In this document: positions 1-64,000 of the stretch, one piece after another
How the letters are laid out: every line of letters starts with the position of its first letter
Position numbering within the stretch: position 1 is the stretch's first letter
Source: Celeribacter baekdonensis
GTDB lineage: Bacteria; Pseudomonadota; Alphaproteobacteria; Rhodobacterales; Rhodobacteraceae
NCBI RefSeq assembly: GCF_003047105.1
Contig: NZ_CP028475.1
Location: forward strand, 2,108,001 to 2,172,000
Length of the DNA stretch: 64,000 nt
Direction of reading: 5' to 3'
The notes under the pieces: generated by a model
Told to the model about the DNA's origin: nothing
Database searches by the model: none
What the model saw: the letters and a program-made list of their open reading frames with translations, nothing else
Translations under genes and position numbers: made by a program

Positions 1-1736
1 CCCGCGTTGGCGAATTGACCCGGATTTTCCTGACCTCGCTTGAGGCGCAACACGTCAAACAAGAACCGGCGCTGCAACGGCTGTTCAAACGGCGGCGCAA
101 GATCGACAATCAATATGAGCTGGTCCACAACCGCCTCAATGTGCTCGATCGCAAGGCGTTTTTGGCGGACAAACTCAACCTGCTGCGCGTGTTCGAAGAA
201 GGGCTGCGCACCGGGTATCTGTTGCACCCGGATGTAATGCGGCTGATCTCGGCCAATCTCGACAAAATCGACACTGAGATGCGCAACACGCCTGAGGCTC
301 AGCGGATTTTCGTGGATCTGTTGCTCAAACACGGCAACCCCGAACGCGCGCTGCGCCGGATGAATGAACTGGGCGTTTTGGGGGCGTTTATCCCGGAGTT
401 TCAGTACATTGTCGCGATGATGCAATTCAACATGTATCACAGCTACACGGTGGATGAGCACACGATTCAGGTGATCTCCAACCTGGCGCAAATCGAGCGT
501 GGCGAGTTGACCGACCCACTGCCTTTGGCAACAAGCATCCTAAAGACCGGCATCAACCGCAAAGTGCTTTATGTCGCAATGTTGCTGCATGACATTGGCA
601 AAGGCCGCCCCGAGGACCATTCGATCATCGGCGCACAAATCGCGCGCAAAGTGGCACCGCGTCTTGGCCTGAAACCGGCGGAATGCGAGACGGTGGAATG
701 GCTGGTCCGTTACCACCTCTTGATGTCGGATATGGCGCAAAAACGCGACATTTCCGATCCGCGCACGGTGCGTGACTTTGCCAAGGCGGTGAAGACCCGC
801 GAGCGGCTTGATCTTTTGACGGTGCTGACGGTCTGTGACATTCGCGGCGTTGGCCCGAATGTCTGGAACAATTGGAAAGCGGTGTTGTTGCGCAACCTGC
901 ATGCACAGACGGCCTATGCACTTGAGCACGGACTGGAAGAAGTCAACCGCGATGCGCGCCAGGGCGAAGCGAAAAAAGTCCTGCGCGAAAAGCTGTCTGG
1001 CTGGGACACAAGCGAGCGACGCAAAGAAATTCAGCGCCATTATGGCCCCTATTGGCAAGGACTGCCGCTGTCTGCCCATCTGGTCTTTGCCGAGCTTTTA
1101 AAGGGCATCAAGGACGACGAAATCCGCACAGATTTGCATCCCGATGAGGACCGCGATGCCACCCGCGCCTGTTTTGCGCTGGCTGACCATCACGGCATTT
1201 TCTCGCGTCTTGCAGGTGCTTTGGCTTTGGTCGGCGCCAATGTCGTGGACGCGCGCACCTACACCTCCAAAGATGGCTATGCGACCGCTGTGTTTTGGAT
1301 TCAGGACAACGATGGCAATCCGTTTGAACAGGCCCGCCTGCCGCGTCTGCGTCAGATGATCGACAAGATTTTGCGCGGGGAAATGGGCGCACGTCAGGCG
1401 CTCGACTCCCGCGACAAAATCAAGAAACGCGAAAGCAAATTCCGGGTGCCGACCTCCATCAGTTTCGACAATGAGGGCTCGGAAATTTTCACCATCATCG
1501 AAGTGGACACCCGTGATCGCCCCGGTCTGTTGTACGATCTGACCCGCGTTTTGGCCGCCAACAACGTCTCCATCGCCACCGCCCAGATCGCCACATATGG
1601 CGCACAGGTCGTGGACGTCTTTTATGTCAAGGACATGTTCGGAATGAAATTCCACAGTGAATCCAAACGCCGCACGTTAGAAAAGAAGCTGCGCGAAGCG
1701 ATTGATCAGGGCGCGGAACGGGCGCGCAGCGCATGA
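1..1736 (+). CDS. glnD: Bifunctional uridylyltransferase/uridylyl-removing enzyme GlnD (5' part missing)
   Basis: GlnD uridylylates and de-uridylylates PII proteins in response to glutamine and so sets nitrogen assimilation. The reading frame is open from the first base, so the N-terminal nucleotidyltransferase domain lies outside the window. About 577 of the usual 900 or so residues are here. What remains is the uridylyl-removing HD domain (LLHDIGKG roughly 195 codons in) and two C-terminal ACT domains that sense glutamine (second one starting near IIEVDTRDRPGLLYDL). The gene ends in an ATGA overlap with murJ, so the two are probably translationally coupled. The domain order leaves little doubt about identity. 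The true start cannot be seen. Confidence 0.95.
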   Translation, partial: RVGELTRIFLTSLEAQHVKQEPALQRLFKRRRKIDNQYELVHNRLNVLDRKAFLADKLNLLRVFEEGLRTGYLLHPDVMRLISANLDKIDTEMRNTPEAQRIFVDLLLKHGNPERALRRMNELGVLGAFIPEFQYIVAMMQFNMYHSYTVDEHTIQVISNLAQIERGELTDPLPLATSILKTGINRKVLYVAMLLHDIGKGRPEDHSIIGAQIARKVAPRLGLKPAECETVEWLVRYHLLMSDMAQKRDISDPRTVRDFAKAVKTRERLDLLTVLTVCDIRGVGPNVWNNWKAVLLRNLHAQTAYALEHGLEEVNRDARQGEAKKVLREKLSGWDTSERRKEIQRHYGPYWQGLPLSAHLVFAELLKGIKDDEIRTDLHPDEDRDATRACFALADHHGIFSRLAGALALVGANVVDARTYTSKDGYATAVFWIQDNDGNPFEQARLPRLRQMIDKILRGEMGARQALDSRDKIKKRESKFRVPTSISFDNEGSEIFTIIEVDTRDRPGLLYDLTRVLAANNVSIATAQIATYGAQVVDVFYVKDMFGMKFHSESKRRTLEKKLREAIDQGAERARSA

Positions 1737-3286
1737 AGCCCATCCGTCTTGTGCGCGGCTTCGTGACCGTGGGCGGCTGGACATTAATGAGCCGGGTGCT
1801 TGGGTTTGTGCGCGACGCGTTGATCGCGGCCTATTTGGGCGCGGGACCGGCGGCAGAGGCCTTTGTCGTGGCCTTTTCCTTGCCCAATATGTTCCGCCGT
1901 TTTTTCGCCGAAGGCACGTTGAACGTGGCCTTTGTGCCGCTGTTCTCAAAGAAACTTGAAACCACGGAGGGTGCCGAAGCGGACGCCAAACGCTTTGCCG
2001 AGGATACGCTCTCGGTCCTTGCCACGGCGCTGATCGTTTTGACACTTTTGGCAACGGTTTTCATGCCCGCTTTGGTCGCGGCCATGGCTGCGGGGTTCAT
2101 CGGCGACGCACGGTTTGACTTGGCGGTGGATTTCGGACGGATCGCCTTTCCTTACGTGGTCTTTATCTCTTTGGGCGCGCTGTTTTCCGGGGTCTTGAAC
2201 GCCACCGGGCGCTTCGCCGTCGCCGCCGCCGCTCCGGTTTTGCTCAACGTCGTGCTCTCGGTCGCGATGATCTCGGCGGCCAAATTAGGCTGGCCCGTGG
2301 ATCACGCCTTGATCTGGGCGGTGCCTGTGGCCGGTCTGGCACAATTGCTCGTGGTCTGGCGCGCTGCGGCCAAGGCGGGGTTCGGCTTGCGCCCACGCCT
2401 GCCGCGCCTGACGCCTGAACTCAAACATTTGTTTCTTTTGGCCGGTCCCGCCGCTTTGGCGGGTGGCGTGGTTCAGATCAACCTGTTGATCGGTCGGCAG
2501 GTCGCGTCATTCTCTGAAACCGGCGCGTTGCAGTATCTCAACTTGGCAGATCGGCTGTATCAATTGCCCTTGGGTGTGGTCGCCATTGCCATTGGCGTTG
2601 TTCTTTTGCCGGATCTGTCGCGGCGCTTGCAGGCCGGAGACGGTCAGGGCGCGCGCGATGCCTATAACCGCGCGTTTGAATTTGCGCTCCTGCTGACCGT
2701 GCCAGCAGCGATTGCGCTGATCGTTATCCCTGAGCCGTTGATTTCCTTTTTGTTTCAACGCGGAGCCTTCACCCCCGCGGACGCTCAGAAAACCGCCTAT
2801 GCGGTGGCGATTTATGGTCTCGGGCTACCGGCCTTTGTGATGCAAAAGGTGTTGCAACCGCTGTATTTTGCCCGTGAAGACACTAAAACTCCGTTCCGCT
2901 TTGCGCTCTATTCGATGGTGATCAACGCGATTGTGGCCATCGGCCTGTCTTTTGTCATTGGCTATCTGGCGGCAGCGGTCGCGACCACTTTTGCCGCTTG
3001 GGGCATGGTCGCACTGTTGTGGTTTGGCAAATCCGACATGGGCGACGAGGTTCATGCAGACCCGCGCTTGATCCGGCGCGCACCGCGTATTTTGATCGCC
3101 TCTGTGATGATGGGCGCGCTGCTTTATGGTGCCAATATTGCGCTCGCTCCGGTGTTCGATCTGTCACGCGGGCTTGGCACGCTGATCTTGGTCAGCCTCG
3201 GTATCATCGGTTATTTCGCCTTTGCCCAAGCGATTGGCGCGGTGCGATTTATCGAACTTAAAGGCGCGGTAAGGCGTCAGAAATAA
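1733..3286 (+). CDS. murJ: Lipid II flippase MurJ
   Basis: MurJ (MviN) moves lipid-linked peptidoglycan precursor across the inner membrane. The 517-residue product has the family length and is built of about 14 hydrophobic segments. The N-terminus has the conserved stretch SRVLGFVRDALIAAYLGAG, followed by FSLPNMFRRFFAEGTLNVAF-type residues around positions 45-65. Its ATG overlaps the glnD stop by four bases, and a glnD-murJ pair is common in Rhodobacteraceae. A hairpin just after the stop (3293-3312) overlaps the end of the convergent rhomboid gene. No unusual feature is visible. Confidence 0.95.
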   Translation: MKPIRLVRGFVTVGGWTLMSRVLGFVRDALIAAYLGAGPAAEAFVVAFSLPNMFRRFFAEGTLNVAFVPLFSKKLETTEGAEADAKRFAEDTLSVLATALIVLTLLATVFMPALVAAMAAGFIGDARFDLAVDFGRIAFPYVVFISLGALFSGVLNATGRFAVAAAAPVLLNVVLSVAMISAAKLGWPVDHALIWAVPVAGLAQLLVVWRAAAKAGFGLRPRLPRLTPELKHLFLLAGPAALAGGVVQINLLIGRQVASFSETGALQYLNLADRLYQLPLGVVAIAIGVVLLPDLSRRLQAGDGQGARDAYNRAFEFALLLTVPAAIALIVIPEPLISFLFQRGAFTPADAQKTAYAVAIYGLGLPAFVMQKVLQPLYFAREDTKTPFRFALYSMVINAIVAIGLSFVIGYLAAAVATTFAAWGMVALLWFGKSDMGDEVHADPRLIRRAPRILIASVMMGALLYGANIALAPVFDLSRGLGTLILVSLGIIGYFAFAQAIGAVRFIELKGAVRRQK

Positions 3287-3300
3287 CGGGATGGCGGCGG

Positions 3301-3999
3301 TTAACGCCGCCGCAACCGTGCGATGATCCGCCCCAAAGCCCCCGGCACCAAAAGCGCCGCTGTGGCAAAGCCTGCGACGAAACCTGCGAGTTTTGCGACC
3401 CAATCGGGAGAGCCGCCGTACAACAGGCCGAAGACCAATTGCAGCCCCATCAACAACCCGATCAGGGTAAAGGCCCGCATCCGGTTCTCCTGCATTCGGC
3501 CAAGGCCAAGCCAAAGGATAAACGTATACGCCCCGATAAAGCCGTAAGCCGCAGGATAAGCGCCCAAAAGCGGCTGAGCTGTATTCAAAATCAAGCCATA
3601 GATCAGCGCGCCGAACAGGGTTGAAACGAAGAAGATCACGAAGACCGCGACATTGCCAAAGGTCTCGCCGACCATTTTGCCCAGAGCCAAAATAAAGACG
3701 ATCGCCATCAGAGCATGAGTCAAAGAGTAATGCACAAAAGCGTAGCTCAAAAACCGGATCACATGCTCAAGCGGCCAAGTGCCCTGCGTGCGCATCGCCT
3801 CAAAAACGGTGTCAAAGAACCCGTAATCCTCCATTGCGGCAATCCGCCAACCGACCGCATCGGGACCACCGATGATGCCGTAAGACCCGATTTGAAACAG
3901 CGCCTCGATGCCACCCAGCACCAAAGCCAGCGCCACCACCGCAGGCGGCAGAGAGTTAAACGGCAATTCGGGACGATGCTCGGAGGGGGTATCATTCAT
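3301..3999 (-). CDS. Rhomboid-family membrane protein, predicted catalytically inactive
   Basis: The 232-residue product has about six membrane segments and aligns with rhomboid intramembrane serine proteases. Active rhomboids carry GASG in TM4 and a His in TM6. Here the TM4 position reads GAYPAAYG, so Tyr-Pro stands where Ser-Gly should be. The TM6 position reads WVAKLAGFVAG, with Lys instead of His. The TM2 HxxxN-type motif is also changed (THALMAI). The fold therefore looks kept and the catalytic dyad lost, as in pseudoproteases such as iRhoms. The gene is convergent with murJ. A Shine-Dalgarno-like AAGGAAAG precedes the ATG. Function is unknown; a chaperone or binding role in the membrane is an inference. 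Confidence 0.8.
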   Translation of the reverse strand: MNDTPSEHRPELPFNSLPPAVVALALVLGGIEALFQIGSYGIIGGPDAVGWRIAAMEDYGFFDTVFEAMRTQGTWPLEHVIRFLSYAFVHYSLTHALMAIVFILALGKMVGETFGNVAVFVIFFVSTLFGALIYGLILNTAQPLLGAYPAAYGFIGAYTFILWLGLGRMQENRMRAFTLIGLLMGLQLVFGLLYGGSPDWVAKLAGFVAGFATAALLVPGALGRIIARLRRR

Positions 4000-4077
4000 T
4001 TTCGGGGGCTTTCCTTGACGCGTTCGTCCTGCATAGGTAAGCGATGATCACCTAACAATCCAGTGACGGAGTTCCAG

Positions 4078-5094
4078 ATGGAGAAGCTCGCCTTCACCCC
4101 CCGTGTTTTTTCGGGGATCAAGCCTTCGGGCGGGCTCACACTCGGCAACTACTTGGGCGCGATCAAGCGTTTCGTAGATATGCAGGGCGGTGAGTTCGAA
4201 ACCATCTATTGCGTGGTGGACATGCACGCGATCACTGTTTGGCAAGACCCCGAGGATCTGCGCCATGCGACCCGTGAAGTGGCCGCAGGCTACCTTGCGG
4301 CGGGCATCGACCCGGAGAAATCGGTCTTGTTCAATCAGTCTCGTGTGTCGGCCCACGCGGAGCTCGGTTGGCTGTTCAACTGTGTCGCGCGCGTCGGGTG
4401 GATGAACCGGATGACGCAGTTCAAAGACAAGGCGGGTAAAAACGCCGAAAACGTGTCGCTTGGGCTCTACGCCTACCCATCTTTGATGGCGGCCGATATT
4501 TTGCTTTATCACGCCACGCATGTGCCGGTGGGCGAAGATCAAAAGCAACACGTCGAATTGACCCGCGACATCGCCAATAAGTTCAACCATGATTACAAGG
4601 TCGATTTCTTCCCGGAAACGATCCCGGTGATCGAAGGTCCGGCGATGCGCGTGATGAACCTGCGCGATGGCACCAAGAAAATGTCCAAATCGGGTGAGTC
4701 GGACATGGAACGCGTCAACATGACCGACGACGCCGACACGATCGCAAAAAAGTTCAAAAAGGCCAAATCGGACGCGGATGTGTTGCCCGAAGAAATGGAA
4801 GGACTCGCAAACCGCCCGGATGCGCGCAACCTAGTGAACATCTACGCAGGTTTGTCCAATATGACGGGCGAAGAGGTTTTGGCGGTCTATGGCGGCCAAG
4901 GCTGGGGCAAGTTCAAACCCGATCTGGCCGAGCTTGCGGTCGAAAAACTCGCGCCGATCTCAAACGAGATGAAACGCCTGATGAATGACCCGGCGGAGAT
5001 TGACCGGATCATGGCGAAAGGCGCGGACAAGGCCAATGAGATCGCCCAGCCGATCCTCAATAAGACCTTTGAGATCATGGGTTTCGTGCGCTAG
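4078..5094 (+). CDS. trpS: Tryptophanyl-tRNA synthetase TrpS
   Basis: TrpS charges tRNA-Trp in the cytoplasm. This class I synthetase has the HIGH-like region [13 protein letters not shown] near the N-terminus and KMSKS at residues 201-205. At 338 residues it has the normal size. An in-frame GTG lies at 4063, but the ATG at 4078 is preceded by GGAG (4068-4071) at good spacing, so I take 4078 as the start. A bidirectional terminator follows. The gene stands alone between the rhomboid-like gene and a convergent L,D-transpeptidase. Confidence 0.95.
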
Positions 5095-5115
5095 AAAGCG
5101 CGCGTCATTCCAATC

Positions 5116-5143
5116 AAAAGGGCGCCCGATGAGGCGCCCTTTT
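5116..5143. terminator. Bidirectional terminator between trpS and the L,D-transpeptidase gene
   Basis: Perfect 11-bp inverted repeat AAAAGGGCGCC / GGCGCCCTTTT with a 6-nt loop. It has A and T tracts on both sides and sits between two convergent genes. Confidence 0.85.
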
Positions 5144-5166
5144 CGTTTTCATTGCAGTCCAAAACC

Positions 5167-5751
5167 TCAAACCAGCTTCACCTGTGTGCCCACCGCCACG
5201 CGGGGGTAGAGATCGGCAATCATCTCATTATAAAGGCCGATACAGCCATCTGACGAGCGCCGCCCGATCTTGCGTGTGTCATGGGTGCCATGGATACGGT
5301 AATATTGCCACGACAGGTACAAAGCATGAGTGCCAAGCGGGTTTTCCGGCCCGGCGGGCACCGTGACCGGCAGGCTCGGGTCGCGTTCGCGCATCGACGG
5401 CGTTGGTGTCCAGGTCGGCCCCTCCACCTTTTTGATCACCTCGGTATAACCCCGTTTGGTCAATTCCTCGGAAATCGGAACTGAGGTTGGATAAAGTTTA
5501 TATTCCCCATCCGCAGCCCAAAAATGCAAAGCACGGCTCACCGTATCGGCGACAATCGCGCCTTTTCCCAAACTGTCGAAATGCTCATGCCAATCAATTC
5601 GGCGAAAGCTTGAAATATTGCGGCGTGCATTTTGTGGCGCTTGCAATTCATCCGGCAAGGTCAGCCCGATCTCTTGGGCAAACGCCGCTTTGCCGAGAAA
5701 GGGTGCAGCCAAGGTCAGCGCCAAAAACTTACGTCTTTTCAAATCGCTCAT
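5167..5751 (-). CDS. L,D-transpeptidase (YkuD domain), exported
   Basis: YkuD enzymes cross-link peptidoglycan or attach proteins to it in the periplasm through a catalytic Cys. The product (194 residues) starts with KRRKFLALTLAAP and a hydrophobic stretch ending AFA, which fits a Tat-like or Sec signal peptide. The catalytic region has HGTHDT about 18 residues before SSDGCIGL, with the Cys near residue 170. Most YkuD proteins have Arg two residues after that Cys (GCIR); here it is Gly. A longer in-frame start exists at 5805, but GAGGA precedes the ATG at 5751 and only this start exposes the signal peptide. The exact substrate cannot be told from the sequence. Confidence 0.88.
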   Translation of the reverse strand: MSDLKRRKFLALTLAAPFLGKAAFAQEIGLTLPDELQAPQNARRNISSFRRIDWHEHFDSLGKGAIVADTVSRALHFWAADGEYKLYPTSVPISEELTKRGYTEVIKKVEGPTWTPTPSMRERDPSLPVTVPAGPENPLGTHALYLSWQYYRIHGTHDTRKIGRRSSDGCIGLYNEMIADLYPRVAVGTQVKLV

Positions 5752-6137
5752 GTGAATATCCTCGTCGTTTGTGCGTTGCCGGCACCAAACAGACCCCTGC
5801 GACAAACCTCAAATCACGATGGGGTTAACTGGCCAACACGCCGCACAAACGCAGCGTGAATGTCACAGAAGGGATTCAAACCTGTCCTAAATTAAACCTG
5901 CGCCGCATCAGAATCATGGCCCGTCCCCGCCAAAGCGCATGCCCTTGCGCGTGATGTGCGCGGCTTGATCCGTTTCCCCGACAGATCAGCTTCCATTGAC
6001 CCTCGGTTCCTCGGAACCGGGGGCTTTCGGTTTTGTGCCGCCCCCCCCTCTCTCGCGTTGGGGCTGTTGCGTCCGGCGCGCGCCTCGGTCATCATCGGGC
6101 AAAGCCCATTGATCGGGCATCATTCAAAGAGGCCGAT
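5752..6137. other. Divergent intergenic region upstream of the L,D-transpeptidase and the stress-protein gene
   Basis: No credible gene is present in these 386 bases. The one clear structure is a hairpin at about 5999-6022 (CGGTTCC TC GGAACCG with extra C/G pairs), followed by CTTTCGGTTTT. It could end a short upstream transcript or act in the leader of the stress-protein gene. AAAGAGG at 6126-6132 is the ribosome site of the next gene. Confidence 0.5.
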
Positions 6138-6593
6138 ATGCGTAAGTTTCTCGTCATCCTTGATGACAGTCGCGAATGTCTCAATGCCATGCGGTTTGCG
6201 GCCATGCGCGCTGCGAAATCGAACGGTGGTGTGACAATCCTGTCGATCATTCCGCCCGAAGAGTTCAACCATTGGATTGGCGTGGCTGATTTGATGCGAG
6301 AAGAGACCCGCGACCGCATCATTGCCCATTACGAAGTCTTCGCCAAATGGATGCGCGACCGACAGGGCATTGATCCTGAATTGGTGATCCGCGAAGGTGA
6401 AGCGGTGCATGAAATCCTCACTCAAATCAAAGAAGACCCGAAAATTGGCGTTTTGGTTTTGGGCGCAGGCACGGAAAAATCCGGCCCCGGCCCACTCATA
6501 GCGGCGATGATGAAACAGGCGGGTTTTTTGCCCATCCCGATGACACTTGTTCCCGGCGAGATGTCAAAAGAACGCCTTGAGGCGGTGACCTGA
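6138..6593 (+). CDS. Universal stress protein (UspA family)
   Basis: The 151-residue product has the Usp alpha/beta fold pattern: MRKFLVILDDSRE at the N-terminus and a C-terminal nucleotide-loop region around LVLGAGTEKSGPGPL. The canonical loop is GxxGxxG(S/T), so ATP binding is uncertain. AAAGAGG seven bases upstream fixes the ATG at 6138, although the frame is open further upstream. The following DUF2267 gene begins one base after its stop, so the two are probably co-transcribed. Usp proteins take part in stress survival. Which stress is involved cannot be told. Confidence 0.85.
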   Translation: MRKFLVILDDSRECLNAMRFAAMRAAKSNGGVTILSIIPPEEFNHWIGVADLMREETRDRIIAHYEVFAKWMRDRQGIDPELVIREGEAVHEILTQIKEDPKIGVLVLGAGTEKSGPGPLIAAMMKQAGFLPIPMTLVPGEMSKERLEAVT

Positions 6594-6594
6594 T

Positions 6595-7059
6595 ATGCCG
6601 ATGCCATGGAGCTACAAACATTCTGAGAAAGAGTTTAAATCCTTTCTCAAGGATGCAAGGGACCGCATGGGGCAGGTTCTTGAAAGCGACAATATGGCCT
6701 ATACTGCGGTCGATGGCGTGCTGCATGTGTTTCGCCGTCGCCTGACCCCGCCGCAGGTGATTGCCTTTGGCGATGTCTTGCCCTCAACCCTGCGCGCGAT
6801 GTTGGTCTATGGCTGGAAAGTGGACGCAGTGCCTTTGCCCTTTGGCTCTCGCTCAGAGATGATCCGCGAGGCACAGGAGTTACGCCAGAACCACAATATC
6901 ACGCCGCTCAATGTGATCGAAGCCACCGGCTACGCCATATGGCGCCATGTGAACCACCAAGATTTGGCACGCGTTTTGGCCCAGATTGGCCCTGAGGCCG
7001 TGACGTTTTGGCATGTGCCGGGCGTGTCGGCGAAAGAGTTACAGCAACAGATCATTTAG
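6595..7059 (+). CDS. DUF2267 domain protein
   Basis: The 154-residue soluble protein matches the DUF2267 pattern: a helical N-terminal half (DARDRMGQVLESDNMAYTAV, then LHVFRRRLTPPQ) followed by DVLPSTLRAMLVYGWK. DUF2267 proteins have no established biochemical role and often lie next to stress-protein genes, as here. The gene starts directly after the universal stress protein stop, which supports a two-gene operon. There is no signal peptide or membrane segment. Confidence 0.75.
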   Translation: MPMPWSYKHSEKEFKSFLKDARDRMGQVLESDNMAYTAVDGVLHVFRRRLTPPQVIAFGDVLPSTLRAMLVYGWKVDAVPLPFGSRSEMIREAQELRQNHNITPLNVIEATGYAIWRHVNHQDLARVLAQIGPEAVTFWHVPGVSAKELQQQII

Positions 7060-7080
7060 TCTGGCTGACGCGTATCGCGA

Positions 7081-7095
7081 TTAGAATCATTCTAA
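7081..7095. promoter_or_regulatory. Irr-type iron box upstream of the NifU-like gene
   Basis: Perfect 15-base palindrome TTAGAATCATTCTAA. Known Irr boxes (iron control elements) of alphaproteobacteria have this TTAGAA-N3-TTCTAA form. It lies just before a likely -35 element and 60 bases before the start of a Fe-S biogenesis gene. Confidence 0.65.
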
Positions 7096-7098
7096 AAC

Positions 7099-7127
7099 TT
7101 GACTTTTGCGCCCCAAACGCGCATATC
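7099..7127 (+). promoter_or_regulatory. Candidate sigma-70 promoter of the NifU-like gene
   Basis: TTGACT (7099-7104), 17 bases, then CATATC (7122-7127). The iron box ends four bases upstream of the -35, a position compatible with repression or activation by Irr. Confidence 0.5.
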
Positions 7128-7154
7128 CGACAATGATCCTAAGGAATATCCGAA

Positions 7155-7718
7155 ATGTTCATTCAGACCGAATCCACACCGAACCCCGCAACCTTGAAAT
7201 TCTTGCCCGGTCAGACCGTGCTTGAAGCCGGAACGGCAGACTTTCCCACAGCAGACTCTGCGGCTGCTTCGCCGTTGGCACAGCGCGTGTTTGCGGTCGG
7301 CAATGTCACCGGCGTGTTTTTGGGCTCCGATTTCGTCACCGTGACCAAAGAGGACGCCACCGATTGGGACCATATCAAACCCGCCATTCTTGGCGCGATC
7401 ATGGAGCATTTCCAATCCGGCGCACAGGTCATGGACACCCATGCCAGTGCCGCTGGCGGGCATGCGGACCATGATGGACCCGACAGCGAAATCGTCAAAC
7501 AAATCAAAGAATTGCTCGACACCCGCGTGCGCCCCGCCGTGGCCCAAGACGGGGGCGACATCACGTTCCACGGCTTTGATCGCGGCATTGTTTACCTGCA
7601 TATGCAGGGCGCATGCGCGGGCTGCCCCTCTTCGACCCTGACGCTGAAAATGGGCATCGAAAACCTGTTGCGCCATTATATCCCCGAGGTGCTCGAAGTG
7701 CGCCCCGTTGCGGCCTAA
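7155..7718 (+). CDS. NifU-family Fe-S cluster protein (Nfu-type)
   Basis: The product has an N-terminal Nfu_N domain (starts MFIQTESTPNPATLKFLPG, about residues 1-90) and a C-terminal NifU-like domain with the cluster-binding motif CAGCPSS near residue 155. Such proteins carry or deliver [4Fe-4S] clusters to client enzymes in the cytoplasm. At 187 residues the length is normal for the alphaproteobacterial/mitochondrial NFU1 type. A palindromic iron box and promoter lie directly upstream, so expression probably follows iron or heme status. The acetyltransferase gene that follows is almost contiguous. Confidence 0.9.
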   Translation: MFIQTESTPNPATLKFLPGQTVLEAGTADFPTADSAAASPLAQRVFAVGNVTGVFLGSDFVTVTKEDATDWDHIKPAILGAIMEHFQSGAQVMDTHASAAGGHADHDGPDSEIVKQIKELLDTRVRPAVAQDGGDITFHGFDRGIVYLHMQGACAGCPSSTLTLKMGIENLLRHYIPEVLEVRPVAA

Positions 7719-7727
7719 GTGTCTGAA

Positions 7728-8150
7728 ATGACACCAGAGGAGCTTGCCGCGCTCCATTTTGCGAGTTTTCAAACGCCCCGCCCATGGTCTGCCAAAGACT
7801 TTGCGGGGCTTTTGTCTATGCGCGAGAATTTTATCATCACCGGCGATGGACCGTCCTTCATCATGGGCCGCACTGCCGCCCATGAAGCCGAACTTTTGAC
7901 CCTCGCCGTCCATCCCGAAGCCCGCGGTCACGGCCTGGGCCGGGAAATGTTGCGCGCCTATGAGGAAGAGGCCAAATCGCGCCTCGCTTTGATGTCATTC
8001 CTAGAAGTGGCCGAGACGAACACCGTCGCCATTTCGCTCTATCTTTCCGAAGGCTACAGCGAATCTGGTCGGCGTCCGCGCTATTACACCACGCCCGCGA
8101 ATGAGAAAATCGACGCATTGGTTCTGTCCAAGCCTCTAAAACATACGTGA
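7728..8150 (+). CDS. rimI: RimI-like GNAT N-acetyltransferase
   Basis: The product is a single GNAT domain of about 140 residues with the acetyl-CoA loop HPEARGHGLGREML near residue 70 and the usual later VAETNTVAISLYLSEGY segment. RimI acetylates the N-terminus of ribosomal protein S18, but related GNATs have other targets. A GTG at 7719 directly after the NifU stop is in frame. I prefer the ATG at 7728 because the domain begins there; neither start has a clear ribosome site, so coupling to the upstream gene is likely. In many related genomes tsaB sits before rimI; it is not here. Confidence 0.75.
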   Translation: MTPEELAALHFASFQTPRPWSAKDFAGLLSMRENFIITGDGPSFIMGRTAAHEAELLTLAVHPEARGHGLGREMLRAYEEEAKSRLALMSFLEVAETNTVAISLYLSEGYSESGRRPRYYTTPANEKIDALVLSKPLKHT

Positions 8151-8354
8151 CCCTGCGTCACAAAGCGCCGGAATGCCCAATCTCCCTTCATTGCGCGACC
8201 AAACGGTCAAAAATGGTAAAATGTGTATTGACCCTCCCTCTGTGACGCGCCCTAATCTCGTCATACTGCGAGACTGTTTTCTCGCTCACATGGGCTTTGA
8301 CTTGTTTTCAAATAAGGGACTGCCCCAATAGTAAGTATCCAACGGGAGATACCC

Positions 8355-9344
8355 ATGACCCTGACCAAAACACTCCTCGGCGCTGCCGCCACATTGGCCC
8401 TGACCTCTGGCGCAGCTTTGGCCGATCCGGCGATCATTTTTGACCTTGGCGGCAAATTTGATAAATCATTTAACGAAGCCGCGTTTAACGGTGCGGAGCG
8501 TTGGGCCAAGGAAACGGGCGGGAGCTACCGCGATGTCGAGCTTCAATCCGACGCGCAGCGCGAACAGTATCTGCGCAACTTCGCCGAAAAAGGCTTTAAC
8601 CCGATCGTAATGGCAGGCTTCTCCTTCGCCACCGCGCTTGAAACCGTGGCCGCTGATTTCCCGGACACCAAATTCGCCATCATCGACATGGTCGTGGATG
8701 CGCCGAACGTGCGCTCCGTGGTGTTCAACGAACAAGAAGGCTCCTACCTCGCTGGGATCGCCGCAGCGTATGCGGCCAAGGGCGACACCGTGTCCTTTGT
8801 CGGCGGCATGGACATCCCGCTGATCTCCAAATTCGCCTGTGGCTATGCTGAAGGCTTCAAATCCGTGAAACCCGAAGGCAAGGTCATCGTCAACATGACC
8901 GGCACCACGCCTGCGGCTTGGAACGATCCGGTGAAGGGCGGCGAATTGACCCGCGCGCAAAAATCTGCGGGCTCTGAAGTTGTGTTCGCGGCGGCTGGCG
9001 GCACCGGTCTTGGTGTTCTGCAAACCGCAGCTGATGAGGGCATGCTCTCCATCGGCGTCGACAGCAACCAAAACTATCTCCAGCCCGGCTCGGTTTTGAC
9101 CTCCATGGTCAAACGCGTCGACAACGCTGTCTTCGATGCCTTTACGCAAGGCGAAAACCTTGAAACCGGCATCAACGTGATGGGCCTGTCCAACGACGGT
9201 GTTGCGGTTGCCATGGATGAATACAACGCCGCTTTGATCACACCTGAAATGAAAGCGGCCATCGACGACGCCACCGCGAAAATCATCTCCGGCGAAGTTG
9301 TGGTGCACGACTACATGTCCGACGAATCCTGCCCGGCGTTTTAA
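8355..9344 (+). CDS. BMP-family ABC transporter substrate-binding protein
   Basis: The 329-residue protein has a Sec signal peptide (cleavage probably after LADP-type residues near position 24) and the BMP fold starting IIFDLGGKFDKSFNEAAF. BMP proteins usually bind purine nucleosides in the periplasm. The following three genes encode a double ATPase and two permeases with minimal spacing, the standard layout of nucleoside importers of the BmpA/NupABC type. GGGAGAT precedes the ATG. The specific ligand cannot be read from sequence. Confidence 0.9.
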   Translation: MTLTKTLLGAAATLALTSGAALADPAIIFDLGGKFDKSFNEAAFNGAERWAKETGGSYRDVELQSDAQREQYLRNFAEKGFNPIVMAGFSFATALETVAADFPDTKFAIIDMVVDAPNVRSVVFNEQEGSYLAGIAAAYAAKGDTVSFVGGMDIPLISKFACGYAEGFKSVKPEGKVIVNMTGTTPAAWNDPVKGGELTRAQKSAGSEVVFAAAGGTGLGVLQTAADEGMLSIGVDSNQNYLQPGSVLTSMVKRVDNAVFDAFTQGENLETGINVMGLSNDGVAVAMDEYNAALITPEMKAAIDDATAKIISGEVVVHDYMSDESCPAF

Positions 9345-9357
9345 GGGCAGCTGTCGC

Positions 9358-10968
9358 ATGAGCGTCCAGTCTGAAGCGGGGCGGCAGGCAACTGCCGCCC
9401 CCACCGCTTCCTCCGCCCCCATTGACGCGCCAGCGATTGAACTGCGCGGGATTTCCAAAGCCTTTGGCCCGGTTCAAGCCAATAAGGACATCTCGATCAC
9501 GGTCAAAAAAGGCACGGTCCACGGTATCATCGGCGAAAACGGCGCGGGGAAATCCACGCTGATGTCGATCCTCTATGGCTTTTACAAAGCCGATGCGGGG
9601 ACCATCCACATCAAGGGCCAAGAGGTCCAGATTGCCGACAGCCAAGCCGCGATTTCGGCGGGCATCGGCATGGTGTTCCAGCACTTTAAACTGGTCGAAA
9701 ATTTCACCGTGCTCGAAAATGTCGTTCTGGGGGCGGAAGACGGGGGATTGCTCAAACCCTCGCTGGCGAAAGCCCGCAAACTTTTAAAGCAACTCTCTGA
9801 TGAATATCAACTTTCAGTCGATCCAGATGCTTTGATCGAAGATCTCTCTGTGGGCCACCAGCAACGGGTTGAGATCCTCAAAGCGCTCTATCGTCAAGCC
9901 GACATCCTGATTTTGGACGAACCCACTGGGGTGTTGACCCCAGCCGAGGCGAACCATTTGTTCCGCATTCTCGAAGGGCTCAAAGAGCAGGGCAAAACCA
10001 TCATCTTGATCACCCATAAGCTGCGCGAAATCATGGAGATCACCGACACGGTGTCCGTGATGCGCCGAGGCGAGATGACCGCAACGGTACAAACGGCCGA
10101 GACCACCCCCGAAGATCTGGCTGAGCTGATGGTCGGTCGCAAAGTCTTGCTTCATGTTGAGAAAAAGCCCGCCGCACCGGGCGCGCAGATTTTGGAAATT
10201 GAAAACCTGCATGTTATTGATGAGCAGGGTGTGGAACGGGTCAAAGGCATTGATTTGCATGTCCGTGCTGGTGAAATTCTTGGGATTTGTGGTGTGGCTG
10301 GCAATGGCCAAACCGAGCTTTTGGAAGTCCTTGGCGGCTATCAAAACGGCACCGGCACGATCCGTTTGAATGGCGAAGAAATCGACCTCACCGGCAAAAA
10401 CTCAGACGGCCAGTCCCGCCGCGCCCGTGGGATTTCGCATGTGCCAGAGGACCGGCATGACGAAGGCCTGATCCTTGAATTTGCAGCTTGGGAAAACATG
10501 GTGTTTGGCTACCACCACGCCCCTGAATACCAGAAAAATCGCTTTTTGATGGACAACGCCGGGATCAAGGCGATGACCCAAGAGAGTATGACCAAATTCG
10601 ACGTGCGCCCGCCGAACCCCAAGCTGGAGGCCAAAAGTTTTTCTGGCGGCAACCAGCAAAAAATCGTGTTGGCGCGCGAAATCGAGCGCAACCCCGACCT
10701 GTTGTTGATCGGTCAGCCGACGCGCGGCGTCGATATTGGTGCCATCGAATTCATTCACCAACAGATCGTACATCTGCGCGATGCGGGCAAAGCCATCCTT
10801 TTGGTCTCGGTCGAATTGGATGAAATCCTCTCGCTGAGTGACCGAATTGCGGTGATGTTTGATGGCAAAATCATGGGCGAACGCCTGCCTTCTGAGACCA
10901 ATGAAGGCGAGCTTGGCCTGATGATGGCCGGGATTGCCGAAGAAAAATCGGGGGAGGCAGGTCAATGA
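9358..10968 (+). CDS. ABC transporter ATP-binding protein, two fused ABC domains
   Basis: This is the energising subunit of the BMP-type importer. The first ABC domain has an intact Walker A (GENGAGKSTL), signature LSVGHQQRVEI and Walker B (ILILDEPTGVL). The second domain has a degenerate Walker A (GVAGNGQTELL, no GKS/T) but keeps the signature SFSGGNQQK and LLLIGQPTRGVD. One competent and one degenerate site is usual in this sugar/nucleoside subfamily. The frame is open further upstream, but ATG 9358 is just after the binding-protein stop and gives the usual N-terminus. The stop overlaps the next permease start. Confidence 0.92.
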   Translation: MSVQSEAGRQATAAPTASSAPIDAPAIELRGISKAFGPVQANKDISITVKKGTVHGIIGENGAGKSTLMSILYGFYKADAGTIHIKGQEVQIADSQAAISAGIGMVFQHFKLVENFTVLENVVLGAEDGGLLKPSLAKARKLLKQLSDEYQLSVDPDALIEDLSVGHQQRVEILKALYRQADILILDEPTGVLTPAEANHLFRILEGLKEQGKTIILITHKLREIMEITDTVSVMRRGEMTATVQTAETTPEDLAELMVGRKVLLHVEKKPAAPGAQILEIENLHVIDEQGVERVKGIDLHVRAGEILGICGVAGNGQTELLEVLGGYQNGTGTIRLNGEEIDLTGKNSDGQSRRARGISHVPEDRHDEGLILEFAAWENMVFGYHHAPEYQKNRFLMDNAGIKAMTQESMTKFDVRPPNPKLEAKSFSGGNQQKIVLAREIERNPDLLLIGQPTRGVDIGAIEFIHQQIVHLRDAGKAILLVSVELDEILSLSDRIAVMFDGKIMGERLPSETNEGELGLMMAGIAEEKSGEAGQ

Positions 10969-12062
10969 ATAAAATGCCCAAATGGGCGGATGCCGTCCTC
11001 ATTCCGCTGATTTCAATCCTCTTGGCCTTCTTGCTTTCGGGGCTGGTGATCATGGCCATCGGCAAAGACCCGGTGGTGGCACTCAAAACCATGGTGCAAG
11101 GCGCTTTTGGTAGCTCAAACGGCATCGGCTACACGCTTTATTACACCACCAATTTCATCTTCACCGGCCTCTCGGTCGCCGTCGCCTATCACGCCCGTTT
11201 GTTCAACATCGGCTCTGAAGGCCAGGCCGCGTTGGGCGGTTTGGGCGTGGCGCTTGTGTGCCTTTATGTGCCCTGGCCGCATTGGGCCATTGCCCTGCCT
11301 GCGGCGATGATCGGCGGCGCTGTGTTTGGTGCAGCTTGGGCGTTTATCCCCGCCTATCTTCAGGCCAAGCGCGGCAGCCATATCGTCATCACCACCATCA
11401 TGTTCAACTTTATCGGCTCCGCATTGATTGGCTATATCCTGTTGAATTACCTCAAAGTTCCGGGGTCTATGTCAACTGAAAGCGCGCGATTTGGGGCTGG
11501 GGCGCATTTGCCGACTTTCCATGAAATGTTGGCGCCCTTTGGCATCGAGTTTAACAAAAACGCCCCCGTCAACGTGTCCTTCCTGATCGCACTTTTGGCC
11601 GCTGTGGGGTTTTATTTCCTGATCTGGCGCACCCGGCTCGGCTATGAAATCCGCGCCTATGGCCAATCGCAAACGGCCGCGAAATATGCGGGCATCAACC
11701 CGGTGCGCATCGTCGTCATCGCCATGCTGATCTCGGGTGCCTTGTCCGGCCTGATGGCGATCAACAACGTGATGGGCGAGGCCGAACGGTTGATCGACAA
11801 CGCCGTCGAGGGCGCGGGTTTTATCGGCATTGCCGTGGCCTTGATGGGCCGCAACCACCCGATCGGGATCGTGTTGGCGGCGCTGCTCTTTGGCTTTTTG
11901 TACCAAGGCGGCGGCGAGTTATCATTCTGGGAATCGATCCCGCGCGAATTGGTCGTGGTCATTCAGGCCTTGGTGATCATGTTCACCGGCGCGCTCGACA
12001 ATATGGTGCGCGCGCCACTTGAAAAACTGTTCATCGCCCTCAACAAGAAAAAGGAGGCGTGA
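10965..12062 (+). CDS. ABC transporter permease (BMP/nucleoside type), subunit 1
   Basis: This inner-membrane subunit of 365 residues has about nine to ten hydrophobic segments and the BPD_transp_2 family signature region GSEGQAALGGLGVAL near residue 85. It overlaps the ATPase gene by four bases and is itself overlapped by the second permease, so all four importer subunits form one operon. It would pair with the next gene product as a heterodimeric channel. Confidence 0.9.
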   Translation: MNKMPKWADAVLIPLISILLAFLLSGLVIMAIGKDPVVALKTMVQGAFGSSNGIGYTLYYTTNFIFTGLSVAVAYHARLFNIGSEGQAALGGLGVALVCLYVPWPHWAIALPAAMIGGAVFGAAWAFIPAYLQAKRGSHIVITTIMFNFIGSALIGYILLNYLKVPGSMSTESARFGAGAHLPTFHEMLAPFGIEFNKNAPVNVSFLIALLAAVGFYFLIWRTRLGYEIRAYGQSQTAAKYAGINPVRIVVIAMLISGALSGLMAINNVMGEAERLIDNAVEGAGFIGIAVALMGRNHPIGIVLAALLFGFLYQGGGELSFWESIPRELVVVIQALVIMFTGALDNMVRAPLEKLFIALNKKKEA

Positions 12063-12064
12063 GC

Positions 12065-13027
12065 ATGGACTATCTCACGATCATCCAAATCCTCGACAGC
12101 ACCGTGCGCCTTGCCACGCCTTTGCTTTTGACCTGTCTGGCCGGGCTGTTTTCCGAACGCGCTGGTGTCGTTGACATCGGGCTTGAGGGTAAGTTGTTAG
12201 CGGCGGCGTTTTTGGCCGGGGCTGCGGCCTCGGTCACCGGGTCGATTTGGATCGGGCTTTTGGCAGGTGTCGCCGGGTCTTTGGCGTTTTCCATGATCCA
12301 CGGATTGGCCTCGATCACTTTCAAAGGCGATCAACTGATCTCCGGCGTGGCGCTGAACTTTCTGGCCGCCGGTCTGACCGTTGTCGTGGGCCAAAGTTGG
12401 TTTAAACTTGGCGGGCGCACGCCCTCGCTGCCCACGGATGCGCGATTTGGCGAATGGAACCTGCCGTTTTCCGATGCTTTGGCCGATGTGCCCTTCATTG
12501 GCCCGCTCTACAACGAGTTGATTTCGGGCCACACTGCGCTGACCTATATGGCGCTGCTTGCCGTGCCACTGTCGTGGTGGGTGCTCTATCGCACCCGCTT
12601 TGGTCTACGTCTGCGCGCTGTGGGGGAAAACCCCTCCGCCGTCGATACGGCCGGCGTGTCGGTGGTGAGACTGCGCTTTGCGGCGCTGGTCATCGCAGGC
12701 GTGTTGTGCGGCATGGCCGGGACCTATCTTGCCTCTCTCGCGGCGGGTTTCGTCAAAGACATGTCGGCGGGACGCGGCTACATCGCCTTGGCGGCCTTGA
12801 TTTTTGCCAAATGGCGACCGTGGTATGCACTCTCCGCCACGATGTTGTTTGGTCTCTTGGAGGCCATCGGCAATCGCTACCAATCCATCACCATGGGCGA
12901 TTTCACCATCCCCGTGCAGTTCATGCAGGCCCTGCCCTACATCCTGACGGTGATCATTTTGGCGGGCTTTGTGGGCAAAGCCATTCCGCCACGCGCGGGC
13001 GGCACGCCCTATGTCAAAGAGCGATAA
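12065..13027 (+). CDS. ABC transporter permease (BMP/nucleoside type), subunit 2
   Basis: The second channel subunit (320 residues) has the conserved VVDIGLEGKLLAAAFLAG region near residue 35. An upstream GTG (12059) overlaps the previous stop, but AAGGAGG (12051-12057) is only one base from it and is seven bases from ATG 12065, so the ATG is the better start. The gene ends the importer operon; a terminator follows at 13049. Confidence 0.9.
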   Translation: MDYLTIIQILDSTVRLATPLLLTCLAGLFSERAGVVDIGLEGKLLAAAFLAGAAASVTGSIWIGLLAGVAGSLAFSMIHGLASITFKGDQLISGVALNFLAAGLTVVVGQSWFKLGGRTPSLPTDARFGEWNLPFSDALADVPFIGPLYNELISGHTALTYMALLAVPLSWWVLYRTRFGLRLRAVGENPSAVDTAGVSVVRLRFAALVIAGVLCGMAGTYLASLAAGFVKDMSAGRGYIALAALIFAKWRPWYALSATMLFGLLEAIGNRYQSITMGDFTIPVQFMQALPYILTVIILAGFVGKAIPPRAGGTPYVKER

Positions 13028-13048
13028 GCCACCTAGAAAATGATGCGA

Positions 13049-13071
13049 AGCGGGCCCTCGGGTCCGCTTTT
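13049..13071 (+). terminator. Terminator of the BMP transporter operon
   Basis: Eight-base-pair stem AGCGGGCC / GGTCCGCT (one G-T pair) with loop CTCG, followed by TTTT. Confidence 0.8.
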
Positions 13072-13151
13072 GTGTCTCAAACGCAGCGGATCATTTGACG
13101 CGCGCGCCAAATCACTGCATTGCTGAAGAAAGACGTCGCGAAAGTCCCCCC

Positions 13152-14060
13152 ATGCAAATATTTCTCCCCATCGCAGAAGTTTCGGTGAATGCCTTCACCC
13201 TACTCGGCATCGGCGGGATCGTGGGCGTGTTGTCGGGCATGTTTGGTGTGGGCGGCGGCTTTTTGATCACGCCACTGTTGTTCTTTGTCGGCATCCCACC
13301 CGCCGTGGCTGTCGCCACCTCCGCCAATCAAATTGTCGCCTCATCGGTCTCCGGTGTGCTTGCCCATTTCAAACGCAAGACGGTAGATTTGAAGATGGGG
13401 TTTGTGCTGTTGGGCGGCGGCCTTGTTGGCTCCGCCATCGGCATTCAGATCTTCAATATGCTCAAAGCCATGGGGCAGGTCGATTTGCTTGTGACCCTCT
13501 GTTACGTGGTGTTTTTGGGCATCATTGGCTTTTTGATGCTGATCGAATCCATTCGCGCCATCAAACGGGCCAGAGGTCGCCCCGGCGGACGACCGGAACG
13601 CAAAAAACACCTCTGGGTTCACAACCTTCCGCTAAAGATGAAATTCCGCGCCTCCGGCCTTTATATCTCTGCCATCCCGCCAATTGCAGTGGGTGTCATG
13701 GTGGGTATGTTGGGGGCCGTTATGGGCGTCGGCGGCGGGTTCATCATGGTGCCTGCGATGATCTATCTGCTTGGAATGCCGACCAAAGTTGTGATCGGCA
13801 CCTCGCTGTTTCAGATCATTTTCACCGCAGGCTTCACCACCTTACTACACGCCTATACCAACCATACGGTGGACGTGCTTTTGGCGTTTTTGTTGCTTGT
13901 TGGGGGCGTCATTGGGGCCCAGATCGGCACACAAATCGGGCTAAAAATGAAAGCCGAACAATTGCGGATTTTGCTCGCGCTTTTGGTGCTGGCCGTCTGT
14001 CTCAAACTGGGTTTCGATCTATTATTGCCGCCCAAAGAACTCTACTCGCTGGGGACATGA
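13152..14060 (+). CDS. TauE/SafE-family (TSUP) membrane exporter
   Basis: The product of about 302 residues has eight or so hydrophobic segments and two copies of the GMFGVGGGF / GAVMGVGGGF motif, one in each half, typical of TSUP anion transporters (sulfite, sulfoacetate or similar). The frame is open from 13095, but the membrane domain begins shortly after ATG 13152. Its stop overlaps the start of a TIGR02186 gene. TSUP plus TIGR02186 is a recurrent pair in Rhodobacteraceae. The substrate is not determinable from sequence. Confidence 0.85.
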   Translation: MQIFLPIAEVSVNAFTLLGIGGIVGVLSGMFGVGGGFLITPLLFFVGIPPAVAVATSANQIVASSVSGVLAHFKRKTVDLKMGFVLLGGGLVGSAIGIQIFNMLKAMGQVDLLVTLCYVVFLGIIGFLMLIESIRAIKRARGRPGGRPERKKHLWVHNLPLKMKFRASGLYISAIPPIAVGVMVGMLGAVMGVGGGFIMVPAMIYLLGMPTKVVIGTSLFQIIFTAGFTTLLHAYTNHTVDVLLAFLLLVGGVIGAQIGTQIGLKMKAEQLRILLALLVLAVCLKLGFDLLLPPKELYSLGT

Positions 14061-14806
14061 TGACGCGTGTTTTTGCCCTGCTGTTTGGACTGTTGATCCT
14101 GCCTGGTCTGGGCCAGGCGGAACAAGTCGTCGCCGCGCTCAGCCAAAGCCGGATTTCCATCACGGCCAATTTTGACGGATCTGAAATTCTGATTTTTGGC
14201 GCGGTCAAACGCGACCAACCGACACCGCAAGATGACCCGCTTGATGTCATCATCACCGTCGCAGGGCCTGAAAAGGTCGAAACCATCCGCCGTAAAGATC
14301 GCCGTTTTGGCATTTGGATCAATGTCGAGGCGCAGGTGATTGGCCATACGCCGACCTTTTACACGGTTACCTCGACACGGGAGTTGGCCGATATTTTGCC
14401 GCCTCTGACCGACAGTCTTTGGAAAATCACCGCCGACAAACGGATTTTGCCCGGGATGCGTGGGCTTCCTGCCCGCGAGGCCTTGATCCGGCTGCGCAAG
14501 GCGGATGATCTGTACCGCACCCGCGAAGGCGCGGTCACTCTGAGCGAAGACACGTTGTTTCAAACCTCGATCACCCTGCCCTCCAATATCGTGGAAGGCG
14601 GCTACACCACGCGGATTTTTTTGCTGCGCGGTGGAGAGGTGATCGACAGTTATAGCACAACGATCAATGTGCAAAAAGTTGGGATTGAGCGCTGGCTTTA
14701 TAGCCTCGCCTATCAACATGCGTTGATCTATGGCGTGATGGCTTTGGCGATTGCTGGGCTGTTTGGGTGGGGTGCCTCAGCCGCGTTTCGCATCCTTCGG
14801 CGTTGA
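14057..14806 (+). CDS. TIGR02186 family membrane-anchored periplasmic protein
   Basis: The 249-residue product has an N-terminal signal peptide, a periplasmic beta-rich domain (AALSQSRISITANFDGSEIL at about residues 27-46) and one C-terminal membrane helix with a short basic tail (RILRR). It fits the conserved family TIGR02186, which has no proven function. The ATGA overlap with the TauE/SafE exporter suggests that it works with that exporter, for example as a periplasmic partner. That role is inference from context. Confidence 0.8.
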   Translation: MMTRVFALLFGLLILPGLGQAEQVVAALSQSRISITANFDGSEILIFGAVKRDQPTPQDDPLDVIITVAGPEKVETIRRKDRRFGIWINVEAQVIGHTPTFYTVTSTRELADILPPLTDSLWKITADKRILPGMRGLPAREALIRLRKADDLYRTREGAVTLSEDTLFQTSITLPSNIVEGGYTTRIFLLRGGEVIDSYSTTINVQKVGIERWLYSLAYQHALIYGVMALAIAGLFGWGASAAFRILRR

Positions 14807-16360
14807 TCACAACATCCCGTCGGCCTGTGCCTCAAGCGTCAAAGGCGCCGCCTCTTTGGCGGTCAAATCCGCAACAGACAACGGCGCTGTCGGCTTTGCC
14901 AATCGCGCCATCGTCACCCACAACAATCGCGTTTCGGCGCGGGTGATGGCAACATAGGTCAGCCGTTTCCAAAGCGGTATCCCCGCCTCCATCCGACCCG
15001 CCCGCGCAGCCGCCATGATGTCGGGGGCAAAGACCTGAACGCTGTCCCATTGCGAGCCCTGCGCCTTGTGAATCGTGACTGCGGCCCCATGCAAAAATGC
15101 GGCCCCCATGCGGGCGGCAAAAGGGATAAACGGTTCTTCTTCATCGGGAATTTCGATTTTAACGATGGAGGCCGCTGAAATATTCGGGTCCTCCGCACCA
15201 ATCACATGCAATCGTGAAAAGCCTGGTTTGCGCCCCGGGCCGAGGTAGACAACCTGCGCGCCTTTGATCAGGCCACGCGCCTCAAGATCGAGCCGCTTTT
15301 TACGGTGTTTCGCTGGCAATTCGATCCCATCACAGATCAAAGGTTCGCCGGGCAACAAGGCGTCAACGGGTGCGCCATGGACATTGCGGAACGCTTGGAT
15401 CAGCCGGATGCGAGTGGCATTGCGCCAGACTAGCACGGGCGAGCGCGCCATCAGGTCGCTTTCCACCCGACTGGCATAGACCACACGCTCGTCGCGGGCT
15501 GCGGCCTCTTGGATCATACGATCAAACTGGTCAAATCCAAGCTGCGGATCGGCCAAAGCATGGGCCAGATCGAGGATTGGGTTGTCTTGGGTTTGACGGT
15601 GGATGCGGTGCAACACATGGGTGTTTTCCTCGCCCAGCGTTTCAAACACCATCTCACCGGCTTGATTGACCGGCGCCAACTGCGCCGGGTCACCGAACAG
15701 CACAAGCGTTGGGAAAATCTCTTTGAGATCATCAAGTTGGCGTTTATCCAACATTGAGCTTTCATCGACGAAACCGATGTCGAGCGGATCTTCGCGGCGT
15801 TTCCATCCGGTGATAAAATCAGAGCCGCGCAATCCCGCCGCCGCCAAAGCGCCGGGGATGGATTTGTGAGTTTGGTAAAAGGCATAGGCCCGATCCAGGG
15901 CCTCATCTGTCAGCCCCTCAACCGAGAGAGCCTCGACATCCGGGCGCTCACCATTGCCCGCCAGCCATTCGGCGATTTTCTCATATTCCGGATCATAGAC
16001 AGGGGTGTAGAGAATGCGGTGGATGGTGGTCGCGGGCACGCCACGGGTGCGCAACACCGACGCCGCTTTGTTGGTCGGCGCCAAGATCGCCAAGGTGCGG
16101 CGGTCCTTTTTCTTGCGACCTTCCCAATCGCCGGACACGATATCAACCCCCGCCTCATCCAGCGCCTTGTACAGCTCCGCAAGCAGGAGGGTTTTGCCCG
16201 ATCCCGCCTTGCCGATCACCGCGCGGATTTGCGTGTCCGTTGAGGCCATGGGCACAATCACCCCATCCTCAAGATCAACCCCCACCTGTTTCAGCACGGC
16301 GCTGATGGCGTCATAGGCCTCGGCCTGATCGTCGGAGAATGTAAGCGCGGTTCCAGTCAT
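14807..16360 (-). CDS. RecD/Dda-like superfamily 1 DNA helicase
   Basis: The product (517 residues) carries SF1B helicase motifs in order: Walker A GKAGSGKT near residue 50, TLAILAPTNKAA (Ia), DESSML (II), LFGDPAQLAPV (III), motif V-like TIHKAQGSQWDSV and VAITRAETRL (VI). It is shorter than RecD2 and resembles phage T4 Dda-type 5'-3' helicases found as stand-alone genes in alphaproteobacteria. It would act in replication restart or repair. It is convergent with the TIGR02186 gene. No recB or recC neighbours are present. Confidence 0.87.
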   Translation of the reverse strand: MTGTALTFSDDQAEAYDAISAVLKQVGVDLEDGVIVPMASTDTQIRAVIGKAGSGKTLLLAELYKALDEAGVDIVSGDWEGRKKKDRRTLAILAPTNKAASVLRTRGVPATTIHRILYTPVYDPEYEKIAEWLAGNGERPDVEALSVEGLTDEALDRAYAFYQTHKSIPGALAAAGLRGSDFITGWKRREDPLDIGFVDESSMLDKRQLDDLKEIFPTLVLFGDPAQLAPVNQAGEMVFETLGEENTHVLHRIHRQTQDNPILDLAHALADPQLGFDQFDRMIQEAAARDERVVYASRVESDLMARSPVLVWRNATRIRLIQAFRNVHGAPVDALLPGEPLICDGIELPAKHRKKRLDLEARGLIKGAQVVYLGPGRKPGFSRLHVIGAEDPNISAASIVKIEIPDEEEPFIPFAARMGAAFLHGAAVTIHKAQGSQWDSVQVFAPDIMAAARAGRMEAGIPLWKRLTYVAITRAETRLLWVTMARLAKPTAPLSVADLTAKEAAPLTLEAQADGML

Positions 16361-16375
16361 GGCGGCGACCCTAAA

Positions 16376-16418
16376 GCGTTTCGAGACAAAGCTGAATCAA
16401 AGATTAAGATTGAAACGC
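16376..16418. repeat. REP-like inverted repeat following CTAAAGCG
   Basis: GCGTTTC (16376-16382) and GAAACGC (16412-16418) flank an AT-rich 29-base spacer. It is preceded by CTAAA, as in two other intergenic palindromes in this window (24238 and 49028). Confidence 0.45.
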
Positions 16419-16440
16419 GCAAAAGATCGAAATGGCCCAT

Positions 16441-16481
16441 GCGTATCTCCTCTCACCTGTCTCAGGCGTGAGGAGATACGC
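16441..16481. terminator. Long hairpin downstream of luxI
   Basis: Perfect 12-base arms GCGTATCTCCTC / GAGGAGATACGC, then a three-base bulge on each side and an inner CCTG/CAGG stem. It lies 38 bases past the luxI stop. There is no strong T tract, so it may be a 3' stabiliser or a repeat element rather than a classic terminator. Confidence 0.5.
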
Positions 16482-16519
16482 TTTAAAGACCCGCCGTCGA
16501 GGACACCAGAGGGAAAGCT

Positions 16520-17158
16520 TTAGGCGATGGCACGCATGTCATCCCAGTGCCGGTGATCAAAGGCGTCGTGGAACCAACGTTTTGAAATCGCTCGATCAAT
16601 CCCGGCGCGCGCCAATGTGGGTGCAAAAACTTCTTCGCGCATCTCCCACAAACCAACACCAATGGTGTCACGCCCTTCGCCGACACGGCCCAGCACATCC
16701 GGGACGAGACCCATGAGGGAATAAATCCGCTCCATCCGTGGGTCAAAGACACCGACGAAATGTTTGAGTTGGAATTCCTCCATGATCTCGCCCGCCGCCA
16801 AGGTCAGTGCGGCGGTCACCCGGCGATCCGCACCGGGGGCGAGACAAAACCGGGTACATTCCCAAATGAACGGGCTTTCAATGCGCACATCGTCCGTGAG
16901 GTGAGAAAAATGGTCGTTGACCATCGTGTCGCCCGTGGTCGGCAAAAATCGCATCGACCCACCGTGGGAGCCGTCCGCTTTTTGCCAAATCACGTAGAGG
17001 GGATTGATGTCATCGTATTCGTCGCGTTCTTCGCCAGCCTCGTTCACATGCACGTCCCAACCGAGACGATTTTTGAATTGATCGGCGCGATCACGAAACA
17101 TCGTATCGCGCAAACGCGGAAAATGGTGAAGGTCATCGCCGTAAATATAGCGCAACAT
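16520..17158 (-). CDS. luxI: Acyl-homoserine-lactone synthase (LuxI family)
   Basis: The enzyme makes N-acyl-homoserine lactone signals from S-adenosylmethionine and acyl-ACP. The 212-residue product keeps the invariant LuxI residues: Arg-Phe-Trp in RADQFKNRLGW, the acidic pair in EYDDINPLYVI, Arg in GGSMRFLPT and Glu/Arg in WECTRFCL. A longer frame starts at 17218, but AGGAG nine bases before ATG 17158 marks the start. A luxR gene lies directly upstream on the same strand, 161 bases away. No symmetrical lux box of the classic kind stands out in the gap. Chain length of the signal cannot be inferred. Confidence 0.93.
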   Translation of the reverse strand: MLRYIYGDDLHHFPRLRDTMFRDRADQFKNRLGWDVHVNEAGEERDEYDDINPLYVIWQKADGSHGGSMRFLPTTGDTMVNDHFSHLTDDVRIESPFIWECTRFCLAPGADRRVTAALTLAAGEIMEEFQLKHFVGVFDPRMERIYSLMGLVPDVLGRVGEGRDTIGVGLWEMREEVFAPTLARAGIDRAISKRWFHDAFDHRHWDDMRAIA

Positions 17159-17319
17159 AGGGTGGGTGCTCCTGTCTCCGTCAACTGGAGAGGACGCTAC
17201 GGTCCAAGTGTTAACCATAACCTATCCAAAGCGTACGCAGGGTGCGACATATGTTCACCTTGTGTTCTATGCTTGCTTTTTGTGCACTTTACCGCTCAAA
17301 CCATCCTTGATTGAGCCAG

Positions 17320-18033
17320 TTAGACGATGATCACACCCATCGAAAGGGCCCGCGCAACCGCGTGAGTCGTATTCAACGCGCCGAGTTTGTGGCGTGCCGA
17401 TTCGATATAGACCCGTAGCGTATGCTCAGAAATTCCAAGTTCCGCCGCCGCCTGCGCCCGGCTCAGCCCTTTGGCGATATGGGTGATCGCGGACAATTCC
17501 CGAGGCGAGAGCGCAGGGGTTGACTGGCTTTCATCTACGGCCTCAAAGGCCAAAGCTTTTTTATTGAACTCATGAGCCACAACAACGAGATCTCTTTGGG
17601 TGCGGAAAATAAGATGATCCCAGTCCTCATCCGTGGCCGAGTGGTTTAAGGTGAACAGAGCAAATTGACCATTTGGGCCGCGGATCGGAATGGTGTAGCC
17701 TTGGTTCCCGACCCCGTAATCAAGTGCATCGCGAAAAAAGGCCTTAGCGGCTTTTGAGGACCAATCCAGTTTCTTCCAGTTGACAGGAGTGAACCGTTGG
17801 AAACATCCGAAAATCACCGGGTCCATGCGCAGGTAGTCTTTTTCAAGGTAGCGGTCGACCCATTCGGAGGAATATGTGCCAGCACCAAACCTTTCCCCAA
17901 CGCTATTGACCCAATGGTAAACCACATGGGAAATCGCTAGGAGGTCGCGCAAATTCTCCGTTGCACTTTGAAAGTCTTCGAACGTTTCAACTTGCTGGAT
18001 ATCCTCCAGAAAGTCTTGCAAATCCGCCGTCAT
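17320..18033 (-). CDS. luxR: LuxR-family quorum-sensing transcription regulator
   Basis: This is the predicted receptor of the acyl-homoserine lactone made by the adjacent LuxI. The N-terminal autoinducer domain has the expected SSEWVDRYL, RMDPV and PVNW residues (Trp, Tyr, Asp, Pro, Trp of the ligand pocket). The C-terminal HTH starts LSPREL near residue 172 and contains the conserved Glu, Leu and Gly. The length of 237 residues is typical. AGGTGGGG precedes the ATG. Its 5' end overlaps a small upstream ORF by 47 bases, so translation of the two may be linked. Base composition upstream is AT-richer than the surroundings. Confidence 0.92.
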   Translation of the reverse strand: MTADLQDFLEDIQQVETFEDFQSATENLRDLLAISHVVYHWVNSVGERFGAGTYSSEWVDRYLEKDYLRMDPVIFGCFQRFTPVNWKKLDWSSKAAKAFFRDALDYGVGNQGYTIPIRGPNGQFALFTLNHSATDEDWDHLIFRTQRDLVVVAHEFNKKALAFEAVDESQSTPALSPRELSAITHIAKGLSRAQAAAELGISEHTLRVYIESARHKLGALNTTHAVARALSMGVIIV

Positions 18034-18190
18034 GCACCCCCACCTGTTCCGACTCCGGGCTCACGTTAGAGAGCTCCGCCGCGACGACGAGGCAAGCATC
18101 GCCCAACTGCTCAGCACTTGCTGTCAGGCCATTCTGCTCCGCAAACGTCCGCAGGTCTGTAAGTACATCAAGTATCCAATCGTTGCGCAT
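17987..18190 (-). CDS. Small protein overlapping the luxR start
   Basis: The 67-residue product begins MRNDWILDVLTDLRTFAEQN and is helical and acidic for about 45 residues, then turns into low-complexity sequence where it overlaps luxR. GAGGG sits five bases before the ATG, a good ribosome site. I believe short proteins with this N-terminus occur near luxR genes in other Rhodobacteraceae, but I cannot check that here. It may be a small modulator of LuxR or simply couple luxR translation. No known domain is recognised. Confidence 0.6.
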   Translation of the reverse strand: MRNDWILDVLTDLRTFAEQNGLTASAEQLGDACLVVAAELSNVSPESEQVGVHDGGFARLSGGYPAS

Positions 18191-18703
18191 GTAAACCCTC
18201 TTTCGGTTATCAAAGTGGTTGCAGTTTCAACCCTAGACAGTGTTTTTGCATTTTGAAATTCGCGAAAATCGCCTCCCCATAAATAGGGAGGCGGCTTGCT
18301 ATAACGTATTGAATTATAATATTTCGTTTATTTTCCATAACTTGTAAGTTGCAAAACTCGATGCGAGACTCCAACACACGGGGATTCGCAGGGCCAGTGG
18401 GGAATATCAATCTAGGGTTGAATTCTTCCGAATAAAAAATCGAAAAAATCCACTCAAAATGGGAGCACTTCCAAATTTGGCGGCAGCCCCCCAGATCCAC
18501 AATCATCTCTGTCATTTCGTCAGAACAGGAGCGGACGCGCCGCTTACATGCGTGACGTTAGGAGGGGGGATCATCGGATCATAGGTCTGCGGACGTCGGC
18601 CTCATTTGGGTCGTTGCGATCGGCCGGAACGACGCTCCCAAATAAAATCCCGCCCCTCGAAAGAAGGGCGGGACATTGAACCATTCAGGTCCGCGCAAAG
18701 GTC
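18191..18703. other. AT-rich non-coding region upstream of the lux locus
   Basis: No convincing gene is seen in 513 bases. The region is clearly AT-richer than its surroundings between about 18230 and 18470. It holds a hairpin CGCCTCCC / GGGAGGCG at 18270-18293 about 80 bases before the small lux-linked ORF, and the ccr terminator at 18641-18673. A 101-codon frame at 18210-18515 on the minus strand has no homolog I recognise. Confidence 0.5.
18641..18673 (-). terminator. Terminator of ccr
   Basis: Reading the minus strand, a TCCCGCCC / GGGCGGGA stem with a loop of about 10 bases is followed by TTTTATTT. Confidence 0.85.
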
Positions 18704-19984
18704 TTATTTGCCCGCGTCGATCACGTCTTGCAACGTGTGAAGGCCGGTTGTTGGCGCTTGCACCAGCACAGACATGTTACCCGGCTTATGTTCGTTGCGC
18801 AGCATTTTCATGTGTGCTGCGGGGATCTCGTCCCAAGTGAACGTTTCAGAGAGGAACGGATGAATCCGCTTTTCGATCATCATCAGGTTGGCGGCAGCCG
18901 CTTGTTTGAGATGGGCGAAATGCGAGCCCTGCAAACGCTTTTGGTGCATCCAGATATAACGCACGTCAAAGGTCAGGTTGTAGCCGGTGGTCCCGGCACA
19001 GATCACAACCATCCCGCCTTTTTTACAGACGAAACTGGAGACCGGGAAGGTGCTCTCGCCGGGGTGTTCAAACACGATATCGACGTTTTTGCCTTTGCCG
19101 GTGATGTCCCAGATCGCTTTGCCGAATTTCCGCGCCTCATTGAACCAGGTGTTATACTCAGGCGTGTTCACTGTCGGGAGTTGCCCCCAGCAGTTGAAAT
19201 CTTTGCGGTTGATCACGCCTTTTGCGCCCAGCCCCATAACGAAATCGCGTTTGCTTTCGTCCGAGATCACGCCGATGGCATTCGCGCCCGCAGCCGTGAT
19301 CAATTGGATCGCATAGGTGCCCAGACCGCCAGACGCACCCCAAACCAAAACGTTCATGCCCGGTTTCAACTCATGCGGCGGGTGGCCAAAGAGCATCCGA
19401 TACGCGGTGGCCAGTGTCAGCGTGTAGCAGGCGCTTTCTTCCCACGTCAGGTGGGTCGGACGCGGCAAAAGCTGTTGCGCTTGAACGCGGGTGAATTGCG
19501 CGAAGGAGCCGTCCGGGGTTTCATAGCCCCAAATCCGCTGGGACGGGGAATACATTGGATCGCCGCCATTGCACTCTTCGTCGTCGCCGTCGTCTTGGTT
19601 GCAATGGATCACAACCTCATCGCCGACTTTCCAATTTTTCACCGCAGAGCCAACCGCCCAAACGATGCCGGACGCGTCGGAACCCGCGATGTGGTAGTCT
19701 GCGCCGTGGCCGTCGAACGGCGAGATCGGCACGCCGAGCCCCGCCCAAACGCCATTGTAGTTCACGCCAGCCGCCATCACGAGCACAAGCACTTCATGAG
19801 GCTCAAGTGCCGGTGTCTCAACGACTTCTTGTTTAAAGGAGGTTTCTGGTTCGCCATGACGTTCGCGGCGGATCGCCCAAGCGTACATTTTCGCTGGAAC
19901 ATAGCCCATGGGAGGCATCTCACCGACCTCATAGAGATCTTTTTCTTCGGCTGTGTAGGTCGTCAGCTTCGTATCAAGCGCCAT
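18704..19984 (-). CDS. ccr: Crotonyl-CoA carboxylase/reductase
   Basis: Ccr is the key enzyme of the ethylmalonyl-CoA pathway: it reductively carboxylates crotonyl-CoA with NADPH and CO2 to ethylmalonyl-CoA, letting cells grow on C2 units without the glyoxylate shunt. The 426-residue product is a zinc-less MDR dehydrogenase with N-terminal EVGEMPPMGYVPAKM and the Rossmann motif VWGASGGLGTYA. GGAGGA before ATG 19984 fixes the start; the frame is open further upstream. It is divergent from ecm, the next pathway gene, with shared palindromic elements between them. Confidence 0.95.
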   Translation of the reverse strand: MALDTKLTTYTAEEKDLYEVGEMPPMGYVPAKMYAWAIRRERHGEPETSFKQEVVETPALEPHEVLVLVMAAGVNYNGVWAGLGVPISPFDGHGADYHIAGSDASGIVWAVGSAVKNWKVGDEVVIHCNQDDGDDEECNGGDPMYSPSQRIWGYETPDGSFAQFTRVQAQQLLPRPTHLTWEESACYTLTLATAYRMLFGHPPHELKPGMNVLVWGASGGLGTYAIQLITAAGANAIGVISDESKRDFVMGLGAKGVINRKDFNCWGQLPTVNTPEYNTWFNEARKFGKAIWDITGKGKNVDIVFEHPGESTFPVSSFVCKKGGMVVICAGTTGYNLTFDVRYIWMHQKRLQGSHFAHLKQAAAANLMMIEKRIHPFLSETFTWDEIPAAHMKMLRNEHKPGNMSVLVQAPTTGLHTLQDVIDAGK

Positions 19985-20403
19985 CTTCAGTCCTCCATAT
20001 CTTCGGGGCCGGGTTTCCCAAGGCCTCATCTTTATCTGTGTTGTTTGGGGCCCTTTTGACGACACCATCAGGCATCATTGAAAGGGCCCCGCCCTGCGCC
20101 GCAATGCAGAATCGCGGGCTCTCTGTCTCCTAGATACGATTTGAAAAGTAATTATGCAATGCTAATGCAGCATTTTTTGAAATTTTATAACCGAGCGAAT
20201 GCAGCATTTTAAAAAATTTCCTACAAAAACAAGGCAGCCTACGACCAAAAGGCGAGACGATATCCTTACGTCACTAAGAAAACAGCCTCTTTTCGCGTCC
20301 TGCCGCATCGCGGCGAATTGACATTGGCACATTATTCCACGCATAAACGCTTCTGAGAAATATTATTGCCCATCGAAAGATGTCAAAGCTGACGAGGCCC
20401 GCC
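19985..20403. promoter_or_regulatory. Divergent ccr/ecm control region
   Basis: This 419-base region has no gene. It holds a perfect 10-base inverted repeat GGGGCCCTTT / AAAGGGCCCC (20047-20056 and 20081-20090, 24-base loop) in the ccr leader. It also holds two identical palindromes described separately and an AT-rich core at 20140-20225 that probably contains both promoters. Confidence 0.6.
20164..20208. promoter_or_regulatory. Paired 11-bp palindromes, candidate operator of ccr and ecm
   Basis: AATGCAGCATT occurs at 20164-20174 and again at 20198-20208, both perfect palindromes around a central A, 34 bases centre to centre (about three turns). A weaker copy lies at 20103. Regulators of short-chain acyl-CoA metabolism such as the PccR/RamB family act at genes like these, but the match to a known site is not established. 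Confidence 0.5.
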
Positions 20404-22371
20404 ATGACTGATACGAAAAAGGATAAACCCTGGCTCTTCCGCACCTATGCGGGCCATTCGACGGCGAAAGCGTCCAACGCGCTCTACCGCACCAACCTGT
20501 CCAAAGGTCAGACCGGCCTGTCCGTGGCTTTCGATCTGCCCACTCAGACCGGCTATGACAGCGACCATGAGCTCGCCAAAGGTGAAGTCGGCAAAGTCGG
20601 CGTGCCAGTGGCGCATTTGGGCGACATGCGGATGTTGTTCAAAGACATCCCGCTGGAGCAGATGAACACTTCGATGACGATCAACGCCACGGCCCCATGG
20701 TTGTTGGCGCTGTATATCGCCGCGGCTGAGGAGCAAGGCGCGGATGTGTCGAAACTTCAGGGCACGGTTCAAAACGACATCATCAAAGAATACCTGTCGC
20801 GCGGCACATATGTTTGCCCGCCACGCCCATCGCTGCGGATGATCACCGATGTCGCCGCCTATACGCGCGAGTACCTGCCAAAATGGAACCCGATGAACAT
20901 CTGTTCCTATCACCTGCAAGAGGCAGGTGCGACGCCGGAACAGGAACTGGCTTTTGCGCTCGCCACCGCCATCGCCGTTTTGGACGACCTGAAAGAAAAA
21001 GTGCCCGCCGAGGCCTTCCCGGAAATGGTCGGGCGGATTTCGTTCTTTGTGAATGCAGGCATTCGCTTTGTCACCGAACTGTGCAAAATGCGCGCCTTTG
21101 TCGAGCTGTGGGACGAGATCACCCGTGAGCGCTACGGCGTTGAAGACCCGAAATTCCGCCGCTTCCGCTATGGGGTTCAGGTCAACTCATTGGGCCTCAC
21201 CGAGCAGCAGCCAGAAAACAACGTCTACCGCATTCTGATCGAAATGCTTGCCGTGACCCTGTCCAAAAACGCCCGCGCCCGCGCCGTGCAATTGCCGGCA
21301 TGGAACGAGGCGCTTGGCCTGCCGCGCCCCTTTGATCAGCAATGGTCGCTGCGGATGCAACAAATCTTGGCCTATGAGACCGACCTGTTGGAATATGACG
21401 ACCTGTTCGACAACAACCCCGCCGTGGACCGTAAGGTGAGCGAGTTGAAAGCGGGCGCACGCGCCGAACTTGACACGCTGGACGGCATGGGCGGCGCGAT
21501 TGAGGCGATTGAATATATGAAATCGCGTCTGGTCGAAAGCAACGCCGAGCGTATTTCCAAAATCGAAGGCGGCGAGACCGTTGTCGTCGGGGTGAACCGC
21601 TGGACCGTGGGCGAACCATCGCCACTGACCACTGGCGATGGTTCGATCATGAAATCCGACCCAGAGGCCGAAGCCGATCAAATCGGGCGTTTACAAGAGT
21701 GGCGGCAGTCGCGCAACGAGGTCGCCGTGCAAGCCGCGCTGACCAAATTGCGCGAGGCGGCGAAATCTGGCGTCAATATCATGCCCGCCTCGATTGAGGC
21801 CGCGAAAGCCGGGGCAACGACGGGCGAATGGGGGGACATGGTGCGTGCGGCCTTTGGCCAGTACCGTGGCCCGACCGGGGTGTCCGTGAACCCGTCGAAC
21901 CGCACCGAAGGCCTGGACGAAATCCGCGACGAGGTCGCACGCGTGTCGACCTCTCTGGGCCGTAAACTCAAATTCCTCGTCGGCAAACCCGGTCTTGACG
22001 GCCACTCCAACGGCGCCGAACAAATTGCCGCCCGCGCCCGCGATGCGGGAATGGACATCACCTATGAGGGCATCCGCCTGACGCCCTCTGAGATTGTCGA
22101 AGCGGCGGGGCGTGATGAGGCGCATGTCGTCGGCCTGTCGATCCTGTCGGGGTCGCATATGCCGTTGATGGCGGACTTGATGGAACGGATGAAAGAGGCT
22201 GGTCTCGGGCACATCCCGGTGGTCGTGGGCGGCATTATTCCCGAAGCGGATGAAAAGGCGCTTTTGGCGATGGGCATCGCCCGCGTCTACACCCCGAAAG
22301 ATTTCGAACTCAACCGTATCATGTTCGACATCGTCGGTTTGGTTGATCCAGCGTCTGAGGCCGCCGAGTAA
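20404..22371 (+). CDS. ecm: Ethylmalonyl-CoA mutase (B12-dependent, MeaA/Ecm type)
   Basis: Ecm converts (2R)-ethylmalonyl-CoA to methylsuccinyl-CoA with adenosylcobalamin. The single chain of 655 residues has the acyl-CoA mutase domain first (RTYAGHSTAKASNALYR near the N-terminus, FDLPTQTGYDSD) and a C-terminal B12-binding domain with the cobalt-ligand motif GLDGHSNG and later GLSILSGSH. It is shorter than methylmalonyl-CoA mutase large subunits, as expected for Ecm. An in-frame ATG at 20380 exists, but GAGG precedes the ATG at 20404. Divergence from ccr makes the assignment firm. Confidence 0.92.
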   Translation: MTDTKKDKPWLFRTYAGHSTAKASNALYRTNLSKGQTGLSVAFDLPTQTGYDSDHELAKGEVGKVGVPVAHLGDMRMLFKDIPLEQMNTSMTINATAPWLLALYIAAAEEQGADVSKLQGTVQNDIIKEYLSRGTYVCPPRPSLRMITDVAAYTREYLPKWNPMNICSYHLQEAGATPEQELAFALATAIAVLDDLKEKVPAEAFPEMVGRISFFVNAGIRFVTELCKMRAFVELWDEITRERYGVEDPKFRRFRYGVQVNSLGLTEQQPENNVYRILIEMLAVTLSKNARARAVQLPAWNEALGLPRPFDQQWSLRMQQILAYETDLLEYDDLFDNNPAVDRKVSELKAGARAELDTLDGMGGAIEAIEYMKSRLVESNAERISKIEGGETVVVGVNRWTVGEPSPLTTGDGSIMKSDPEAEADQIGRLQEWRQSRNEVAVQAALTKLREAAKSGVNIMPASIEAAKAGATTGEWGDMVRAAFGQYRGPTGVSVNPSNRTEGLDEIRDEVARVSTSLGRKLKFLVGKPGLDGHSNGAEQIAARARDAGMDITYEGIRLTPSEIVEAAGRDEAHVVGLSILSGSHMPLMADLMERMKEAGLGHIPVVVGGIIPEADEKALLAMGIARVYTPKDFELNRIMFDIVGLVDPASEAAE

Positions 22372-22431
22372 GGCTGGTCCCCACGAAAATCAAAGCTATA
22401 GTCGGGGCAACTCAAACAAAGAGGTGCCTCG

Positions 22432-23139
22432 ATGCCGACCCCCCATATTGCCGCCAAGCCCGGAGAGATTGCCGAAACCGTTTTGATGCCAGGCGATCCG
22501 TACCGCGCCAAATGGGCGGCTGAGAATTTTCTAGATGACGCCGTTTTGGTCAACGAAGTGCGCGGCATGTTGGGCTTTACCGGCACCTATAAAGGCAACC
22601 GTGTCACCATTCACGGCTCCGGCATGGGCATGCCGTCTCTGTCGATCTACGCCAATGAGTTGATCACTGAATATGGTGCAAAAACCCTGATCCGTATCGG
22701 GTCATGTGGCGCGATGCAGCATCATATCAAAGTGCGTGACGTGGTGATCGCGATGACCGCGACCACGCTCTCAACCCCGTCTCGCGGGATTTTCAAAGAA
22801 CTGAACTTCGCGCCGTGTGCCGATTATGGCTTGCTTGAGGCCGCTGTCGCCGCCGCGCGGACCAAAGACACTGGCGTACATGTCGGCGGGATTTATTCCT
22901 CTGATGTGTTTTATGACGAGCGGCCCGACCTGACCGAAATCATGGTGCGTCACGGTATCTTGGGCGTCGAAATGGAGGCCGCAGAGCTGTATAATCTCGC
23001 CGCCCGTCATGGCGTGCGCGCGCTTGGTATCATGACCGTTTCGGATCATTTGCTGACCCATGAGGCCCTGCCCTCAAAGGACCGCGAGCGCAGCTTTGGC
23101 GACATGGTCGAAATCGCACTTGAGGCGGCGTTTGCCTAG
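22432..23139 (+). CDS. deoD: Purine-nucleoside phosphorylase DeoD
   Basis: DeoD phosphorolyses purine (deoxy)nucleosides in the cytoplasm to free base and (deoxy)ribose 1-phosphate. The 235-residue product has the trimeric/hexameric PNP motifs: [12 protein letters not shown] at the N-terminus, [16 protein letters not shown] near residue 63, and [12 protein letters not shown] near residue 183. AAAGAGG precedes the ATG. It could use nucleosides brought in by the BMP importer at 8.3-13 kb, which is inference. A terminator hairpin follows. Confidence 0.93.
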
Positions 23140-23188
23140 AACTTTAAGGTCTGCGGCTTGTTTTTCTGCACCTGCACCCTACCTGTTC

Positions 23189-23216
23189 AAGGGCTGCCCA
23201 GACGGGTGGCCCTTTC
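23189..23216 (+). terminator. Probable terminator after deoD
   Basis: AAGGGC / GCCCTT stem extended by an inner CCC/GGG with one mismatch, followed by a short T run. Confidence 0.6.
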
Positions 23217-23246
23217 CCATCAGATCAGAAGATAAGGAGGACGTTG

Positions 23247-24236
23247 ATGTCCATCCCTAAACGCCAACTCGGAAAAGATGGTCCGATGGTCAGTGCCATC
23301 GGATTTGGCTGTATGAGCTTTGCGGGCTTTTTTGGTCCCGCTGATGATGACACCAGCCTTGAAACTTTGGCCGCAGTCGAGGCCGCTGGCATCGACTTTT
23401 GGGACACCGCCAATATCTACGGCATGGGGCGCTCTGAGCGCATTGTCGGGCAGTATTTGAAAGAAACCCAAGCAAAAGTGACACTCGCCACCAAGGTCGG
23501 CATCGTGCCCGGACCGCCGCGCGGCTTTTCCAATGAGGCGGATTACATCCGTGCCGAACTTGAAAGCTCGCTTGAGAAACTGAACCGCGACAAGGTTGAG
23601 CTTTATTATATCCACCGCCGTGAACAGGAACGCCCCATCGAAGAGGTGGCCGAAACCATGGGCCGGTTGATCGAAGAGGGGTTGATTGACGCCTGGGGCC
23701 TCTCTGAGGTCGCGCCTTCAACCATTCAGCGCGCACATCGCGTGGTGCCGGTCCGGGCGGTGCAAAACGAATATTCGCTTTGGTCGCGTCAGCCGGAATT
23801 GGGCGTCATTCAGACTTGCGAAGACCTCGGCATCGCCTTTATCCCGTTTTCGCCTTTGGGACGCGGGGTGTTGGGCGATGTAGACCTCGATCCGCCCACT
23901 TTCGAAGCCCATGATTTCCGCAAGGTGAACCCGCGCTTTATGGAGCCAAATTGGTCCGCCAATATGGACCATGTCCGCGCCTTCCGCAGCTTTGCTGCCA
24001 ATAAAGGCGTGACCACATCGGCTTTGGCACTGGCTTGGGTGCTGCATCAGGGCGATCATATGATGCCCATCCCCGGCACCCGCACCGCCGCGCATTTGGC
24101 CGAATGGGTCGGTGCCACGTCGATTTCTCTGTCCGAGGACGACCTCTGGGACATTGAAGAGGTTCTGCCCGTGGGCTGGGCCCATGGCGACCGCTACTCA
24201 GACGTGCAAATGGTCGGCGTTGAGCGCTATTGCTAA
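23247..24236 (+). CDS. Aldo/keto reductase
   Basis: The 329-residue TIM-barrel oxidoreductase has the AKR catalytic set visible: Asp in DFWDTANIYGMGRSE, Tyr in the same segment, Lys in TLATKVG and His in YYIHRREQERP. The family reduces aldehydes and ketones with NADPH; this one is nearest to the IolS/YhdN-like group that oxidises or reduces small aldehydes. AAGGAGG six bases before ATG 23247 rules out the TTG three bases upstream. It stands alone. Substrate unknown. Confidence 0.88.
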   Translation: MSIPKRQLGKDGPMVSAIGFGCMSFAGFFGPADDDTSLETLAAVEAAGIDFWDTANIYGMGRSERIVGQYLKETQAKVTLATKVGIVPGPPRGFSNEADYIRAELESSLEKLNRDKVELYYIHRREQERPIEEVAETMGRLIEEGLIDAWGLSEVAPSTIQRAHRVVPVRAVQNEYSLWSRQPELGVIQTCEDLGIAFIPFSPLGRGVLGDVDLDPPTFEAHDFRKVNPRFMEPNWSANMDHVRAFRSFAANKGVTTSALALAWVLHQGDHMMPIPGTRTAAHLAEWVGATSISLSEDDLWDIEEVLPVGWAHGDRYSDVQMVGVERYC

Positions 24237-24237
24237 A

Positions 24238-24280
24238 GCGTTCTGCCATAAACCTGTTTCACGGGTTTATGGCGGAACGC
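24238..24280. repeat. REP-like palindrome after the aldo/keto reductase stop
   Basis: GCGTTCTGCCATAAACC (24238-24254) and GGGTTTATGGCGGAACGC (24263-24280) form a long stem with one G-T pair. It begins within CTAAAGCG directly at the stop codon, like the elements at 16376 and 49028. Confidence 0.6.
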
Positions 24281-24325
24281 CCGCACCATTGATATGTCTG
24301 TCAGCGTCACCAAGTGCCAAACATG

Positions 24326-24356
24326 AAAAAGCCCCGCATCCTGTGCGGGGCTTTTT
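24326..24356. terminator. Bidirectional terminator
   Basis: AAAAAGCCCCGCA / TGTGCGGGGCTTTTT stem with a tiny loop, placed between the convergent aldo/keto reductase and a small minus-strand gene. Confidence 0.88.
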
Positions 24357-24376
24357 GAATTCTGTGGGGGCAGACA

Positions 24377-24550
24377 TCAGTCGGCGTAATAGGCGTACAT
24401 CTGATCCAAAACAGCAAGTTTGCTTGGAACGATTTGCTCGCTCGATTGCGCAGCCGGTGTGGCCGGAGCGTAATATTCAAGCCACTCCGTGACTTTCATC
24501 GCCGAGTCTGCAGTGTCTTTTGCGGTCAGTGCAACATCGTGCAAGGTCAT
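24377..24550 (-). CDS. Small hypothetical protein (57 aa)
   Basis: The 57-residue product begins MTLHDVALTAKDTADSAMK and ends in a Tyr/Asp-rich tail (MYAYYAD). It has no signal peptide or membrane helix. GGAG lies nine bases before the ATG and a strong terminator follows the stop, so it is probably a real short gene with its own transcript. I do not recognise a family. Confidence 0.55.
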   Translation of the reverse strand: MTLHDVALTAKDTADSAMKVTEWLEYYAPATPAAQSSEQIVPSKLAVLDQMYAYYAD

Positions 24551-24721
24551 AGTCGATACTCCAATAAGGGTCCGTGCGCAGATGCGCCGGGTGGCCCTCC
24601 CTTGCTGTTGAAATATGCCGCAGAGCGGCGCAATACAGCCCCTAAAACACGCATACTCGCCATGCGATTGCTGCAATGCAGAAACTTTTAACGATGTGTA
24701 AACCATAATCTAGCGACAAAA

Positions 24722-24925
24722 TCAGAGCTTCGGCACCTGCCCCCCACAGTGCTTTGGTTCCCCCGCAACCGTGCGCGCGCTCGCGCCACAAACCGGACAC
24801 GCCCAATCCACACCCTCCGCGTCCTTGCTCACTTGCCGCCATTTGCACGCACCGGTTTTCTCCGTGCGCAGGATATACATGGCCACATAGAGACCAATGA
24901 TCAGGAGGGGAGCGAGGACAAGCAT
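24722..24925 (-). CDS. Small membrane protein with a Cys-rich C-terminus
   Basis: The 67-residue product has one N-terminal membrane helix (LAPLLIIGLYVAMYIL) followed by a short soluble part with three Cys in a WACPVCG...HCGG pattern plus an earlier Cys, which could bind zinc. The start is 56 bases after the creD stop on the same strand, so it probably belongs to the creD transcript. The frame is open further upstream, overlapping creD, but the helix starts right at this ATG. The function is unknown. Confidence 0.55.
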   Translation of the reverse strand: MLVLAPLLIIGLYVAMYILRTEKTGACKWRQVSKDAEGVDWACPVCGASARTVAGEPKHCGGQVPKL

Positions 24926-24980
24926 ATCTGCCTTTACGTTGGCCCACCGCAAGGAAAACAGCGGCGGGCTCACATATGGG

Positions 24981-26423
24981 TTACCTGGGGGGCTTTGCCG
25001 GGGCCTCGGCCGGGGGCACAGACGGGGGCACAGACGGTGCGGCTTTGGATTTACGCGCCCAAAGCGTCGCTCCCTCCGGGCCATACCAGTCCTCGTTGCG
25101 GGTAAAGTACATCGTTGCAGCCAAGGCCGCAAAGGCCAAGGTCGCGCCCGCAAGCAACGCATAATCCGCAGACCGCAGGATCAGGTACAGCACCGCATAG
25201 AGCACCAGCAACATCACCCCAAGCACCGATGTGCGCTTGCCAAGGTTAAGCCCGAAAGAGCCAAAAAAGATCAAAAGCCCAATCGTCGCCCCGGCGGAGA
25301 GCGCATAGGCCGACGCAAAGCCGATCTGTTCGGCATAGGCCACCATCAGCAAAACAAAAATCGACTGTGCCAGGCCGACAAGAATATATTGAACCGGGTG
25401 TGCGGGGCGGTCTGCGCCCTTTTCAACCAACAAAATCGTGAGAAATGTCAGGGCGATAAACAGGATGGCGTAATTGGCCGCGCGGTAAGATTTTTGATAA
25501 AAATCATTGGGTTCGATGAATTGCACCCCAAAGGACATGGATTGGCGCAGCGCCGTTGTAAAATCGTCGCGCGTGACCTGCGGGAGGGTACGTGCCAGAT
25601 GCGGGATGGTCCATTTGGCGGAAAATCCGAGCTCAGAAATCTCTGAGCCATCGGGTAAAAACGCCCCATCAAAACTTGGGTTTGGCCAATCTGAGGTGAT
25701 TGTGACCGCCGTTTGACGACCCACCGGTGCAATCATCAGAGATTGCGCCCCGTTCAACCCCAGCGTCAAAGCATAAGACCCACGCTCACGCGGATCGCCA
25801 ATTTGGGCGGTGATCCCGGAACGACCTCGCTCGGAGGCAATCGGTTCAAGTGGCACATCGTTGTTATCAATTGTCAGCGCCGCCTCGCCGCGCAGCGCCG
25901 CGTTGTTGGAAATATCAACGGCCAAGCTGGCCTGTTCCCAAAGGATGACCTCATCCTTGTCCACCTCGCCTGCGATGCGCGCCGTCGGAAAATCAAAATC
26001 CATCGACACGTTGGCCTGATAGACTGGGACATTGAAAATCCCGCGATGACGCATTTGGGTTTGGGTGCGCATATCGACATCGAACTGGTTTGGATAAAGG
26101 TAAATCGGGGCACGATTGAGGGTCACACGCCGGGTGACCTGTTTGAGTATCGCATTGCCATTGCCATCGGTTTTCACCAGCCCAGTTGCCGGGTCAATCA
26201 CCTCTTCGGATTGAGTTTGATCCACAGTTTCCTGCACGGGAATGATCAAAACCGGACCAGAAATCACCTGGTCCCCGCCCCATTCACGACCGACGTCTTT
26301 TAGGGTGTTTTGCGAATAATATTTTCGGCTTTGCACGATATCGGAGACAAAAAACAGTGGGATAAACATCAACAGCGTCAATACCCCGACAATCAAGAAC
26401 CGTGCCCCGATGGATTTGCGCAT
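24981..26423 (-). CDS. creD: Inner membrane protein CreD
   Basis: The 480-residue product fits the CreD family: an N-terminal helix (LIVGVLTLLMFIPLFFVS), a large periplasmic domain with VGREWGGDQVISGPVLIIPV near residue 45, and five or so C-terminal helices with GLAQSIFVLLMVAYAEQIGF. CreD is linked to envelope stress and colicin tolerance in E. coli; its mechanism is unknown. No creBC two-component genes are next to it. The C-terminus carries a Pro/Ala-rich extension (about 20 residues) not typical of E. coli CreD. Confidence 0.88.
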   Translation of the reverse strand: MRKSIGARFLIVGVLTLLMFIPLFFVSDIVQSRKYYSQNTLKDVGREWGGDQVISGPVLIIPVQETVDQTQSEEVIDPATGLVKTDGNGNAILKQVTRRVTLNRAPIYLYPNQFDVDMRTQTQMRHRGIFNVPVYQANVSMDFDFPTARIAGEVDKDEVILWEQASLAVDISNNAALRGEAALTIDNNDVPLEPIASERGRSGITAQIGDPRERGSYALTLGLNGAQSLMIAPVGRQTAVTITSDWPNPSFDGAFLPDGSEISELGFSAKWTIPHLARTLPQVTRDDFTTALRQSMSFGVQFIEPNDFYQKSYRAANYAILFIALTFLTILLVEKGADRPAHPVQYILVGLAQSIFVLLMVAYAEQIGFASAYALSAGATIGLLIFFGSFGLNLGKRTSVLGVMLLVLYAVLYLILRSADYALLAGATLAFAALAATMYFTRNEDWYGPEGATLWARKSKAAPSVPPSVPPAEAPAKPPR

Positions 26424-26485
26424 TTAACTTTCCTCACACAACACCCGAAACAGCACATCCGGGTAGGGTATTACACGCCCGCAAC

Positions 26486-27250
26486 TCATCCAGCGGGCGC
26501 TTGCTCGTGTTGCAATACATAGTGTGCAATCTTTTCAACGATCTTGTCGCGCTCGGACGAAATCCGCTCAACGCGATCAAAAACCACCGTGGGGGTGCGG
26601 CCAAAAACCCGCGCCGCATGATATCCGATGGGCGCAAGAAAGGCCTCAATTCGCTCAAACGCCGTCATCGTCCCCGCCTCACAAATCACCATAGGACGGT
26701 GGTTTTGGATCAACGCCATCGCTCCGCGCAACACATGCTCTTCGTGCCCTTCAACATCGACTTTCAAAATGCCCAAGCGCCCGGATGGGACGCCCTTTTG
26801 AAAATGCCCATCCAAGGTCACGGCCAAAACTGTATGCGATTGATCACCACTGCCAATGGAAAAACTCCCCGGGTTTCCGGCAAATTCCATCCCAAGCGTC
26901 ACTTGGCCAACCGTGTCGCTGACGGCATAGGGTTCAACCGTGACGGAGTGTGACAAACCATTGAGCGCAACAGCCGCACGCAGAGCGTCAAGGTTGCTTG
27001 GAATTGGCTCAAACGCCACAACATGACGTTGTAAAACCCCGGCCATAAAGATGGTGTGATTGCCAATATTGGCACCACAGTCGATCACCCATGTGGCTCC
27101 ATCCATGCGCGAACACAGAAATTCCAACAGGCGTTTTTCATAAAAATTCCCTGACTTTCGCATGATCGCGCGAATATGGTCCGGCGATGTTTCGGTCGGA
27201 AAAATAAAAGCGTCACCGCGAAAATCAATGTCAAAGACCTGCTGCACCAT
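26486..27250 (-). CDS. FkbM-family methyltransferase
   Basis: The product of about 254 residues contains the SAM-binding Rossmann core of FkbM enzymes: WVIDCGANIGNHTIFMAG near residue 55, VVAFEPIPSN as the acidic end of strand 2, and LGILKVDVEGHEEHVL. Such enzymes O-methylate glycans and natural products. Several in-frame ATGs exist up to 27271; GAGG is eight bases before ATG 27250. Two glycosyltransferases and a sulfotransferase remnant lie within 13 kb, which suggests a role in modifying surface glycan. Confidence 0.85.
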   Translation of the reverse strand: MVQQVFDIDFRGDAFIFPTETSPDHIRAIMRKSGNFYEKRLLEFLCSRMDGATWVIDCGANIGNHTIFMAGVLQRHVVAFEPIPSNLDALRAAVALNGLSHSVTVEPYAVSDTVGQVTLGMEFAGNPGSFSIGSGDQSHTVLAVTLDGHFQKGVPSGRLGILKVDVEGHEEHVLRGAMALIQNHRPMVICEAGTMTAFERIEAFLAPIGYHAARVFGRTPTVVFDRVERISSERDKIVEKIAHYVLQHEQAPAG

Positions 27251-27380
27251 AGGGCCCATCCTCATACACATTCACTCTGGAGCTTTACGAAATCAAAAAT
27301 GCGCTCCCGCGTTCAATCGGTATCGCAAAAATGCCTGATCTCATAGCCCATCACAAGGACGCAACCACAAGGTGGTGGCA

Positions 27381-27411
27381 GTAAAAGAAAATCCCGCCAA
27401 AAAGGCGGGAT
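27381..27411 (-). terminator. Terminator of the sdh operon
   Basis: On the minus strand, ATCCCGCC / GGCGGGAT with an all-T loop is followed by TTTCTTTTAC, directly past the sdhB stop. Confidence 0.85.
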
Positions 27412-27436
27412 TATTCCGTGCTCTATTTTGCAGTGC

Positions 27437-28216
27437 TCAGTGAGCGCGCTCCAGCATAAGCTTTTTGATATGCGCAATGGCTTTGGCCGGGTTCAACCCT
27501 TTCGGACAGGTTTTGGCGCAGTTCATGATGGTGTGGCAGCGATAGAGTTTGAACGGATCTTCCAACTCGTCCAGACGCTCGCCCGTGGCCTCATCGCGAG
27601 AGTCGATGATCCAGCGGTACGCGTGAAGCAACGCAGCTGGACCGAGATATTTGTCGCCATTCCACCAATAAGACGGGCAGGATGTGGAGCAAGACGCGCA
27701 CATCACGCACTCATACAGGCCATCGAGTTTCTTACGATCTTCAATCGACTGACGCCATTCTTTCGCTGGGCGGTTGGTCTTGGTCTCAAGCCACGGCATG
27801 ATCGACGCGTGTTGGGCGTAGAAATGGGTCAGATCGGGGATAAGGTCTTTGACCACCGACATATGCGGCAGCGGGAAGATGCGAACATCGCCCTTGATCT
27901 CGTCCAGACCGTAAATACAGGCCAGCGTGTTGATGCCGTCGATGTTCATCGCACAGGAGCCACAGATGCCCTCGCGGCAAGAGCGGCGGAAGGTCAGGGT
28001 CGGGTCGATCTCATTCTTGATCTTGATGAGCGCGTCCAAAACCATCGGGCCACACCGATCCATATCGAGGAAATAGGTGTCAACGCTTGGGTTTTTCTCG
28101 TCATCCGGGTTCCAGCGATAGATCTGAAACTTACGGACATTGGTCGCGCCCTCAGGCTTCGGCCAGGTCTTACCTGTGACGATTTTAGAATTCTTGGGAA
28201 GGTTAAATTGAACCAT
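27437..28216 (-). CDS. sdhB: Succinate dehydrogenase iron-sulfur subunit SdhB
   Basis: SdhB carries electrons from FAD in SdhA to quinone in the membrane anchor. The 259-residue product has the plant-type ferredoxin [2Fe-2S] site [15 protein letters not shown] and the two C-terminal clusters in [16 protein letters not shown] and [23 protein letters not shown] before ATG 28216 fixes the start, although the frame runs on upstream. It is the last gene of sdhCDAB, but here it is separated from sdhA by a frameshifted sulfotransferase gene. Confidence 0.95.
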
Positions 28217-28245
28217 TTCAGTCCTCCTTGCGGCGCAGGGCCGGT

Positions 28246-28928
28246 CTAGCCTAAGTGGGCCCGCGCGCGGGTCTTCCGGTTGTGGTGGCCCCAATGGGCC
28301 ATATTCAGTTCAAAGTCGGGTGCGAGCCAGTCCGCGATCTTTTGCGGGCTGTCGCAGTCGAGATCAAAGTGCAAAAAGCGTGCCTCGGCCGTGGCAAAGT
28401 AGCTTTCGACCTCTGCCGTGTGTTGGTCATACATCTGCGCCCAAAGCGCGGGACGTCGGTCACATCGACGCCGGCCACCTTCGCACAGCGCGCGAGATAT
28501 GTGCCATTTGCATGGCGCATACGTGAGGACATCCACTCCGCTTTGTCACGGGTGTTGAACAAAAAGTAAGCGTCCGGGTAGGCGGCATGAAGCGCACGAA
28601 AGAAGCGTGCGCCATCAATCATGATTTTGCCATCAAGATAGGCCATATCGGAAAACACCCGAATGCCCTCAAACCCGTCCAAAGGCTTGCGCCCCATGGC
28701 CATATTGCTGACCATGACCTGCGCAATGTTCCGCCCGTCCGACTCTTTCCAATGCAGCGCGGGAATGCCGTTGGCTTCCATCATGCAATGAAACGTCAAC
28801 GTCGCGCAGCGGTTAAAACCGATTTGGATGACCAATGGCCCCGTCGTTTCACACGCACCGTTCGCCCCACCGTCACCCTGTTGGGACAACCGTGGGTCAG
28901 AACCGTTTATGGGAAAAATCTGGGCCAT
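28246..28928 (-). pseudogene. Frameshifted sulfotransferase-like gene between sdhA and sdhB
   Basis: Two overlapping minus-strand frames join into one protein. The first frame (start 28928) carries a PAPS-loop-like VIQIGFNRCATLTFH motif and runs to AKVAGVDVTDVP at about 28450. There the sense continues in another frame as ALWAQMYDQHTAEVESYF and ends at 28246 after a sulfotransferase-like tail. One missing base in the CCGCG stretch near 28449-28452 explains the shift. The joined product would have about 227 residues, normal for this family. It starts 15 bases after the sdhA stop and sits in the sdh transcript. A sequencing error is the main alternative to true decay. Confidence 0.75.
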
Positions 28929-28945
28929 ACCGCTCTACGTCCGCC

Positions 28946-30754
28946 TTAGAACGTCCGCGCTTTGGGCGCGATTTTTGCAAGGCTGATGCCGCCTTCGGCC
29001 TCAGTGGTCAAAGGGGTCTCGATGATCGGACGATAGCTCAGATCAACCTTGTTGCCCTCGACCCGGCTGATCGTGTGAATCCGCCAGTTTTTGTCATCCC
29101 GCTCCGGGTAATCTTCGTGGGCATGCGCCCCACGGGATTCTTTGCGGGCTTCAGCGCCATGAATGGTCGCCAAAGCGTTGGGCATCAGGTTGGCCAATTC
29201 CAACGTTTCCATCAGATCGGAGTTCCACACCAAGGAGCGATCCGTCACTTTCAGATCGTTCATTTTTGCGGCGACTTCGGTCATCTTCTCGACACCCTCT
29301 TTGAGGGTTTTGTCGGTGCGGAACACGGCGGCGTCAGATTGCATCGTGCGCTGCATCTCAAGGCGCAGCTCGGCGGTTGCGATGCTGCCATTGGCGTGGC
29401 GCAGACTGTCAAAGCGATCAAACGCCTTGTCGATGGAGGCCTGGTTCAACTCCGGGTTCGGCGTTTTCGGATCAACGATCCCACCGGCGCGGATCGCGGC
29501 GGCACGGCCAAAGACCACGAGGTCGATGAGCGAGTTGGACCCCAGACGGTTCGCACCATGCACAGAGGCACAGCCCGCTTCGCCCACGGCCATCAGGCCC
29601 GGAACGATCGCGGTCGGATCGTCTTTGGTCGGGTTGAGCACCTCACCGTGATAGTTGGTGGGGATACCGCCCATGTTGTAATGCACCGTCGGCAGAACCG
29701 GGATCGGTTCTTTGGTCACATCCACACCGGCAAAGATTTTCGCAGATTCGGAAATGCCCGGCAGACGTTCGGCCAAGGCTTCTGGTGGAAGGTGGCTGAG
29801 GTTGAGGAAGATGTGGTCTTTATGTTCGCCCACACCGCGGCCTTCGCGGATTTCCATGGTCATGGAGCGGGACACATAGTCACGCGGCGCAAGGTCTTTG
29901 TAGGTTGGCGCGTAGCGTTCCATAAAGCGTTCGCCTTCGGAGTTGGTAAGATACCCCCCCTCGCCGCGCGCGCCTTCGGTGATCAAACAACCCGAACCGT
30001 AGATGCCGGTCGGGTGGAACTGAACGAATTCCATATCCTGAAGCGCAAGCCCCGCCCGCGCCACCATGCCGCCGCCGTCACCGGTACAGGTGTGTGCGGA
30101 AGTGGCGGAGAAGAACGCGCGGCCATAGCCGCCGGTCGCCAGAACCACCATTTTGGCATTGAAGACGTGGAAGGTACCGTCATCGAGTTTCCAACACAGC
30201 ACACCCTGACATTGACCGTCTTCGGACATGATCAGGTCGATGGCGAAATATTCGACGTAGAACTCGGCTTTCTCTTTCAGAGACTGGCCATAAAGCGTGT
30301 GCAGGATCGCGTGGCCGGTGCGGTCAGCCGCCGCGCAGGTGCGCTGCACGGGCGGGCCTTCGCCAAATTCGGTGGTGTGGCCGCCGAAGGGGCGCTGGTA
30401 AATCTTGCCTTCTTCGGTGCGCGAAAACGGCACGCCGTAATGCTCAAGCTCATAGACCGCTTTGGGGGCTTCGCGGGCGAGGTATTCCATCGCATCCGTA
30501 TCGCCCAACCAGTCAGAGCCTTTGACGGTGTCGAACATGTGCCATTGCCAGTTGTCCGGCCCCATGTTGGACAGAGACGCGGCAATGCCACCCTGTGCCG
30601 CAACCGTGTGGGAGCGGGTCGGGAACACTTTGGTCACACAGGCGGTGCGCAGACCTTGTTCGGCCATGCCCAATGTGGCGCGCAGGCCAGAGCCACCCGC
30701 ACCAACAACAACGACGTCATAGTCGTGGGTTTCGTATTCATATGCAGCGGTCAT
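28946..30754 (-). CDS. sdhA: Succinate dehydrogenase flavoprotein subunit SdhA
   Basis: SdhA oxidises succinate to fumarate with covalently bound FAD. The 602-residue product has the FAD Rossmann motif [20 protein letters not shown], the flavinylation region [13 protein letters not shown] with the conserved His, and active-site regions [19 protein letters not shown] and HYNMGGIP. The length is standard. It follows sdhD by 11 bases. It is the third gene of the operon. Confidence 0.96.
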
Positions 30755-30765
30755 ATCGGTCTTCC

Positions 30766-31137
30766 TTACAGCGCGAGTTTCACGAGGGAGAACAGGCCTG
30801 CTGCGATCAAGGCGTAGCAGAAGAAGTTCATCCCGATCACGAGGAACTTGCGGAAAAATCCGGAGGTGTAGTCCTCGACCATCATTTGCCAGCCGCGCAT
30901 CATGTGTAGCATCGACACGATGATGGTCAGCCCTGCGACGATGGAGGGGAATGGGCGGCTGTAATAGGCCAGCACCTCTTCATAGGTGCCACCCAGCGCG
31001 CAGCCAAAGGTGAAGATGAACAGCGGGATCAGAACCAACAGGCCGATCGAAGAGGTGATCATGAACCAGTGGTGATCTGCGCCGTGTTTTGCAGCGCCAA
31101 GGCCGACTGCGAGTTTGCGATCTGTGAGAAATGACAT
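30766..31137 (-). CDS. sdhD: Succinate dehydrogenase membrane anchor SdhD
   Basis: The 123-residue protein has three membrane helices and the heme-ligand segment [23 protein letters not shown] before ATG 31137 gives the start; seven extra codons upstream are not used. It lies 10 bases after sdhC. Together with SdhC it binds heme b and quinone. Confidence 0.92.
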
Positions 31138-31147
31138 GGGTGCCTCC

Positions 31148-31537
31148 TTAGACCACAAGAGCGGTGAGAACGGTCAGGATGGTTGCGCCAATGATCATGG
31201 CCCACCCCATTTTTTCGGACACGTCGACATCAAGGCAATAGCCCGCATCCCAGATCAGGTGCCGGATGCCACCACCGAGGTGATACCAAAGCGCCCAAAC
31301 GGACAGGAACATCACGATGTCACCGACCCAAGAGCGGATCAGCCAATCGACGAATTCGAAATACTCAGGGCCAGTTGCGGCGGCGAGAAGCCACCAGACG
31401 CACAGAAAAGACGCCGCGATCAGCGCGTTGCCTGTGATCCGAACCATGACCGAGGAAAATGCGGTCATTTGAAGCCGATAATATTTGACGAACATGAAGG
31501 GGGACAGCGGGCGATTGCCGCGGTTCACATCAGCCAT
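31148..31537 (-). CDS. sdhC: Succinate dehydrogenase cytochrome b556 subunit SdhC
   Basis: The 129-residue protein has three membrane helices and typical SdhC motifs: RPLSPFMFVKYYRLQ at the N-terminus and the heme-binding WYHLGGGIRHLIWDAG. It is the first gene of the sdhCDAB operon. Upstream lie a LacI-type element and two GntR-type palindromes described separately. Confidence 0.94.
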   Translation of the reverse strand: MADVNRGNRPLSPFMFVKYYRLQMTAFSSVMVRITGNALIAASFLCVWWLLAAATGPEYFEFVDWLIRSWVGDIVMFLSVWALWYHLGGGIRHLIWDAGYCLDVDVSEKMGWAMIIGATILTVLTALVV

Positions 31538-31613
31538 GGTGACGTCCTTTCACGATGGGTGCAGTTATAGGTTGGCTTTGGTATGATACCTTTCTGGAGT
31601 GAAGTCATCAGTT

Positions 31614-31625
31614 GAGTGCGCTAAC
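31614..31625. promoter_or_regulatory. CGCTAAC element (LacI/CceR-type half palindrome) of sdh
   Basis: GAGTGCGCTAAC resembles the central-CG palindromes bound by LacI-family regulators, with one good half (CGCTAAC). Its near edge is 77 bases from the sdhC start, the same distance as the matching element before sucC. Confidence 0.45.
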
Positions 31626-31666
31626 ATCGCCTAAATTTTGTCATTTCACCCTTAGATTTTTGCATT

Positions 31667-31696
31667 TGTGATCACTAATTTTATGCTGTGATCACA
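31667..31696. promoter_or_regulatory. Tandem TGTGATCACA sites before sdh (GntR/AkgR-type)
   Basis: TGTGATCACT (31667-31676) and the perfect TGTGATCACA (31687-31696) are 20 bases centre to centre. The same pair precedes sucC and a single copy precedes the gntR gene at 50552. Confidence 0.7.
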
Positions 31697-31777
31697 AAAT
31701 GGGGCAATTCATTTTTCTTAGGGTTTTACTCAGCATAGCAAATCCTCGAATCCGCTTCACGGTGGCAGCAAGGATAG

Positions 31778-31812
31778 AAAAAGGGCCGCGCATCTCCTGC
31801 ACGGCCCTTTTT
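31778..31812. terminator. Terminator after mch
   Basis: AAAAAGGGCCG ... CGGCCCTTTTT stem with a loop of about 13 bases, 30 bases past the mch stop on the minus strand. Confidence 0.8.
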
Positions 31813-31841
31813 GCGATCACAAAATTAAGAATTGCGACACA

Positions 31842-32873
31842 TCACAGCGGCACAACCGCCCAGTAATCCAGATCCAACAAAACATCCGGGTGATATTTGC
31901 CCGCCTCGTCCTTATAGGCAAACTCCGGCGCGCCGTGTTTGTAGGCCACAAGACGCAGGCGCAACGCGCCCACACCCGGCGCAGAGGTTTCCGCCTTATC
32001 AAGCACTTCGGTATAGGCGCGCACGGTATCCCCGGTGAAACACGGATTGGCATGAGCGCCACCATTCAGGCCCACAATCATCTGCGCATTGGCCAGCCCG
32101 TTGAACGACAAGGCCCGCGCCATGGAAATCACATGACCACCATAAATCAAGCGCTTGCCATCTTCGCGATTGGTCGCATCGAAATGCACTTTGGCGGTGT
32201 TCTGCCACAGGCGCGTCGCCAACATGTGCTCGGCTTCTTCAATCGTCACGCCATCGACGTGATCAATCTTTTCGCCAATCTCATAATCGGCAAAGCGATG
32301 CTGCTCCCCCGCCAGCGTGAAATTGTAGCGCAGGAAATCAAGCCCCTCGGGGATTTTCAAATCCTCGGGCGCAACAACTTTCTTCAGCTCCGGGATCACC
32401 GTATCGGGCGCAGGCGCGTCCAGATCACGTTTGCGCACCATCACCCAACGGACATATTCCAACACCGGCTCATCAAATTGATTGAGCCCGGTGGTGCGGA
32501 CATAGACGACACCGGATTTGCCGTTGGAGTTCTGTTTGAGGCCAATCACCTCCGACACAGAGCGTAGCGTGTCGCCGGGATAAACCGGTTTCAACCACCG
32601 CCCCTCGGCGTAGCCAAGGTTGGCGACAGCATTCAGTGAAATATCCGGGACAGATTTACCAAACACGACGTGGAAGGCAATCAGATCATCCAGCGGGCTT
32701 TTGTCCAACCCACAGTTTTCCGCAAATTCATCCGAGGAATAAAGCGCATGACGCGCCGGGTAGAGCGCGTGATACATCGCCCGCTCGCCACCCGAGATTG
32801 TGCGCGGCACAGCGTGCTCGATCACTTGCCCGATCTTATAATCCTCGAAAAAATGTCCCGAATTGGTTTTCAC
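31842..32873 (-). CDS. mch: Mesaconyl-CoA hydratase (MaoC family)
   Basis: Mch hydrates mesaconyl-CoA to beta-methylmalyl-CoA in the ethylmalonyl-CoA pathway. The 343-residue product has two hot-dog MaoC-like halves, with VSEVIGLKQNSNGKSGVVYV in the first and LIYGGHVISMARALSFNGLA in the second. The start is GTG 32873 with GGAGGA seven bases upstream. Three genes upstream in the same run is mcl2, the next pathway step, and ccr and ecm lie 12 kb away. The length and pathway context make this assignment strong, although MaoC proteins alone vary in substrate. Confidence 0.9.
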   Translation of the reverse strand: MKTNSGHFFEDYKIGQVIEHAVPRTISGGERAMYHALYPARHALYSSDEFAENCGLDKSPLDDLIAFHVVFGKSVPDISLNAVANLGYAEGRWLKPVYPGDTLRSVSEVIGLKQNSNGKSGVVYVRTTGLNQFDEPVLEYVRWVMVRKRDLDAPAPDTVIPELKKVVAPEDLKIPEGLDFLRYNFTLAGEQHRFADYEIGEKIDHVDGVTIEEAEHMLATRLWQNTAKVHFDATNREDGKRLIYGGHVISMARALSFNGLANAQMIVGLNGGAHANPCFTGDTVRAYTEVLDKAETSAPGVGALRLRLVAYKHGAPEFAYKDEAGKYHPDVLLDLDYWAVVPL

Positions 32874-32874
32874 C

Positions 32875-33078
32875 CTAAAGTCCTCCCAGTTTCACGTCCG
32901 GGCTATAGTCCCCGTCCGCCTCTTTCGTCACCGCCTGCGCACAGCGCATTTTTCCGGTGCTCTCGTCATAGGCGTAGGAGGGCGATCCGTAGAGCGCCCA
33001 GCCTTTGTTCAATGCCTCTGTCACCTTGTGACAAAAGGCCGATGTGTCGTCCTCGGTCAAAAGGCGATAGGCTTTCAT
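32875..33078 (-). CDS. DUF1737 domain protein
   Basis: This small soluble protein of 67 residues starts MKAYRLLTEDDTSAFCHKV and contains LNKGWALYGSPSYAYDE, the pattern of DUF1737. Its start overlaps the NnrU-like stop (ATGA) and its stop is one base before the mch start, so all four genes of this run are translationally linked. Function is unknown. Confidence 0.8.
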   Translation of the reverse strand: MKAYRLLTEDDTSAFCHKVTEALNKGWALYGSPSYAYDESTGKMRCAQAVTKEADGDYSPDVKLGGL

Positions 33079-33632
33079 GCGACTGTCCCCACAAACGGGT
33101 TGTACCCCAGCGCAATATGGATGCCCGCAATCACGGCAAAGACCACAAGGCTGATGATCACCAAACGGATGTCACCGGCCATGGACCCGCCTGCATAGGG
33201 CACAGGTTTCGGCTCCGCCCGGTTGATCAGCGCCATTTCCACCAAGGCCCAAAGAGTCATGCCGCCAAACAGTACGATGGATGCCGCATCAGCATTGACC
33301 AAAAGATGCGCCACGCCCCAGACCACAACCGAGGTCAACATCGGGTGACGCATTTTGGCACGCAGACGGCTTTTGGAATGGCCCAGCGCCAACAAAAACA
33401 CCGCCACAATCATCAGCGTGTTGTTCACATGGCGCAGATAGGACGGCAGCGCATAAAGATCGACCGTCTCGGAGCTTCGAAAGCCCAGCACCATCAGGAT
33501 CAGCGCGGCAAACAGCGCAATCGCAATAGCCCCCCTGCCCTTGTCGCCAAGCTTGGCGCGTGCATCAGGTGCGAGACGTTTAAAAAGATGGGCGCCGCTC
33601 CACAGCAGCAGCCCGAGAATAAGAAGGGTCAT
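33075..33632 (-). CDS. NnrU-family membrane protein
   Basis: The product of about 185 residues has five or six hydrophobic segments and the NnrU pattern, including YALPSYLRHVNNTLMIVAVF and RHPMLTSVVVWGVAHLLVN. NnrU was named from nitrite-reduction gene clusters in Rhodobacter, but the family is also found elsewhere and resembles isoprenylcysteine methyltransferase-like membrane proteins. No denitrification genes are nearby. GTG 33638 overlaps the mcl2 stop; ATG 33632 is preceded by GGAG at five bases and is preferred. Confidence 0.8.
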   Translation of the reverse strand: MTLLILGLLLWSGAHLFKRLAPDARAKLGDKGRGAIAIALFAALILMVLGFRSSETVDLYALPSYLRHVNNTLMIVAVFLLALGHSKSRLRAKMRHPMLTSVVVWGVAHLLVNADAASIVLFGGMTLWALVEMALINRAEPKPVPYAGGSMAGDIRLVIISLVVFAVIAGIHIALGYNPFVGTVA

Positions 33633-33634
33633 GA

Positions 33635-34489
33635 TCACTCCATTGATTTGATCGCATCGGCTTTGGCGAGGGTCGCCCGTGCCGTTACGATATGGAGATT
33701 CTCCACGATTTTACCATCCACAACCGCAACACCTTCGCCTGCGGCCTCTGCCGCCTCAAAGGCTTCGATCTGACGTTTCGCCAAATCAATCTCGCCATCC
33801 GAGGGTGCAAAGGCGGCATTGGCCACGTCCAATTGCGCCGGATGGATCAAGGTTTTGCCATCAAAGCCCATGTCGCGGCCCTGATCGCATTCAAATTTCA
33901 AACCCTCTTCGTCCTTGAACGCATTGTACACGCCATCAAGGACAACAATCCCATAGGCCTTGGCCGCAATGAGGCACAGATGCAGCCCGCCCATCATCGG
34001 CAAGCGGTCGGCGCGAAAGCGGGTGTTCAATTCTTTGGCCAAATCATTGGTGCCCATCACAAAGCCAGCCATGCGCGGATGCGCGGCAATCTCTGCGGCA
34101 TTCAGCATCCCCAAAGGTGTTTCCATCATCGCCCAAAGCGGCACGTCTGGAATGGCCTGCGCCAAGGCTTCGACCATCGCCGCACTTTCGACTTTCGGCA
34201 ACAGGATGCCGTCGATGTCCATGCCGACGAAAGCCGCCACATCATCACGGCCCCATTGGGTGTCAAAGCCGTTGACCCGGACAATTTTTGCCCGGTTGCC
34301 ATAACCACCTGCCGCCAACGTGGCTTTGAGCAGGGTACGGGCGTTTTCTTTTTCCTCGGGGGCGACCGCGTCTTCGAGATCAAACAAGATCGCGTCACAG
34401 GCCAGGCCTTTGGCCTTTTCCAGCGCCCGTTCTTTCGAGCCAGGGATGTAAAGAGCAGACCGATAAGGGCGATTGGTGACTTGGGACAT
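33635..34489 (-). CDS. mcl2: (3S)-malyl-CoA thioesterase / CoA ester lyase homolog Mcl2
   Basis: The 284-residue product belongs to the CitE/malyl-CoA lyase superfamily: RSALYIPGSKERALEKA at the N-terminus, ILFDLEDAVAPEEKENAR with the metal-binding acidic residues, and METPLGMLNAAEIA. In Rhodobacter sphaeroides the shorter paralog Mcl2 hydrolyses (3S)-malyl-CoA, while Mcl1 (about 318 residues) is the lyase. Length and the run mcl2-nnrU-DUF1737-mch favour Mcl2. GGAGG about ten bases upstream supports ATG 34489. Confidence 0.85.
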   Translation of the reverse strand: MSQVTNRPYRSALYIPGSKERALEKAKGLACDAILFDLEDAVAPEEKENARTLLKATLAAGGYGNRAKIVRVNGFDTQWGRDDVAAFVGMDIDGILLPKVESAAMVEALAQAIPDVPLWAMMETPLGMLNAAEIAAHPRMAGFVMGTNDLAKELNTRFRADRLPMMGGLHLCLIAAKAYGIVVLDGVYNAFKDEEGLKFECDQGRDMGFDGKTLIHPAQLDVANAAFAPSDGEIDLAKRQIEAFEAAEAAGEGVAVVDGKIVENLHIVTARATLAKADAIKSME

Positions 34490-34721
34490 TGATTCTTTTC
34501 CTCCGCAATATTGTTGCGCAAGAGGCCACACAAGCGCACCTTTGTGCAAGGTCAAAATTTCCGCAGTGCAGAAATCTTACCCTCGGAGCCGATCACAAAT
34601 CACCTCTCAGCCCGGCGTCTTAACCATATTTTCAACGCTCTTGCGGCAGGATTTCCGCATGATTTTCTCTTGATGTCCAATCCTCACCATCGGACGCCGC
34701 CAGTAAGAAAAGGATAAGACG

Positions 34722-35033
34722 ATGAAACTGCTCTCTCTTGCCGCTCTGATCGGGGCGTTTGGATGTTTCACCTTTCCCGCCCCGGCCACGGCCCAAAACT
34801 CTTGCGGGCAACGCGATCAAGTGCTTGAGCGGCTCGGCACCCAATATGGCGAAAGCCGCCAATCCATCGGACTTGCGCCGAACAACGGTGTCGTGGAACT
34901 TTTCGCCTCCACCGAGACCGGCACATGGACGCTTTTGATGACTCATCCCAATGGCGTGAGTTGCCTCATTGCCTCAGGTCAGGCGTTTGAAACAACCGCC
35001 GAGGTGGCGCAGGCCAAAGGCGACGACGCGTAA
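34722..35033 (+). CDS. Small exported protein, unknown function
   Basis: The 103-residue product has a clear Sec signal peptide (MKLLSLAALIGAFGCF, cleavage after ATAQ-type residues near 25) and a mature part of about 78 residues with two Cys, beginning NSCGQRDQVLERLGTQYGE. AAAAGGATAAG precedes the ATG. It looks like the periplasmic hypothetical proteins common in Rhodobacteraceae. No domain is recognised. Confidence 0.7.
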   Translation: MKLLSLAALIGAFGCFTFPAPATAQNSCGQRDQVLERLGTQYGESRQSIGLAPNNGVVELFASTETGTWTLLMTHPNGVSCLIASGQAFETTAEVAQAKGDDA

Positions 35034-35038
35034 ACGCG

Positions 35039-35791
35039 TTACCCCAAAGCCTCCCAAATCAATTTCAGTCCGGTGACCACCAAGAACACATAGGCCAGAG
35101 CGAAGAAGAAGCGATCCGATATTTTATGGTGCAGCCACGCCCCCATCAACACGCCGAGAATGGCAAAGGGAAAGAGCATCAGATCGGCCTTGAGCGTCTC
35201 GGGTGTGAAAATCCCAACGACGGAATAGGGCACCACTTTGATCAGGTTGATCGCCCAAAACACCAACACCGAGGTCGCTTGATAGGTGGTTTTGTCCATT
35301 CGTTGTGACAACATGTAAACGGCCGCGGGCGGGCCACCGGCATGGGATATGAAACTGGTGAACCCCGTCACAGCCCCCCAGACCGTGCCGCCAAACGGAC
35401 CAATGGCGCGCTTTGGCGGCTTAATCCACCCTTTCGCCTTTGCCCCCTGATAGGCGACAAAGCCCACAGCCACGAGACCGATCAAAAATTTGAACACCTC
35501 AGGCTTGGCGATGCCATAAACCAAGGCCCCAATCACGATCCCCGGCACAGCACCGATGATCAGCCTGCGCGCCACGCCCCCATCCCATTTGCGCCAAAAC
35601 ACCCGGATCGCGGTCACATCCATCACCATCAACAGCGGCAACATCAGGCCAACCGCCTGTCCTGGCGTGAGAATCAGCGCCAAAAACGGGGTCGCTGCAA
35701 AGGCCGCCGCTGACCCAAATCCGCCCTTTGACAGACCTGCAAAAATCACCGCAGGCACGGCAAAAAGAAAGAAATGAAGATCAAACGTCAT
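35039..35791 (-). CDS. TauE/SafE-family (TSUP) membrane exporter
   Basis: The 250-residue membrane protein has about eight hydrophobic segments and the TSUP repeat motifs AGLSKGGFGSAAAF near residue 20 and TGFTSFISHAGGPPAAVYML near residue 140. TSUP proteins export or import sulfur-containing or organic anions. It is unrelated in position to the other TSUP gene at 13.2 kb and lacks a TIGR02186 partner. It is convergent with the small exported protein and divergent from mdh. Confidence 0.85.
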   Translation of the reverse strand: MTFDLHFFLFAVPAVIFAGLSKGGFGSAAAFAATPFLALILTPGQAVGLMLPLLMVMDVTAIRVFWRKWDGGVARRLIIGAVPGIVIGALVYGIAKPEVFKFLIGLVAVGFVAYQGAKAKGWIKPPKRAIGPFGGTVWGAVTGFTSFISHAGGPPAAVYMLSQRMDKTTYQATSVLVFWAINLIKVVPYSVVGIFTPETLKADLMLFPFAILGVLMGAWLHHKISDRFFFALAYVFLVVTGLKLIWEALG

Positions 35792-35840
35792 GCGACAGGT
35801 CCAGACGGTAAAAGGGTATTTTTCTCGAAATTACAGAGTG

Positions 35841-35860
35841 GTTATCGCTAACGCTAGCGA
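35841..35860. promoter_or_regulatory. LacI/CceR-type operator before mdh
   Basis: GTTATCGCTAAC (35841-35852) is a near-perfect central-CG palindrome. It overlaps TCGCTAACGCTAGCGA (35845-35860), a second palindrome with one mismatched pair. The CGCTAAC half is shared with the sdh and suc promoters. The LacI-family CceR regulates TCA genes in Rhodobacter sphaeroides. Confidence 0.5.
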
Positions 35861-35897
35861 AAACCTTAATGCATTGCCGCAGCGCAGCCTTGCGTGA

Positions 35898-36917
<1,020 letters not shown>

Positions 36918-36940
36918 TCCTTTGAGAGCTTGTTAAATTG

Positions 36941-36973
36941 ACCCCGCGCCTCCCCCGAGGCGCGGGGTTTTTT
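36941..36973 (+). terminator. Terminator of mdh
   Basis: ACCCCGCGCCTC / GAGGCGCGGGGT stem with a CCCC loop, followed by TTTTTT. Confidence 0.92.
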
Positions 36974-36990
36974 GTTGGAGTTTCAAACCG

Positions 36991-37980
36991 ATGACACATG
37001 GTGAACCGTCTTGGGCGATTGCCGCGCTGGCCGATGAGCCCGCGCCGCTGATTGCGGCCTTTGCCCGTCACCATCTGGCCATCGGCGCGCGTGAGGTCCA
37101 TATTTTTCTAGACCGCCCCAACCCCGAAGCCGAGGCCCTGCTCCATGGGCTTGAGGGCTGTATCCTCGCAACCTGCGACCAGACCTATTGGGATAAAGTC
37201 AACAACGGCCGTCGCCCAGAGCGCCATACAGGGCGGCAAAAATTCAACGCGACCCGCGTGTATCAAACCACCAAATGCGATTGGCTATTGCATTGCGATG
37301 TCGATGAATTCATCGCGGACGGCGCTGCGTTGTCGAGCCTATTGAACCGAAAGGAAAGTGCGCATGGCCTCGTCTTGCGCAACCGCGAACGGGTCCATCT
37401 TGAGACGGAGCCGGGAGAGACCATCTTTGAGGGCGCGTTTCGCGACCCAATCGGACTGACAGAGAGCGACGCCAAAGCCCTATATGGCCGGTTTGCCAAA
37501 TTCCTCGACTTTGGGCTAACGGGCCACCGAACCGGCAAGACCATCGTCCCCACCGGGCGCGATTGGACCATGGGTGTGCATTACCCCATTGGCGCGGATA
37601 TGGCCAAGATGATCAAATCAGAGACCCGGCTGCTGTTGCATTTTGATGGTCTGACAGAGCTGCATTACGCGTTGAAATTGCTTAAAAAAGCCTTCGAGGA
37701 CTATTCCGGCCCCAAACGCCAGATCGGGCAGGAACGTGAGGCGCAATACCGCTATATCCGCAACAAAGCCGACAACCCCAAAGAGCTCTTTCGACTGGTG
37801 CACGGGGTTCAAAGCCTGAACGAGCGGCAAGCCACAACTCTGGGCGTGCTGGGCGTCCTGCATGACACAGCTTTCATGCCGCAAAACTGCGCCGATCTGG
37901 ACCTGACGACCACAACATTCAATGCCATGCTGCGCGCACGCGAAGCGGCCCTGATCGCCAAAGCCGGATTAGAGCTTTGA
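36991..37980 (+). CDS. Glycosyltransferase family 2-like protein (DUF-type with DxD)
   Basis: The 329-residue product resembles Glyco_tranf_2_4 proteins: N-terminal ALADEPAPLIAAFARHHLA, then HIFLDRPN, and WLLHCDVDEF, whose acidic residues stand where GT-A enzymes bind the metal/nucleotide sugar. It has no membrane helix. A paralog lies at 38837 on the other strand. It starts soon after the mdh terminator, with TTGGAG as ribosome site. Such genes often decorate capsule or LPS; the sugar and acceptor are unknown. Confidence 0.82.
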   Translation: MTHGEPSWAIAALADEPAPLIAAFARHHLAIGAREVHIFLDRPNPEAEALLHGLEGCILATCDQTYWDKVNNGRRPERHTGRQKFNATRVYQTTKCDWLLHCDVDEFIADGAALSSLLNRKESAHGLVLRNRERVHLETEPGETIFEGAFRDPIGLTESDAKALYGRFAKFLDFGLTGHRTGKTIVPTGRDWTMGVHYPIGADMAKMIKSETRLLLHFDGLTELHYALKLLKKAFEDYSGPKRQIGQEREAQYRYIRNKADNPKELFRLVHGVQSLNERQATTLGVLGVLHDTAFMPQNCADLDLTTTTFNAMLRAREAALIAKAGLEL

Positions 37981-37990
37981 GCGAAAGGAA

Positions 37991-38016
37991 AAGCCGGACC
38001 CTTTCGGACCCGGCTT
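37991..38016 (-). terminator. Terminator of the outer-membrane protein gene
   Basis: On the minus strand, AAGCCGG / CCGGCTT with a partly paired middle is followed by TTTTCC. It is shared with the convergent glycosyltransferase end. Confidence 0.7.
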
Positions 38017-38038
38017 GAGACATTGATCTGAGGATCAC

Positions 38039-38701
38039 TTAGAAATTATAGGACACACCGAAGTTAAGCGCATTGGTGATGATGTCGGTTTCCAATGTAC
38101 CGCCACCATTCAGGTCCGCTTTGACTTGGCTATAGGTGCCTTTGTATTCGCCAAAAAGGTCCCATGTGTCATTGAGCGCGTAGCTTGCACCCAGCACAAC
38201 GGCGACGGTCGGACCCGCAATCTGATATTCGATGGTGTTGGTATTCGCAGTGACCACCTCGACATGTGGGATGACGATCCCGGCGGAGACGCTTGCATAG
38301 GGGGTCACATTGTTCCAAAGCCCCGGCCAGCGCCAGATCGGACCAACCGTCAGGTTGTTCAGCCCGTCAGTGAATTCCAGCGTCGAAAACCCGTTCGCCG
38401 CCTTATCGCCTTCGTCGGCATAGACTTTGGTGTGGTTGAAATCAGCGATCCAGCCGAAATTATCCCGCACCCACCAGGTGCCACGGATGCCGTAATAGGG
38501 CGGCATCTCAAAGCTCTTGCCTTTCCATCCCGTGGTGAAATCAAAGGCGTCCACCCCATCGTTGCCGGTCACGCCGCTATGCGGCGCGGTTTGGTAGCCG
38601 GAATAGACGGAAATGGTAAAATCATCGGCCTGAGCGGCGGACAGAGCGGATAGGGTGGCCACGGTTGCGGCCAAAACGGCTTTCATTGCAATGCTGCGCA
38701 T
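38039..38701 (-). CDS. Outer-membrane beta-barrel protein
   Basis: The product of about 220 residues has a signal peptide (KAVLAATVATLSALSAAQA) and alternating beta-strand sequence ending in the C-terminal Phe pattern LNFGVSYNF typical of barrel proteins inserted by BamA. Length suits an eight-stranded barrel. Several in-frame ATGs are possible (38704, 38701, 38686); the signal peptide is kept with all. It lies between two paralogous glycosyltransferase genes. A role in surface structure is plausible but unproven. Confidence 0.75.
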   Translation of the reverse strand: MRSIAMKAVLAATVATLSALSAAQADDFTISVYSGYQTAPHSGVTGNDGVDAFDFTTGWKGKSFEMPPYYGIRGTWWVRDNFGWIADFNHTKVYADEGDKAANGFSTLEFTDGLNNLTVGPIWRWPGLWNNVTPYASVSAGIVIPHVEVVTANTNTIEYQIAGPTVAVVLGASYALNDTWDLFGEYKGTYSQVKADLNGGGTLETDIITNALNFGVSYNF

Positions 38702-38836
38702 CATCGTTCCAATTCGTTTCGAAAGTGAGTCTCTTATCCCCTTCATACACGATCTTTGGCATATATCGCGACTCCAAGCTGTGCGAATGCGCGCAAGCGT
38801 CGCGCCCAAACCACACGGAACCTGCGCAATCAGGCG

Positions 38837-39868
38837 TCAAAGCGGACCACCGAATGCCTCATCTGCCCAATCACGCAAGCCAACGTGCTCGAAAAATGCC
38901 GCATGATCCGTGCGCAATTGTGCATCAAAGCTGGCAGGGCAAAGGTCCAACCCGTCGCAACCACGGGGGACAAAAGGCGTCTCCTCCAAACACCCCAAAC
39001 TCCGGTATAAATCGGCCTGCGCCGGGGTGAAATCTTTCAGCGCCCGCGTCAGCGCAAAAATCTCGGCGGGCTCAGCGGCCTTTTCGCGAAAGGCCCTCAC
39101 GGCGGCCATACGTTTATGGCCCTTGCGCGGGCGCGGGCCGTTTGGCGTCTCATAAGCGCGTTTGAGCATTTTCAGGATAAAATGCAGCCGGGTCAGCCCG
39201 TCAAAATGCAAGATCCTCGCAGAGCTAGGTCTGCGCATAGCGGGCTCCCCGGTTGCGCGATCCAAGGCATGATGGACCCCGATCTCAAAATCATGCCCGA
39301 CAGGCGAGAGGGTTTTGCCCATCGAATGGCCCATCATCCCCTTATTCAAATAGCGCGCGGCGGGACCGAACAACGAGGCCGCCAAATCGTCGAACAGCCA
39401 CATCGGTGTACGAAATCCACCCTCAAAAATTGACAGCCCCGGATCAACGGGCAACCAAACGCGCTCGCTATTGGACAAATGAAGCGTCTGGTGTGGGGCC
39501 TCGATCGTCGTCGCCAAGTCAGCAATCAGGGCCTCGGGCTGAACAACAAATTCGTCTGCATCGCAATGCAAAAGCCAATCGCAATCGGTCTGACCATAGG
39601 CTTGAGTGGCATTGTATTTCTGCCGGGCCAAATGATGTGGCGGGCGCTTTTTAAAACGGCTCTTGGCCCAATACGTCGCATCACATTGTGTTAAAACGCA
39701 CCCCCGGATGCCTGCCACCAAAGGCCCAACCTCAGGGATCACTCGATCCAGGAAAACGTGCACTTCGCAGGCGCCAAGCGCCAAATGATGTCGCACGAAA
39801 GCGGCAATCAATACGGCGGGTTCATCCACGGTGGCGACCACTGCCCATGTTGGTAAGGCTTTTTTCAT
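38837..39868 (-). CDS. Glycosyltransferase family 2-like protein, paralog of the 37.0 kb gene
   Basis: The product of about 343 residues shares the blocks [38 protein letters not shown] and [12 protein letters not shown] with the protein encoded at 36991, so the two arose by duplication and inversion or transposition of one copy. ATG 39868 is preferred over a frame start at 39889. There is no membrane segment. Substrate unknown. Confidence 0.8.
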
Positions 39869-40007
39869 CAACGACTTTCTGTAAAGCACACTGTGGTTCG
39901 TTTCGTCCGCACAGCCCCAATCGCAATATCAGCGTGCGATTTTATCCGCAAACACAGGTCTGCGTCGATTCTTTTCCCCACCCTGCATCACCGCGCGCAA
40001 TGCAATT

Positions 40008-40038
40008 TGTGATCACACGAATTATTGCTGTGATCACA
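40008..40038. promoter_or_regulatory. Tandem TGTGATCACA sites before sucC (GntR/AkgR-type)
   Basis: Two perfect TGTGATCACA palindromes (40008-40017, 40029-40038), 21 bases apart, in the same context (TGCA-TTTGTGATCAC, then GCTGTGATCACAAA) as before sdhC. Confidence 0.75.
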
Positions 40039-40058
40039 AATTTCAAAAACATCGGCCA

Positions 40059-40070
40059 TTTACCGCTAAC
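40059..40070. promoter_or_regulatory. CGCTAAC element of suc
   Basis: TTTACCGCTAAC, a LacI/CceR-type half palindrome whose last base is 77 bases before the sucC ATG. Spacing and half site match sdh. Confidence 0.45.
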
Positions 40071-40146
40071 GGTCGAAAAATCCTTTCGTTTGCGCCGGGC
40101 GGTGTGTCATGTCAGGGCCAATCGAACCAGGGAGAGGATATCTCTA

Positions 40147-41340
40147 ATGAACATCCACGAGTATCAGGCCAAACGCCTTCTCAAGGAATACGGCGCGCCG
40201 GTTTCCGACGGTCGTGTCGTTTTGAATGCGGCCGACGCAAAAACCGCTGCAGGCGAACTTGACGGGCCGCTTTGGGTTGTCAAAGCGCAGATCCACGCAG
40301 GTGGTCGCGGCAAAGGCTCCTTTAAAGAAGCTGGCGCTGGCGAAAAAGGCGGCGTGCGTCTTGCGAAATCCGTCGAGGAAGCCGCGAAAGAAGCCAATGC
40401 AATGCTCGGCCACACTCTGGTCACGCACCAGACTGGTCCGGCTGGCAAACAAGTCAACCGCATCTACATCGAAGATGGCTCCGACATCGCCCGCGAACTC
40501 TACCTCGCGCTGCTCGTGGATCGTCAGTCGTCCCGCGTGTCCATCGTCTGCTCCACCGAGGGCGGCATGGACATCGAAGAGGTGGCTGAAAACACCCCTG
40601 ACAAAATCCTGTCCTTCTCTGTTGATCCCGCGACCGGCCTTCAGGGCTTCCACGGTCGTCGCGTCGCTTTTGCTCTGGGCCTTGAAGGCAAACAGATCAA
40701 ACAGTGTTCGCAGCTGATCCAGAACCTGTACCGCCTCTTCGTCGAAAAAGACATGGAGATGCTGGAAATCAACCCGCTGATCGTGACCCCGGCTGGCGAC
40801 ATCAAATGTCTCGACTGTAAAGCTGGTTTCGACGGCAACGCTTTGTACCGCCATGCCGACATCGTTGGCCTGCGCGACGAAACCGAAGAAGACCCGAAAG
40901 AACTGGCCGCTTCCCAGCACGACCTGAACTACATCGCACTTGACGGTGAAATCGGCTGCATGGTGAACGGTGCTGGTCTGGCGATGGCCACGATGGACAT
41001 CATCAAACTCTACGGCGCAGAGCCTGCCAACTTCCTCGACGTAGGCGGCGGCGCGACCAAAGAGAAAGTGACCGAAGCGTTCAAAATCATCACCTCTGAC
41101 CCGAACGTCAAAGGCATCCTCGTGAACATCTTCGGCGGCATCATGCGCTGTGATGTGATCGCGGAGGGCGTGATTGCCGCCGTGAAAGAAGTCGGACTTC
41201 AGGTTCCGCTTGTTGTCCGCTTAGAGGGCACCAACGTGGAACTCGGCAAAGAGATCATCAAAAACTCTGGCTTGAACGTGATTGCCGCCGACAACCTCAA
41301 AGACGGCGCGCAGAAAATCGTTAAAGCGGTGAAAGGCTAA
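40147..41340 (+). CDS. sucC: Succinyl-CoA synthetase beta subunit SucC
   Basis: SucC forms succinyl-CoA synthetase with SucD, linking succinyl-CoA to substrate-level phosphorylation. The 397-residue product has the ATP-grasp N-terminus [35 protein letters not shown] and the C-terminal ligase motif [13 protein letters not shown]. The frame continues far upstream, but the family start is ATG 40147 after GGGAGAGGA. It is the first gene of the suc operon and overlaps nothing. Confidence 0.96.
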
Positions 41341-41345
41341 GACCC

Positions 41346-42233
41346 ATGGCAATTCTTGTAAACGAAAACACCAAGGTCATCTGTCAGGGCTTCACTGGCT
41401 CGCAGGGCACCTTCCACTCTGAACAAGCCATCGCATATGGCACCAAAATGGTCGGCGGCGTGACCCCTGGCAAAGGTGGCTCCAGCCACCTCAACCTGCC
41501 GGTGTTCAACTCGGTTCACGAAGCGAAAGCTGTGACCGAAGCCAATGCCACCGTGATCTACGTGCCGCCGCCCTTCGCCGCGGATTCCATCCTTGAGGCG
41601 ATCGACGCCGAAATGGAATTGATCATCTGCATCACCGAGGGCATTCCTGTGCTCGACATGATGAAAGTGAAACGTGCACTCGTCGACAGCACCTCGCGCC
41701 TGATCGGCCCGAACTGCCCCGGCGTGATCACGCCTGATGCGTGCAAAATCGGCATTATGCCGGGTCACATTCACCGTCGCGGCTCCGTCGGCGTGGTGTC
41801 CCGCTCCGGCACGCTGACTTACGAAGCTGTGAAACAGACCACCGACCTCGGTTTGGGTCAGTCCACGGCTGTGGGCATCGGCGGCGACCCGATCAAAGGC
41901 ACGGAGCACCTCGATATCCTCGACATGTTCCTTGATGATCCGGAAACCACCTCCATCATCATGATCGGTGAAATCGGCGGCTCCGCAGAAGAAGAAGCGG
42001 CCGAATTCCTCGCCGAGCAAAAGAAAAAAGGCCGCTGGAAACCCACCGCAGGCTTTATCGCAGGCCGCACAGCCCCTCCGGGCCGCCGCATGGGTCACGC
42101 TGGTGCCATCGTGGCAGGCGGCAAAGGCGATGCAGAGTCCAAAATCGAAGCGATGAAATCCGCAGGTATCGTGGTCGCTGACAGCCCCGCCACCCTTGGC
42201 GAAGCTGTGATGGAAGCGATCAACAAAGGCTAA
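41346..42233 (+). CDS. sucD: Succinyl-CoA synthetase alpha subunit SucD
   Basis: SucD carries the phosphohistidine of succinyl-CoA synthetase, seen in the conserved [10 protein letters not shown] segment near residue 245. It also has the CoA-binding Rossmann region ([15 protein letters not shown]) and [20 protein letters not shown]. At 295 residues it has normal length. It starts five bases after sucC. Hairpins follow before sucA. Confidence 0.96.
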
Positions 42234-42260
42234 GCGCCACGGCGATCAGCCTTTAAAACC

Positions 42261-42310
42261 AGCCTGCGCCCGGTGATCACGTCGGACGCAGGCTTTGCCG
42301 CAAAAGCGGC
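42261..42310 (+). terminator. Hairpin pair between sucD and sucA
   Basis: AGCCTGCGCCCG / CGGACGCAGGCT (one mismatch, loop holding GTGATCAC) is followed by a short GCCGC AAAA GCGGC stem. Without a long T tract it may partly terminate or protect the sucCD message rather than end the operon. Confidence 0.5.
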
Positions 42311-42343
42311 CCCCATTTAGAGCCCCTCAGAAGGTCCGCAAAG

Positions 42344-45304
42344 ATGAACGACCAGAGCCCGAACGACATCCTCCACGCCTCTTCCTTTATGCAGGGGCAT
42401 AACGCGGAGTACCTTGAACAGGTCTACGCGAAATACACCCAAGACCCCTCCTCTGTGGACGCCTCCTGGGGTGAGTTTTTCAACTCTCTGGGCGATGCCG
42501 CATCGGATGTCACCGCCGAGGCTGCGGGGCCGTCCTGGGCGCGCGCCGATTGGCCGCCTGTGCCGCATGACGATCTGACCCAAGCGTTGGATGGACAATG
42601 GGCCGAACCGATTGCTGCCGCGAAAAAGATCAAAGAGAAAGCCGTCGAAAAAGGCGTTGAGATCTCTGAGGATCAAATCAAACGCGCTGTGCTCGACTCG
42701 ATCCGCGCGATCATGATCATCCGCGCCTACCGCATCCGGGGCCATTTGGCCGCCGATCTCGATCCGCTGAAAATGCGCGAAGAGACCCAGCACCCGGAAC
42801 TTGACCCGCGCTCCTACGGCTTCACCGACGCCGACATGGATCGTCCGATTTTCATCGACAATGTTTTGGGGCTGCAACATGCCTCGATGCGTCAGATCAT
42901 GGACATCGTCAAACGCACCTATTGCGGCACGTTCGCGCTGCAATACATGCATATTTCCGATCCCGAACAGGCCGGTTGGCTGAAAGAGCGGATCGAAGGC
43001 TACGGCAAGGAAATCCAGTTCACCCGCGAAGGCCGCAAAGCCATTCTCAACAAATTGGTTGAGGCTGAGGGCTTTGAAAAATTCCTTCATGTCAAATACA
43101 TGGGCACCAAACGCTTTGGTTTGGATGGCGGCGAAAGCCTCATCCCAGCGATGGAGCAGATCATCAAACGCGGCGGCAACCTTGGCGTCAAAGAGATCGT
43201 CATCGGCATGCCGCACCGCGGTCGCCTGTCGGTCTTGGCCAACGTGATGTCCAAACCCTACCGCGCAATTTTCAACGAATTCCAAGGTGGCTCATTCAAA
43301 CCCGAAGACGTGGATGGCTCGGGCGATGTGAAATATCACCTCGGGGCCTCCTCGGATCGTGAATTCGATGGCAACAAGGTCCACTTGTCTCTGACCGCGA
43401 ACCCCTCGCACCTTGAAGCGGTGAACCCGGTCGTTCTGGGCAAGGCCCGCGCCAAAACCGATCAGTATAACGACAAAGACCGCACCTCGGTGATCCCGAT
43501 CCTGCTGCACGGCGATGCCGCTTTTGCCGGCCAAGGCGTTGTGGCGGAATGTTTTGGTCTCTCCGGTCTGCGCGGTCACCGCACCGGCGGCACGATCCAC
43601 ATCGTGGTGAACAACCAAATCGGGTTCACCACCGCACCGCATTTCTCGCGCTCCTCGCCCTACCCGACCGACAACGCGCTGGTCGTTGAGGCACCGATTT
43701 TCCACGTCAACGGCGATGACCCGGAGGCCGTGGTGCACGCCGCGAAAGTCGCCACCGAGTTCCGTCAGAAGTTCCACAAAGACGTGGTTCTCGACATCTT
43801 TTGTTATCGCCGCTTTGGTCACAACGAAGGCGACGAGCCGATGTTCACCAACCCGCAGATGTACACCAGCATCAAGCGGCACAAGACCACGTTGCAACTC
43901 TACACCGAACGTCTGGTCAAGGATGGTCTTATCCCGGAAGGTGAGATCGAGGACATGAAAGCCGCGTTCCAAGCGCAGCTCAATGACGAGTTCGAAGCGG
44001 GCAAGACCTTTAAGCCGAACAAAGCCGATTGGCTTGACGGGCGGTGGTCGCATATCAACCGTGAGGGCGAAGAGTATCAGCGCGGTCAAACCGCGATTTC
44101 ACAAGACACGATGGCCCAAATTGGCCGGTCGCTGACCTCGCATCCCATTGATTTCAACATCCATAAAACCGTGGCCCGTCAACTCGAAGCCAAGGCACAG
44201 ATGTTTGAGACCGGCAAAGGGTTTGATTGGGCGACAGGTGAAGCGATTGCCTTTGGCTCTCTGTTGGCAGAAGGCTATCCGGTGCGTCTGGCCGGTCAGG
44301 ACAGCACACGCGGCACTTTCTCACAGCGTCATTCGGCTCTGATTGATCAAAAATCCGAGGATCGCTACTACCCTCTGAACCACATCCGCGAAGGTCAGGC
44401 CCATTACGAGGTCATCGACTCGATGCTCTCCGAATATGCGGTTTTGGGCTTTGAATACGGCTACTCTTTGGCCGAACCCAATGCTCTGACGCTTTGGGAA
44501 GCGCAGTTTGGCGATTTCGCCAACGGTGCGCAAATCATGTTCGACCAATTCATCTCCTCGGGTGAAAGCAAATGGTTGCGCATGTCCGGCCTCGTGATGC
44601 TCTTGCCACACGGCTATGAGGGCCAAGGCCCGGAACACTCTTCCGCCCGCCTTGAACGATTCTTGCAAATGTGTGGTCAGGACAACTGGATCGTCGCCAA
44701 CTGTACGACGCCTGCGAACTACTTCCACATCCTGCGCCGCCAGTTGCATCGCTCCTATCGCAAGCCGCTGGTGCTGATGACGCCGAAATCCTTGTTGCGT
44801 CACAAATTGGCGACCTCTGTGGCCGCTGATTTCATCGAAGGCTCCTCCTTCCACCGCGTTCTGTGGGATGATGCCGATGCCACCTACGGCACCGCGAAAT
44901 CGGAGCTGACGCTAAAAGCCGACAAAGACATCAAACGCGTCGTGATCTGTTCGGGCAAGGTCTACTACGACCTGCTTGAGGCGCGCGATACGGCCGGTAA
45001 AGACGACACTTACATCCTGCGTCTGGAACAATTCTACCCGTTCCCAGCGCTGTCGATGGTCAAGGAACTTGAGCGCTTTAAAGACGCTGAAGTCGTCTGG
45101 TGTCAGGAAGAACCGAAAAACCAAGGCGGCTGGACCTTTGTTGAGCCCAATATCGAATGGGTCCTCACCCGGATCAATGCCACACACACGCGCCCGGTCT
45201 ATGCTGGTCGTGCCGCCTCCGCGTCGCCAGCCACTGGTCTCGCATCTCAACACAAAGCACAACAATCGGCGCTCGTGAATGATGCGCTCAACATCGAAGG
45301 ATAA
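42344..45304 (+). CDS. sucA: 2-oxoglutarate dehydrogenase E1 component SucA
   Basis: SucA decarboxylates 2-oxoglutarate with thiamine diphosphate and passes the succinyl group to the lipoyl domains of SucB. The 986-residue product has the E1o N-terminal motif ([17 protein letters not shown]), active-site [15 protein letters not shown], ThDP/Mg region [18 protein letters not shown] and C-terminal [10 protein letters not shown]. An insertion or deletion is not seen. sucB follows after four bases, so E1 and E2 are made together. Confidence 0.96.
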
Positions 45305-45308
45305 TCAC

Positions 45309-46799
45309 ATGTCCGTTGAAATCCGCGTCCCCACCCTTGGCGAAAGCGTCACTGAGGCCACCGTCGCAACTTGGTTCAAACAGCCGGGCGACACTGTTGC
45401 CGTTGACGAAATGCTCTGCGAATTGGAAACCGACAAAGTGACCGTCGAAGTTCCTTCCCCGGCCGCTGGCACCTTGGGCGACATCATTGCCAAAGAGGGC
45501 GACACCGTGGGTGTGGACGCGCTCTTGGCCACGCTGAACGCAGGCGACGGTGCCGCCGCGGCCCCCGCACCGAAAGCCGAAGCCGCTCCCGCAGCCGCTC
45601 CGGCCGCGTCTGGGTCTTCTGTCGATGTGATGGTCCCGACCCTTGGCGAATCCGTCACCGAGGCCACCGTGGCCACATGGTTCAAAGCCGTGGGTGACAC
45701 TGTGGCTCAGGACGAAATGCTCTGCGAGTTGGAAACCGACAAGGTCTCCGTCGAAGTGCCGTCCCCTGCCGCAGGTGTGTTGACTGAAATCGTTGCCGTC
45801 GAAGGCACCACCGTGGACGCCTCCGCCAAACTCGCCGTGATCTCGTCGGGTGCGGGTGCCTCTGCGGCTGCTCCGGCCGCCGCTGCTGCTCCTGCCGCTG
45901 CGTCCACAGGCAAAGACGTTGAAAACGCGCCTTCCGCCACCAAAATGATGGCCGAACACGGCGTGGATGCCGCCTCTGTGACCGGCACTGGCAAAGATGG
46001 CCGCATCATGAAAGACGACGTGCTCAAAGCCATGGCCGCGCCGAAAACTGCGCCGGCTCCCGCTGCCGCTCCGCGTGCACCGTCCGCGCCCTCTGATGCC
46101 GCCCGCGAAGAGCGCGTGAAAATGACCAAGCTGCGCCAAACCATCGCGCGCCGCCTCAAAGAGTCGCAAAACACCGCAGCGATGCTCACCACCTATAACG
46201 AGGTCGACATGACCGAGGTGATGGCGCTTCGGAACCAATACAAAGACGAGTTTGAGAAAAAGCACGGCGTGCGTTTGGGCTTTATGTCCTTCTTCACCAA
46301 AGCCTGCGTGCATGCGCTCAAAGAAGTGCCGGAAGTGAACGCCGAAATTGACGGCACCGATGTGGTTTACAAAAACTACGTCAACATGGGCGTCGCGGCG
46401 GGCACCCCGCAGGGCCTCGTGGTCCCGGTCATTCGCGATGCCGATGCGATGTCTTTTGCCGAGATCGAAAAAGCGATCTCCGAGAAAGGCCGTCGTGCCC
46501 GTGATGGCAAACTCTCCATGGCGGAAATGCAGGGCGGCACCTTCACCATCTCCAACGGTGGTGTCTATGGCTCCCTGATGTCCTCCCCGATCCTGAACCC
46601 GCCGCAATCCGGCATCCTCGGCATGCACAAAATCCAAGACCGCCCGATGGCGATCAACGGCCAAGTTGTGATCCGCCCGATGATGTATCTGGCCCTGTCT
46701 TATGACCACCGCATCGTCGACGGCAAAGGCGCTGTGACCTTCCTCGTGCGCGTCAAAGAAGCGCTGGAAGACCCGCGTCGTCTGTTGATGGATCTGTAA
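45309..46799 (+). CDS. sucB: 2-oxoglutarate dehydrogenase E2 component SucB with two lipoyl domains
   Basis: SucB transfers succinyl groups from lipoyl-lysine to CoA. The 496-residue product has two tandem lipoyl domains (residues about 2-77 and 104-180, each with the lipoyl Lys in ELETDKV), an Ala/Pro-rich linker, a peripheral subunit-binding domain (about 210-250, with [14 protein letters not shown]) and the catalytic domain ending [13 protein letters not shown]. Most SucB proteins have one lipoyl domain. The two copies here are almost identical in sequence, pointing to internal duplication. ATG 45309 is the family start. Confidence 0.94.
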
Positions 46800-46808
46800 A
46801 CACGTGGT

Positions 46809-46837
46809 TGTGGGGCCACTTTAGCCCCACACCTTTT
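46809..46837 (+). terminator. Terminator after sucB
   Basis: Perfect 8-base stem TGTGGGGC / GCCCCACA with a 7-base loop, then CCTTTT. Confidence 0.7.
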
Positions 46838-46857
46838 CAACTGTCTGGGACAAATCC

Positions 46858-47205
46858 ATGGCGCGACGTTCGAAAGAAGAGGTACTCGACGAGTTTCACA
46901 AGCTCTACGATTGCCTCGATGCTTTTCTGTCTTGCCATGATACCCTTCTATCAAAGGCAAATGCTCAATTTCGGCGGAAGCACGTCGTGACACGCGAGCA
47001 AATGTTGAACTGGTTCGAGAACGGCACTCATTCCCCATCGCAGATTGTCTCTGGTGTTCTGTCAGGCTTGTCGGACTGCAAAGAGACAGTTGCCGACCTC
47101 GCAAAATATGATCCTGACCAAGAGAAGCGTTTTCGTGACGCGTACCTACGCAGACGTGGAAAAAGTTTCGAAGACGACATTGCGTTGGCACGATATTCAA
47201 AATGA
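46858..47205 (+). CDS. Hypothetical soluble protein (115 aa)
   Basis: The product is charged and helical, starting MARRSKEEVLDEFHKLYDCL, with three Cys and a C-terminal basic stretch (RRRGKSFEDD). It has no signal peptide or membrane helix. Its stop overlaps the MAPEG gene start (ATGA), so the pair is translationally coupled. It is inserted between the sucB terminator and lpd, and its codon use is less GC-biased than that of the suc genes. I do not recognise the family. Confidence 0.6.
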   Translation: MARRSKEEVLDEFHKLYDCLDAFLSCHDTLLSKANAQFRRKHVVTREQMLNWFENGTHSPSQIVSGVLSGLSDCKETVADLAKYDPDQEKRFRDAYLRRRGKSFEDDIALARYSK

Positions 47206-47597
47206 CCCCCCTCCTCACCCTCCTCGCCCTCGCAGGCCTCTTGCACATCGCGCAATTCGTGGTGGCCTCTTATATGGCGAATGTCGATCTGGGGCCGGGC
47301 TATACCACCTCGCCCCGCGACCGCGCACCAAGGCGCGAGATGCGCAAGACCACGGCGCGGATGCTGCGGGCCTATGACAACCATGTCCAAATGTTCCCGT
47401 TTTTCGCCGCCGCCGTGCTCTTGATCCATGTCACCGATCAATCGAACCTGGTGACCGTCATCGCCGCTTGGGCCTATCTCGCGGCCCGCGCGCTCTACAT
47501 TCCCGCCTATGCCCTCGGATGGGTGCCGTGGCGGTCCTATATCTGGATGGTGGCGATGCTCTCCATCGCCGTCCTTTTCATTGCCGCTCTGATCTGA
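47202..47597 (+). CDS. MAPEG-family membrane protein
   Basis: The 131-residue protein has four hydrophobic segments and MAPEG features: [20 protein letters not shown] as the conserved basic loop, [16 protein letters not shown] and [16 protein letters not shown] proteins include glutathione S-transferases and related membrane enzymes; many bacterial ones have no known role. It lies 37 bases before lpd and overlaps the preceding hypothetical gene. Confidence 0.85.
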
Positions 47598-47634
47598 GCG
47601 GCCCCGCATAGAGTTCAAGACCAAGGAGAAGACC

Positions 47635-49029
47635 ATGGCTTCCTACGACGTAATCATCATCGGTGCTGGCCCCGGCGGCTATGTCTCCGCCATCCGCTGT
47701 GCCCAACTGGGCCTGAAAACCGCCGTGGTCGAAGGCCGCGGCACCTTGGGCGGGACCTGCCTCAATGTCGGCTGTATCCCCTCGAAAGCACTGCTGAACG
47801 CCACCCACCATCTGCATGAGGCGGAGCATAATTTCGCCAAGATGGGCCTCAAAGGCAAATCCCCATCGGTCGATTGGGATCAGATGAAATCCTACAAAGA
47901 TGATGTGGTCGGTCAGAACACTGGCGGCATCGAATTCTTGTTCAAAAAGAACAAGATCGACTGGATCAAAGGCTGGGCCACCCTCCCCGCCGTTGGCAAA
48001 GTCAAAGTCGGCGACGAGGTCCATGAGGCGAAAAACATCGTGATCGCCACGGGATCTGTGCCCACCTCTCTGCCGGGCGTTGAGGTCAACAATGACGGCG
48101 GCGTCGTGGTCGACAGCACGGGCGCGCTAGACTTGCCGAAAGTGCCGAAAAAACTCGCCGTCATCGGCGCGGGTGTCATCGGTCTGGAACTTGGCTCGGT
48201 CTACGCCCGCCTTGGCTCCGAAGTGACCGTGGTCGAATACATGGATTTCATCACCCCGGGCATGGACGCAGACGTTCAACGCACGTTTAAAAAGCTGCTT
48301 GAGAAACAAGGGCTGAACTTCATCCTTGGCGCGGCTGTGCAGGGTGTGGACGCCTCGAAAACCAAAGCCAAGCTGACCTACAAACTCAAAAAAGACGACT
48401 CTGAGCACACGCTTGACGCCGATGTCGTTTTGGTCGCCACGGGCCGCAAACCTTTCACGGATGGTCTTGGACTTACTGAGTTGGGCGTCGAATTCACCCC
48501 GCGTGGTCAGGTCAAAACCGACGCCCATTGGGCCACCAACGTCAAAGGCATCTACGCCATCGGTGACGCGATTGTCGGTCCGATGTTGGCGCATAAAGCC
48601 GAGGACGAAGGCATGGCCGTGGCAGAGGTGCTTGCGGGCAAACATGGCCACGTCAACTACGCCGTGATCCCCGGTGTGATCTACACGTCGCCCGAGGTCG
48701 CCACCGTCGGCCAAACCGAAGCGCAGTTGAAAGAAGAAGGCCGCAAGGTCAAAATCGGCAAATTCTCGTTCATGGGCAACGCCCGCGCCAAGGCCGTGTT
48801 CCAAGGCGACGGCTTCGTCAAACTTATCGCGGATGCAGAGACCGACCGTTTGCTTGGCGCCGCGATCATCGGCCCGGCAGCGGGCGACATGATCCACGAG
48901 ATCTGTGTGGCAATGGAATACGGCGGCTCGGCCCAAGACATTGCACTGACCTGCCACGCCCACCCGACCTATTCGGAAGCCGTGCGTGAGGCGGCATTGG
49001 CCTGCGGCGACGGTCCGATCCACGCCTAA
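47635..49029 (+). CDS. lpd: Dihydrolipoyl dehydrogenase (E3)
   Basis: Lpd reoxidises dihydrolipoyl groups of SucB with FAD and NAD. The 464-residue product has the N-terminal FAD motif [14 protein letters not shown], the redox disulfide [16 protein letters not shown], the NAD motif [15 protein letters not shown], and the C-terminal active His/Glu region ([15 protein letters not shown]). AAGGAGA precedes the ATG. Position after sucAB assigns it to the 2-oxoglutarate dehydrogenase complex, though it may serve others as well. Confidence 0.96.
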
Positions 49030-49074
49030 AGCGTGACGCCTTTAACCTGAGACAGGGGAAAGGCATCACACTTT
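49028..49074. repeat. REP-like palindrome after the lpd stop
   Basis: AAAGCGTGACGCCTTT (49028-49043) and AAAGGCATCACACTTT (49059-49074) pair with two mismatches around a 15-base loop. It starts at CTAAAGCG exactly at the stop codon, as at 24238. Confidence 0.55.
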
Positions 49075-49095
49075 AAACGGTCCTAAAATCAAAGG

Positions 49096-49121
49096 AAAAG
49101 GCGCCTTTAAGGGCGCCTTTT
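49096..49121. terminator. Bidirectional terminator between lpd and the thioesterase gene
   Basis: AAAAGGCGCC / GGCGCCTTTT perfect 10-base stem with loop TTTAAG, between convergent genes. Confidence 0.9.
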
Positions 49122-49122
49122 C

Positions 49123-49608
49123 TCATTTCTTATCTTCGCCCGTGGCGGCAATATTGGCCATCCGCGCGGCATGTTCGCGGCGCAACACTTTGCGCAATTC
49201 GGCAGAATTCCAACGCTTTTGATCCATCTCCGTCTCCGGCACAAACTGTGGCACAGGAGCGGATTTGCCATCGTCATCCACCGCCACCATGGTGAAGTAG
49301 CAGGAATTGGTGTGGCGCACGGTTTGGGTGCGAATATCTTCGGCCTCGACCCGGATACCGATCTCCATCGAGGTGCGGCCCACGTAATTCACCGTCGCCC
49401 GAAAATGCACCAATTCGCCCACGGCGATCGGTTCTTTGAACGTCACCTGATCGACGGACAACGTCACCGCATATTTGCCTGAATAGCGCGAGGCACAGGA
49501 AAATGCGACCAAATCCAAAAGCTTAAGCAAAGCACCACCGTGCACCTTGCCAGAAAAATTCGCCATATCCGGCGTCATCAGTTCGGTCATTTCCAGATAA
49601 CGTGCCAT
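49123..49608 (-). CDS. Acyl-CoA thioesterase (hot-dog, YciA-like)
   Basis: The product of about 161 residues has a single hot-dog domain with MTPDMANFSGKVHGGALLKL near residue 12 (the catalytic region of YciA-type thioesterases) and YVGRTSMEIGIRVEAED. It hydrolyses acyl-CoAs in the cytoplasm. AAGGGG before ATG 49608 supports this start; the longer frame to 49782 has no family sequence. It is convergent with lpd and follows the gntR gene by 290 AT-rich bases with no gene. Confidence 0.85.
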   Translation of the reverse strand: MARYLEMTELMTPDMANFSGKVHGGALLKLLDLVAFSCASRYSGKYAVTLSVDQVTFKEPIAVGELVHFRATVNYVGRTSMEIGIRVEAEDIRTQTVRHTNSCYFTMVAVDDDGKSAPVPQFVPETEMDQKRWNSAELRKVLRREHAARMANIAATGEDKK

Positions 49609-49898
49609 GCCAGCCCCTTTCAAAACTCTGCGCTTCAGAAGACGCTGCACAGCAGAAAAGGTCAAGTATTGGCGGCACTGCAGGAAGAGATCATTCATCA
49701 AAATGATCCCTTCCTGCCCGACCCAACATCGGGGGGATGATTTCGGGCCGGTTTCTGTAGGCCGCAGATCTGAGCACCGCAAAGATCAGACACGCCTCTT
49801 TCAGGAACGCAGCAGCCCACGATTTCCGACGAATTTTTATAAAATTTTTTATTTTCTCGTGGACTGAACAGAAACCGAAACCTGGGCAAAAGCCCGCC

Positions 49899-50552
49899 TC
49901 AGACGGCCAACATCCGTAGCCCTTGCGTCACATCGGAGCGCACGGCAAGCCGCAATCCCGGTTCATCCCCCGCCCGCAAAGCGGCCACAATCAACCGATG
50001 GTTTTGTGGCACTTCGGTGCGATTAAGGCGGGCGTACAGGGCACGCATTGTCGGACCAAGTTGCAGCCAAACCGTTTCTGTCAGCGCCAGCATCGCCGGT
50101 GCCTGGGCGCGCAAATACAGCGTGCGATGAAATTCCAGATTGGTGCGAATATAGCCAACGTCATCATGTTTCGCGACCATTTCCGCGATCGAGCCGTTGA
50201 TGGTTTGAAGCCGTTCGATCAGGGCCATATGTGCCCGCGGCAAAGCCCGAGAGGCCAGTTCTGGTTCGATCAAAGCCCGGATCGAGGCCAATTCTTCGAT
50301 CCGCTCATTGCTCAGCTCCGGCGTGCTCAACCGGCCCGAGGAACTGAGGTTCAGCCCGCCATCGGCCACCAACCGCCGCACCGCTTCGCGCGCGGGCGTC
50401 ATCGACACATCAAACATTTTGCCAATCCCGCGCAGGGTCAGCGCCTCACCGGGACGAAATTCGCCATGCATGATGCGCGTGCGCAAAGTGCGATACACGC
50501 GATCATGGGCAGCACCGAGCGTATCAGAGGGGCGTGGGATGGGTGTGATCAT
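49899..50552 (-). CDS. GntR-family (FCD) transcription regulator, probable AkgR-type TCA regulator
   Basis: The 217-residue product has an N-terminal winged-helix GntR domain (YRTLRTRIMHGEFRPGEALT, then VSMTPAREAVRRL) and a C-terminal FCD ligand domain with the metal-site pattern (R.IEPELA, EFHRTLY, NHRLIVAA). A perfect TGTGATCACA lies 9 bases upstream of ATG 50552, and the same site occurs in pairs before sdhC and sucC. AkgR of Rhodobacter sphaeroides is a GntR regulator that activates TCA genes, so I infer this is its counterpart. Orthology is not proven by sequence alone. Confidence 0.8.
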   Translation of the reverse strand: MITPIPRPSDTLGAAHDRVYRTLRTRIMHGEFRPGEALTLRGIGKMFDVSMTPAREAVRRLVADGGLNLSSSGRLSTPELSNERIEELASIRALIEPELASRALPRAHMALIERLQTINGSIAEMVAKHDDVGYIRTNLEFHRTLYLRAQAPAMLALTETVWLQLGPTMRALYARLNRTEVPQNHRLIVAALRAGDEPGLRLAVRSDVTQGLRMLAV

Positions 50553-50560
50553 GGGTGCAA

Positions 50561-50570
50561 TGTGATCACA
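50561..50570. promoter_or_regulatory. TGTGATCACA site before gntR, probable autoregulation
   Basis: Perfect 10-base palindrome ending nine bases before the regulator's ATG, so bound protein would block initiation or the ribosome site. It is identical to the sites at sdh and suc. Confidence 0.7.
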
Positions 50571-50583
50571 AAACACAGCAAGG

Positions 50584-51279
50584 TCAATCCGTCTCGAACC
50601 GCCACGCATGTAATCCTTCGCCCTCCGAGCGCAGCCATGCCCGATGCCGGGCATGATCCGGGCAAACCTTGGCGACCTGCGCCCAAAACCGATCTGAATG
50701 ATTCATCTCCAACCGATGTGCCACCTCATGCGCCGCAACATAGTTCAGCACCGCCTCAGGGGCCATCACCAGCCGCCACGAATACATCAGATTGCCCGCG
50801 CTGGTACAGGAGCCCCAGCGCGAGCGGGTGTCGCGCAAAGTGATCCGGCCATAGGTGGTTCCAAGCGCCTCGGCATAGTGATCAGAGGCCGCCCTGAGGC
50901 GCAGTTGCGCTTGGAGTTTGAGAAAGGCCTGCACCCGAGCTGCCACGCGATCCTCCGCGCCGGGCACATGCAATTGCCCCTCAATCAGACGCGCCGCCCG
51001 GCCCCGACCGGGAACGATCTCCACATCTTGCCCCAAAAAGGGAATCGCCTGACCGAAGCCCACGGTCTGGTCGGGCGTGCGTGCCTCAAGGTGCTTTCTG
51101 ATCCAAAGTTCTTTTTCCCGCAAAAACGCCATGGCTTCGCGTTCGGGCACCCGCTTTGGCATCGACAGGGTCACGCGACCATCCAGCCGCGACACGCGCA
51201 GCGAGAGCCTGCGCGCCTGACCAGAGCGGCGCAGGGTGATATGCACAGGCGGCTGGCCCAACAAAATGGTCTCGCTCAC
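50584..51279 (-). CDS. YgjP-like/SprT-related metallopeptidase domain protein
   Basis: The product of about 231 residues fits the DUF45/YgjP-like family with the zinc motif VAAHEVAHRLEMNHSDRFW near the C-terminus (HExxH plus a downstream His/Glu region) and the conserved RDTRSRWGSCTSAGNLMYSW. Function is unknown; family members are thought to be Zn-dependent peptidases. A TTG at 51306 is the longest start; GTG 51279 is my preference because upstream residues are not family-like, though the ribosome site is weak. It lies directly upstream of the gntR gene. Confidence 0.8.
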   Translation of the reverse strand: MSETILLGQPPVHITLRRSGQARRLSLRVSRLDGRVTLSMPKRVPEREAMAFLREKELWIRKHLEARTPDQTVGFGQAIPFLGQDVEIVPGRGRAARLIEGQLHVPGAEDRVAARVQAFLKLQAQLRLRAASDHYAEALGTTYGRITLRDTRSRWGSCTSAGNLMYSWRLVMAPEAVLNYVAAHEVAHRLEMNHSDRFWAQVAKVCPDHARHRAWLRSEGEGLHAWRFETD

Positions 51280-51442
51280 GACGTCTCTTTTCTCCGCTTG
51301 GGCCAAAGAGTCCGTGCTCTTTGCCCCCCGTCTGTCCCAGTGTTTACTTTAGATTAGGGCGAAAGGCTTTGACACCCCCGTCGCGATATGGCATGGCGCG
51401 TCAATCTCCGCACCTGGACCAGTTATGACGAAAGGGATTATC

Positions 51443-51748
51443 ATGCCCAATGAGGAATGGGGCGTAAAGCGCGTATGCCCGACCACCGGCAAACGGTTCT
51501 ACGACCTGAACAAAAATCCGATCGTGTCGCCCTACACCGGCGAAACCGTCACCTTTGACATGAACAACAAGTCGCGCGTGGCCATTGCCGAAAAAGCTGC
51601 CCCGATCGACGACGATGCCGATGATGAAGATCTGTTGATTGATGATGACGCAGATGTCGATATCGAAGACGATCTGCTCGTGGACGACGACGACGACAAT
51701 GTCTCGCTCGACGAGATCGCAGACGTCGCCGCAGACGACGACGATTGA
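51443..51748 (+). CDS. TIGR02300 (FYDLN acid domain) protein
   Basis: The 101-residue product begins MPNEEWGVKRVCPTTGKRFY and has the FYDLN hallmark followed by NPIVSPYTGE, then an extremely acidic tail of Asp/Glu with few other residues. The N-terminal Cys pair may form half a zinc ribbon. The family is found throughout alphaproteobacteria, often beside a tRNA-Ala as here, and has no known function. A longer start at 51425 is possible; AAGGGA precedes ATG 51443. Confidence 0.9.
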   Translation: MPNEEWGVKRVCPTTGKRFYDLNKNPIVSPYTGETVTFDMNNKSRVAIAEKAAPIDDDADDEDLLIDDDADVDIEDDLLVDDDDDNVSLDEIADVAADDDD

Positions 51749-51889
51749 GAGACGAAAGCGGTCTCGTAAAAAATTTTTACGGGGCCGATTTTTTTCGCTT
51801 GCAACCCCAAGCGAGACACCCTACGAAGCGCGAGCGGGCGGCAAACGCCCCTCGCACCCCGCCAGACACAGCGGTAAAATCGGTCAAAT

Positions 51890-51965
51890 GGGGCCTTAGC
51901 TCAGCTGGGAGAGCGCCTGCATGGCATGCAGGAGGTCAGCGGTTCGATCCCGCTAGGCTCCACCA
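51890..51965 (+). tRNA. tRNA-Ala (anticodon GGC)
   Basis: Full cloverleaf of 76 bases with encoded CCA. Acceptor arm GGGGCCT / AGGCTCC, D arm AGCTCAGCTGGGAGAGC, anticodon stem CCTGC / GCAGG around ATGGCAT (anticodon GGC, reads GCC/GCU), T arm with GGTTCGATCC. Confidence 0.97.
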
Positions 51966-52134
51966 AATTCCCTTTTGAAAAGCACCAGATATTTGTGCCT
52001 TTTCCGTCAGAGGATTTGCCTCTGTCGCGAAGACAGGTGCTGATTTTCCTACGAAATCTCGTGCTGCTCCGATCCATGCCTATGGCGTGTTGATTGCTGC
52101 GCAGTCATTTCCCTGTCAAACCCTAGGATGGCCC

Positions 52135-52674
52135 ATGAGCGACCAGTTCTTCGTCGTGACGGGCGGCCCCGGTGCAGGCAAGACAAGCCTGATCACCGAG
52201 CTTGCTCGTCGCGGCTTTCACACAATCCCCGAATCCGGTCGTGCGATCATCCGCGAAGAGATGCAGAGCGGAGGGAATGCCCTGCCTTGGGTAGATCCTG
52301 TGGCCTACGCCGAACGAATGCTGGAGCAAGACATGCACTCCTTCAGCGCCGCACAGGCGCTCTCAGGCCCTGTGATTTTCGATCGCGGCATTACCGACAT
52401 CATGGGCTATCTGACATTCTGTGGGCTCGCTGTTCCATCGCATGTCGCCGCAGCGGTAAAAGCGGCCCGCTACAATCACAGGATTTTCCTGGCGCCCTAC
52501 TGGGACGAGATCTTCACACAGGACACCGAACGCAAGCAGACCCGCGCCGAGGCCGAGGCGACCTGTGCCGTGATGCGCGAGACCTATGCCGCACTTGGAT
52601 ATGCGATCACGGTGCTTCCGAGGACCGACATACAGCAACGCGCCGACTTTGTAGCGACGCGGGTGATGTCGTGA
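52135..52674 (+). CDS. AAA_28-type P-loop ATPase
   Basis: The 179-residue product has Walker A VVTGGPGAGKTSLITEL at the N-terminus, ESGRAIIREEM as in NadR-like nucleoside kinases, and VIFDRGITDIMGYL. The compact single P-loop domain fits the AAA_28/zeta-kinase-like family, which phosphorylates small molecules or nucleotides. The start 52135 is the first ATG with the domain; the frame is open back to 52087. Function unknown. It stands alone after tRNA-Ala. Confidence 0.8.
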   Translation: MSDQFFVVTGGPGAGKTSLITELARRGFHTIPESGRAIIREEMQSGGNALPWVDPVAYAERMLEQDMHSFSAAQALSGPVIFDRGITDIMGYLTFCGLAVPSHVAAAVKAARYNHRIFLAPYWDEIFTQDTERKQTRAEAEATCAVMRETYAALGYAITVLPRTDIQQRADFVATRVMS

Positions 52675-52836
52675 CGCACCGCAAAAGAGCGTAAAAGCAC
52701 CCCACTCTCGATCCCGCGCGCGTCGCGCCAGTGTGAGCCAAACGGCGAGGCCGAGATGAACATCGACCGCAGTGCCTGCGAGGCGTTGCATATACGCAAA
52801 AAATTTGCCATTAGGGAAGGGCCTGCGGGGAAAAGC

Positions 52837-53457
52837 ATGAAGAAAACCGATTTAATACCGATGCAAAGCCAAAGCGCCGACGCACGATCAACCCTGGACG
52901 TTGGACGAAACCTGAAAGCGCTGCGCCGCGATCGAGATGTGTCTCTGAGCCGAGCCGCAGCCGCGTGTTCAGTTTCGGCCGCAACACTTTCCAGAATCGA
53001 AAACGGGCACCTTTCGCCCACATTCGACGTCATTTCGAAAATTTGCGACGGCTTCGGGGTTGGCCTGCGGGATCTCCTTGGGAACAGCCAGCGCTCCGAT
53101 CTTGGAGGCTGGTCGGCGCTGACGAAAGCAGGGACTGGCCGGATCATCGAAACACCTCAATATCGCTTCGAACTGTTGTGTGACGATGCCCTTGCCAAGC
53201 CATTTCTCGTGTTTCGCGCAGACATTTTGTGCCGCACCATTGAGGAATACGGACCGCTTCAGTCACACTCGGGACAGGAACAGATCGTGGTGCAAACAGG
53301 CCGCGTCGAAGTCTGGGTCGAACAGTACAAACCACGCCTGCTTGACGCAGGAGACAGCATCGCCTTTGACAGCCGTTTAGGCCACGCCGTGCTGACAGTT
53401 GGCCATGACGGACCGGCCAAAGTGGTGTGGATTTGCGACTCTCAGGAGACAGTTTGA
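52837..53457 (+). CDS. XRE-family regulator with C-terminal cupin
   Basis: The product of about 206 residues has an HTH_3 domain (VGRNLKALRRDRDVSLSRAA, then VSAATLSRIENGHLSPTFD) and a C-terminal cupin with PLQSHSGQEQIVVQTGRVEV and HAVLTVGHDGP. Such one-component regulators sense small molecules through the cupin and often control the catabolic genes beside them. The D-amino-acid dehydrogenase gene starts inside its stop codon (TGATG), so it is the first gene of that operon. Start choice: GGGGAAAAGC before ATG 52837; the frame is open back to 52756. Confidence 0.85.
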   Translation: MKKTDLIPMQSQSADARSTLDVGRNLKALRRDRDVSLSRAAAACSVSAATLSRIENGHLSPTFDVISKICDGFGVGLRDLLGNSQRSDLGGWSALTKAGTGRIIETPQYRFELLCDDALAKPFLVFRADILCRTIEEYGPLQSHSGQEQIVVQTGRVEVWVEQYKPRLLDAGDSIAFDSRLGHAVLTVGHDGPAKVVWICDSQETV

Positions 53458-54728
53458 TGGCACGAACCCCGCCTTTCGTCATAATCGGCTGCGGCATTGT
53501 GGGTGTGCTGACCGCCTACGCCTTGGCCAAGCGCGGGAAATCTGTGTGCGTCGTAGACCGCGCATCACAGCCCGCACAAATGTGCAGCTATGCAAATGCC
53601 GGGATTCTTGCGGTCGGTCACGCCAAATCCTGGGCGGGTCCAGGCGCGATTGGCTCTATTGGGAGGGCTATGTTTGGCCATGAACCCGGCGTAAAGGTGA
53701 CGCGCTTGGCAGACCCGGCATTGCTCCGCTGGGGCGCGAGTTTTCTGGTCCATTGCAGCCACAAAGCCCACCTGTCCAACACGGCAAAGCTACAAAAGCT
53801 CAGTCGATATAGCCGGGATTTGACCAAAAGCATCGAAGCGGATTTAGGCCTCACACCCGAGCTGCGCCATGACGGAGGACTCTATCTCTTTCAAGACGAG
53901 GCTCAGTTTGCAGCCTATTCAAGCGCGCTGGAACGCTCTGGTGAGGGCGGCTTTCAGGTTCTTGGGCGTCAGGACTTGATCGCAAGGGAACCCAGTCTGG
54001 CGGGCCGCGCCGATCAATTCGCAGGCGGGATTTTCAGCCCTTACGACTCGGTTGGCGATTGCCGCTTATTTGCCAGCCGTGTGGCCACGGCTCTGACCGA
54101 GAAATTTGATGTGAACTTTCAGTTCGAAACCAACGTGTCCGGGTTCGAACGGCGGGCCAATGGGATTCGGGCGGTGTTGACGGACACAGGGCCCATCCCC
54201 GCCGAAGCGGTGATTTTGACAACTGGAGCAGACACCCCGGCCCTGATGCGCCCATTGGGTGTCGCGCCGCACATTTACCCGGTAAAGGGCTATTCGGGGA
54301 GCTGGCGCATACTGGACGACGCACGCATCCCGACGTTGCCTTTTGTGGACGAAACCGCGTTGATGGCCGTTGCGGCCTATGGCGGTCAGTTGCGTGTCAC
54401 CGCGCTCGCAGAGTTCGCTGGATTTGATCGGTCGCTACCGGACGACCGCACGGCATTGCTGCGTGACTATGTTGCCTGCACCTTCGGGGACGCGGTGGAC
54501 GCCGACAGTGCGGGCTTCTGGTCCGGTTTGCGGCCGAGCACCCCAGCGGGGCCGCCCTATCTTGGGCGCATCCGAAAGTTTGAAAACCTCTGGATCAACG
54601 CGGGACACGGTCAACTTGGCTGGACGATGGCGGCTGGCTGCGCAGACCTGATTGCAGAGCGCATCACCGGACAAGATGTTGATGTCGAAGGCGTATCCGC
54701 AACGGCACGTTGGCTTGAAGAGATTTAA
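53457..54728 (+). CDS. FAD-dependent D-amino-acid dehydrogenase-like oxidoreductase (DadA family)
   Basis: The product of about 423 residues has the FAD motif IIGCGIVGVLTAYALAKRGK at residues 8-27, SYANAGILAVGHAKSWAGPG and the DadA-type C-terminal WSGLRPSTPAGPPYLG and GHGQLGWTMAAG. DadA enzymes oxidise D-amino acids to 2-oxo or imino acids with electrons to quinone. GGAG before ATG 53457 fixes the start. It overlaps the cupin regulator gene and is followed after nine bases by an ornithine cyclodeaminase-like gene, which could reduce the cyclic imine it makes. The amino acid is unknown. Confidence 0.87.
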   Translation: MARTPPFVIIGCGIVGVLTAYALAKRGKSVCVVDRASQPAQMCSYANAGILAVGHAKSWAGPGAIGSIGRAMFGHEPGVKVTRLADPALLRWGASFLVHCSHKAHLSNTAKLQKLSRYSRDLTKSIEADLGLTPELRHDGGLYLFQDEAQFAAYSSALERSGEGGFQVLGRQDLIAREPSLAGRADQFAGGIFSPYDSVGDCRLFASRVATALTEKFDVNFQFETNVSGFERRANGIRAVLTDTGPIPAEAVILTTGADTPALMRPLGVAPHIYPVKGYSGSWRILDDARIPTLPFVDETALMAVAAYGGQLRVTALAEFAGFDRSLPDDRTALLRDYVACTFGDAVDADSAGFWSGLRPSTPAGPPYLGRIRKFENLWINAGHGQLGWTMAAGCADLIAERITGQDVDVEGVSATARWLEEI

Positions 54729-54737
54729 GGACTGAAA

Positions 54738-55667
54738 ATGACCCCAAGAACCATCTCCTATGACGACGTGGCGTCCCGGTTTTCATGGTGCGACGCAGTC
54801 GCTGCCCTGCGCGATGGCCACACGCGGCCACAGGCCCAAATCGGTGACATTTTCCTTGGCCCCGCCGACGGCACATTGCTCAGCCGCGGGGCCTATGTTC
54901 CGGGGCTAGGCTACGGCCTGAAATCGGTCACAGTCTTTGACAAGAATGCAAAAGCGGGATTGCCGACAGTCCAAGGGGCGATGTTGGTGTTCGAACCTGA
55001 GCATGGTCAGCTTGTCGCCATTATCGACAGCAAACTCGTCACCGAGATCAAAACCGCCGCAGACTCCGTTCTTGGGGCCACCCTGCTGGCCCGGCCAGAC
55101 AGTCAGACTTTGCTGATTGTGGGGGCGGGTACGGTCGCGCGCAGCCTCATCAAGGCCTACAGCGCTGTCATGCCATCGCTCCGGCAGATCGGGATCTGGT
55201 CGCGCCGAAGCGCACAGTCAGAAGCCCTCGCACAAGAATTTGCCTCCGAAGATCTCGACGTCTTCGCTGCACCGGATCTGGCAACAGCCGTTGCCAAAGC
55301 GGACATCGTTTCGACCGCAACCATGGCGCGCGACCCGATCCTCAAAGCCGATTGGGTGAAAGAGGGAACGCATGTGGACCTGATTGGCGCTTTCAAAGCA
55401 GACATGCGTGAGGCTGATGATCGGCTGATCGCTACCGGCTCTCTCTTTGTAGACAGCCGCGCGACGACGATTGATCATATCGGCGAGCTGAAAATCCCAA
55501 TTGCAAACGGTGTGATCACGGCAGACGCGGTGAAAGGCGATCTCTACGATCTGGTCAAAGCACCCAATTCGGGGCGCCAGAACGAACAGGAGATAACCCT
55601 CTTCAAAAATGGGGGCGGGGCTCACCTCGACATGATGATCGCGACGTTCATTGTGGACCAGATATGA
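54738..55667 (+). CDS. Ornithine cyclodeaminase/mu-crystallin family protein
   Basis: The 309-residue product has the NAD(P) Rossmann motif LLIVGAGTVARSLIKA in the middle and the family substrate region YGLKSVTVFDKNAKAGLPTV near residue 55. The next conserved site reads EIKTAADSVL, whereas most relatives have R(T)AA; Lys replaces the Arg that contacts the substrate carboxylate. Family activities include ornithine cyclodeaminase, ketimine reductase and pyrroline-2-carboxylate reductase. Coupling to a D-amino-acid dehydrogenase suggests reduction of its imine product. It is the last gene of the operon. Confidence 0.85.
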   Translation: MTPRTISYDDVASRFSWCDAVAALRDGHTRPQAQIGDIFLGPADGTLLSRGAYVPGLGYGLKSVTVFDKNAKAGLPTVQGAMLVFEPEHGQLVAIIDSKLVTEIKTAADSVLGATLLARPDSQTLLIVGAGTVARSLIKAYSAVMPSLRQIGIWSRRSAQSEALAQEFASEDLDVFAAPDLATAVAKADIVSTATMARDPILKADWVKEGTHVDLIGAFKADMREADDRLIATGSLFVDSRATTIDHIGELKIPIANGVITADAVKGDLYDLVKAPNSGRQNEQEITLFKNGGGAHLDMMIATFIVDQI

Positions 55668-55712
55668 GAGCGCGAAATCAGCCCCCCCTCAAAATCGGCA
55701 ACGCACAGCGCC

Positions 55713-57074
55713 TTACGCACCGGTGCCGGAGGCGCGGGGCGTCGCATCTTTGGAGATCAATCTCACGCTGACTTCGAACCCGGACGCAGAGCCCGCGCGC
55801 GGGGAGGTCAAGACAAGGGGACTACCGATCCGTTCCGCAATTGCTGCCACAATGGCAAGGCCAAGCCCGCTGCCATCCGCCTCAGTGCCCGCACGTTCAA
55901 ACCGGGCGGTCAGGCGCGCCAGCGTGTCAGGTGGCACCACAGGGCCTTCATTGGACACGCTCAGATGACCATCGGCTGTCAGCACCACCAAAATCGGCGC
56001 GCTTTGTGACCCGTGCCGCAGGGCGTTTTCAACCAGATTACGGCACAGGATACCAAACGCATCCGGGTCCAAATCAGACATCACCGGACGCTCTGGCAGG
56101 GTCAAAACAATGCGATCCGGGGCGGTGATACGCGCGAGATCCTCAACAATGATCCGCGCCACCATGCGCAGATCCGAGGCCTGATCCAACCGCAACCGCC
56201 CCCCTTCCGCGCGCGCCAATTGCATCAGGCGTTCGGACAGCCGGGTGAGCCGTTTCAGCGTCACTTCAATGTCGGTGGCACGGGCGCGGGCCGCTGGGTC
56301 AGTCGTCTCCGATTGCAGCCGCTGCGCCTGAGCGATGGCCCCGGCCAAAGGCGTGCGCAGCTCATGCGCGGCATTGGCGGCAAAGCTGCGCTCGGCCTCA
56401 AACGCGCCGTTCAAACGGTGCAACAAATCATTGAGCGTAGCCGCGATCGGCGCGACTTCGGCGGGCATATGATCCGCCGGAATCGGCGACAAATCCCGCG
56501 CATTGCGTGTCTCAAGCCGCTCGCGAAAATGGCGTAGAGAGGCAAAACTCGCCCGCACCGCCAAAGCAATCGCCAAAAGCGCCACAGGGATCACCACCAA
56601 AAGCGGCAGGCCAAGCCCCATCTGAATTTCGCGCGCCACTTGCGCCCGATGATCCAAAGGCTCGGCGATGGTGATGCGAATGCTGCCTTGCAACACATCG
56701 TCATTATAGAGCCGATGCGTGGTGGTTTGGCGAAACCCCGGCCCGTCATAGGTGGGAAATATCGCCAGATCTGCGGCATGCGATTGCAAAAGAACGCGGC
56801 CTTCACTGTCGCGGACCACATAGGTGAAAAACTCACTATGCTCGCGGACCTCACCGATCCTTTGGGTCGCGCCGGTGTCATCGCGCCCGACAATATCAAT
56901 GGCGGCCAGTGGCAAAATCCGTTGAGCGGTTTCTTGCAGCGCGCTGTCAAACACCTCGTCCATTTCCTGGCGCAAAATCACCGCCGTCACAGAGGCCGCC
57001 GCAATCCACAATAGCGTCAGCAACACCCCAAGCGACAGCCCCAACCGAGCCTGAAGACTGCGCGGCACTCTCAT
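55713..57074 (-). CDS. Sensor histidine kinase of a two-component system
   Basis: The 453-residue product has two membrane helices (LGLSLGVLLTLLWIAAASV near residue 10 and LGLPLLVVIPVALLAIALAV near 167) around a periplasmic sensor of about 130 residues, a HAMP-like linker, the H-box FAANAAHELRTPLAGAIA, N-box NLVENALRHG and G2-box GSGLGLAIV. It resembles QseC/TctE-type kinases. Its start overlaps the regulator stop (ATGA). The frame runs to 57269, but that part overlaps the regulator. It lies divergent from the PepSY/ApbE/ATPase genes and probably controls them. Confidence 0.9.
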   Translation of the reverse strand: MRVPRSLQARLGLSLGVLLTLLWIAAASVTAVILRQEMDEVFDSALQETAQRILPLAAIDIVGRDDTGATQRIGEVREHSEFFTYVVRDSEGRVLLQSHAADLAIFPTYDGPGFRQTTTHRLYNDDVLQGSIRITIAEPLDHRAQVAREIQMGLGLPLLVVIPVALLAIALAVRASFASLRHFRERLETRNARDLSPIPADHMPAEVAPIAATLNDLLHRLNGAFEAERSFAANAAHELRTPLAGAIAQAQRLQSETTDPAARARATDIEVTLKRLTRLSERLMQLARAEGGRLRLDQASDLRMVARIIVEDLARITAPDRIVLTLPERPVMSDLDPDAFGILCRNLVENALRHGSQSAPILVVLTADGHLSVSNEGPVVPPDTLARLTARFERAGTEADGSGLGLAIVAAIAERIGSPLVLTSPRAGSASGFEVSVRLISKDATPRASGTGA

Positions 57075-57730
57075 GCCTTGCCCAAACGGTAGCCCATACC
57101 ACGCTCGGTTTCGATCACCCCCGCGCCCAGCTTTTTGCGCAGGCGGCTGACATGGACTTCGATGGTGTTGCTTTCGATCTCGGACGAGAAGGCATAGAGT
57201 TTTTCTTCGAGCTGGGGTTTCGACAAAAGCTGACCGGGACGCGCAAGAAATGCCTCCAACAACGCCCATTCACGGGCGGTTAAAGCCACTTGTTTGCCCT
57301 CGCGATGCACGCTGCGCGCGGCCAGATCAATATCAAGCCCGCCGTGGCTGATGATCGGATTTGGATTGCCCGAATAGCGCCGCGCAACCGATCCGATCCG
57401 GGCGGAGAGTTCCGCCAAATCGAACGGTTTGACCAGATAATCATCCGCCCCCGCATTCAGCCCCTCAATCCGGTCCGAAATCTGATCCAAGGCGGTCAAG
57501 ATGATCACCGGGGTCACATCGCCGCGCGCGCGCAGGGTTTTGAGAAATCCGATCCCGCGCCCATCAGGCAGCATCAAATCCAACAGGATCAAATCAAACG
57601 CCGCGCCATGGATCGCATCCGTGGCCGCATCAAGACGGTTGGCCCAATCCACCGAATGGCCATCCGCTGCGATCTGGTCGCGCACGGCGGCACCCAAAAC
57701 AGTGTCATCCTCGATCAACAGGAGTCGCAT
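57071..57730 (-). CDS. OmpR/PhoB-family response regulator
   Basis: The 219-residue product has a receiver with the phospho-acceptor Asp in LILLDLMLPDGRGIGFL and the Lys in DDYLVKPF, and a C-terminal winged helix (LTAREWALLEAFLARPGQLL, VHVSRLRKKL). It resembles QseB/TctD/PmrA. The 144-base gap to the PepSY gene contains four 11-base-spaced CGTCAG-type boxes, probable binding sites for this regulator that would also control its own gene. Confidence 0.92.
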   Translation of the reverse strand: MRLLLIEDDTVLGAAVRDQIAADGHSVDWANRLDAATDAIHGAAFDLILLDLMLPDGRGIGFLKTLRARGDVTPVIILTALDQISDRIEGLNAGADDYLVKPFDLAELSARIGSVARRYSGNPNPIISHGGLDIDLAARSVHREGKQVALTAREWALLEAFLARPGQLLSKPQLEEKLYAFSSEIESNTIEVHVSRLRKKLGAGVIETERGMGYRLGKA

Positions 57731-57774
57731 GGCTTTCCCTTTTTATCTCTTGATGATCTTCTATCACCTTTCTG

Positions 57775-57824
57775 GCTGACGCAAAGCTGACGCAGAGATG
57801 TGTCCCGCGTCAGGTTCTCGTCAG
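57775..57824. promoter_or_regulatory. CGTCAG direct-repeat boxes between the regulator and PepSY genes
   Basis: GCTGACGCAAA and GCTGACGCAGA (57775-57796) form one 11-base direct repeat; CGTCAG at 57808 and 57819 form another in the opposite sense. An 11-base period is typical of OmpR-type binding. A copy of the whole arrangement lies at 58334. Confidence 0.65.
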
Positions 57825-57874
57825 CTTGGGGATGCAATGTCACCCCAAGATGGCCGCAAAACGGAGTTTGGCCC

Positions 57875-58198
57875 ATGAAGACACCCTTGACAATTCTGAG
57901 CTTTCTTCTGGCCTTGCCCGCCGGGATGGCTATGGCCGAGGACGATTGTTTCGTACCGATGGCCGATTGGCAGCCGCGCGAAGCGGTGGCGCAACTGGCG
58001 CAAGAAAACGGCTGGACGGTGCGCCGGATCAAGATTGACGATGGCTGTTATGAGATCATCGGCAGCGATGCCGAGGGCCACCCGATTGAAGTGACGGTGC
58101 ACCCCGCAACGCTTCAAGTGCTTGATTTCGAATATGAAGACGAAGGAGATGACGACGATCATCGCCGCGTTGAGCGTGACGAACGTCATGACGACTGA
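57875..58198 (+). CDS. Exported PepSY-domain protein with acidic His-rich tail
   Basis: The 107-residue product has a signal peptide (LTILSFLLALPAGMAMA), a PepSY_2-like domain with AQENGWTVRRIKIDDGCYEI, and a C-terminal Asp/Glu/His/Arg-rich tail (DEGDDDDHRRVERDE). Periplasmic location is likely. PepSY domains occur in proteins that hold peptidases or redox partners; the tail could bind divalent metal. ACGGAG precedes the ATG. It is first in the cluster, behind the regulator boxes. Confidence 0.82.
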   Translation: MKTPLTILSFLLALPAGMAMAEDDCFVPMADWQPREAVAQLAQENGWTVRRIKIDDGCYEIIGSDAEGHPIEVTVHPATLQVLDFEYEDEGDDDDHRRVERDERHDD

Positions 58199-58220
58199 CG
58201 GCCCGCACTGCGGTTTCCCG

Positions 58221-58259
58221 CATCCTAATTGCCCATCCTAATTCACCATCCTAGTTCCC
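58221..58259. repeat. Three tandem 13-bp repeats
   Basis: CATCCTAATTGCC, CATCCTAATTCAC and CATCCTAGTTCCC run head to tail, with a partial fourth copy (CAT). They sit between the PepSY stop and its terminator. Confidence 0.7.
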
Positions 58260-58286
58260 CATGCCGTGTGTCCCCTCGGCCGCCTT

Positions 58287-58316
58287 GGCCCCGTCCTAAC
58301 CGGCGGGGCCTTTTTT
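58287..58316 (+). terminator. Terminator after the PepSY gene
   Basis: GGCCCCG / CGGGGCC stem with a 10-base loop, then TTTTTT. Confidence 0.9.
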
Positions 58317-58333
58317 GGATCTGACTGTAGCAC

Positions 58334-58382
58334 CTGACAGCAAGCTGAAGCAAAAATCTGTTCCGCGTCAGGCGACGCTCAG
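58334..58382. promoter_or_regulatory. Second copy of the CGTCAG box array, before the Asp-rich protein gene
   Basis: CTGACAGCAAG and CTGAAGCAAAA (58334, 58345) then CGTCAG (58366) and GCTCAG (58377) show the same 11-base spacing and order as 57775-57824. Flanking bases also match (TGTTCCGCGTCAG versus TGTCCCGCGTCAG, and CAATGTGTCAC versus CAATGTCAC downstream), so the promoter was duplicated. Confidence 0.65.
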
Positions 58383-58427
58383 GTTGGCGCTTCAATGTGT
58401 CACAAAATGAACAAAGGACCTGTATCC

Positions 58428-58814
58428 ATGAAAAAGACTTTGCCCCTTCTTGTCGCCTCGACCGCCCTCTGCGCCACGCTCGGCTTGCCCGCATGGAGCG
58501 GCCCCTCTGCGCCGTTTTATGGCATGCCACTCGGCACCGTGACCGCAGGTGCCAGCACATCAAACACAGCATCGCTCCTTTTTGTCAGTGATGACGACGA
58601 TGAAGGGCACGGGTGGTTGCGTTGGCTTGAGAATGACGACGACGATGATGATGACTGCGAAGATGATGACGATGATCGTCGCGAAAGAAAATACGGCGAG
58701 GATGATGACGACTGCGGCGAGGTCGCCCCAAATCCCGCCCCCGCAGGCACCGTTGCCCCACCGCCGAATGGACTGTTTAGCACCGATACACCCCCTCAGG
58801 TTCAAGTGAATTAA
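58428..58814 (+). CDS. Exported Asp-rich protein
   Basis: The 128-residue product has a signal peptide (KKTLPLLVASTALCATLGL), then a central block almost only of Asp with some Glu, Arg and three Cys (about residues 55-97), then a Pro-rich tail. Such acidic stretches bind Ca, Fe or other divalent metals with low affinity. AAAGGACC precedes the ATG. It has its own copy of the regulator boxes. No named family is recognised. The block makes homology searching unreliable; composition alone could attract false hits. Confidence 0.7.
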   Translation: MKKTLPLLVASTALCATLGLPAWSGPSAPFYGMPLGTVTAGASTSNTASLLFVSDDDDEGHGWLRWLENDDDDDDDCEDDDDDRRERKYGEDDDDCGEVAPNPAPAGTVAPPPNGLFSTDTPPQVQVN

Positions 58815-58882
58815 ATGTCGCCGCGCTGCGGCGGGAAGCCCCGCCCAGCGCGTATAAATTGTGATAAAAAGGAATGTCTCAG

Positions 58883-59353
58883 ATGAAATCTCTTCTCGCA
58901 ACACTGGCTCTGACAACGGCGCTGACCCTGCCCGGCCTCGCCATGGCGCGCCCCGTGACCCTCACAACTCAGCTCAAAAACTATAGCGGCGATGGGGCCT
59001 ATCTGGCGGTCTACGTCACTGACCCGCAAGGGGCCTATGCGGGCAGCCTTTGGATGGCGGGCCGCAAGTCGAAATATTACAAACACCTGACAGATTGGTA
59101 TCGGTACACCGGCGGCGACACAGCGCAGATCAACGGGATTACCGGTGCCAGTGTGGGCGCAGGGCGATCCTTGAAAATCTCGCTGGATCTGGCGGATGCT
59201 CTGTTTGACGCGGGCTACACGCTTCATATCGACGCCGCCGTCGAAGACCGCCGCGACAGCCCGAATGAGATTTCTGTGCCTTTGACCTCCGAGGGGGCCG
59301 GAACCGCCGTGGCGGGGCGCAGCTACATCGCCAATTTCACCTACGACATGTAA
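58883..59353 (+). CDS. Exported DUF2271 protein, candidate flavinylated carrier
   Basis: The 156-residue product has a signal peptide (ATLALTTALTLPGLAMA) and a DUF2271 domain. The segment NGITGASVGAGRSL contains TGAS, matching the (S/T)GA(S/T) site to which ApbE attaches FMN through Thr/Ser; the usual acidic residue three before the Thr is Asn here. An ApbE gene lies two genes downstream. AAAGGA is zero bases from an upstream ATG (58874) but nine from ATG 58883, which I choose. It would act in the periplasm as an electron carrier if flavinylated; that is inference. Confidence 0.8.
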   Translation: MKSLLATLALTTALTLPGLAMARPVTLTTQLKNYSGDGAYLAVYVTDPQGAYAGSLWMAGRKSKYYKHLTDWYRYTGGDTAQINGITGASVGAGRSLKISLDLADALFDAGYTLHIDAAVEDRRDSPNEISVPLTSEGAGTAVAGRSYIANFTYDM

Positions 59354-59366
59354 AAGGGACAGAGCC

Positions 59367-61574
59367 ATGATCCGCAAACTCCACCGTTGGCCGGGTCTTT
59401 TGGCTCTGGCTCTTGTCACCCTCTTGGCGCTCAGTGGCGCGGCTTTGTCGATCTTTCCAAGCCTTGAATATCTCTCATCGCCGCAAACCCTCAGCGATCA
59501 AACCGTGGCGGATCTCGCCACGCGCATCCAAAGCGCCCTCCCCGGCGTCGAGCAAATCAAGCGTGCGCCGTCGGGGCGGATCACCGCCTATTGGTTCGAA
59601 AACGGCACCCCCGGCGCAGGCATCATTGATCCGCTCACTGGCCAAGCGGTCGCCTCTGCCGATCCAAACCCGGTGCTGCGTTGGTTGACCAATCTGCACC
59701 GCTCGCTGTTTTTGGGTGATGGCGGACGGATTGCCATGGCGGTTGGGGCTTTGGCGATGCTTGTGCTTTCAATCTCTGGCACGCTTTTGGTGGTGCGGCG
59801 CGTTGGCGGCTGGCGGCGGTGGTTTGCGCCACTGCGCGGGCCTTGGGCAGGGCGCATTCACGTTGAACTGGCCCGCGTGGCGGTGCTGGGCCTTGTACTA
59901 TCCTCTCTCACTGCGCTGTGGATGACCGCTTCGACCTTTGACCTTTTGCCGGATGGCGAAGTGATCCCCGCCTTCCCCACTGAAACCAGTGGCGAAACGG
60001 GCGTGGCCTTTGCCGCGATGGACAGCCTCGCGACAACCCCCATCACGGCGCTGCGCGAATTGAGCTTTCCCTACCCCGATGATGCCAGTGACGTGTTCAC
60101 CCTGACGACCAATCAGGGCACAGGGTTTATCGACCAAGGCACTGGCGAACTGCTGGCATGGGCCAATCTGAGCGCCATGCAAAGCCTGTCTGAGACGATT
60201 TACGTGCTGCACACCGGTCAAGGTGCTGCGCTGTTGGGGCTGGTGCTTGGGATGATGGCGCTGGCCATTCCCGCAATGGGGATCACCGGAGTTTTGATCT
60301 GGCTGGCGGGTCGCCCTGGCCGTCCGCGTTTGCATCACAACGCCCCGGCCAGCCGCGCCGAGACGATCCTTTTGATCGGCAGCGAAGGCGGCAGCACTTG
60401 GGGCTTTGCCGCGACGCTGCACAAGGCGTTAACCGAGGCCGGGCAAACCGTCCATGCCACCGCGCTCTCTGCCTTTGATCCAAGCCGCTATGGCAAAGCC
60501 AAGCGCATCCTCATTTTGGCCGCCACCTATGGCGATGGCGATGCGCCGAGCACCGCCAAGGGCTTTCTCGATCAACTCGCCACGGCTGAGGTCTTGCCAA
60601 ACGTGCCGCTGGCGGTGCTTGGCTTGGGCGATCGCAGCTTTCCGGCCTATTGCGCCTATGCGCAAGCGGTCTCAGAGGCGGCAAGGGCCAAGGGCTGGTC
60701 CGAACTTTTGGCCTTTCACACCGTCGATCGGCAATCCGCACAAGAATTCGCCCGCTGGGGCCGCGCGCTTGGCACGGCGATGGGGGCCCCGCTTGAACTG
60801 GCCCATCAGCCGGTCCAACCCGCGACGCAAACACTGACCTTGATCAGCCGCCGCGATTATGGTGCCGAGGTTCAGGCCCCCACCGCGATCCTGCGTTTCG
60901 CCCTGCCCAAAACTTCGCTGATGCAACGGCTGATGCGGCGCGGGTTTGGGCGGTTCCAAGTCGGTGATTTGATCGGCATCCTGCCCAAAGGCTCCACTGT
61001 GCCCCGGCTATACTCGCTGGCCTCTGGCACCCATGATGGCTTTATCGAAATCGTGGTTAAAAAGCACCCCGGCGGGGTGTGTTCCGGCCAACTGATCGAC
61101 CTCGCTTTGGGCGAGACGGTCACCGGGTTTTTGCGCCGTAACACGGTGTTTCACCCGGACAAGAGCAACACGCCGCTGATCTTGATTGGGGCGGGCACGG
61201 GCATCGGTCCGCTGGCCGGGATCATCCGCGGCAACACCCGCAAACGCCCGGTGCATCTGTACTTTGGCATGCGCCACCCGGACAGCGATTTCTTATATGG
61301 CTCGGATATGCCGGGCTGGCAAAACGCGGGACAGATGACGCATCTCCGCACCGCCGTGTCACGCACCGCACGGCCACAATATGTCCAAGATGCGTTGCGC
61401 TCTGAACAAAGCGACGTGATCCGATTGATCCGCGAGGGCGCGCGTGTGATGGTCTGCGGCGGGCGTGACATGGCGCAAGGCGTGTCCGAGGCCTTGACGG
61501 ATATATTGGCTCCTGTGGGGCTCACCCCGCTCCTGCTCAAGTCAGAGGGACGCTATGTCGAAGATGTCTACTGA
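59367..61574 (+). CDS. PepSY-membrane/flavodoxin/FAD-NADPH reductase fusion
   Basis: The 735-residue product joins several parts: an N-terminal PepSY-associated membrane region (KLHRWPGLLALALVTLLALS, LTNLHRSLFLGDGGR, further helices near residues 130-320), then a flavodoxin domain (LLIGSEGGSTWGFAATL, ATYGDGDAPS, LGLGDRSFPAYC; about 330-475), then a sulfite reductase-type FAD/NADPH unit (PRLYSLASG, LILIGAGTGIGPLAGI, VMVCGGRDMAQGV). It should take electrons from cytoplasmic NADPH through flavins to heme or flavin partners across the membrane. It overlaps apbE. Confidence 0.88.
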   Translation: MIRKLHRWPGLLALALVTLLALSGAALSIFPSLEYLSSPQTLSDQTVADLATRIQSALPGVEQIKRAPSGRITAYWFENGTPGAGIIDPLTGQAVASADPNPVLRWLTNLHRSLFLGDGGRIAMAVGALAMLVLSISGTLLVVRRVGGWRRWFAPLRGPWAGRIHVELARVAVLGLVLSSLTALWMTASTFDLLPDGEVIPAFPTETSGETGVAFAAMDSLATTPITALRELSFPYPDDASDVFTLTTNQGTGFIDQGTGELLAWANLSAMQSLSETIYVLHTGQGAALLGLVLGMMALAIPAMGITGVLIWLAGRPGRPRLHHNAPASRAETILLIGSEGGSTWGFAATLHKALTEAGQTVHATALSAFDPSRYGKAKRILILAATYGDGDAPSTAKGFLDQLATAEVLPNVPLAVLGLGDRSFPAYCAYAQAVSEAARAKGWSELLAFHTVDRQSAQEFARWGRALGTAMGAPLELAHQPVQPATQTLTLISRRDYGAEVQAPTAILRFALPKTSLMQRLMRRGFGRFQVGDLIGILPKGSTVPRLYSLASGTHDGFIEIVVKKHPGGVCSGQLIDLALGETVTGFLRRNTVFHPDKSNTPLILIGAGTGIGPLAGIIRGNTRKRPVHLYFGMRHPDSDFLYGSDMPGWQNAGQMTHLRTAVSRTARPQYVQDALRSEQSDVIRLIREGARVMVCGGRDMAQGVSEALTDILAPVGLTPLLLKSEGRYVEDVY

Positions 61575-62544
61575 TCTCACCCGCCACGCGCTCAACGGCC
61601 CGACCATGGGCACGCGTTGGTCGGCACAGTTTCACACCGCCCCGGACGTGGACCCCAACGTGATCCAAATCGCACTTCAGGCGGCTGTTGCCGAGGTCGA
61701 CACACAAATGTCGACATGGTCGGCCGACAGCGATTTGATGCGCGTCAATGCCGCGCCCGTGGGCGAATGGTGCGATGTGCCCGCCATGCTGATGACCGTG
61801 ATCGCCCTTGGGCTCGACATAGGGCGAACCTCAAACGGGGCATTCGACATTGGCATGGGGGATGCGGTGACGGCATGGGGTTTCGGCCCCGCCGAGGCCG
61901 CACCCGACCGGATCAAGGCCGCGATGAACACCAACCGCGTGAGCGCCTCTGACGCGCTTGACTTGGATGTTGCGGCGGGGCGTCTACGCAAAACCGCCCC
62001 CATCGCTTTCGACCTCAACGGCATTGCCAAAGGCTATGGCGTGGACCGTTTGGCCGAGACCCTGCGCGGCTTTGGCATCATGAATGCGCTTGTCGGCATC
62101 GACGGCGAAATGCGCACGATGGGCCTGCGCCCCGACGGTGCGCCATGGTCCATCGCGGTCGAAACCCCCGACCCGGAAAGCCGCAGCGCCCATTCGGTGT
62201 TGGCCTTGCAAGACGCGGCTGTGGCCACCTCTGGCGATTACCGCCATTGGGTCGAAGTCCAGGGCCGCAACCTGTCGCACACCATGGACCCGCACCGGGG
62301 GGCACCCCTGATGAGCTCCCCCGCCTCCGTCACCGTTGTGGCCCAAACCTGTGCCGAAGCCGATGCTTGGGCCACCGTATTGATGGTGCTCGGCGCGGAA
62401 CAGGGCGCGGCACTGGCCCGCACGCTGGGCTTGGACGCGCTATTCTTACTCCGCATGAGCCAAACGGAGTATCGCAGCCTGGGCGTCGGTCGGCTGTTTG
62501 CGGAGGAGGGCACCGTGACACAGGCCCCAAGGAGAGCCGAATAA
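61555..62544 (+). CDS. apbE: FAD:protein FMN transferase ApbE
   Basis: ApbE transfers FMN from FAD to Ser/Thr of target proteins. The 329-residue product has the family features FDLNGIAKGYGVDRLAETL, GIDGEMRTMG and ATSGDYRHWVEVQGRNLSHT with the metal-binding Asp. Most ApbE proteins are exported lipoproteins; this one shows no signal peptide (MSKMSTDLTRHALNGPTMGT), so it may act in the cytoplasm on a target before export or on the membrane reductase. GAGGG six bases before ATG 61555; the start lies inside the reductase gene. Confidence 0.9.
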   Translation: MSKMSTDLTRHALNGPTMGTRWSAQFHTAPDVDPNVIQIALQAAVAEVDTQMSTWSADSDLMRVNAAPVGEWCDVPAMLMTVIALGLDIGRTSNGAFDIGMGDAVTAWGFGPAEAAPDRIKAAMNTNRVSASDALDLDVAAGRLRKTAPIAFDLNGIAKGYGVDRLAETLRGFGIMNALVGIDGEMRTMGLRPDGAPWSIAVETPDPESRSAHSVLALQDAAVATSGDYRHWVEVQGRNLSHTMDPHRGAPLMSSPASVTVVAQTCAEADAWATVLMVLGAEQGAALARTLGLDALFLLRMSQTEYRSLGVGRLFAEEGTVTQAPRRAE

Positions 62545-64000
62545 TGGAGTTTGCGCGGATCGACCGGTATAAAACCGGACTTTTGGGGCTGGCGATTGCC
62601 GGGCTTGTGATTGGGCTGGCCTTGATGTTCGCAGGAGCCAAAGATCTCGCAAACCTCGTCTGGACGCTCGGCGTGTTGCCGGTGTTGATTGCGCTTTTGA
62701 TCGAGATTCTACGCAGCTTGCGTGCCGGGGAGGTCGGGCTTGATATTGTCGCCGCCCTGTCAATGTCAGCGGCGCTTGGCTTTGGTGAAACCATGGCGGC
62801 AGCCGTTGTTGCCGTGATGTATTCCGGTGGCACCTTTCTTGAAAGCATGGCCGAGGGCCGCGCCCGCCGTGAGATGCATGACCTGTTGTCCCGCGTGCCG
62901 CGCACAGCAACCCGACATCGCAATAGCGGGTTAGAAGACGTGCCGCTTGAGGACATCCTGCCCGGCGATCTGTTGCTGATCCGCCAAGGCGATGTGGTGC
63001 CCGTCGATGGCGTGATTGCCTCCCAGACCGCTTTTGTTGACACCTCTGCGCTCACCGGCGAGTCTCTTCCGGTGCGTTTGGCGCAGGGGGCCGAGACCAT
63101 GAGCGGGTCGACCAATGCGGGCGCACCGTTTGATTTGACCGCAACCCACCCGGCCAAAAACAGCACCTATGCCGGGATCGTGCGTCTGGTCGAAGAGGCC
63201 CAGCGATCAAAAGCGCCGATGGCGCGATTGGCGGATCGTTGGTCTTTGGGGTTTTTGATCGTCACCGTGCTGATCGCCGGCACCGCTTGGGGATTGACCG
63301 GTGATCCGATCCGGGCGGTGGCGGTTTTGGTTGTGGCAACCCCCTGCCCGCTGATCCTCGCCGTGCCCGTCGCTCTGACCGCAGGCCTGTCGCGCGCGGC
63401 GCATTTTGGTGTGTTGATCAAAGGTGCCGGTCCGCTTGAAACCATGGCGCGCATTCGCACGCTGATCTTGGACAAAACCGGCACGCTCACCGATGGGCGA
63501 CCGCAAATCACCCGGATCGACTGTCAAAACACGCACAGCGACACCGACGTTCTGCGCTTCGCCGCAGCCCTAGATCAGGCGTCAAAACACCCGGTCGCGC
63601 AGGCCGTTGTCGCCGCTGCGAAAGCCAAAGGATTGCCCCTCCCGCTTCCCACAGATGTGGTTGAAATCCCCGGAGAAGGCGTCAGCGGCAGGGTCGAAGA
63701 CCACGCCGTCGTTGTCGGTGGCACAGATTTGATTGCCCAACATGTCAGGGACGCTGTGCCTCACCCCGCGCAGTCTGCGGGGTCGGTGATTGTGGCTTTG
63801 GCGATCGACGGGCAGATGGCCGGACATCTTGTCATGGCCGATCCGCTGCGCGCAGGCACAGAGGCCATGTTGGCCGGGCTGCGCGTGCAAGGCATCCTGC
63901 GGATCGTGCTGGCCACGGGCGACCGCGCAGACGTGGCCGAACGGGTGACCGAGGGGCTTGGCCTGGATGCGCTTCGGGCCGGGTTGTCGCCGGACCAAAA
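62544..64000 (+). CDS. Heavy-metal (P1B) type P-type ATPase, cut by window end
   Basis: The ATG overlaps the apbE stop by one base, and the frame is open to the window end (about 485 residues seen). The protein lacks N-terminal metal-binding domains and begins near the first membrane helices. Seen are the phosphatase motif TGES, the metal-site motif in helix 6 as TPCPLILAVPVALTAG (TPC instead of the usual CPC) and the phosphorylation motif DKTGTLTDG. TPC is reported in the P1B-5 group with Ni/Fe transport (Nia of Sinorhizobium). The nucleotide domain continues past 64000. Confidence 0.88.
   Translation, partial: MEFARIDRYKTGLLGLAIAGLVIGLALMFAGAKDLANLVWTLGVLPVLIALLIEILRSLRAGEVGLDIVAALSMSAALGFGETMAAAVVAVMYSGGTFLESMAEGRARREMHDLLSRVPRTATRHRNSGLEDVPLEDILPGDLLLIRQGDVVPVDGVIASQTAFVDTSALTGESLPVRLAQGAETMSGSTNAGAPFDLTATHPAKNSTYAGIVRLVEEAQRSKAPMARLADRWSLGFLIVTVLIAGTAWGLTGDPIRAVAVLVVATPCPLILAVPVALTAGLSRAAHFGVLIKGAGPLETMARIRTLILDKTGTLTDGRPQITRIDCQNTHSDTDVLRFAAALDQASKHPVAQAVVAAAKAKGLPLPLPTDVVEIPGEGVSGRVEDHAVVVGGTDLIAQHVRDAVPHPAQSAGSVIVALAIDGQMAGHLVMADPLRAGTEAMLAGLRVQGILRIVLATGDRADVAERVTEGLGLDALRAGLSPDQ

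Follow-up and report, generated by a model that had tools for sequence, protein, structure and literature searches.

Which regulator reads the TGTGATCACA copies that stand before the sdh and suc genes of Celeribacter baekdonensis, and does it control its own gene through the same sequence? We propose that the regulator encoded by akgR very probably binds these sites, activates sdh and suc via paired copies and reduces its own expression at a single copy. AkgR is already known, from the consulted sections of PMC4344238 and PMC6365646, as a regulator of the sdh, suc and 2-oxoglutarate dehydrogenase genes, and the arrangement in the window (the whole 64-kb stretch of DNA analyzed here) is a well-conserved member of this known regulon. 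We describe the sites, their spacing and conservation, their co-occurrence with akgR and the orthology of the regulator.

Paired sites at the sdh and suc genes

The sdh operon lies on the minus strand and comprises sdhC, encoding the succinate dehydrogenase cytochrome b556 subunit (31148..31537; NCBIfam TIGR02970), sdhD (30766-31137), sdhA (28946-30754; TIGR01816) and sdhB (27437-28216; NF004616). The sdhD gene has no NCBIfam match and was assigned by its position and by tblastn to the Cereibacter sphaeroides locus (L226) only. Upstream of sdhC, a predicted AkgR operator pair (31667..31696, minus strand) consists of a perfect distal copy (31687-31696) and a copy at 31667-31676 that reads TGTGATCACT and deviates at one base. 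Since sdhC is encoded on the minus strand, the copy with the mismatch is the one nearer the promoter. The suc cluster (40147..49029, plus strand) runs from sucC (40147-41340; NF001913) through sucD (41346-42233; NF004230), sucA (42344-45304; NF006914) and sucB (45309-46799; NF004309) to lpd (47635-49029; TIGR01350), and is preceded by a second predicted operator pair (40008..40038, plus strand), both copies of which are perfect. No copy with up to one mismatch lies between sucC and lpd, including the sucD-sucA gap, and the sucC promoter may also serve sucAB, the 2-oxoglutarate dehydrogenase genes. A sequence-only reading of this DNA had placed the sites at 31667, 31687, 40008, 40029 and 50561, with the mismatch in the first sdhC copy and pair spacings of 20 and 21 bp, and each of these values is correct, the spacings being measured start to start. 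Its further claim that the flanks of the two pairs match holds on the forward strand, but the orientation of these flanks relative to the two genes differs.

The window is enriched in these sites. It holds four perfect copies where base composition predicts 0.04 (Poisson P about 1e-7), and eight matches with at most one mismatch where 100 shuffles averaged 2.00 (largest value 6; none reached 8). The whole genome contains nine perfect 10-mers, of which four fall inside the 64-kb window (binomial P about 5e-6). When spacings of 19-23 bp and up to four mismatches in total are allowed, the sdhC and sucC pairs are the only pairs in the window. Genome-wide pair searches with up to three mismatches, which covered the 20- and 21-bp spacings, returned the sdhC pair alone at 20 bp, and the sucC pair together with one place inside an ORF at 21 bp.

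Further one-mismatch matches, absent from the sequence-only reading, occur at 9233, 31812 and 55511. The match at 31812..31821 (TGCGATCACA) lies between an mch-like gene and the sdhC pair, and its function is doubtful; among 59 sdhC upstream regions, 7 hold extra copies, whose distances vary. CceR was also considered and rejected: a TGTTAGCG-like sequence stands near the sdhC gene of the window, but it is not conserved in the alignment of relatives.

Beyond the window, the genome holds five perfect copies (L001-L005), and reading of the translations identified no TCA gene beside any of them. The L001, L004 and L005 copies are inside long ORFs, the L002 copy follows a 354-aa ORF at a distance of 8 nt and falls within a shorter one, and the L003 copy sits within the frame of a short ORF, with a possible start about 100 nt downstream of it. 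An ORF resembling malic enzyme lies about 540 nt downstream of the L005 copy. A 12-mer search with up to one mismatch gave 15 places, six of which belong to sites of the window and one of which is the L001 place; seven of the other eight are inside ORFs and one (L230) is intergenic. At two mismatches, 213 forward matches were obtained against 37 for the reversed control, so that weaker single-site targets are possible.

The regulator gene and its single site

The gene at 49899..50552 (minus strand) encodes a 217-aa transcriptional regulator in which the GntR winged-helix domain (PF00392) and the FCD domain (PF07729) both score above the cut-off. Its likely ATG is at 50552, rather than at the longer ORF start at 50654. 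For comparison, we used a genome (G051) that its sequence identifies as C. sphaeroides, either 2.4.1 itself or a close strain. A 4001-bp piece of this genome is 100% identical to C. sphaeroides plasmid records, several of them named 2.4.1; a piece of another of its contigs gave no match. A further match of this genome, at 100% over 108 residues, is to the malyl-CoA lyase fragment in PDB 4l9y, which we take to be from R. sphaeroides. We read the GntR gene near its sdhB as RSP_0981, in keeping with the ORF order and with the numbering of the sdh genes as RSP_0974-6 in the consulted part of PMC4344238. The window regulator shares 76.6% identity and one clade (support 100/100) with this gene, in a tree that carries warnings of long branches and unsettled bootstrap. 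These values support orthology to RSP_0981 of R. sphaeroides 2.4.1, given our reading of that tag, and they agree with the sequence-only proposal of an AkgR-type regulator, for which a phylogeny against AkgR had been recommended. Among the matches listed, the best ones from outside the bacterial family of the window are at most 40% identical. By sequence, the best-scoring solved structure is Escherichia coli McbR (YncC; PDB 4p9f), which aligns over residues 20-212 with 75 bits only. McbR controls a different regulon.

The single predicted AkgR site (50561..50570, minus strand) ends 8 nt upstream of the akgR ATG, just before the GntR/FCD gene as had been claimed, and overlies the probable ribosome-binding region. 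From this position, bound AkgR would reduce its own expression; the site is a candidate autorepression site, and autorepression is plausible. A scan of the regulator loci recovered a site with up to one mismatch before akgR in 69 of 80 loci and none in the other 11; these loci are the best 80 of 557 confirmed orthologs, with a few species recurring, and close relatives are therefore over-represented. The C. sphaeroides locus also has no copy with up to one mismatch before akgR, whereas the window copy is perfect. Given these absences, autorepression would not be a constant part of the system.

The single site might instead serve positive autoregulation or an upstream ygjP-akgR transcription unit, which we consider rather unlikely. 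A YgjP-like metallopeptidase gene (50584..51306, minus strand; PF01863) precedes akgR on the same strand at a distance of 31 nt, and a YgjP match occupies the same position and strand in 72 of the best 80 of 557 ortholog loci and in C. sphaeroides, which may place the promoter ahead of ygjP. In some relatives, moreover, the site precedes the protein match by 50-85 nt; because this match often begins past the first residues, the true distance to the ATG is shorter. In the window, by contrast, only 8 nt separate the site from the ATG, downstream of any promoter that it could activate.

Position of the pairs relative to putative promoters

How might AkgR act from the paired sites? AkgR dimers would bind TGTGATCACA, and at sdhC and sucC two dimers, one on each copy, would lie on the same side of the double helix, separated by two turns. 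The promoter elements and start sites considered here are inferred from conservation only. Distances were taken from the first 30 sdhC and the first 30 sucC regions, minus those without a pair. The -35-like positions peak 72-74 nt from the sdhC pair centre (16.8 of 27 weighted) and 62 nt from the sucC pair centre, where the peak holds under a third of the weight (9.0 of 30). GTGAC is found 71.5-74.5 nt from the sdhC pair centre in 21 of the 26 relatives' regions that hold it, and the window GATGAC (31604..31609, minus strand), the -35-like element of a putative sdhC promoter, aligns with it about 73 nt from the pair centre. The pairs would thus lie about seven (sdhC) or six (sucC) turns upstream of the -35-like element, with their centres near -108 and -97, respectively, if that element is the true -35. 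From these positions, AkgR would activate sdhCDAB and sucCDAB(-lpd), with transcription from the sucC promoter probably continuing into sucAB and lpd, and with helical phasing as a possible working principle.

It is very unlikely that AkgR uses the pairs to repress sdh and suc rather than to activate them. Many FCD regulators repress, and the site of akgR itself is placed where repression would be expected. At sdh and suc, however, the pairs do not overlap the conserved -35-like elements, which are not mapped promoters, but stand well upstream of them. Furthermore, AkgR is termed a transcriptional activator in the consulted part of PMC6365646.

Co-occurrence of the pairs with akgR

Is the paired arrangement tied to the regulator? 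Orthologous sdhC and sucC promoters, chosen regardless of the site, were collected from 61 genomes, giving 59 sdhC regions (G019 and G021 have no sdhC match) and 59 sucC regions (G021 has a distant paralog only and G037 a contig-end fragment only). A pair with up to four mismatches is present before sucC in 49/49 akgR-bearing relatives and before sdhC in 46/50, compared with 0/7 relatives without akgR in each case; none of 2360 shuffles reached the same score. Of these pairs, 46 of the 49 at sucC and 41 of the 46 at sdhC have a spacing of exactly 21 bp. A good sdhC pair is missing from G007, G012, G040 and G030, the last having its sdhC region cut by a contig end. Two intermediate genomes (G019 and G033) combine a perfect sucC pair with an akgR match that is weak or partial, and the sdhC pair is absent from G033. 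The scan of relatives suggested by the sequence-only reading therefore finds the pairs conserved at orthologous promoters, and its claim that the regulator binds both operons is strongly supported by this co-occurrence and by the AkgR targets and motif in the consulted parts of the literature.

Across the family, a perfect pair (spacing 19-22) occurs in 152 of 248 genomes, one per genus, and the reversed-pattern control gave none. It is found in 150/222 genomes with a strong akgR ortholog, 2/5 intermediate genomes and 0/21 without akgR (Fisher about 4e-10, a value that overstates independence because genomes of one family share ancestry). The classes were set by eye on the best E: the 21 genomes without akgR, five of which are <90% complete, have matches worse than 1e-32 or none, and the five intermediates, whose best E ranges from 1e-37 to 1e-58, were kept out of both classes. 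The remaining 72 of the 222 genomes have no perfect pair anywhere. Among the matches listed, all 30 pair loci lie 96-191 nt before sucC (28) or sdhC (2). A class-level scan of 142 genomes (2 of the family, 140 not) found perfect pairs in three, namely the two family members and G261, whose pair has a 22-bp spacing and stands beside an ORF reading like a TonB receptor.

The consulted parts of the literature agree with this picture. In R. sphaeroides, sucCD, sdh and 2-oxoglutarate dehydrogenase are predicted targets of RSP_0981 (PMC4344238), GTGATCAC is listed among the sites of the transcriptional activator AkgR (PMC6365646), and sites of this published motif are present before both the sdh and suc operons of the window. 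The AkgR regulon of Rhodobacter (Cereibacter) sphaeroides thus shares the target operons and the core motif GTGATCAC with the window, and the C. sphaeroides locus also has 21-bp pairs at sdhC and sucC; akgR lies beyond lpd in the window, whereas it lies beyond sdhB in C. sphaeroides.

It is very unlikely that the sites serve mainly another GntR/FCD paralog, with the akgR site reflecting a DNA preference shared by the subfamily. The genome has 15 FCD-domain matches, and PS417_07240 of Pseudomonas simiae, an AkgR-related regulator of a deoxyribonate cluster, also has the GTGATCAC palindrome before its target cluster. This regulator is only 32% identical to AkgR, serves a different pathway and has one palindrome and no pair, according to the consulted part of PMC6365646. 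In C. baekdonensis, six of the 14 other FCD matches gave an alignment of the requested length and entered the tree; these six share no more than 36% identity with the regulator and branch outside the 100/100 clade. The pairs, by contrast, follow the akgR clade across genera, and the gene of this regulator itself usually bears the site. A chance origin of the sites is ruled out by the shuffles and the conservation.

We therefore return to AkgR as the regulator that very probably acts through the pairs. AkgR may further be a rigid two-dimer upstream module, with palindromes exactly two turns apart around an AT-rich spacer core and in a constant rotational register with the -35, the pair and the regulator being gained and lost together across one bacterial family; we judge the case for and against this as evenly balanced. 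In such a module, the constant register would let DNA bending or looping deliver both dimers to RNA polymerase. A search of the consulted literature for TGTGATCACA together with GntR found no paper, and the consulted portions of PMC4344238, PMC6365646, PMC11323563, PMC5507952, PMC4419725 and PMC7471390 mention no paired site. The useful addition to the known regulon is a paired, possibly helically phased operator, which defines at the sequence level the operator of the family's TCA-gene regulator as two TGTGATCACA palindromes 21 bp apart. The possible phasing makes the activation mechanism directly testable through spacer mutants, and genera that have neither the regulator nor the sites could act as natural controls.

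Operator copies and TCA genes in the window

The sequence-only reading placed TGTGATCACA as a pair before sdhC (31667/31687, one mismatch, starts 20 bp apart), as a perfect pair before sucC (40008/40029, 21 bp apart) and as a single copy at 50561 before a GntR/FCD regulator gene, and a sequence search confirms these places and spacings. The regulator gene, read here as akgR, occupies 49899–50552 on the minus strand. With at most one mismatch, TGTGATCACA occurs eight times in the window against a mean of 2.0 in shuffled windows, which never reached eight, and four copies are perfect against 0.04 expected. The home genome holds nine perfect copies, four of them inside the window. The sdhC and sucC pairs are the only window pairs at up to four mismatches and spacings of 19–23 bp. 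Genome-wide, with up to three mismatches, a 20-bp pair search finds the sdhC pair alone and a 21-bp search finds the sucC pair and one place within an ORF. The strong pairs of the home genome are those of sdhC and sucC, and its remaining perfect or one-mismatch single copies are mostly intra-ORF. The loose 12-mer TTGTGATCACAA, at up to two mismatches, matches the whole home genome 213 times versus 37 for the reversed control, which perhaps reflects only a general surplus of GATC-centred words. Given these looser single copies, we restrict the claim to a compact group of strong sites, short of a complete regulon.

The sdhC, sdhA, sdhB, sucC, sucD, sucA, sucB, lpd and mdh genes score over NCBIfam cut-offs, and sdhD is assigned from position and tblastn. 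The TCA cluster is flanked by genes resembling a crotonyl-CoA carboxylase/reductase (18704–20068), an acyl-CoA mutase (20380–22371), a mesaconyl-CoA hydratase (31842–32873) and a CitE-type lyase (33635–34492), presumably of the ethylmalonyl-CoA pathway. In the corresponding Cereibacter sphaeroides locus, a suc-mdh-mch-sdh region (L226), the hydratase-like and lyase genes likewise lie between mdh and sdhC. The two loci differ in that a sulfotransferase-like ORF (PF17784, 28305–28928, minus strand) separates sdhA from sdhB within the window's sdh operon, whereas C. sphaeroides has a gap of ~620 nt with small ORFs there. Two Glyco_tranf_2_4 ORFs (36991–37980, plus; 38837–39889, minus) intervene between mdh and sucC in the window, whereas mdh is ~230 nt from sucC in C. 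sphaeroides.

Identity of the regulator

Direct activation by AkgR was reportedly shown in a 2015 mBio paper, and we take AkgR and RSP_0981 to be one gene. The R. sphaeroides GntR regulator RSP_0981 is predicted to control sucCD, sdh and 2-oxoglutarate dehydrogenase genes (PMC4344238). We took a family genome of 7 contigs, G051, as C. sphaeroides. Plasmid records of C. sphaeroides, several named 2.4.1, match a 4001-bp stretch of one G051 contig at 100% identity, and a piece from a different contig matched nothing. Its malyl-CoA lyase matches a fragment of PDB 4l9y, presumably the R. sphaeroides protein, at 100%.

The window regulator is a GntR/FCD protein of 217 aa (likely ATG at 50552). Upstream of it, in the same orientation, lies a gene for a YgjP-like metallopeptidase, whose end is 31 nt away. 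In C. sphaeroides, a YgjP-like gene likewise precedes a GntR gene beyond sdhB, whose position, by our reading of overlapping ORFs, is compatible with the number RSP_0981. The same locus carries a sucC pair at 8461 (one mismatch)/8482 and an sdhC pair at 13265/13286 with both copies perfect. The two regulators are 76.6% identical and, in a 45-row tree in which row L017 repeats the window's own gene, form one 100/100 clade with the remaining family orthologs, leaving out six own paralogs and the 14 other-class rows used. The proposal of an AkgR-type regulator is supported by both identity and phylogeny; the regulon itself is known and is found here in a new genome.

Conservation and architecture of the operators

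Scanning 248 family genomes for perfect palindromes with 9–12 bp between them returned a pair in 152 and none in the reversed control. With akgR status assigned by eye from a protein search, pairs occur in 150/222 genomes with strong orthologs, 2/5 with intermediate matches and 0/21 without akgR. Among the pair loci listed, all 30 precede sucC (28) or sdhC (2). To keep selection free of the site, sdhC and sucC upstream regions were also taken from a 61-genome draw. At up to four mismatches, the sucC pair is present in 49/49 regions with akgR, 0/7 without and 2/3 intermediate, and the sdhC pair in 46/50, 0/7 and 0/2, respectively; no shuffled region scored equally (0/2360).

The spacing is exactly 21 bp in 46/49 sucC and 41/46 sdhC pairs, the window's 20-bp sdhC spacing being among the few exceptions. 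Among the 21-bp pairs, those of sucC come close to perfect (6 mismatches in the distal and 10 in the proximal copies over 48 regions) and those of sdhC are looser (29 and 27 over 41). The spacers have an AT-rich core between mostly G/C ends. Of the 26 sdhC regions holding GTGAC, a candidate -35 element, 21 have it 71.5–74.5 nt from the centre of the pair. In the other five it lies at 50.5, 63.5, 64.5, 94 and 228.5 nt, the first four of these being displaced by roughly one or two turns. In the window, GATGAC stands ~73 nt from the centre. The best -35-like positions before sucC have their peak at 62 nt (9.0/30 weighted genomes), one turn nearer than at sdhC. These distances suggest that the rotational register between pair and promoter may be fixed. 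Separately, a third copy lies 56–57 nt past the sdhC pair in G031, G038 and G043, and the sdhC upstream regions of the home genome, G055, G005 and G052 carry extra copies at different distances.

The window akgR site ends 8 nt before the likely ATG, and its location at the expected ribosome-binding position favours a putative repression of akgR. At up to one mismatch, this site occurs in 69/80 ortholog loci (62 perfect; 0.3% in shuffles) and is missing in 11/80 and in C. sphaeroides. Two Leisingera loci (L066, L081) have two sites 44 nt apart rather than one.

Extent beyond the family

Among the matches listed, the best AkgR-like proteins outside the family are at most 40% identical, and 140 genomes outside it yielded one perfect pair, by our reading away from TCA genes. 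This pair (22-bp spacing, 1501–1532 of locus L248) belongs to genome G261, from another family of the same class, and adjoins an ORF whose translation resembles a TonB receptor. About 2.5 kb away is the gene for a GntR protein with 32% identity to AkgR, perhaps a relative that shares the DNA preference and has a different target. The most useful addition to the known AkgR regulon is its paired, possibly phased operator.
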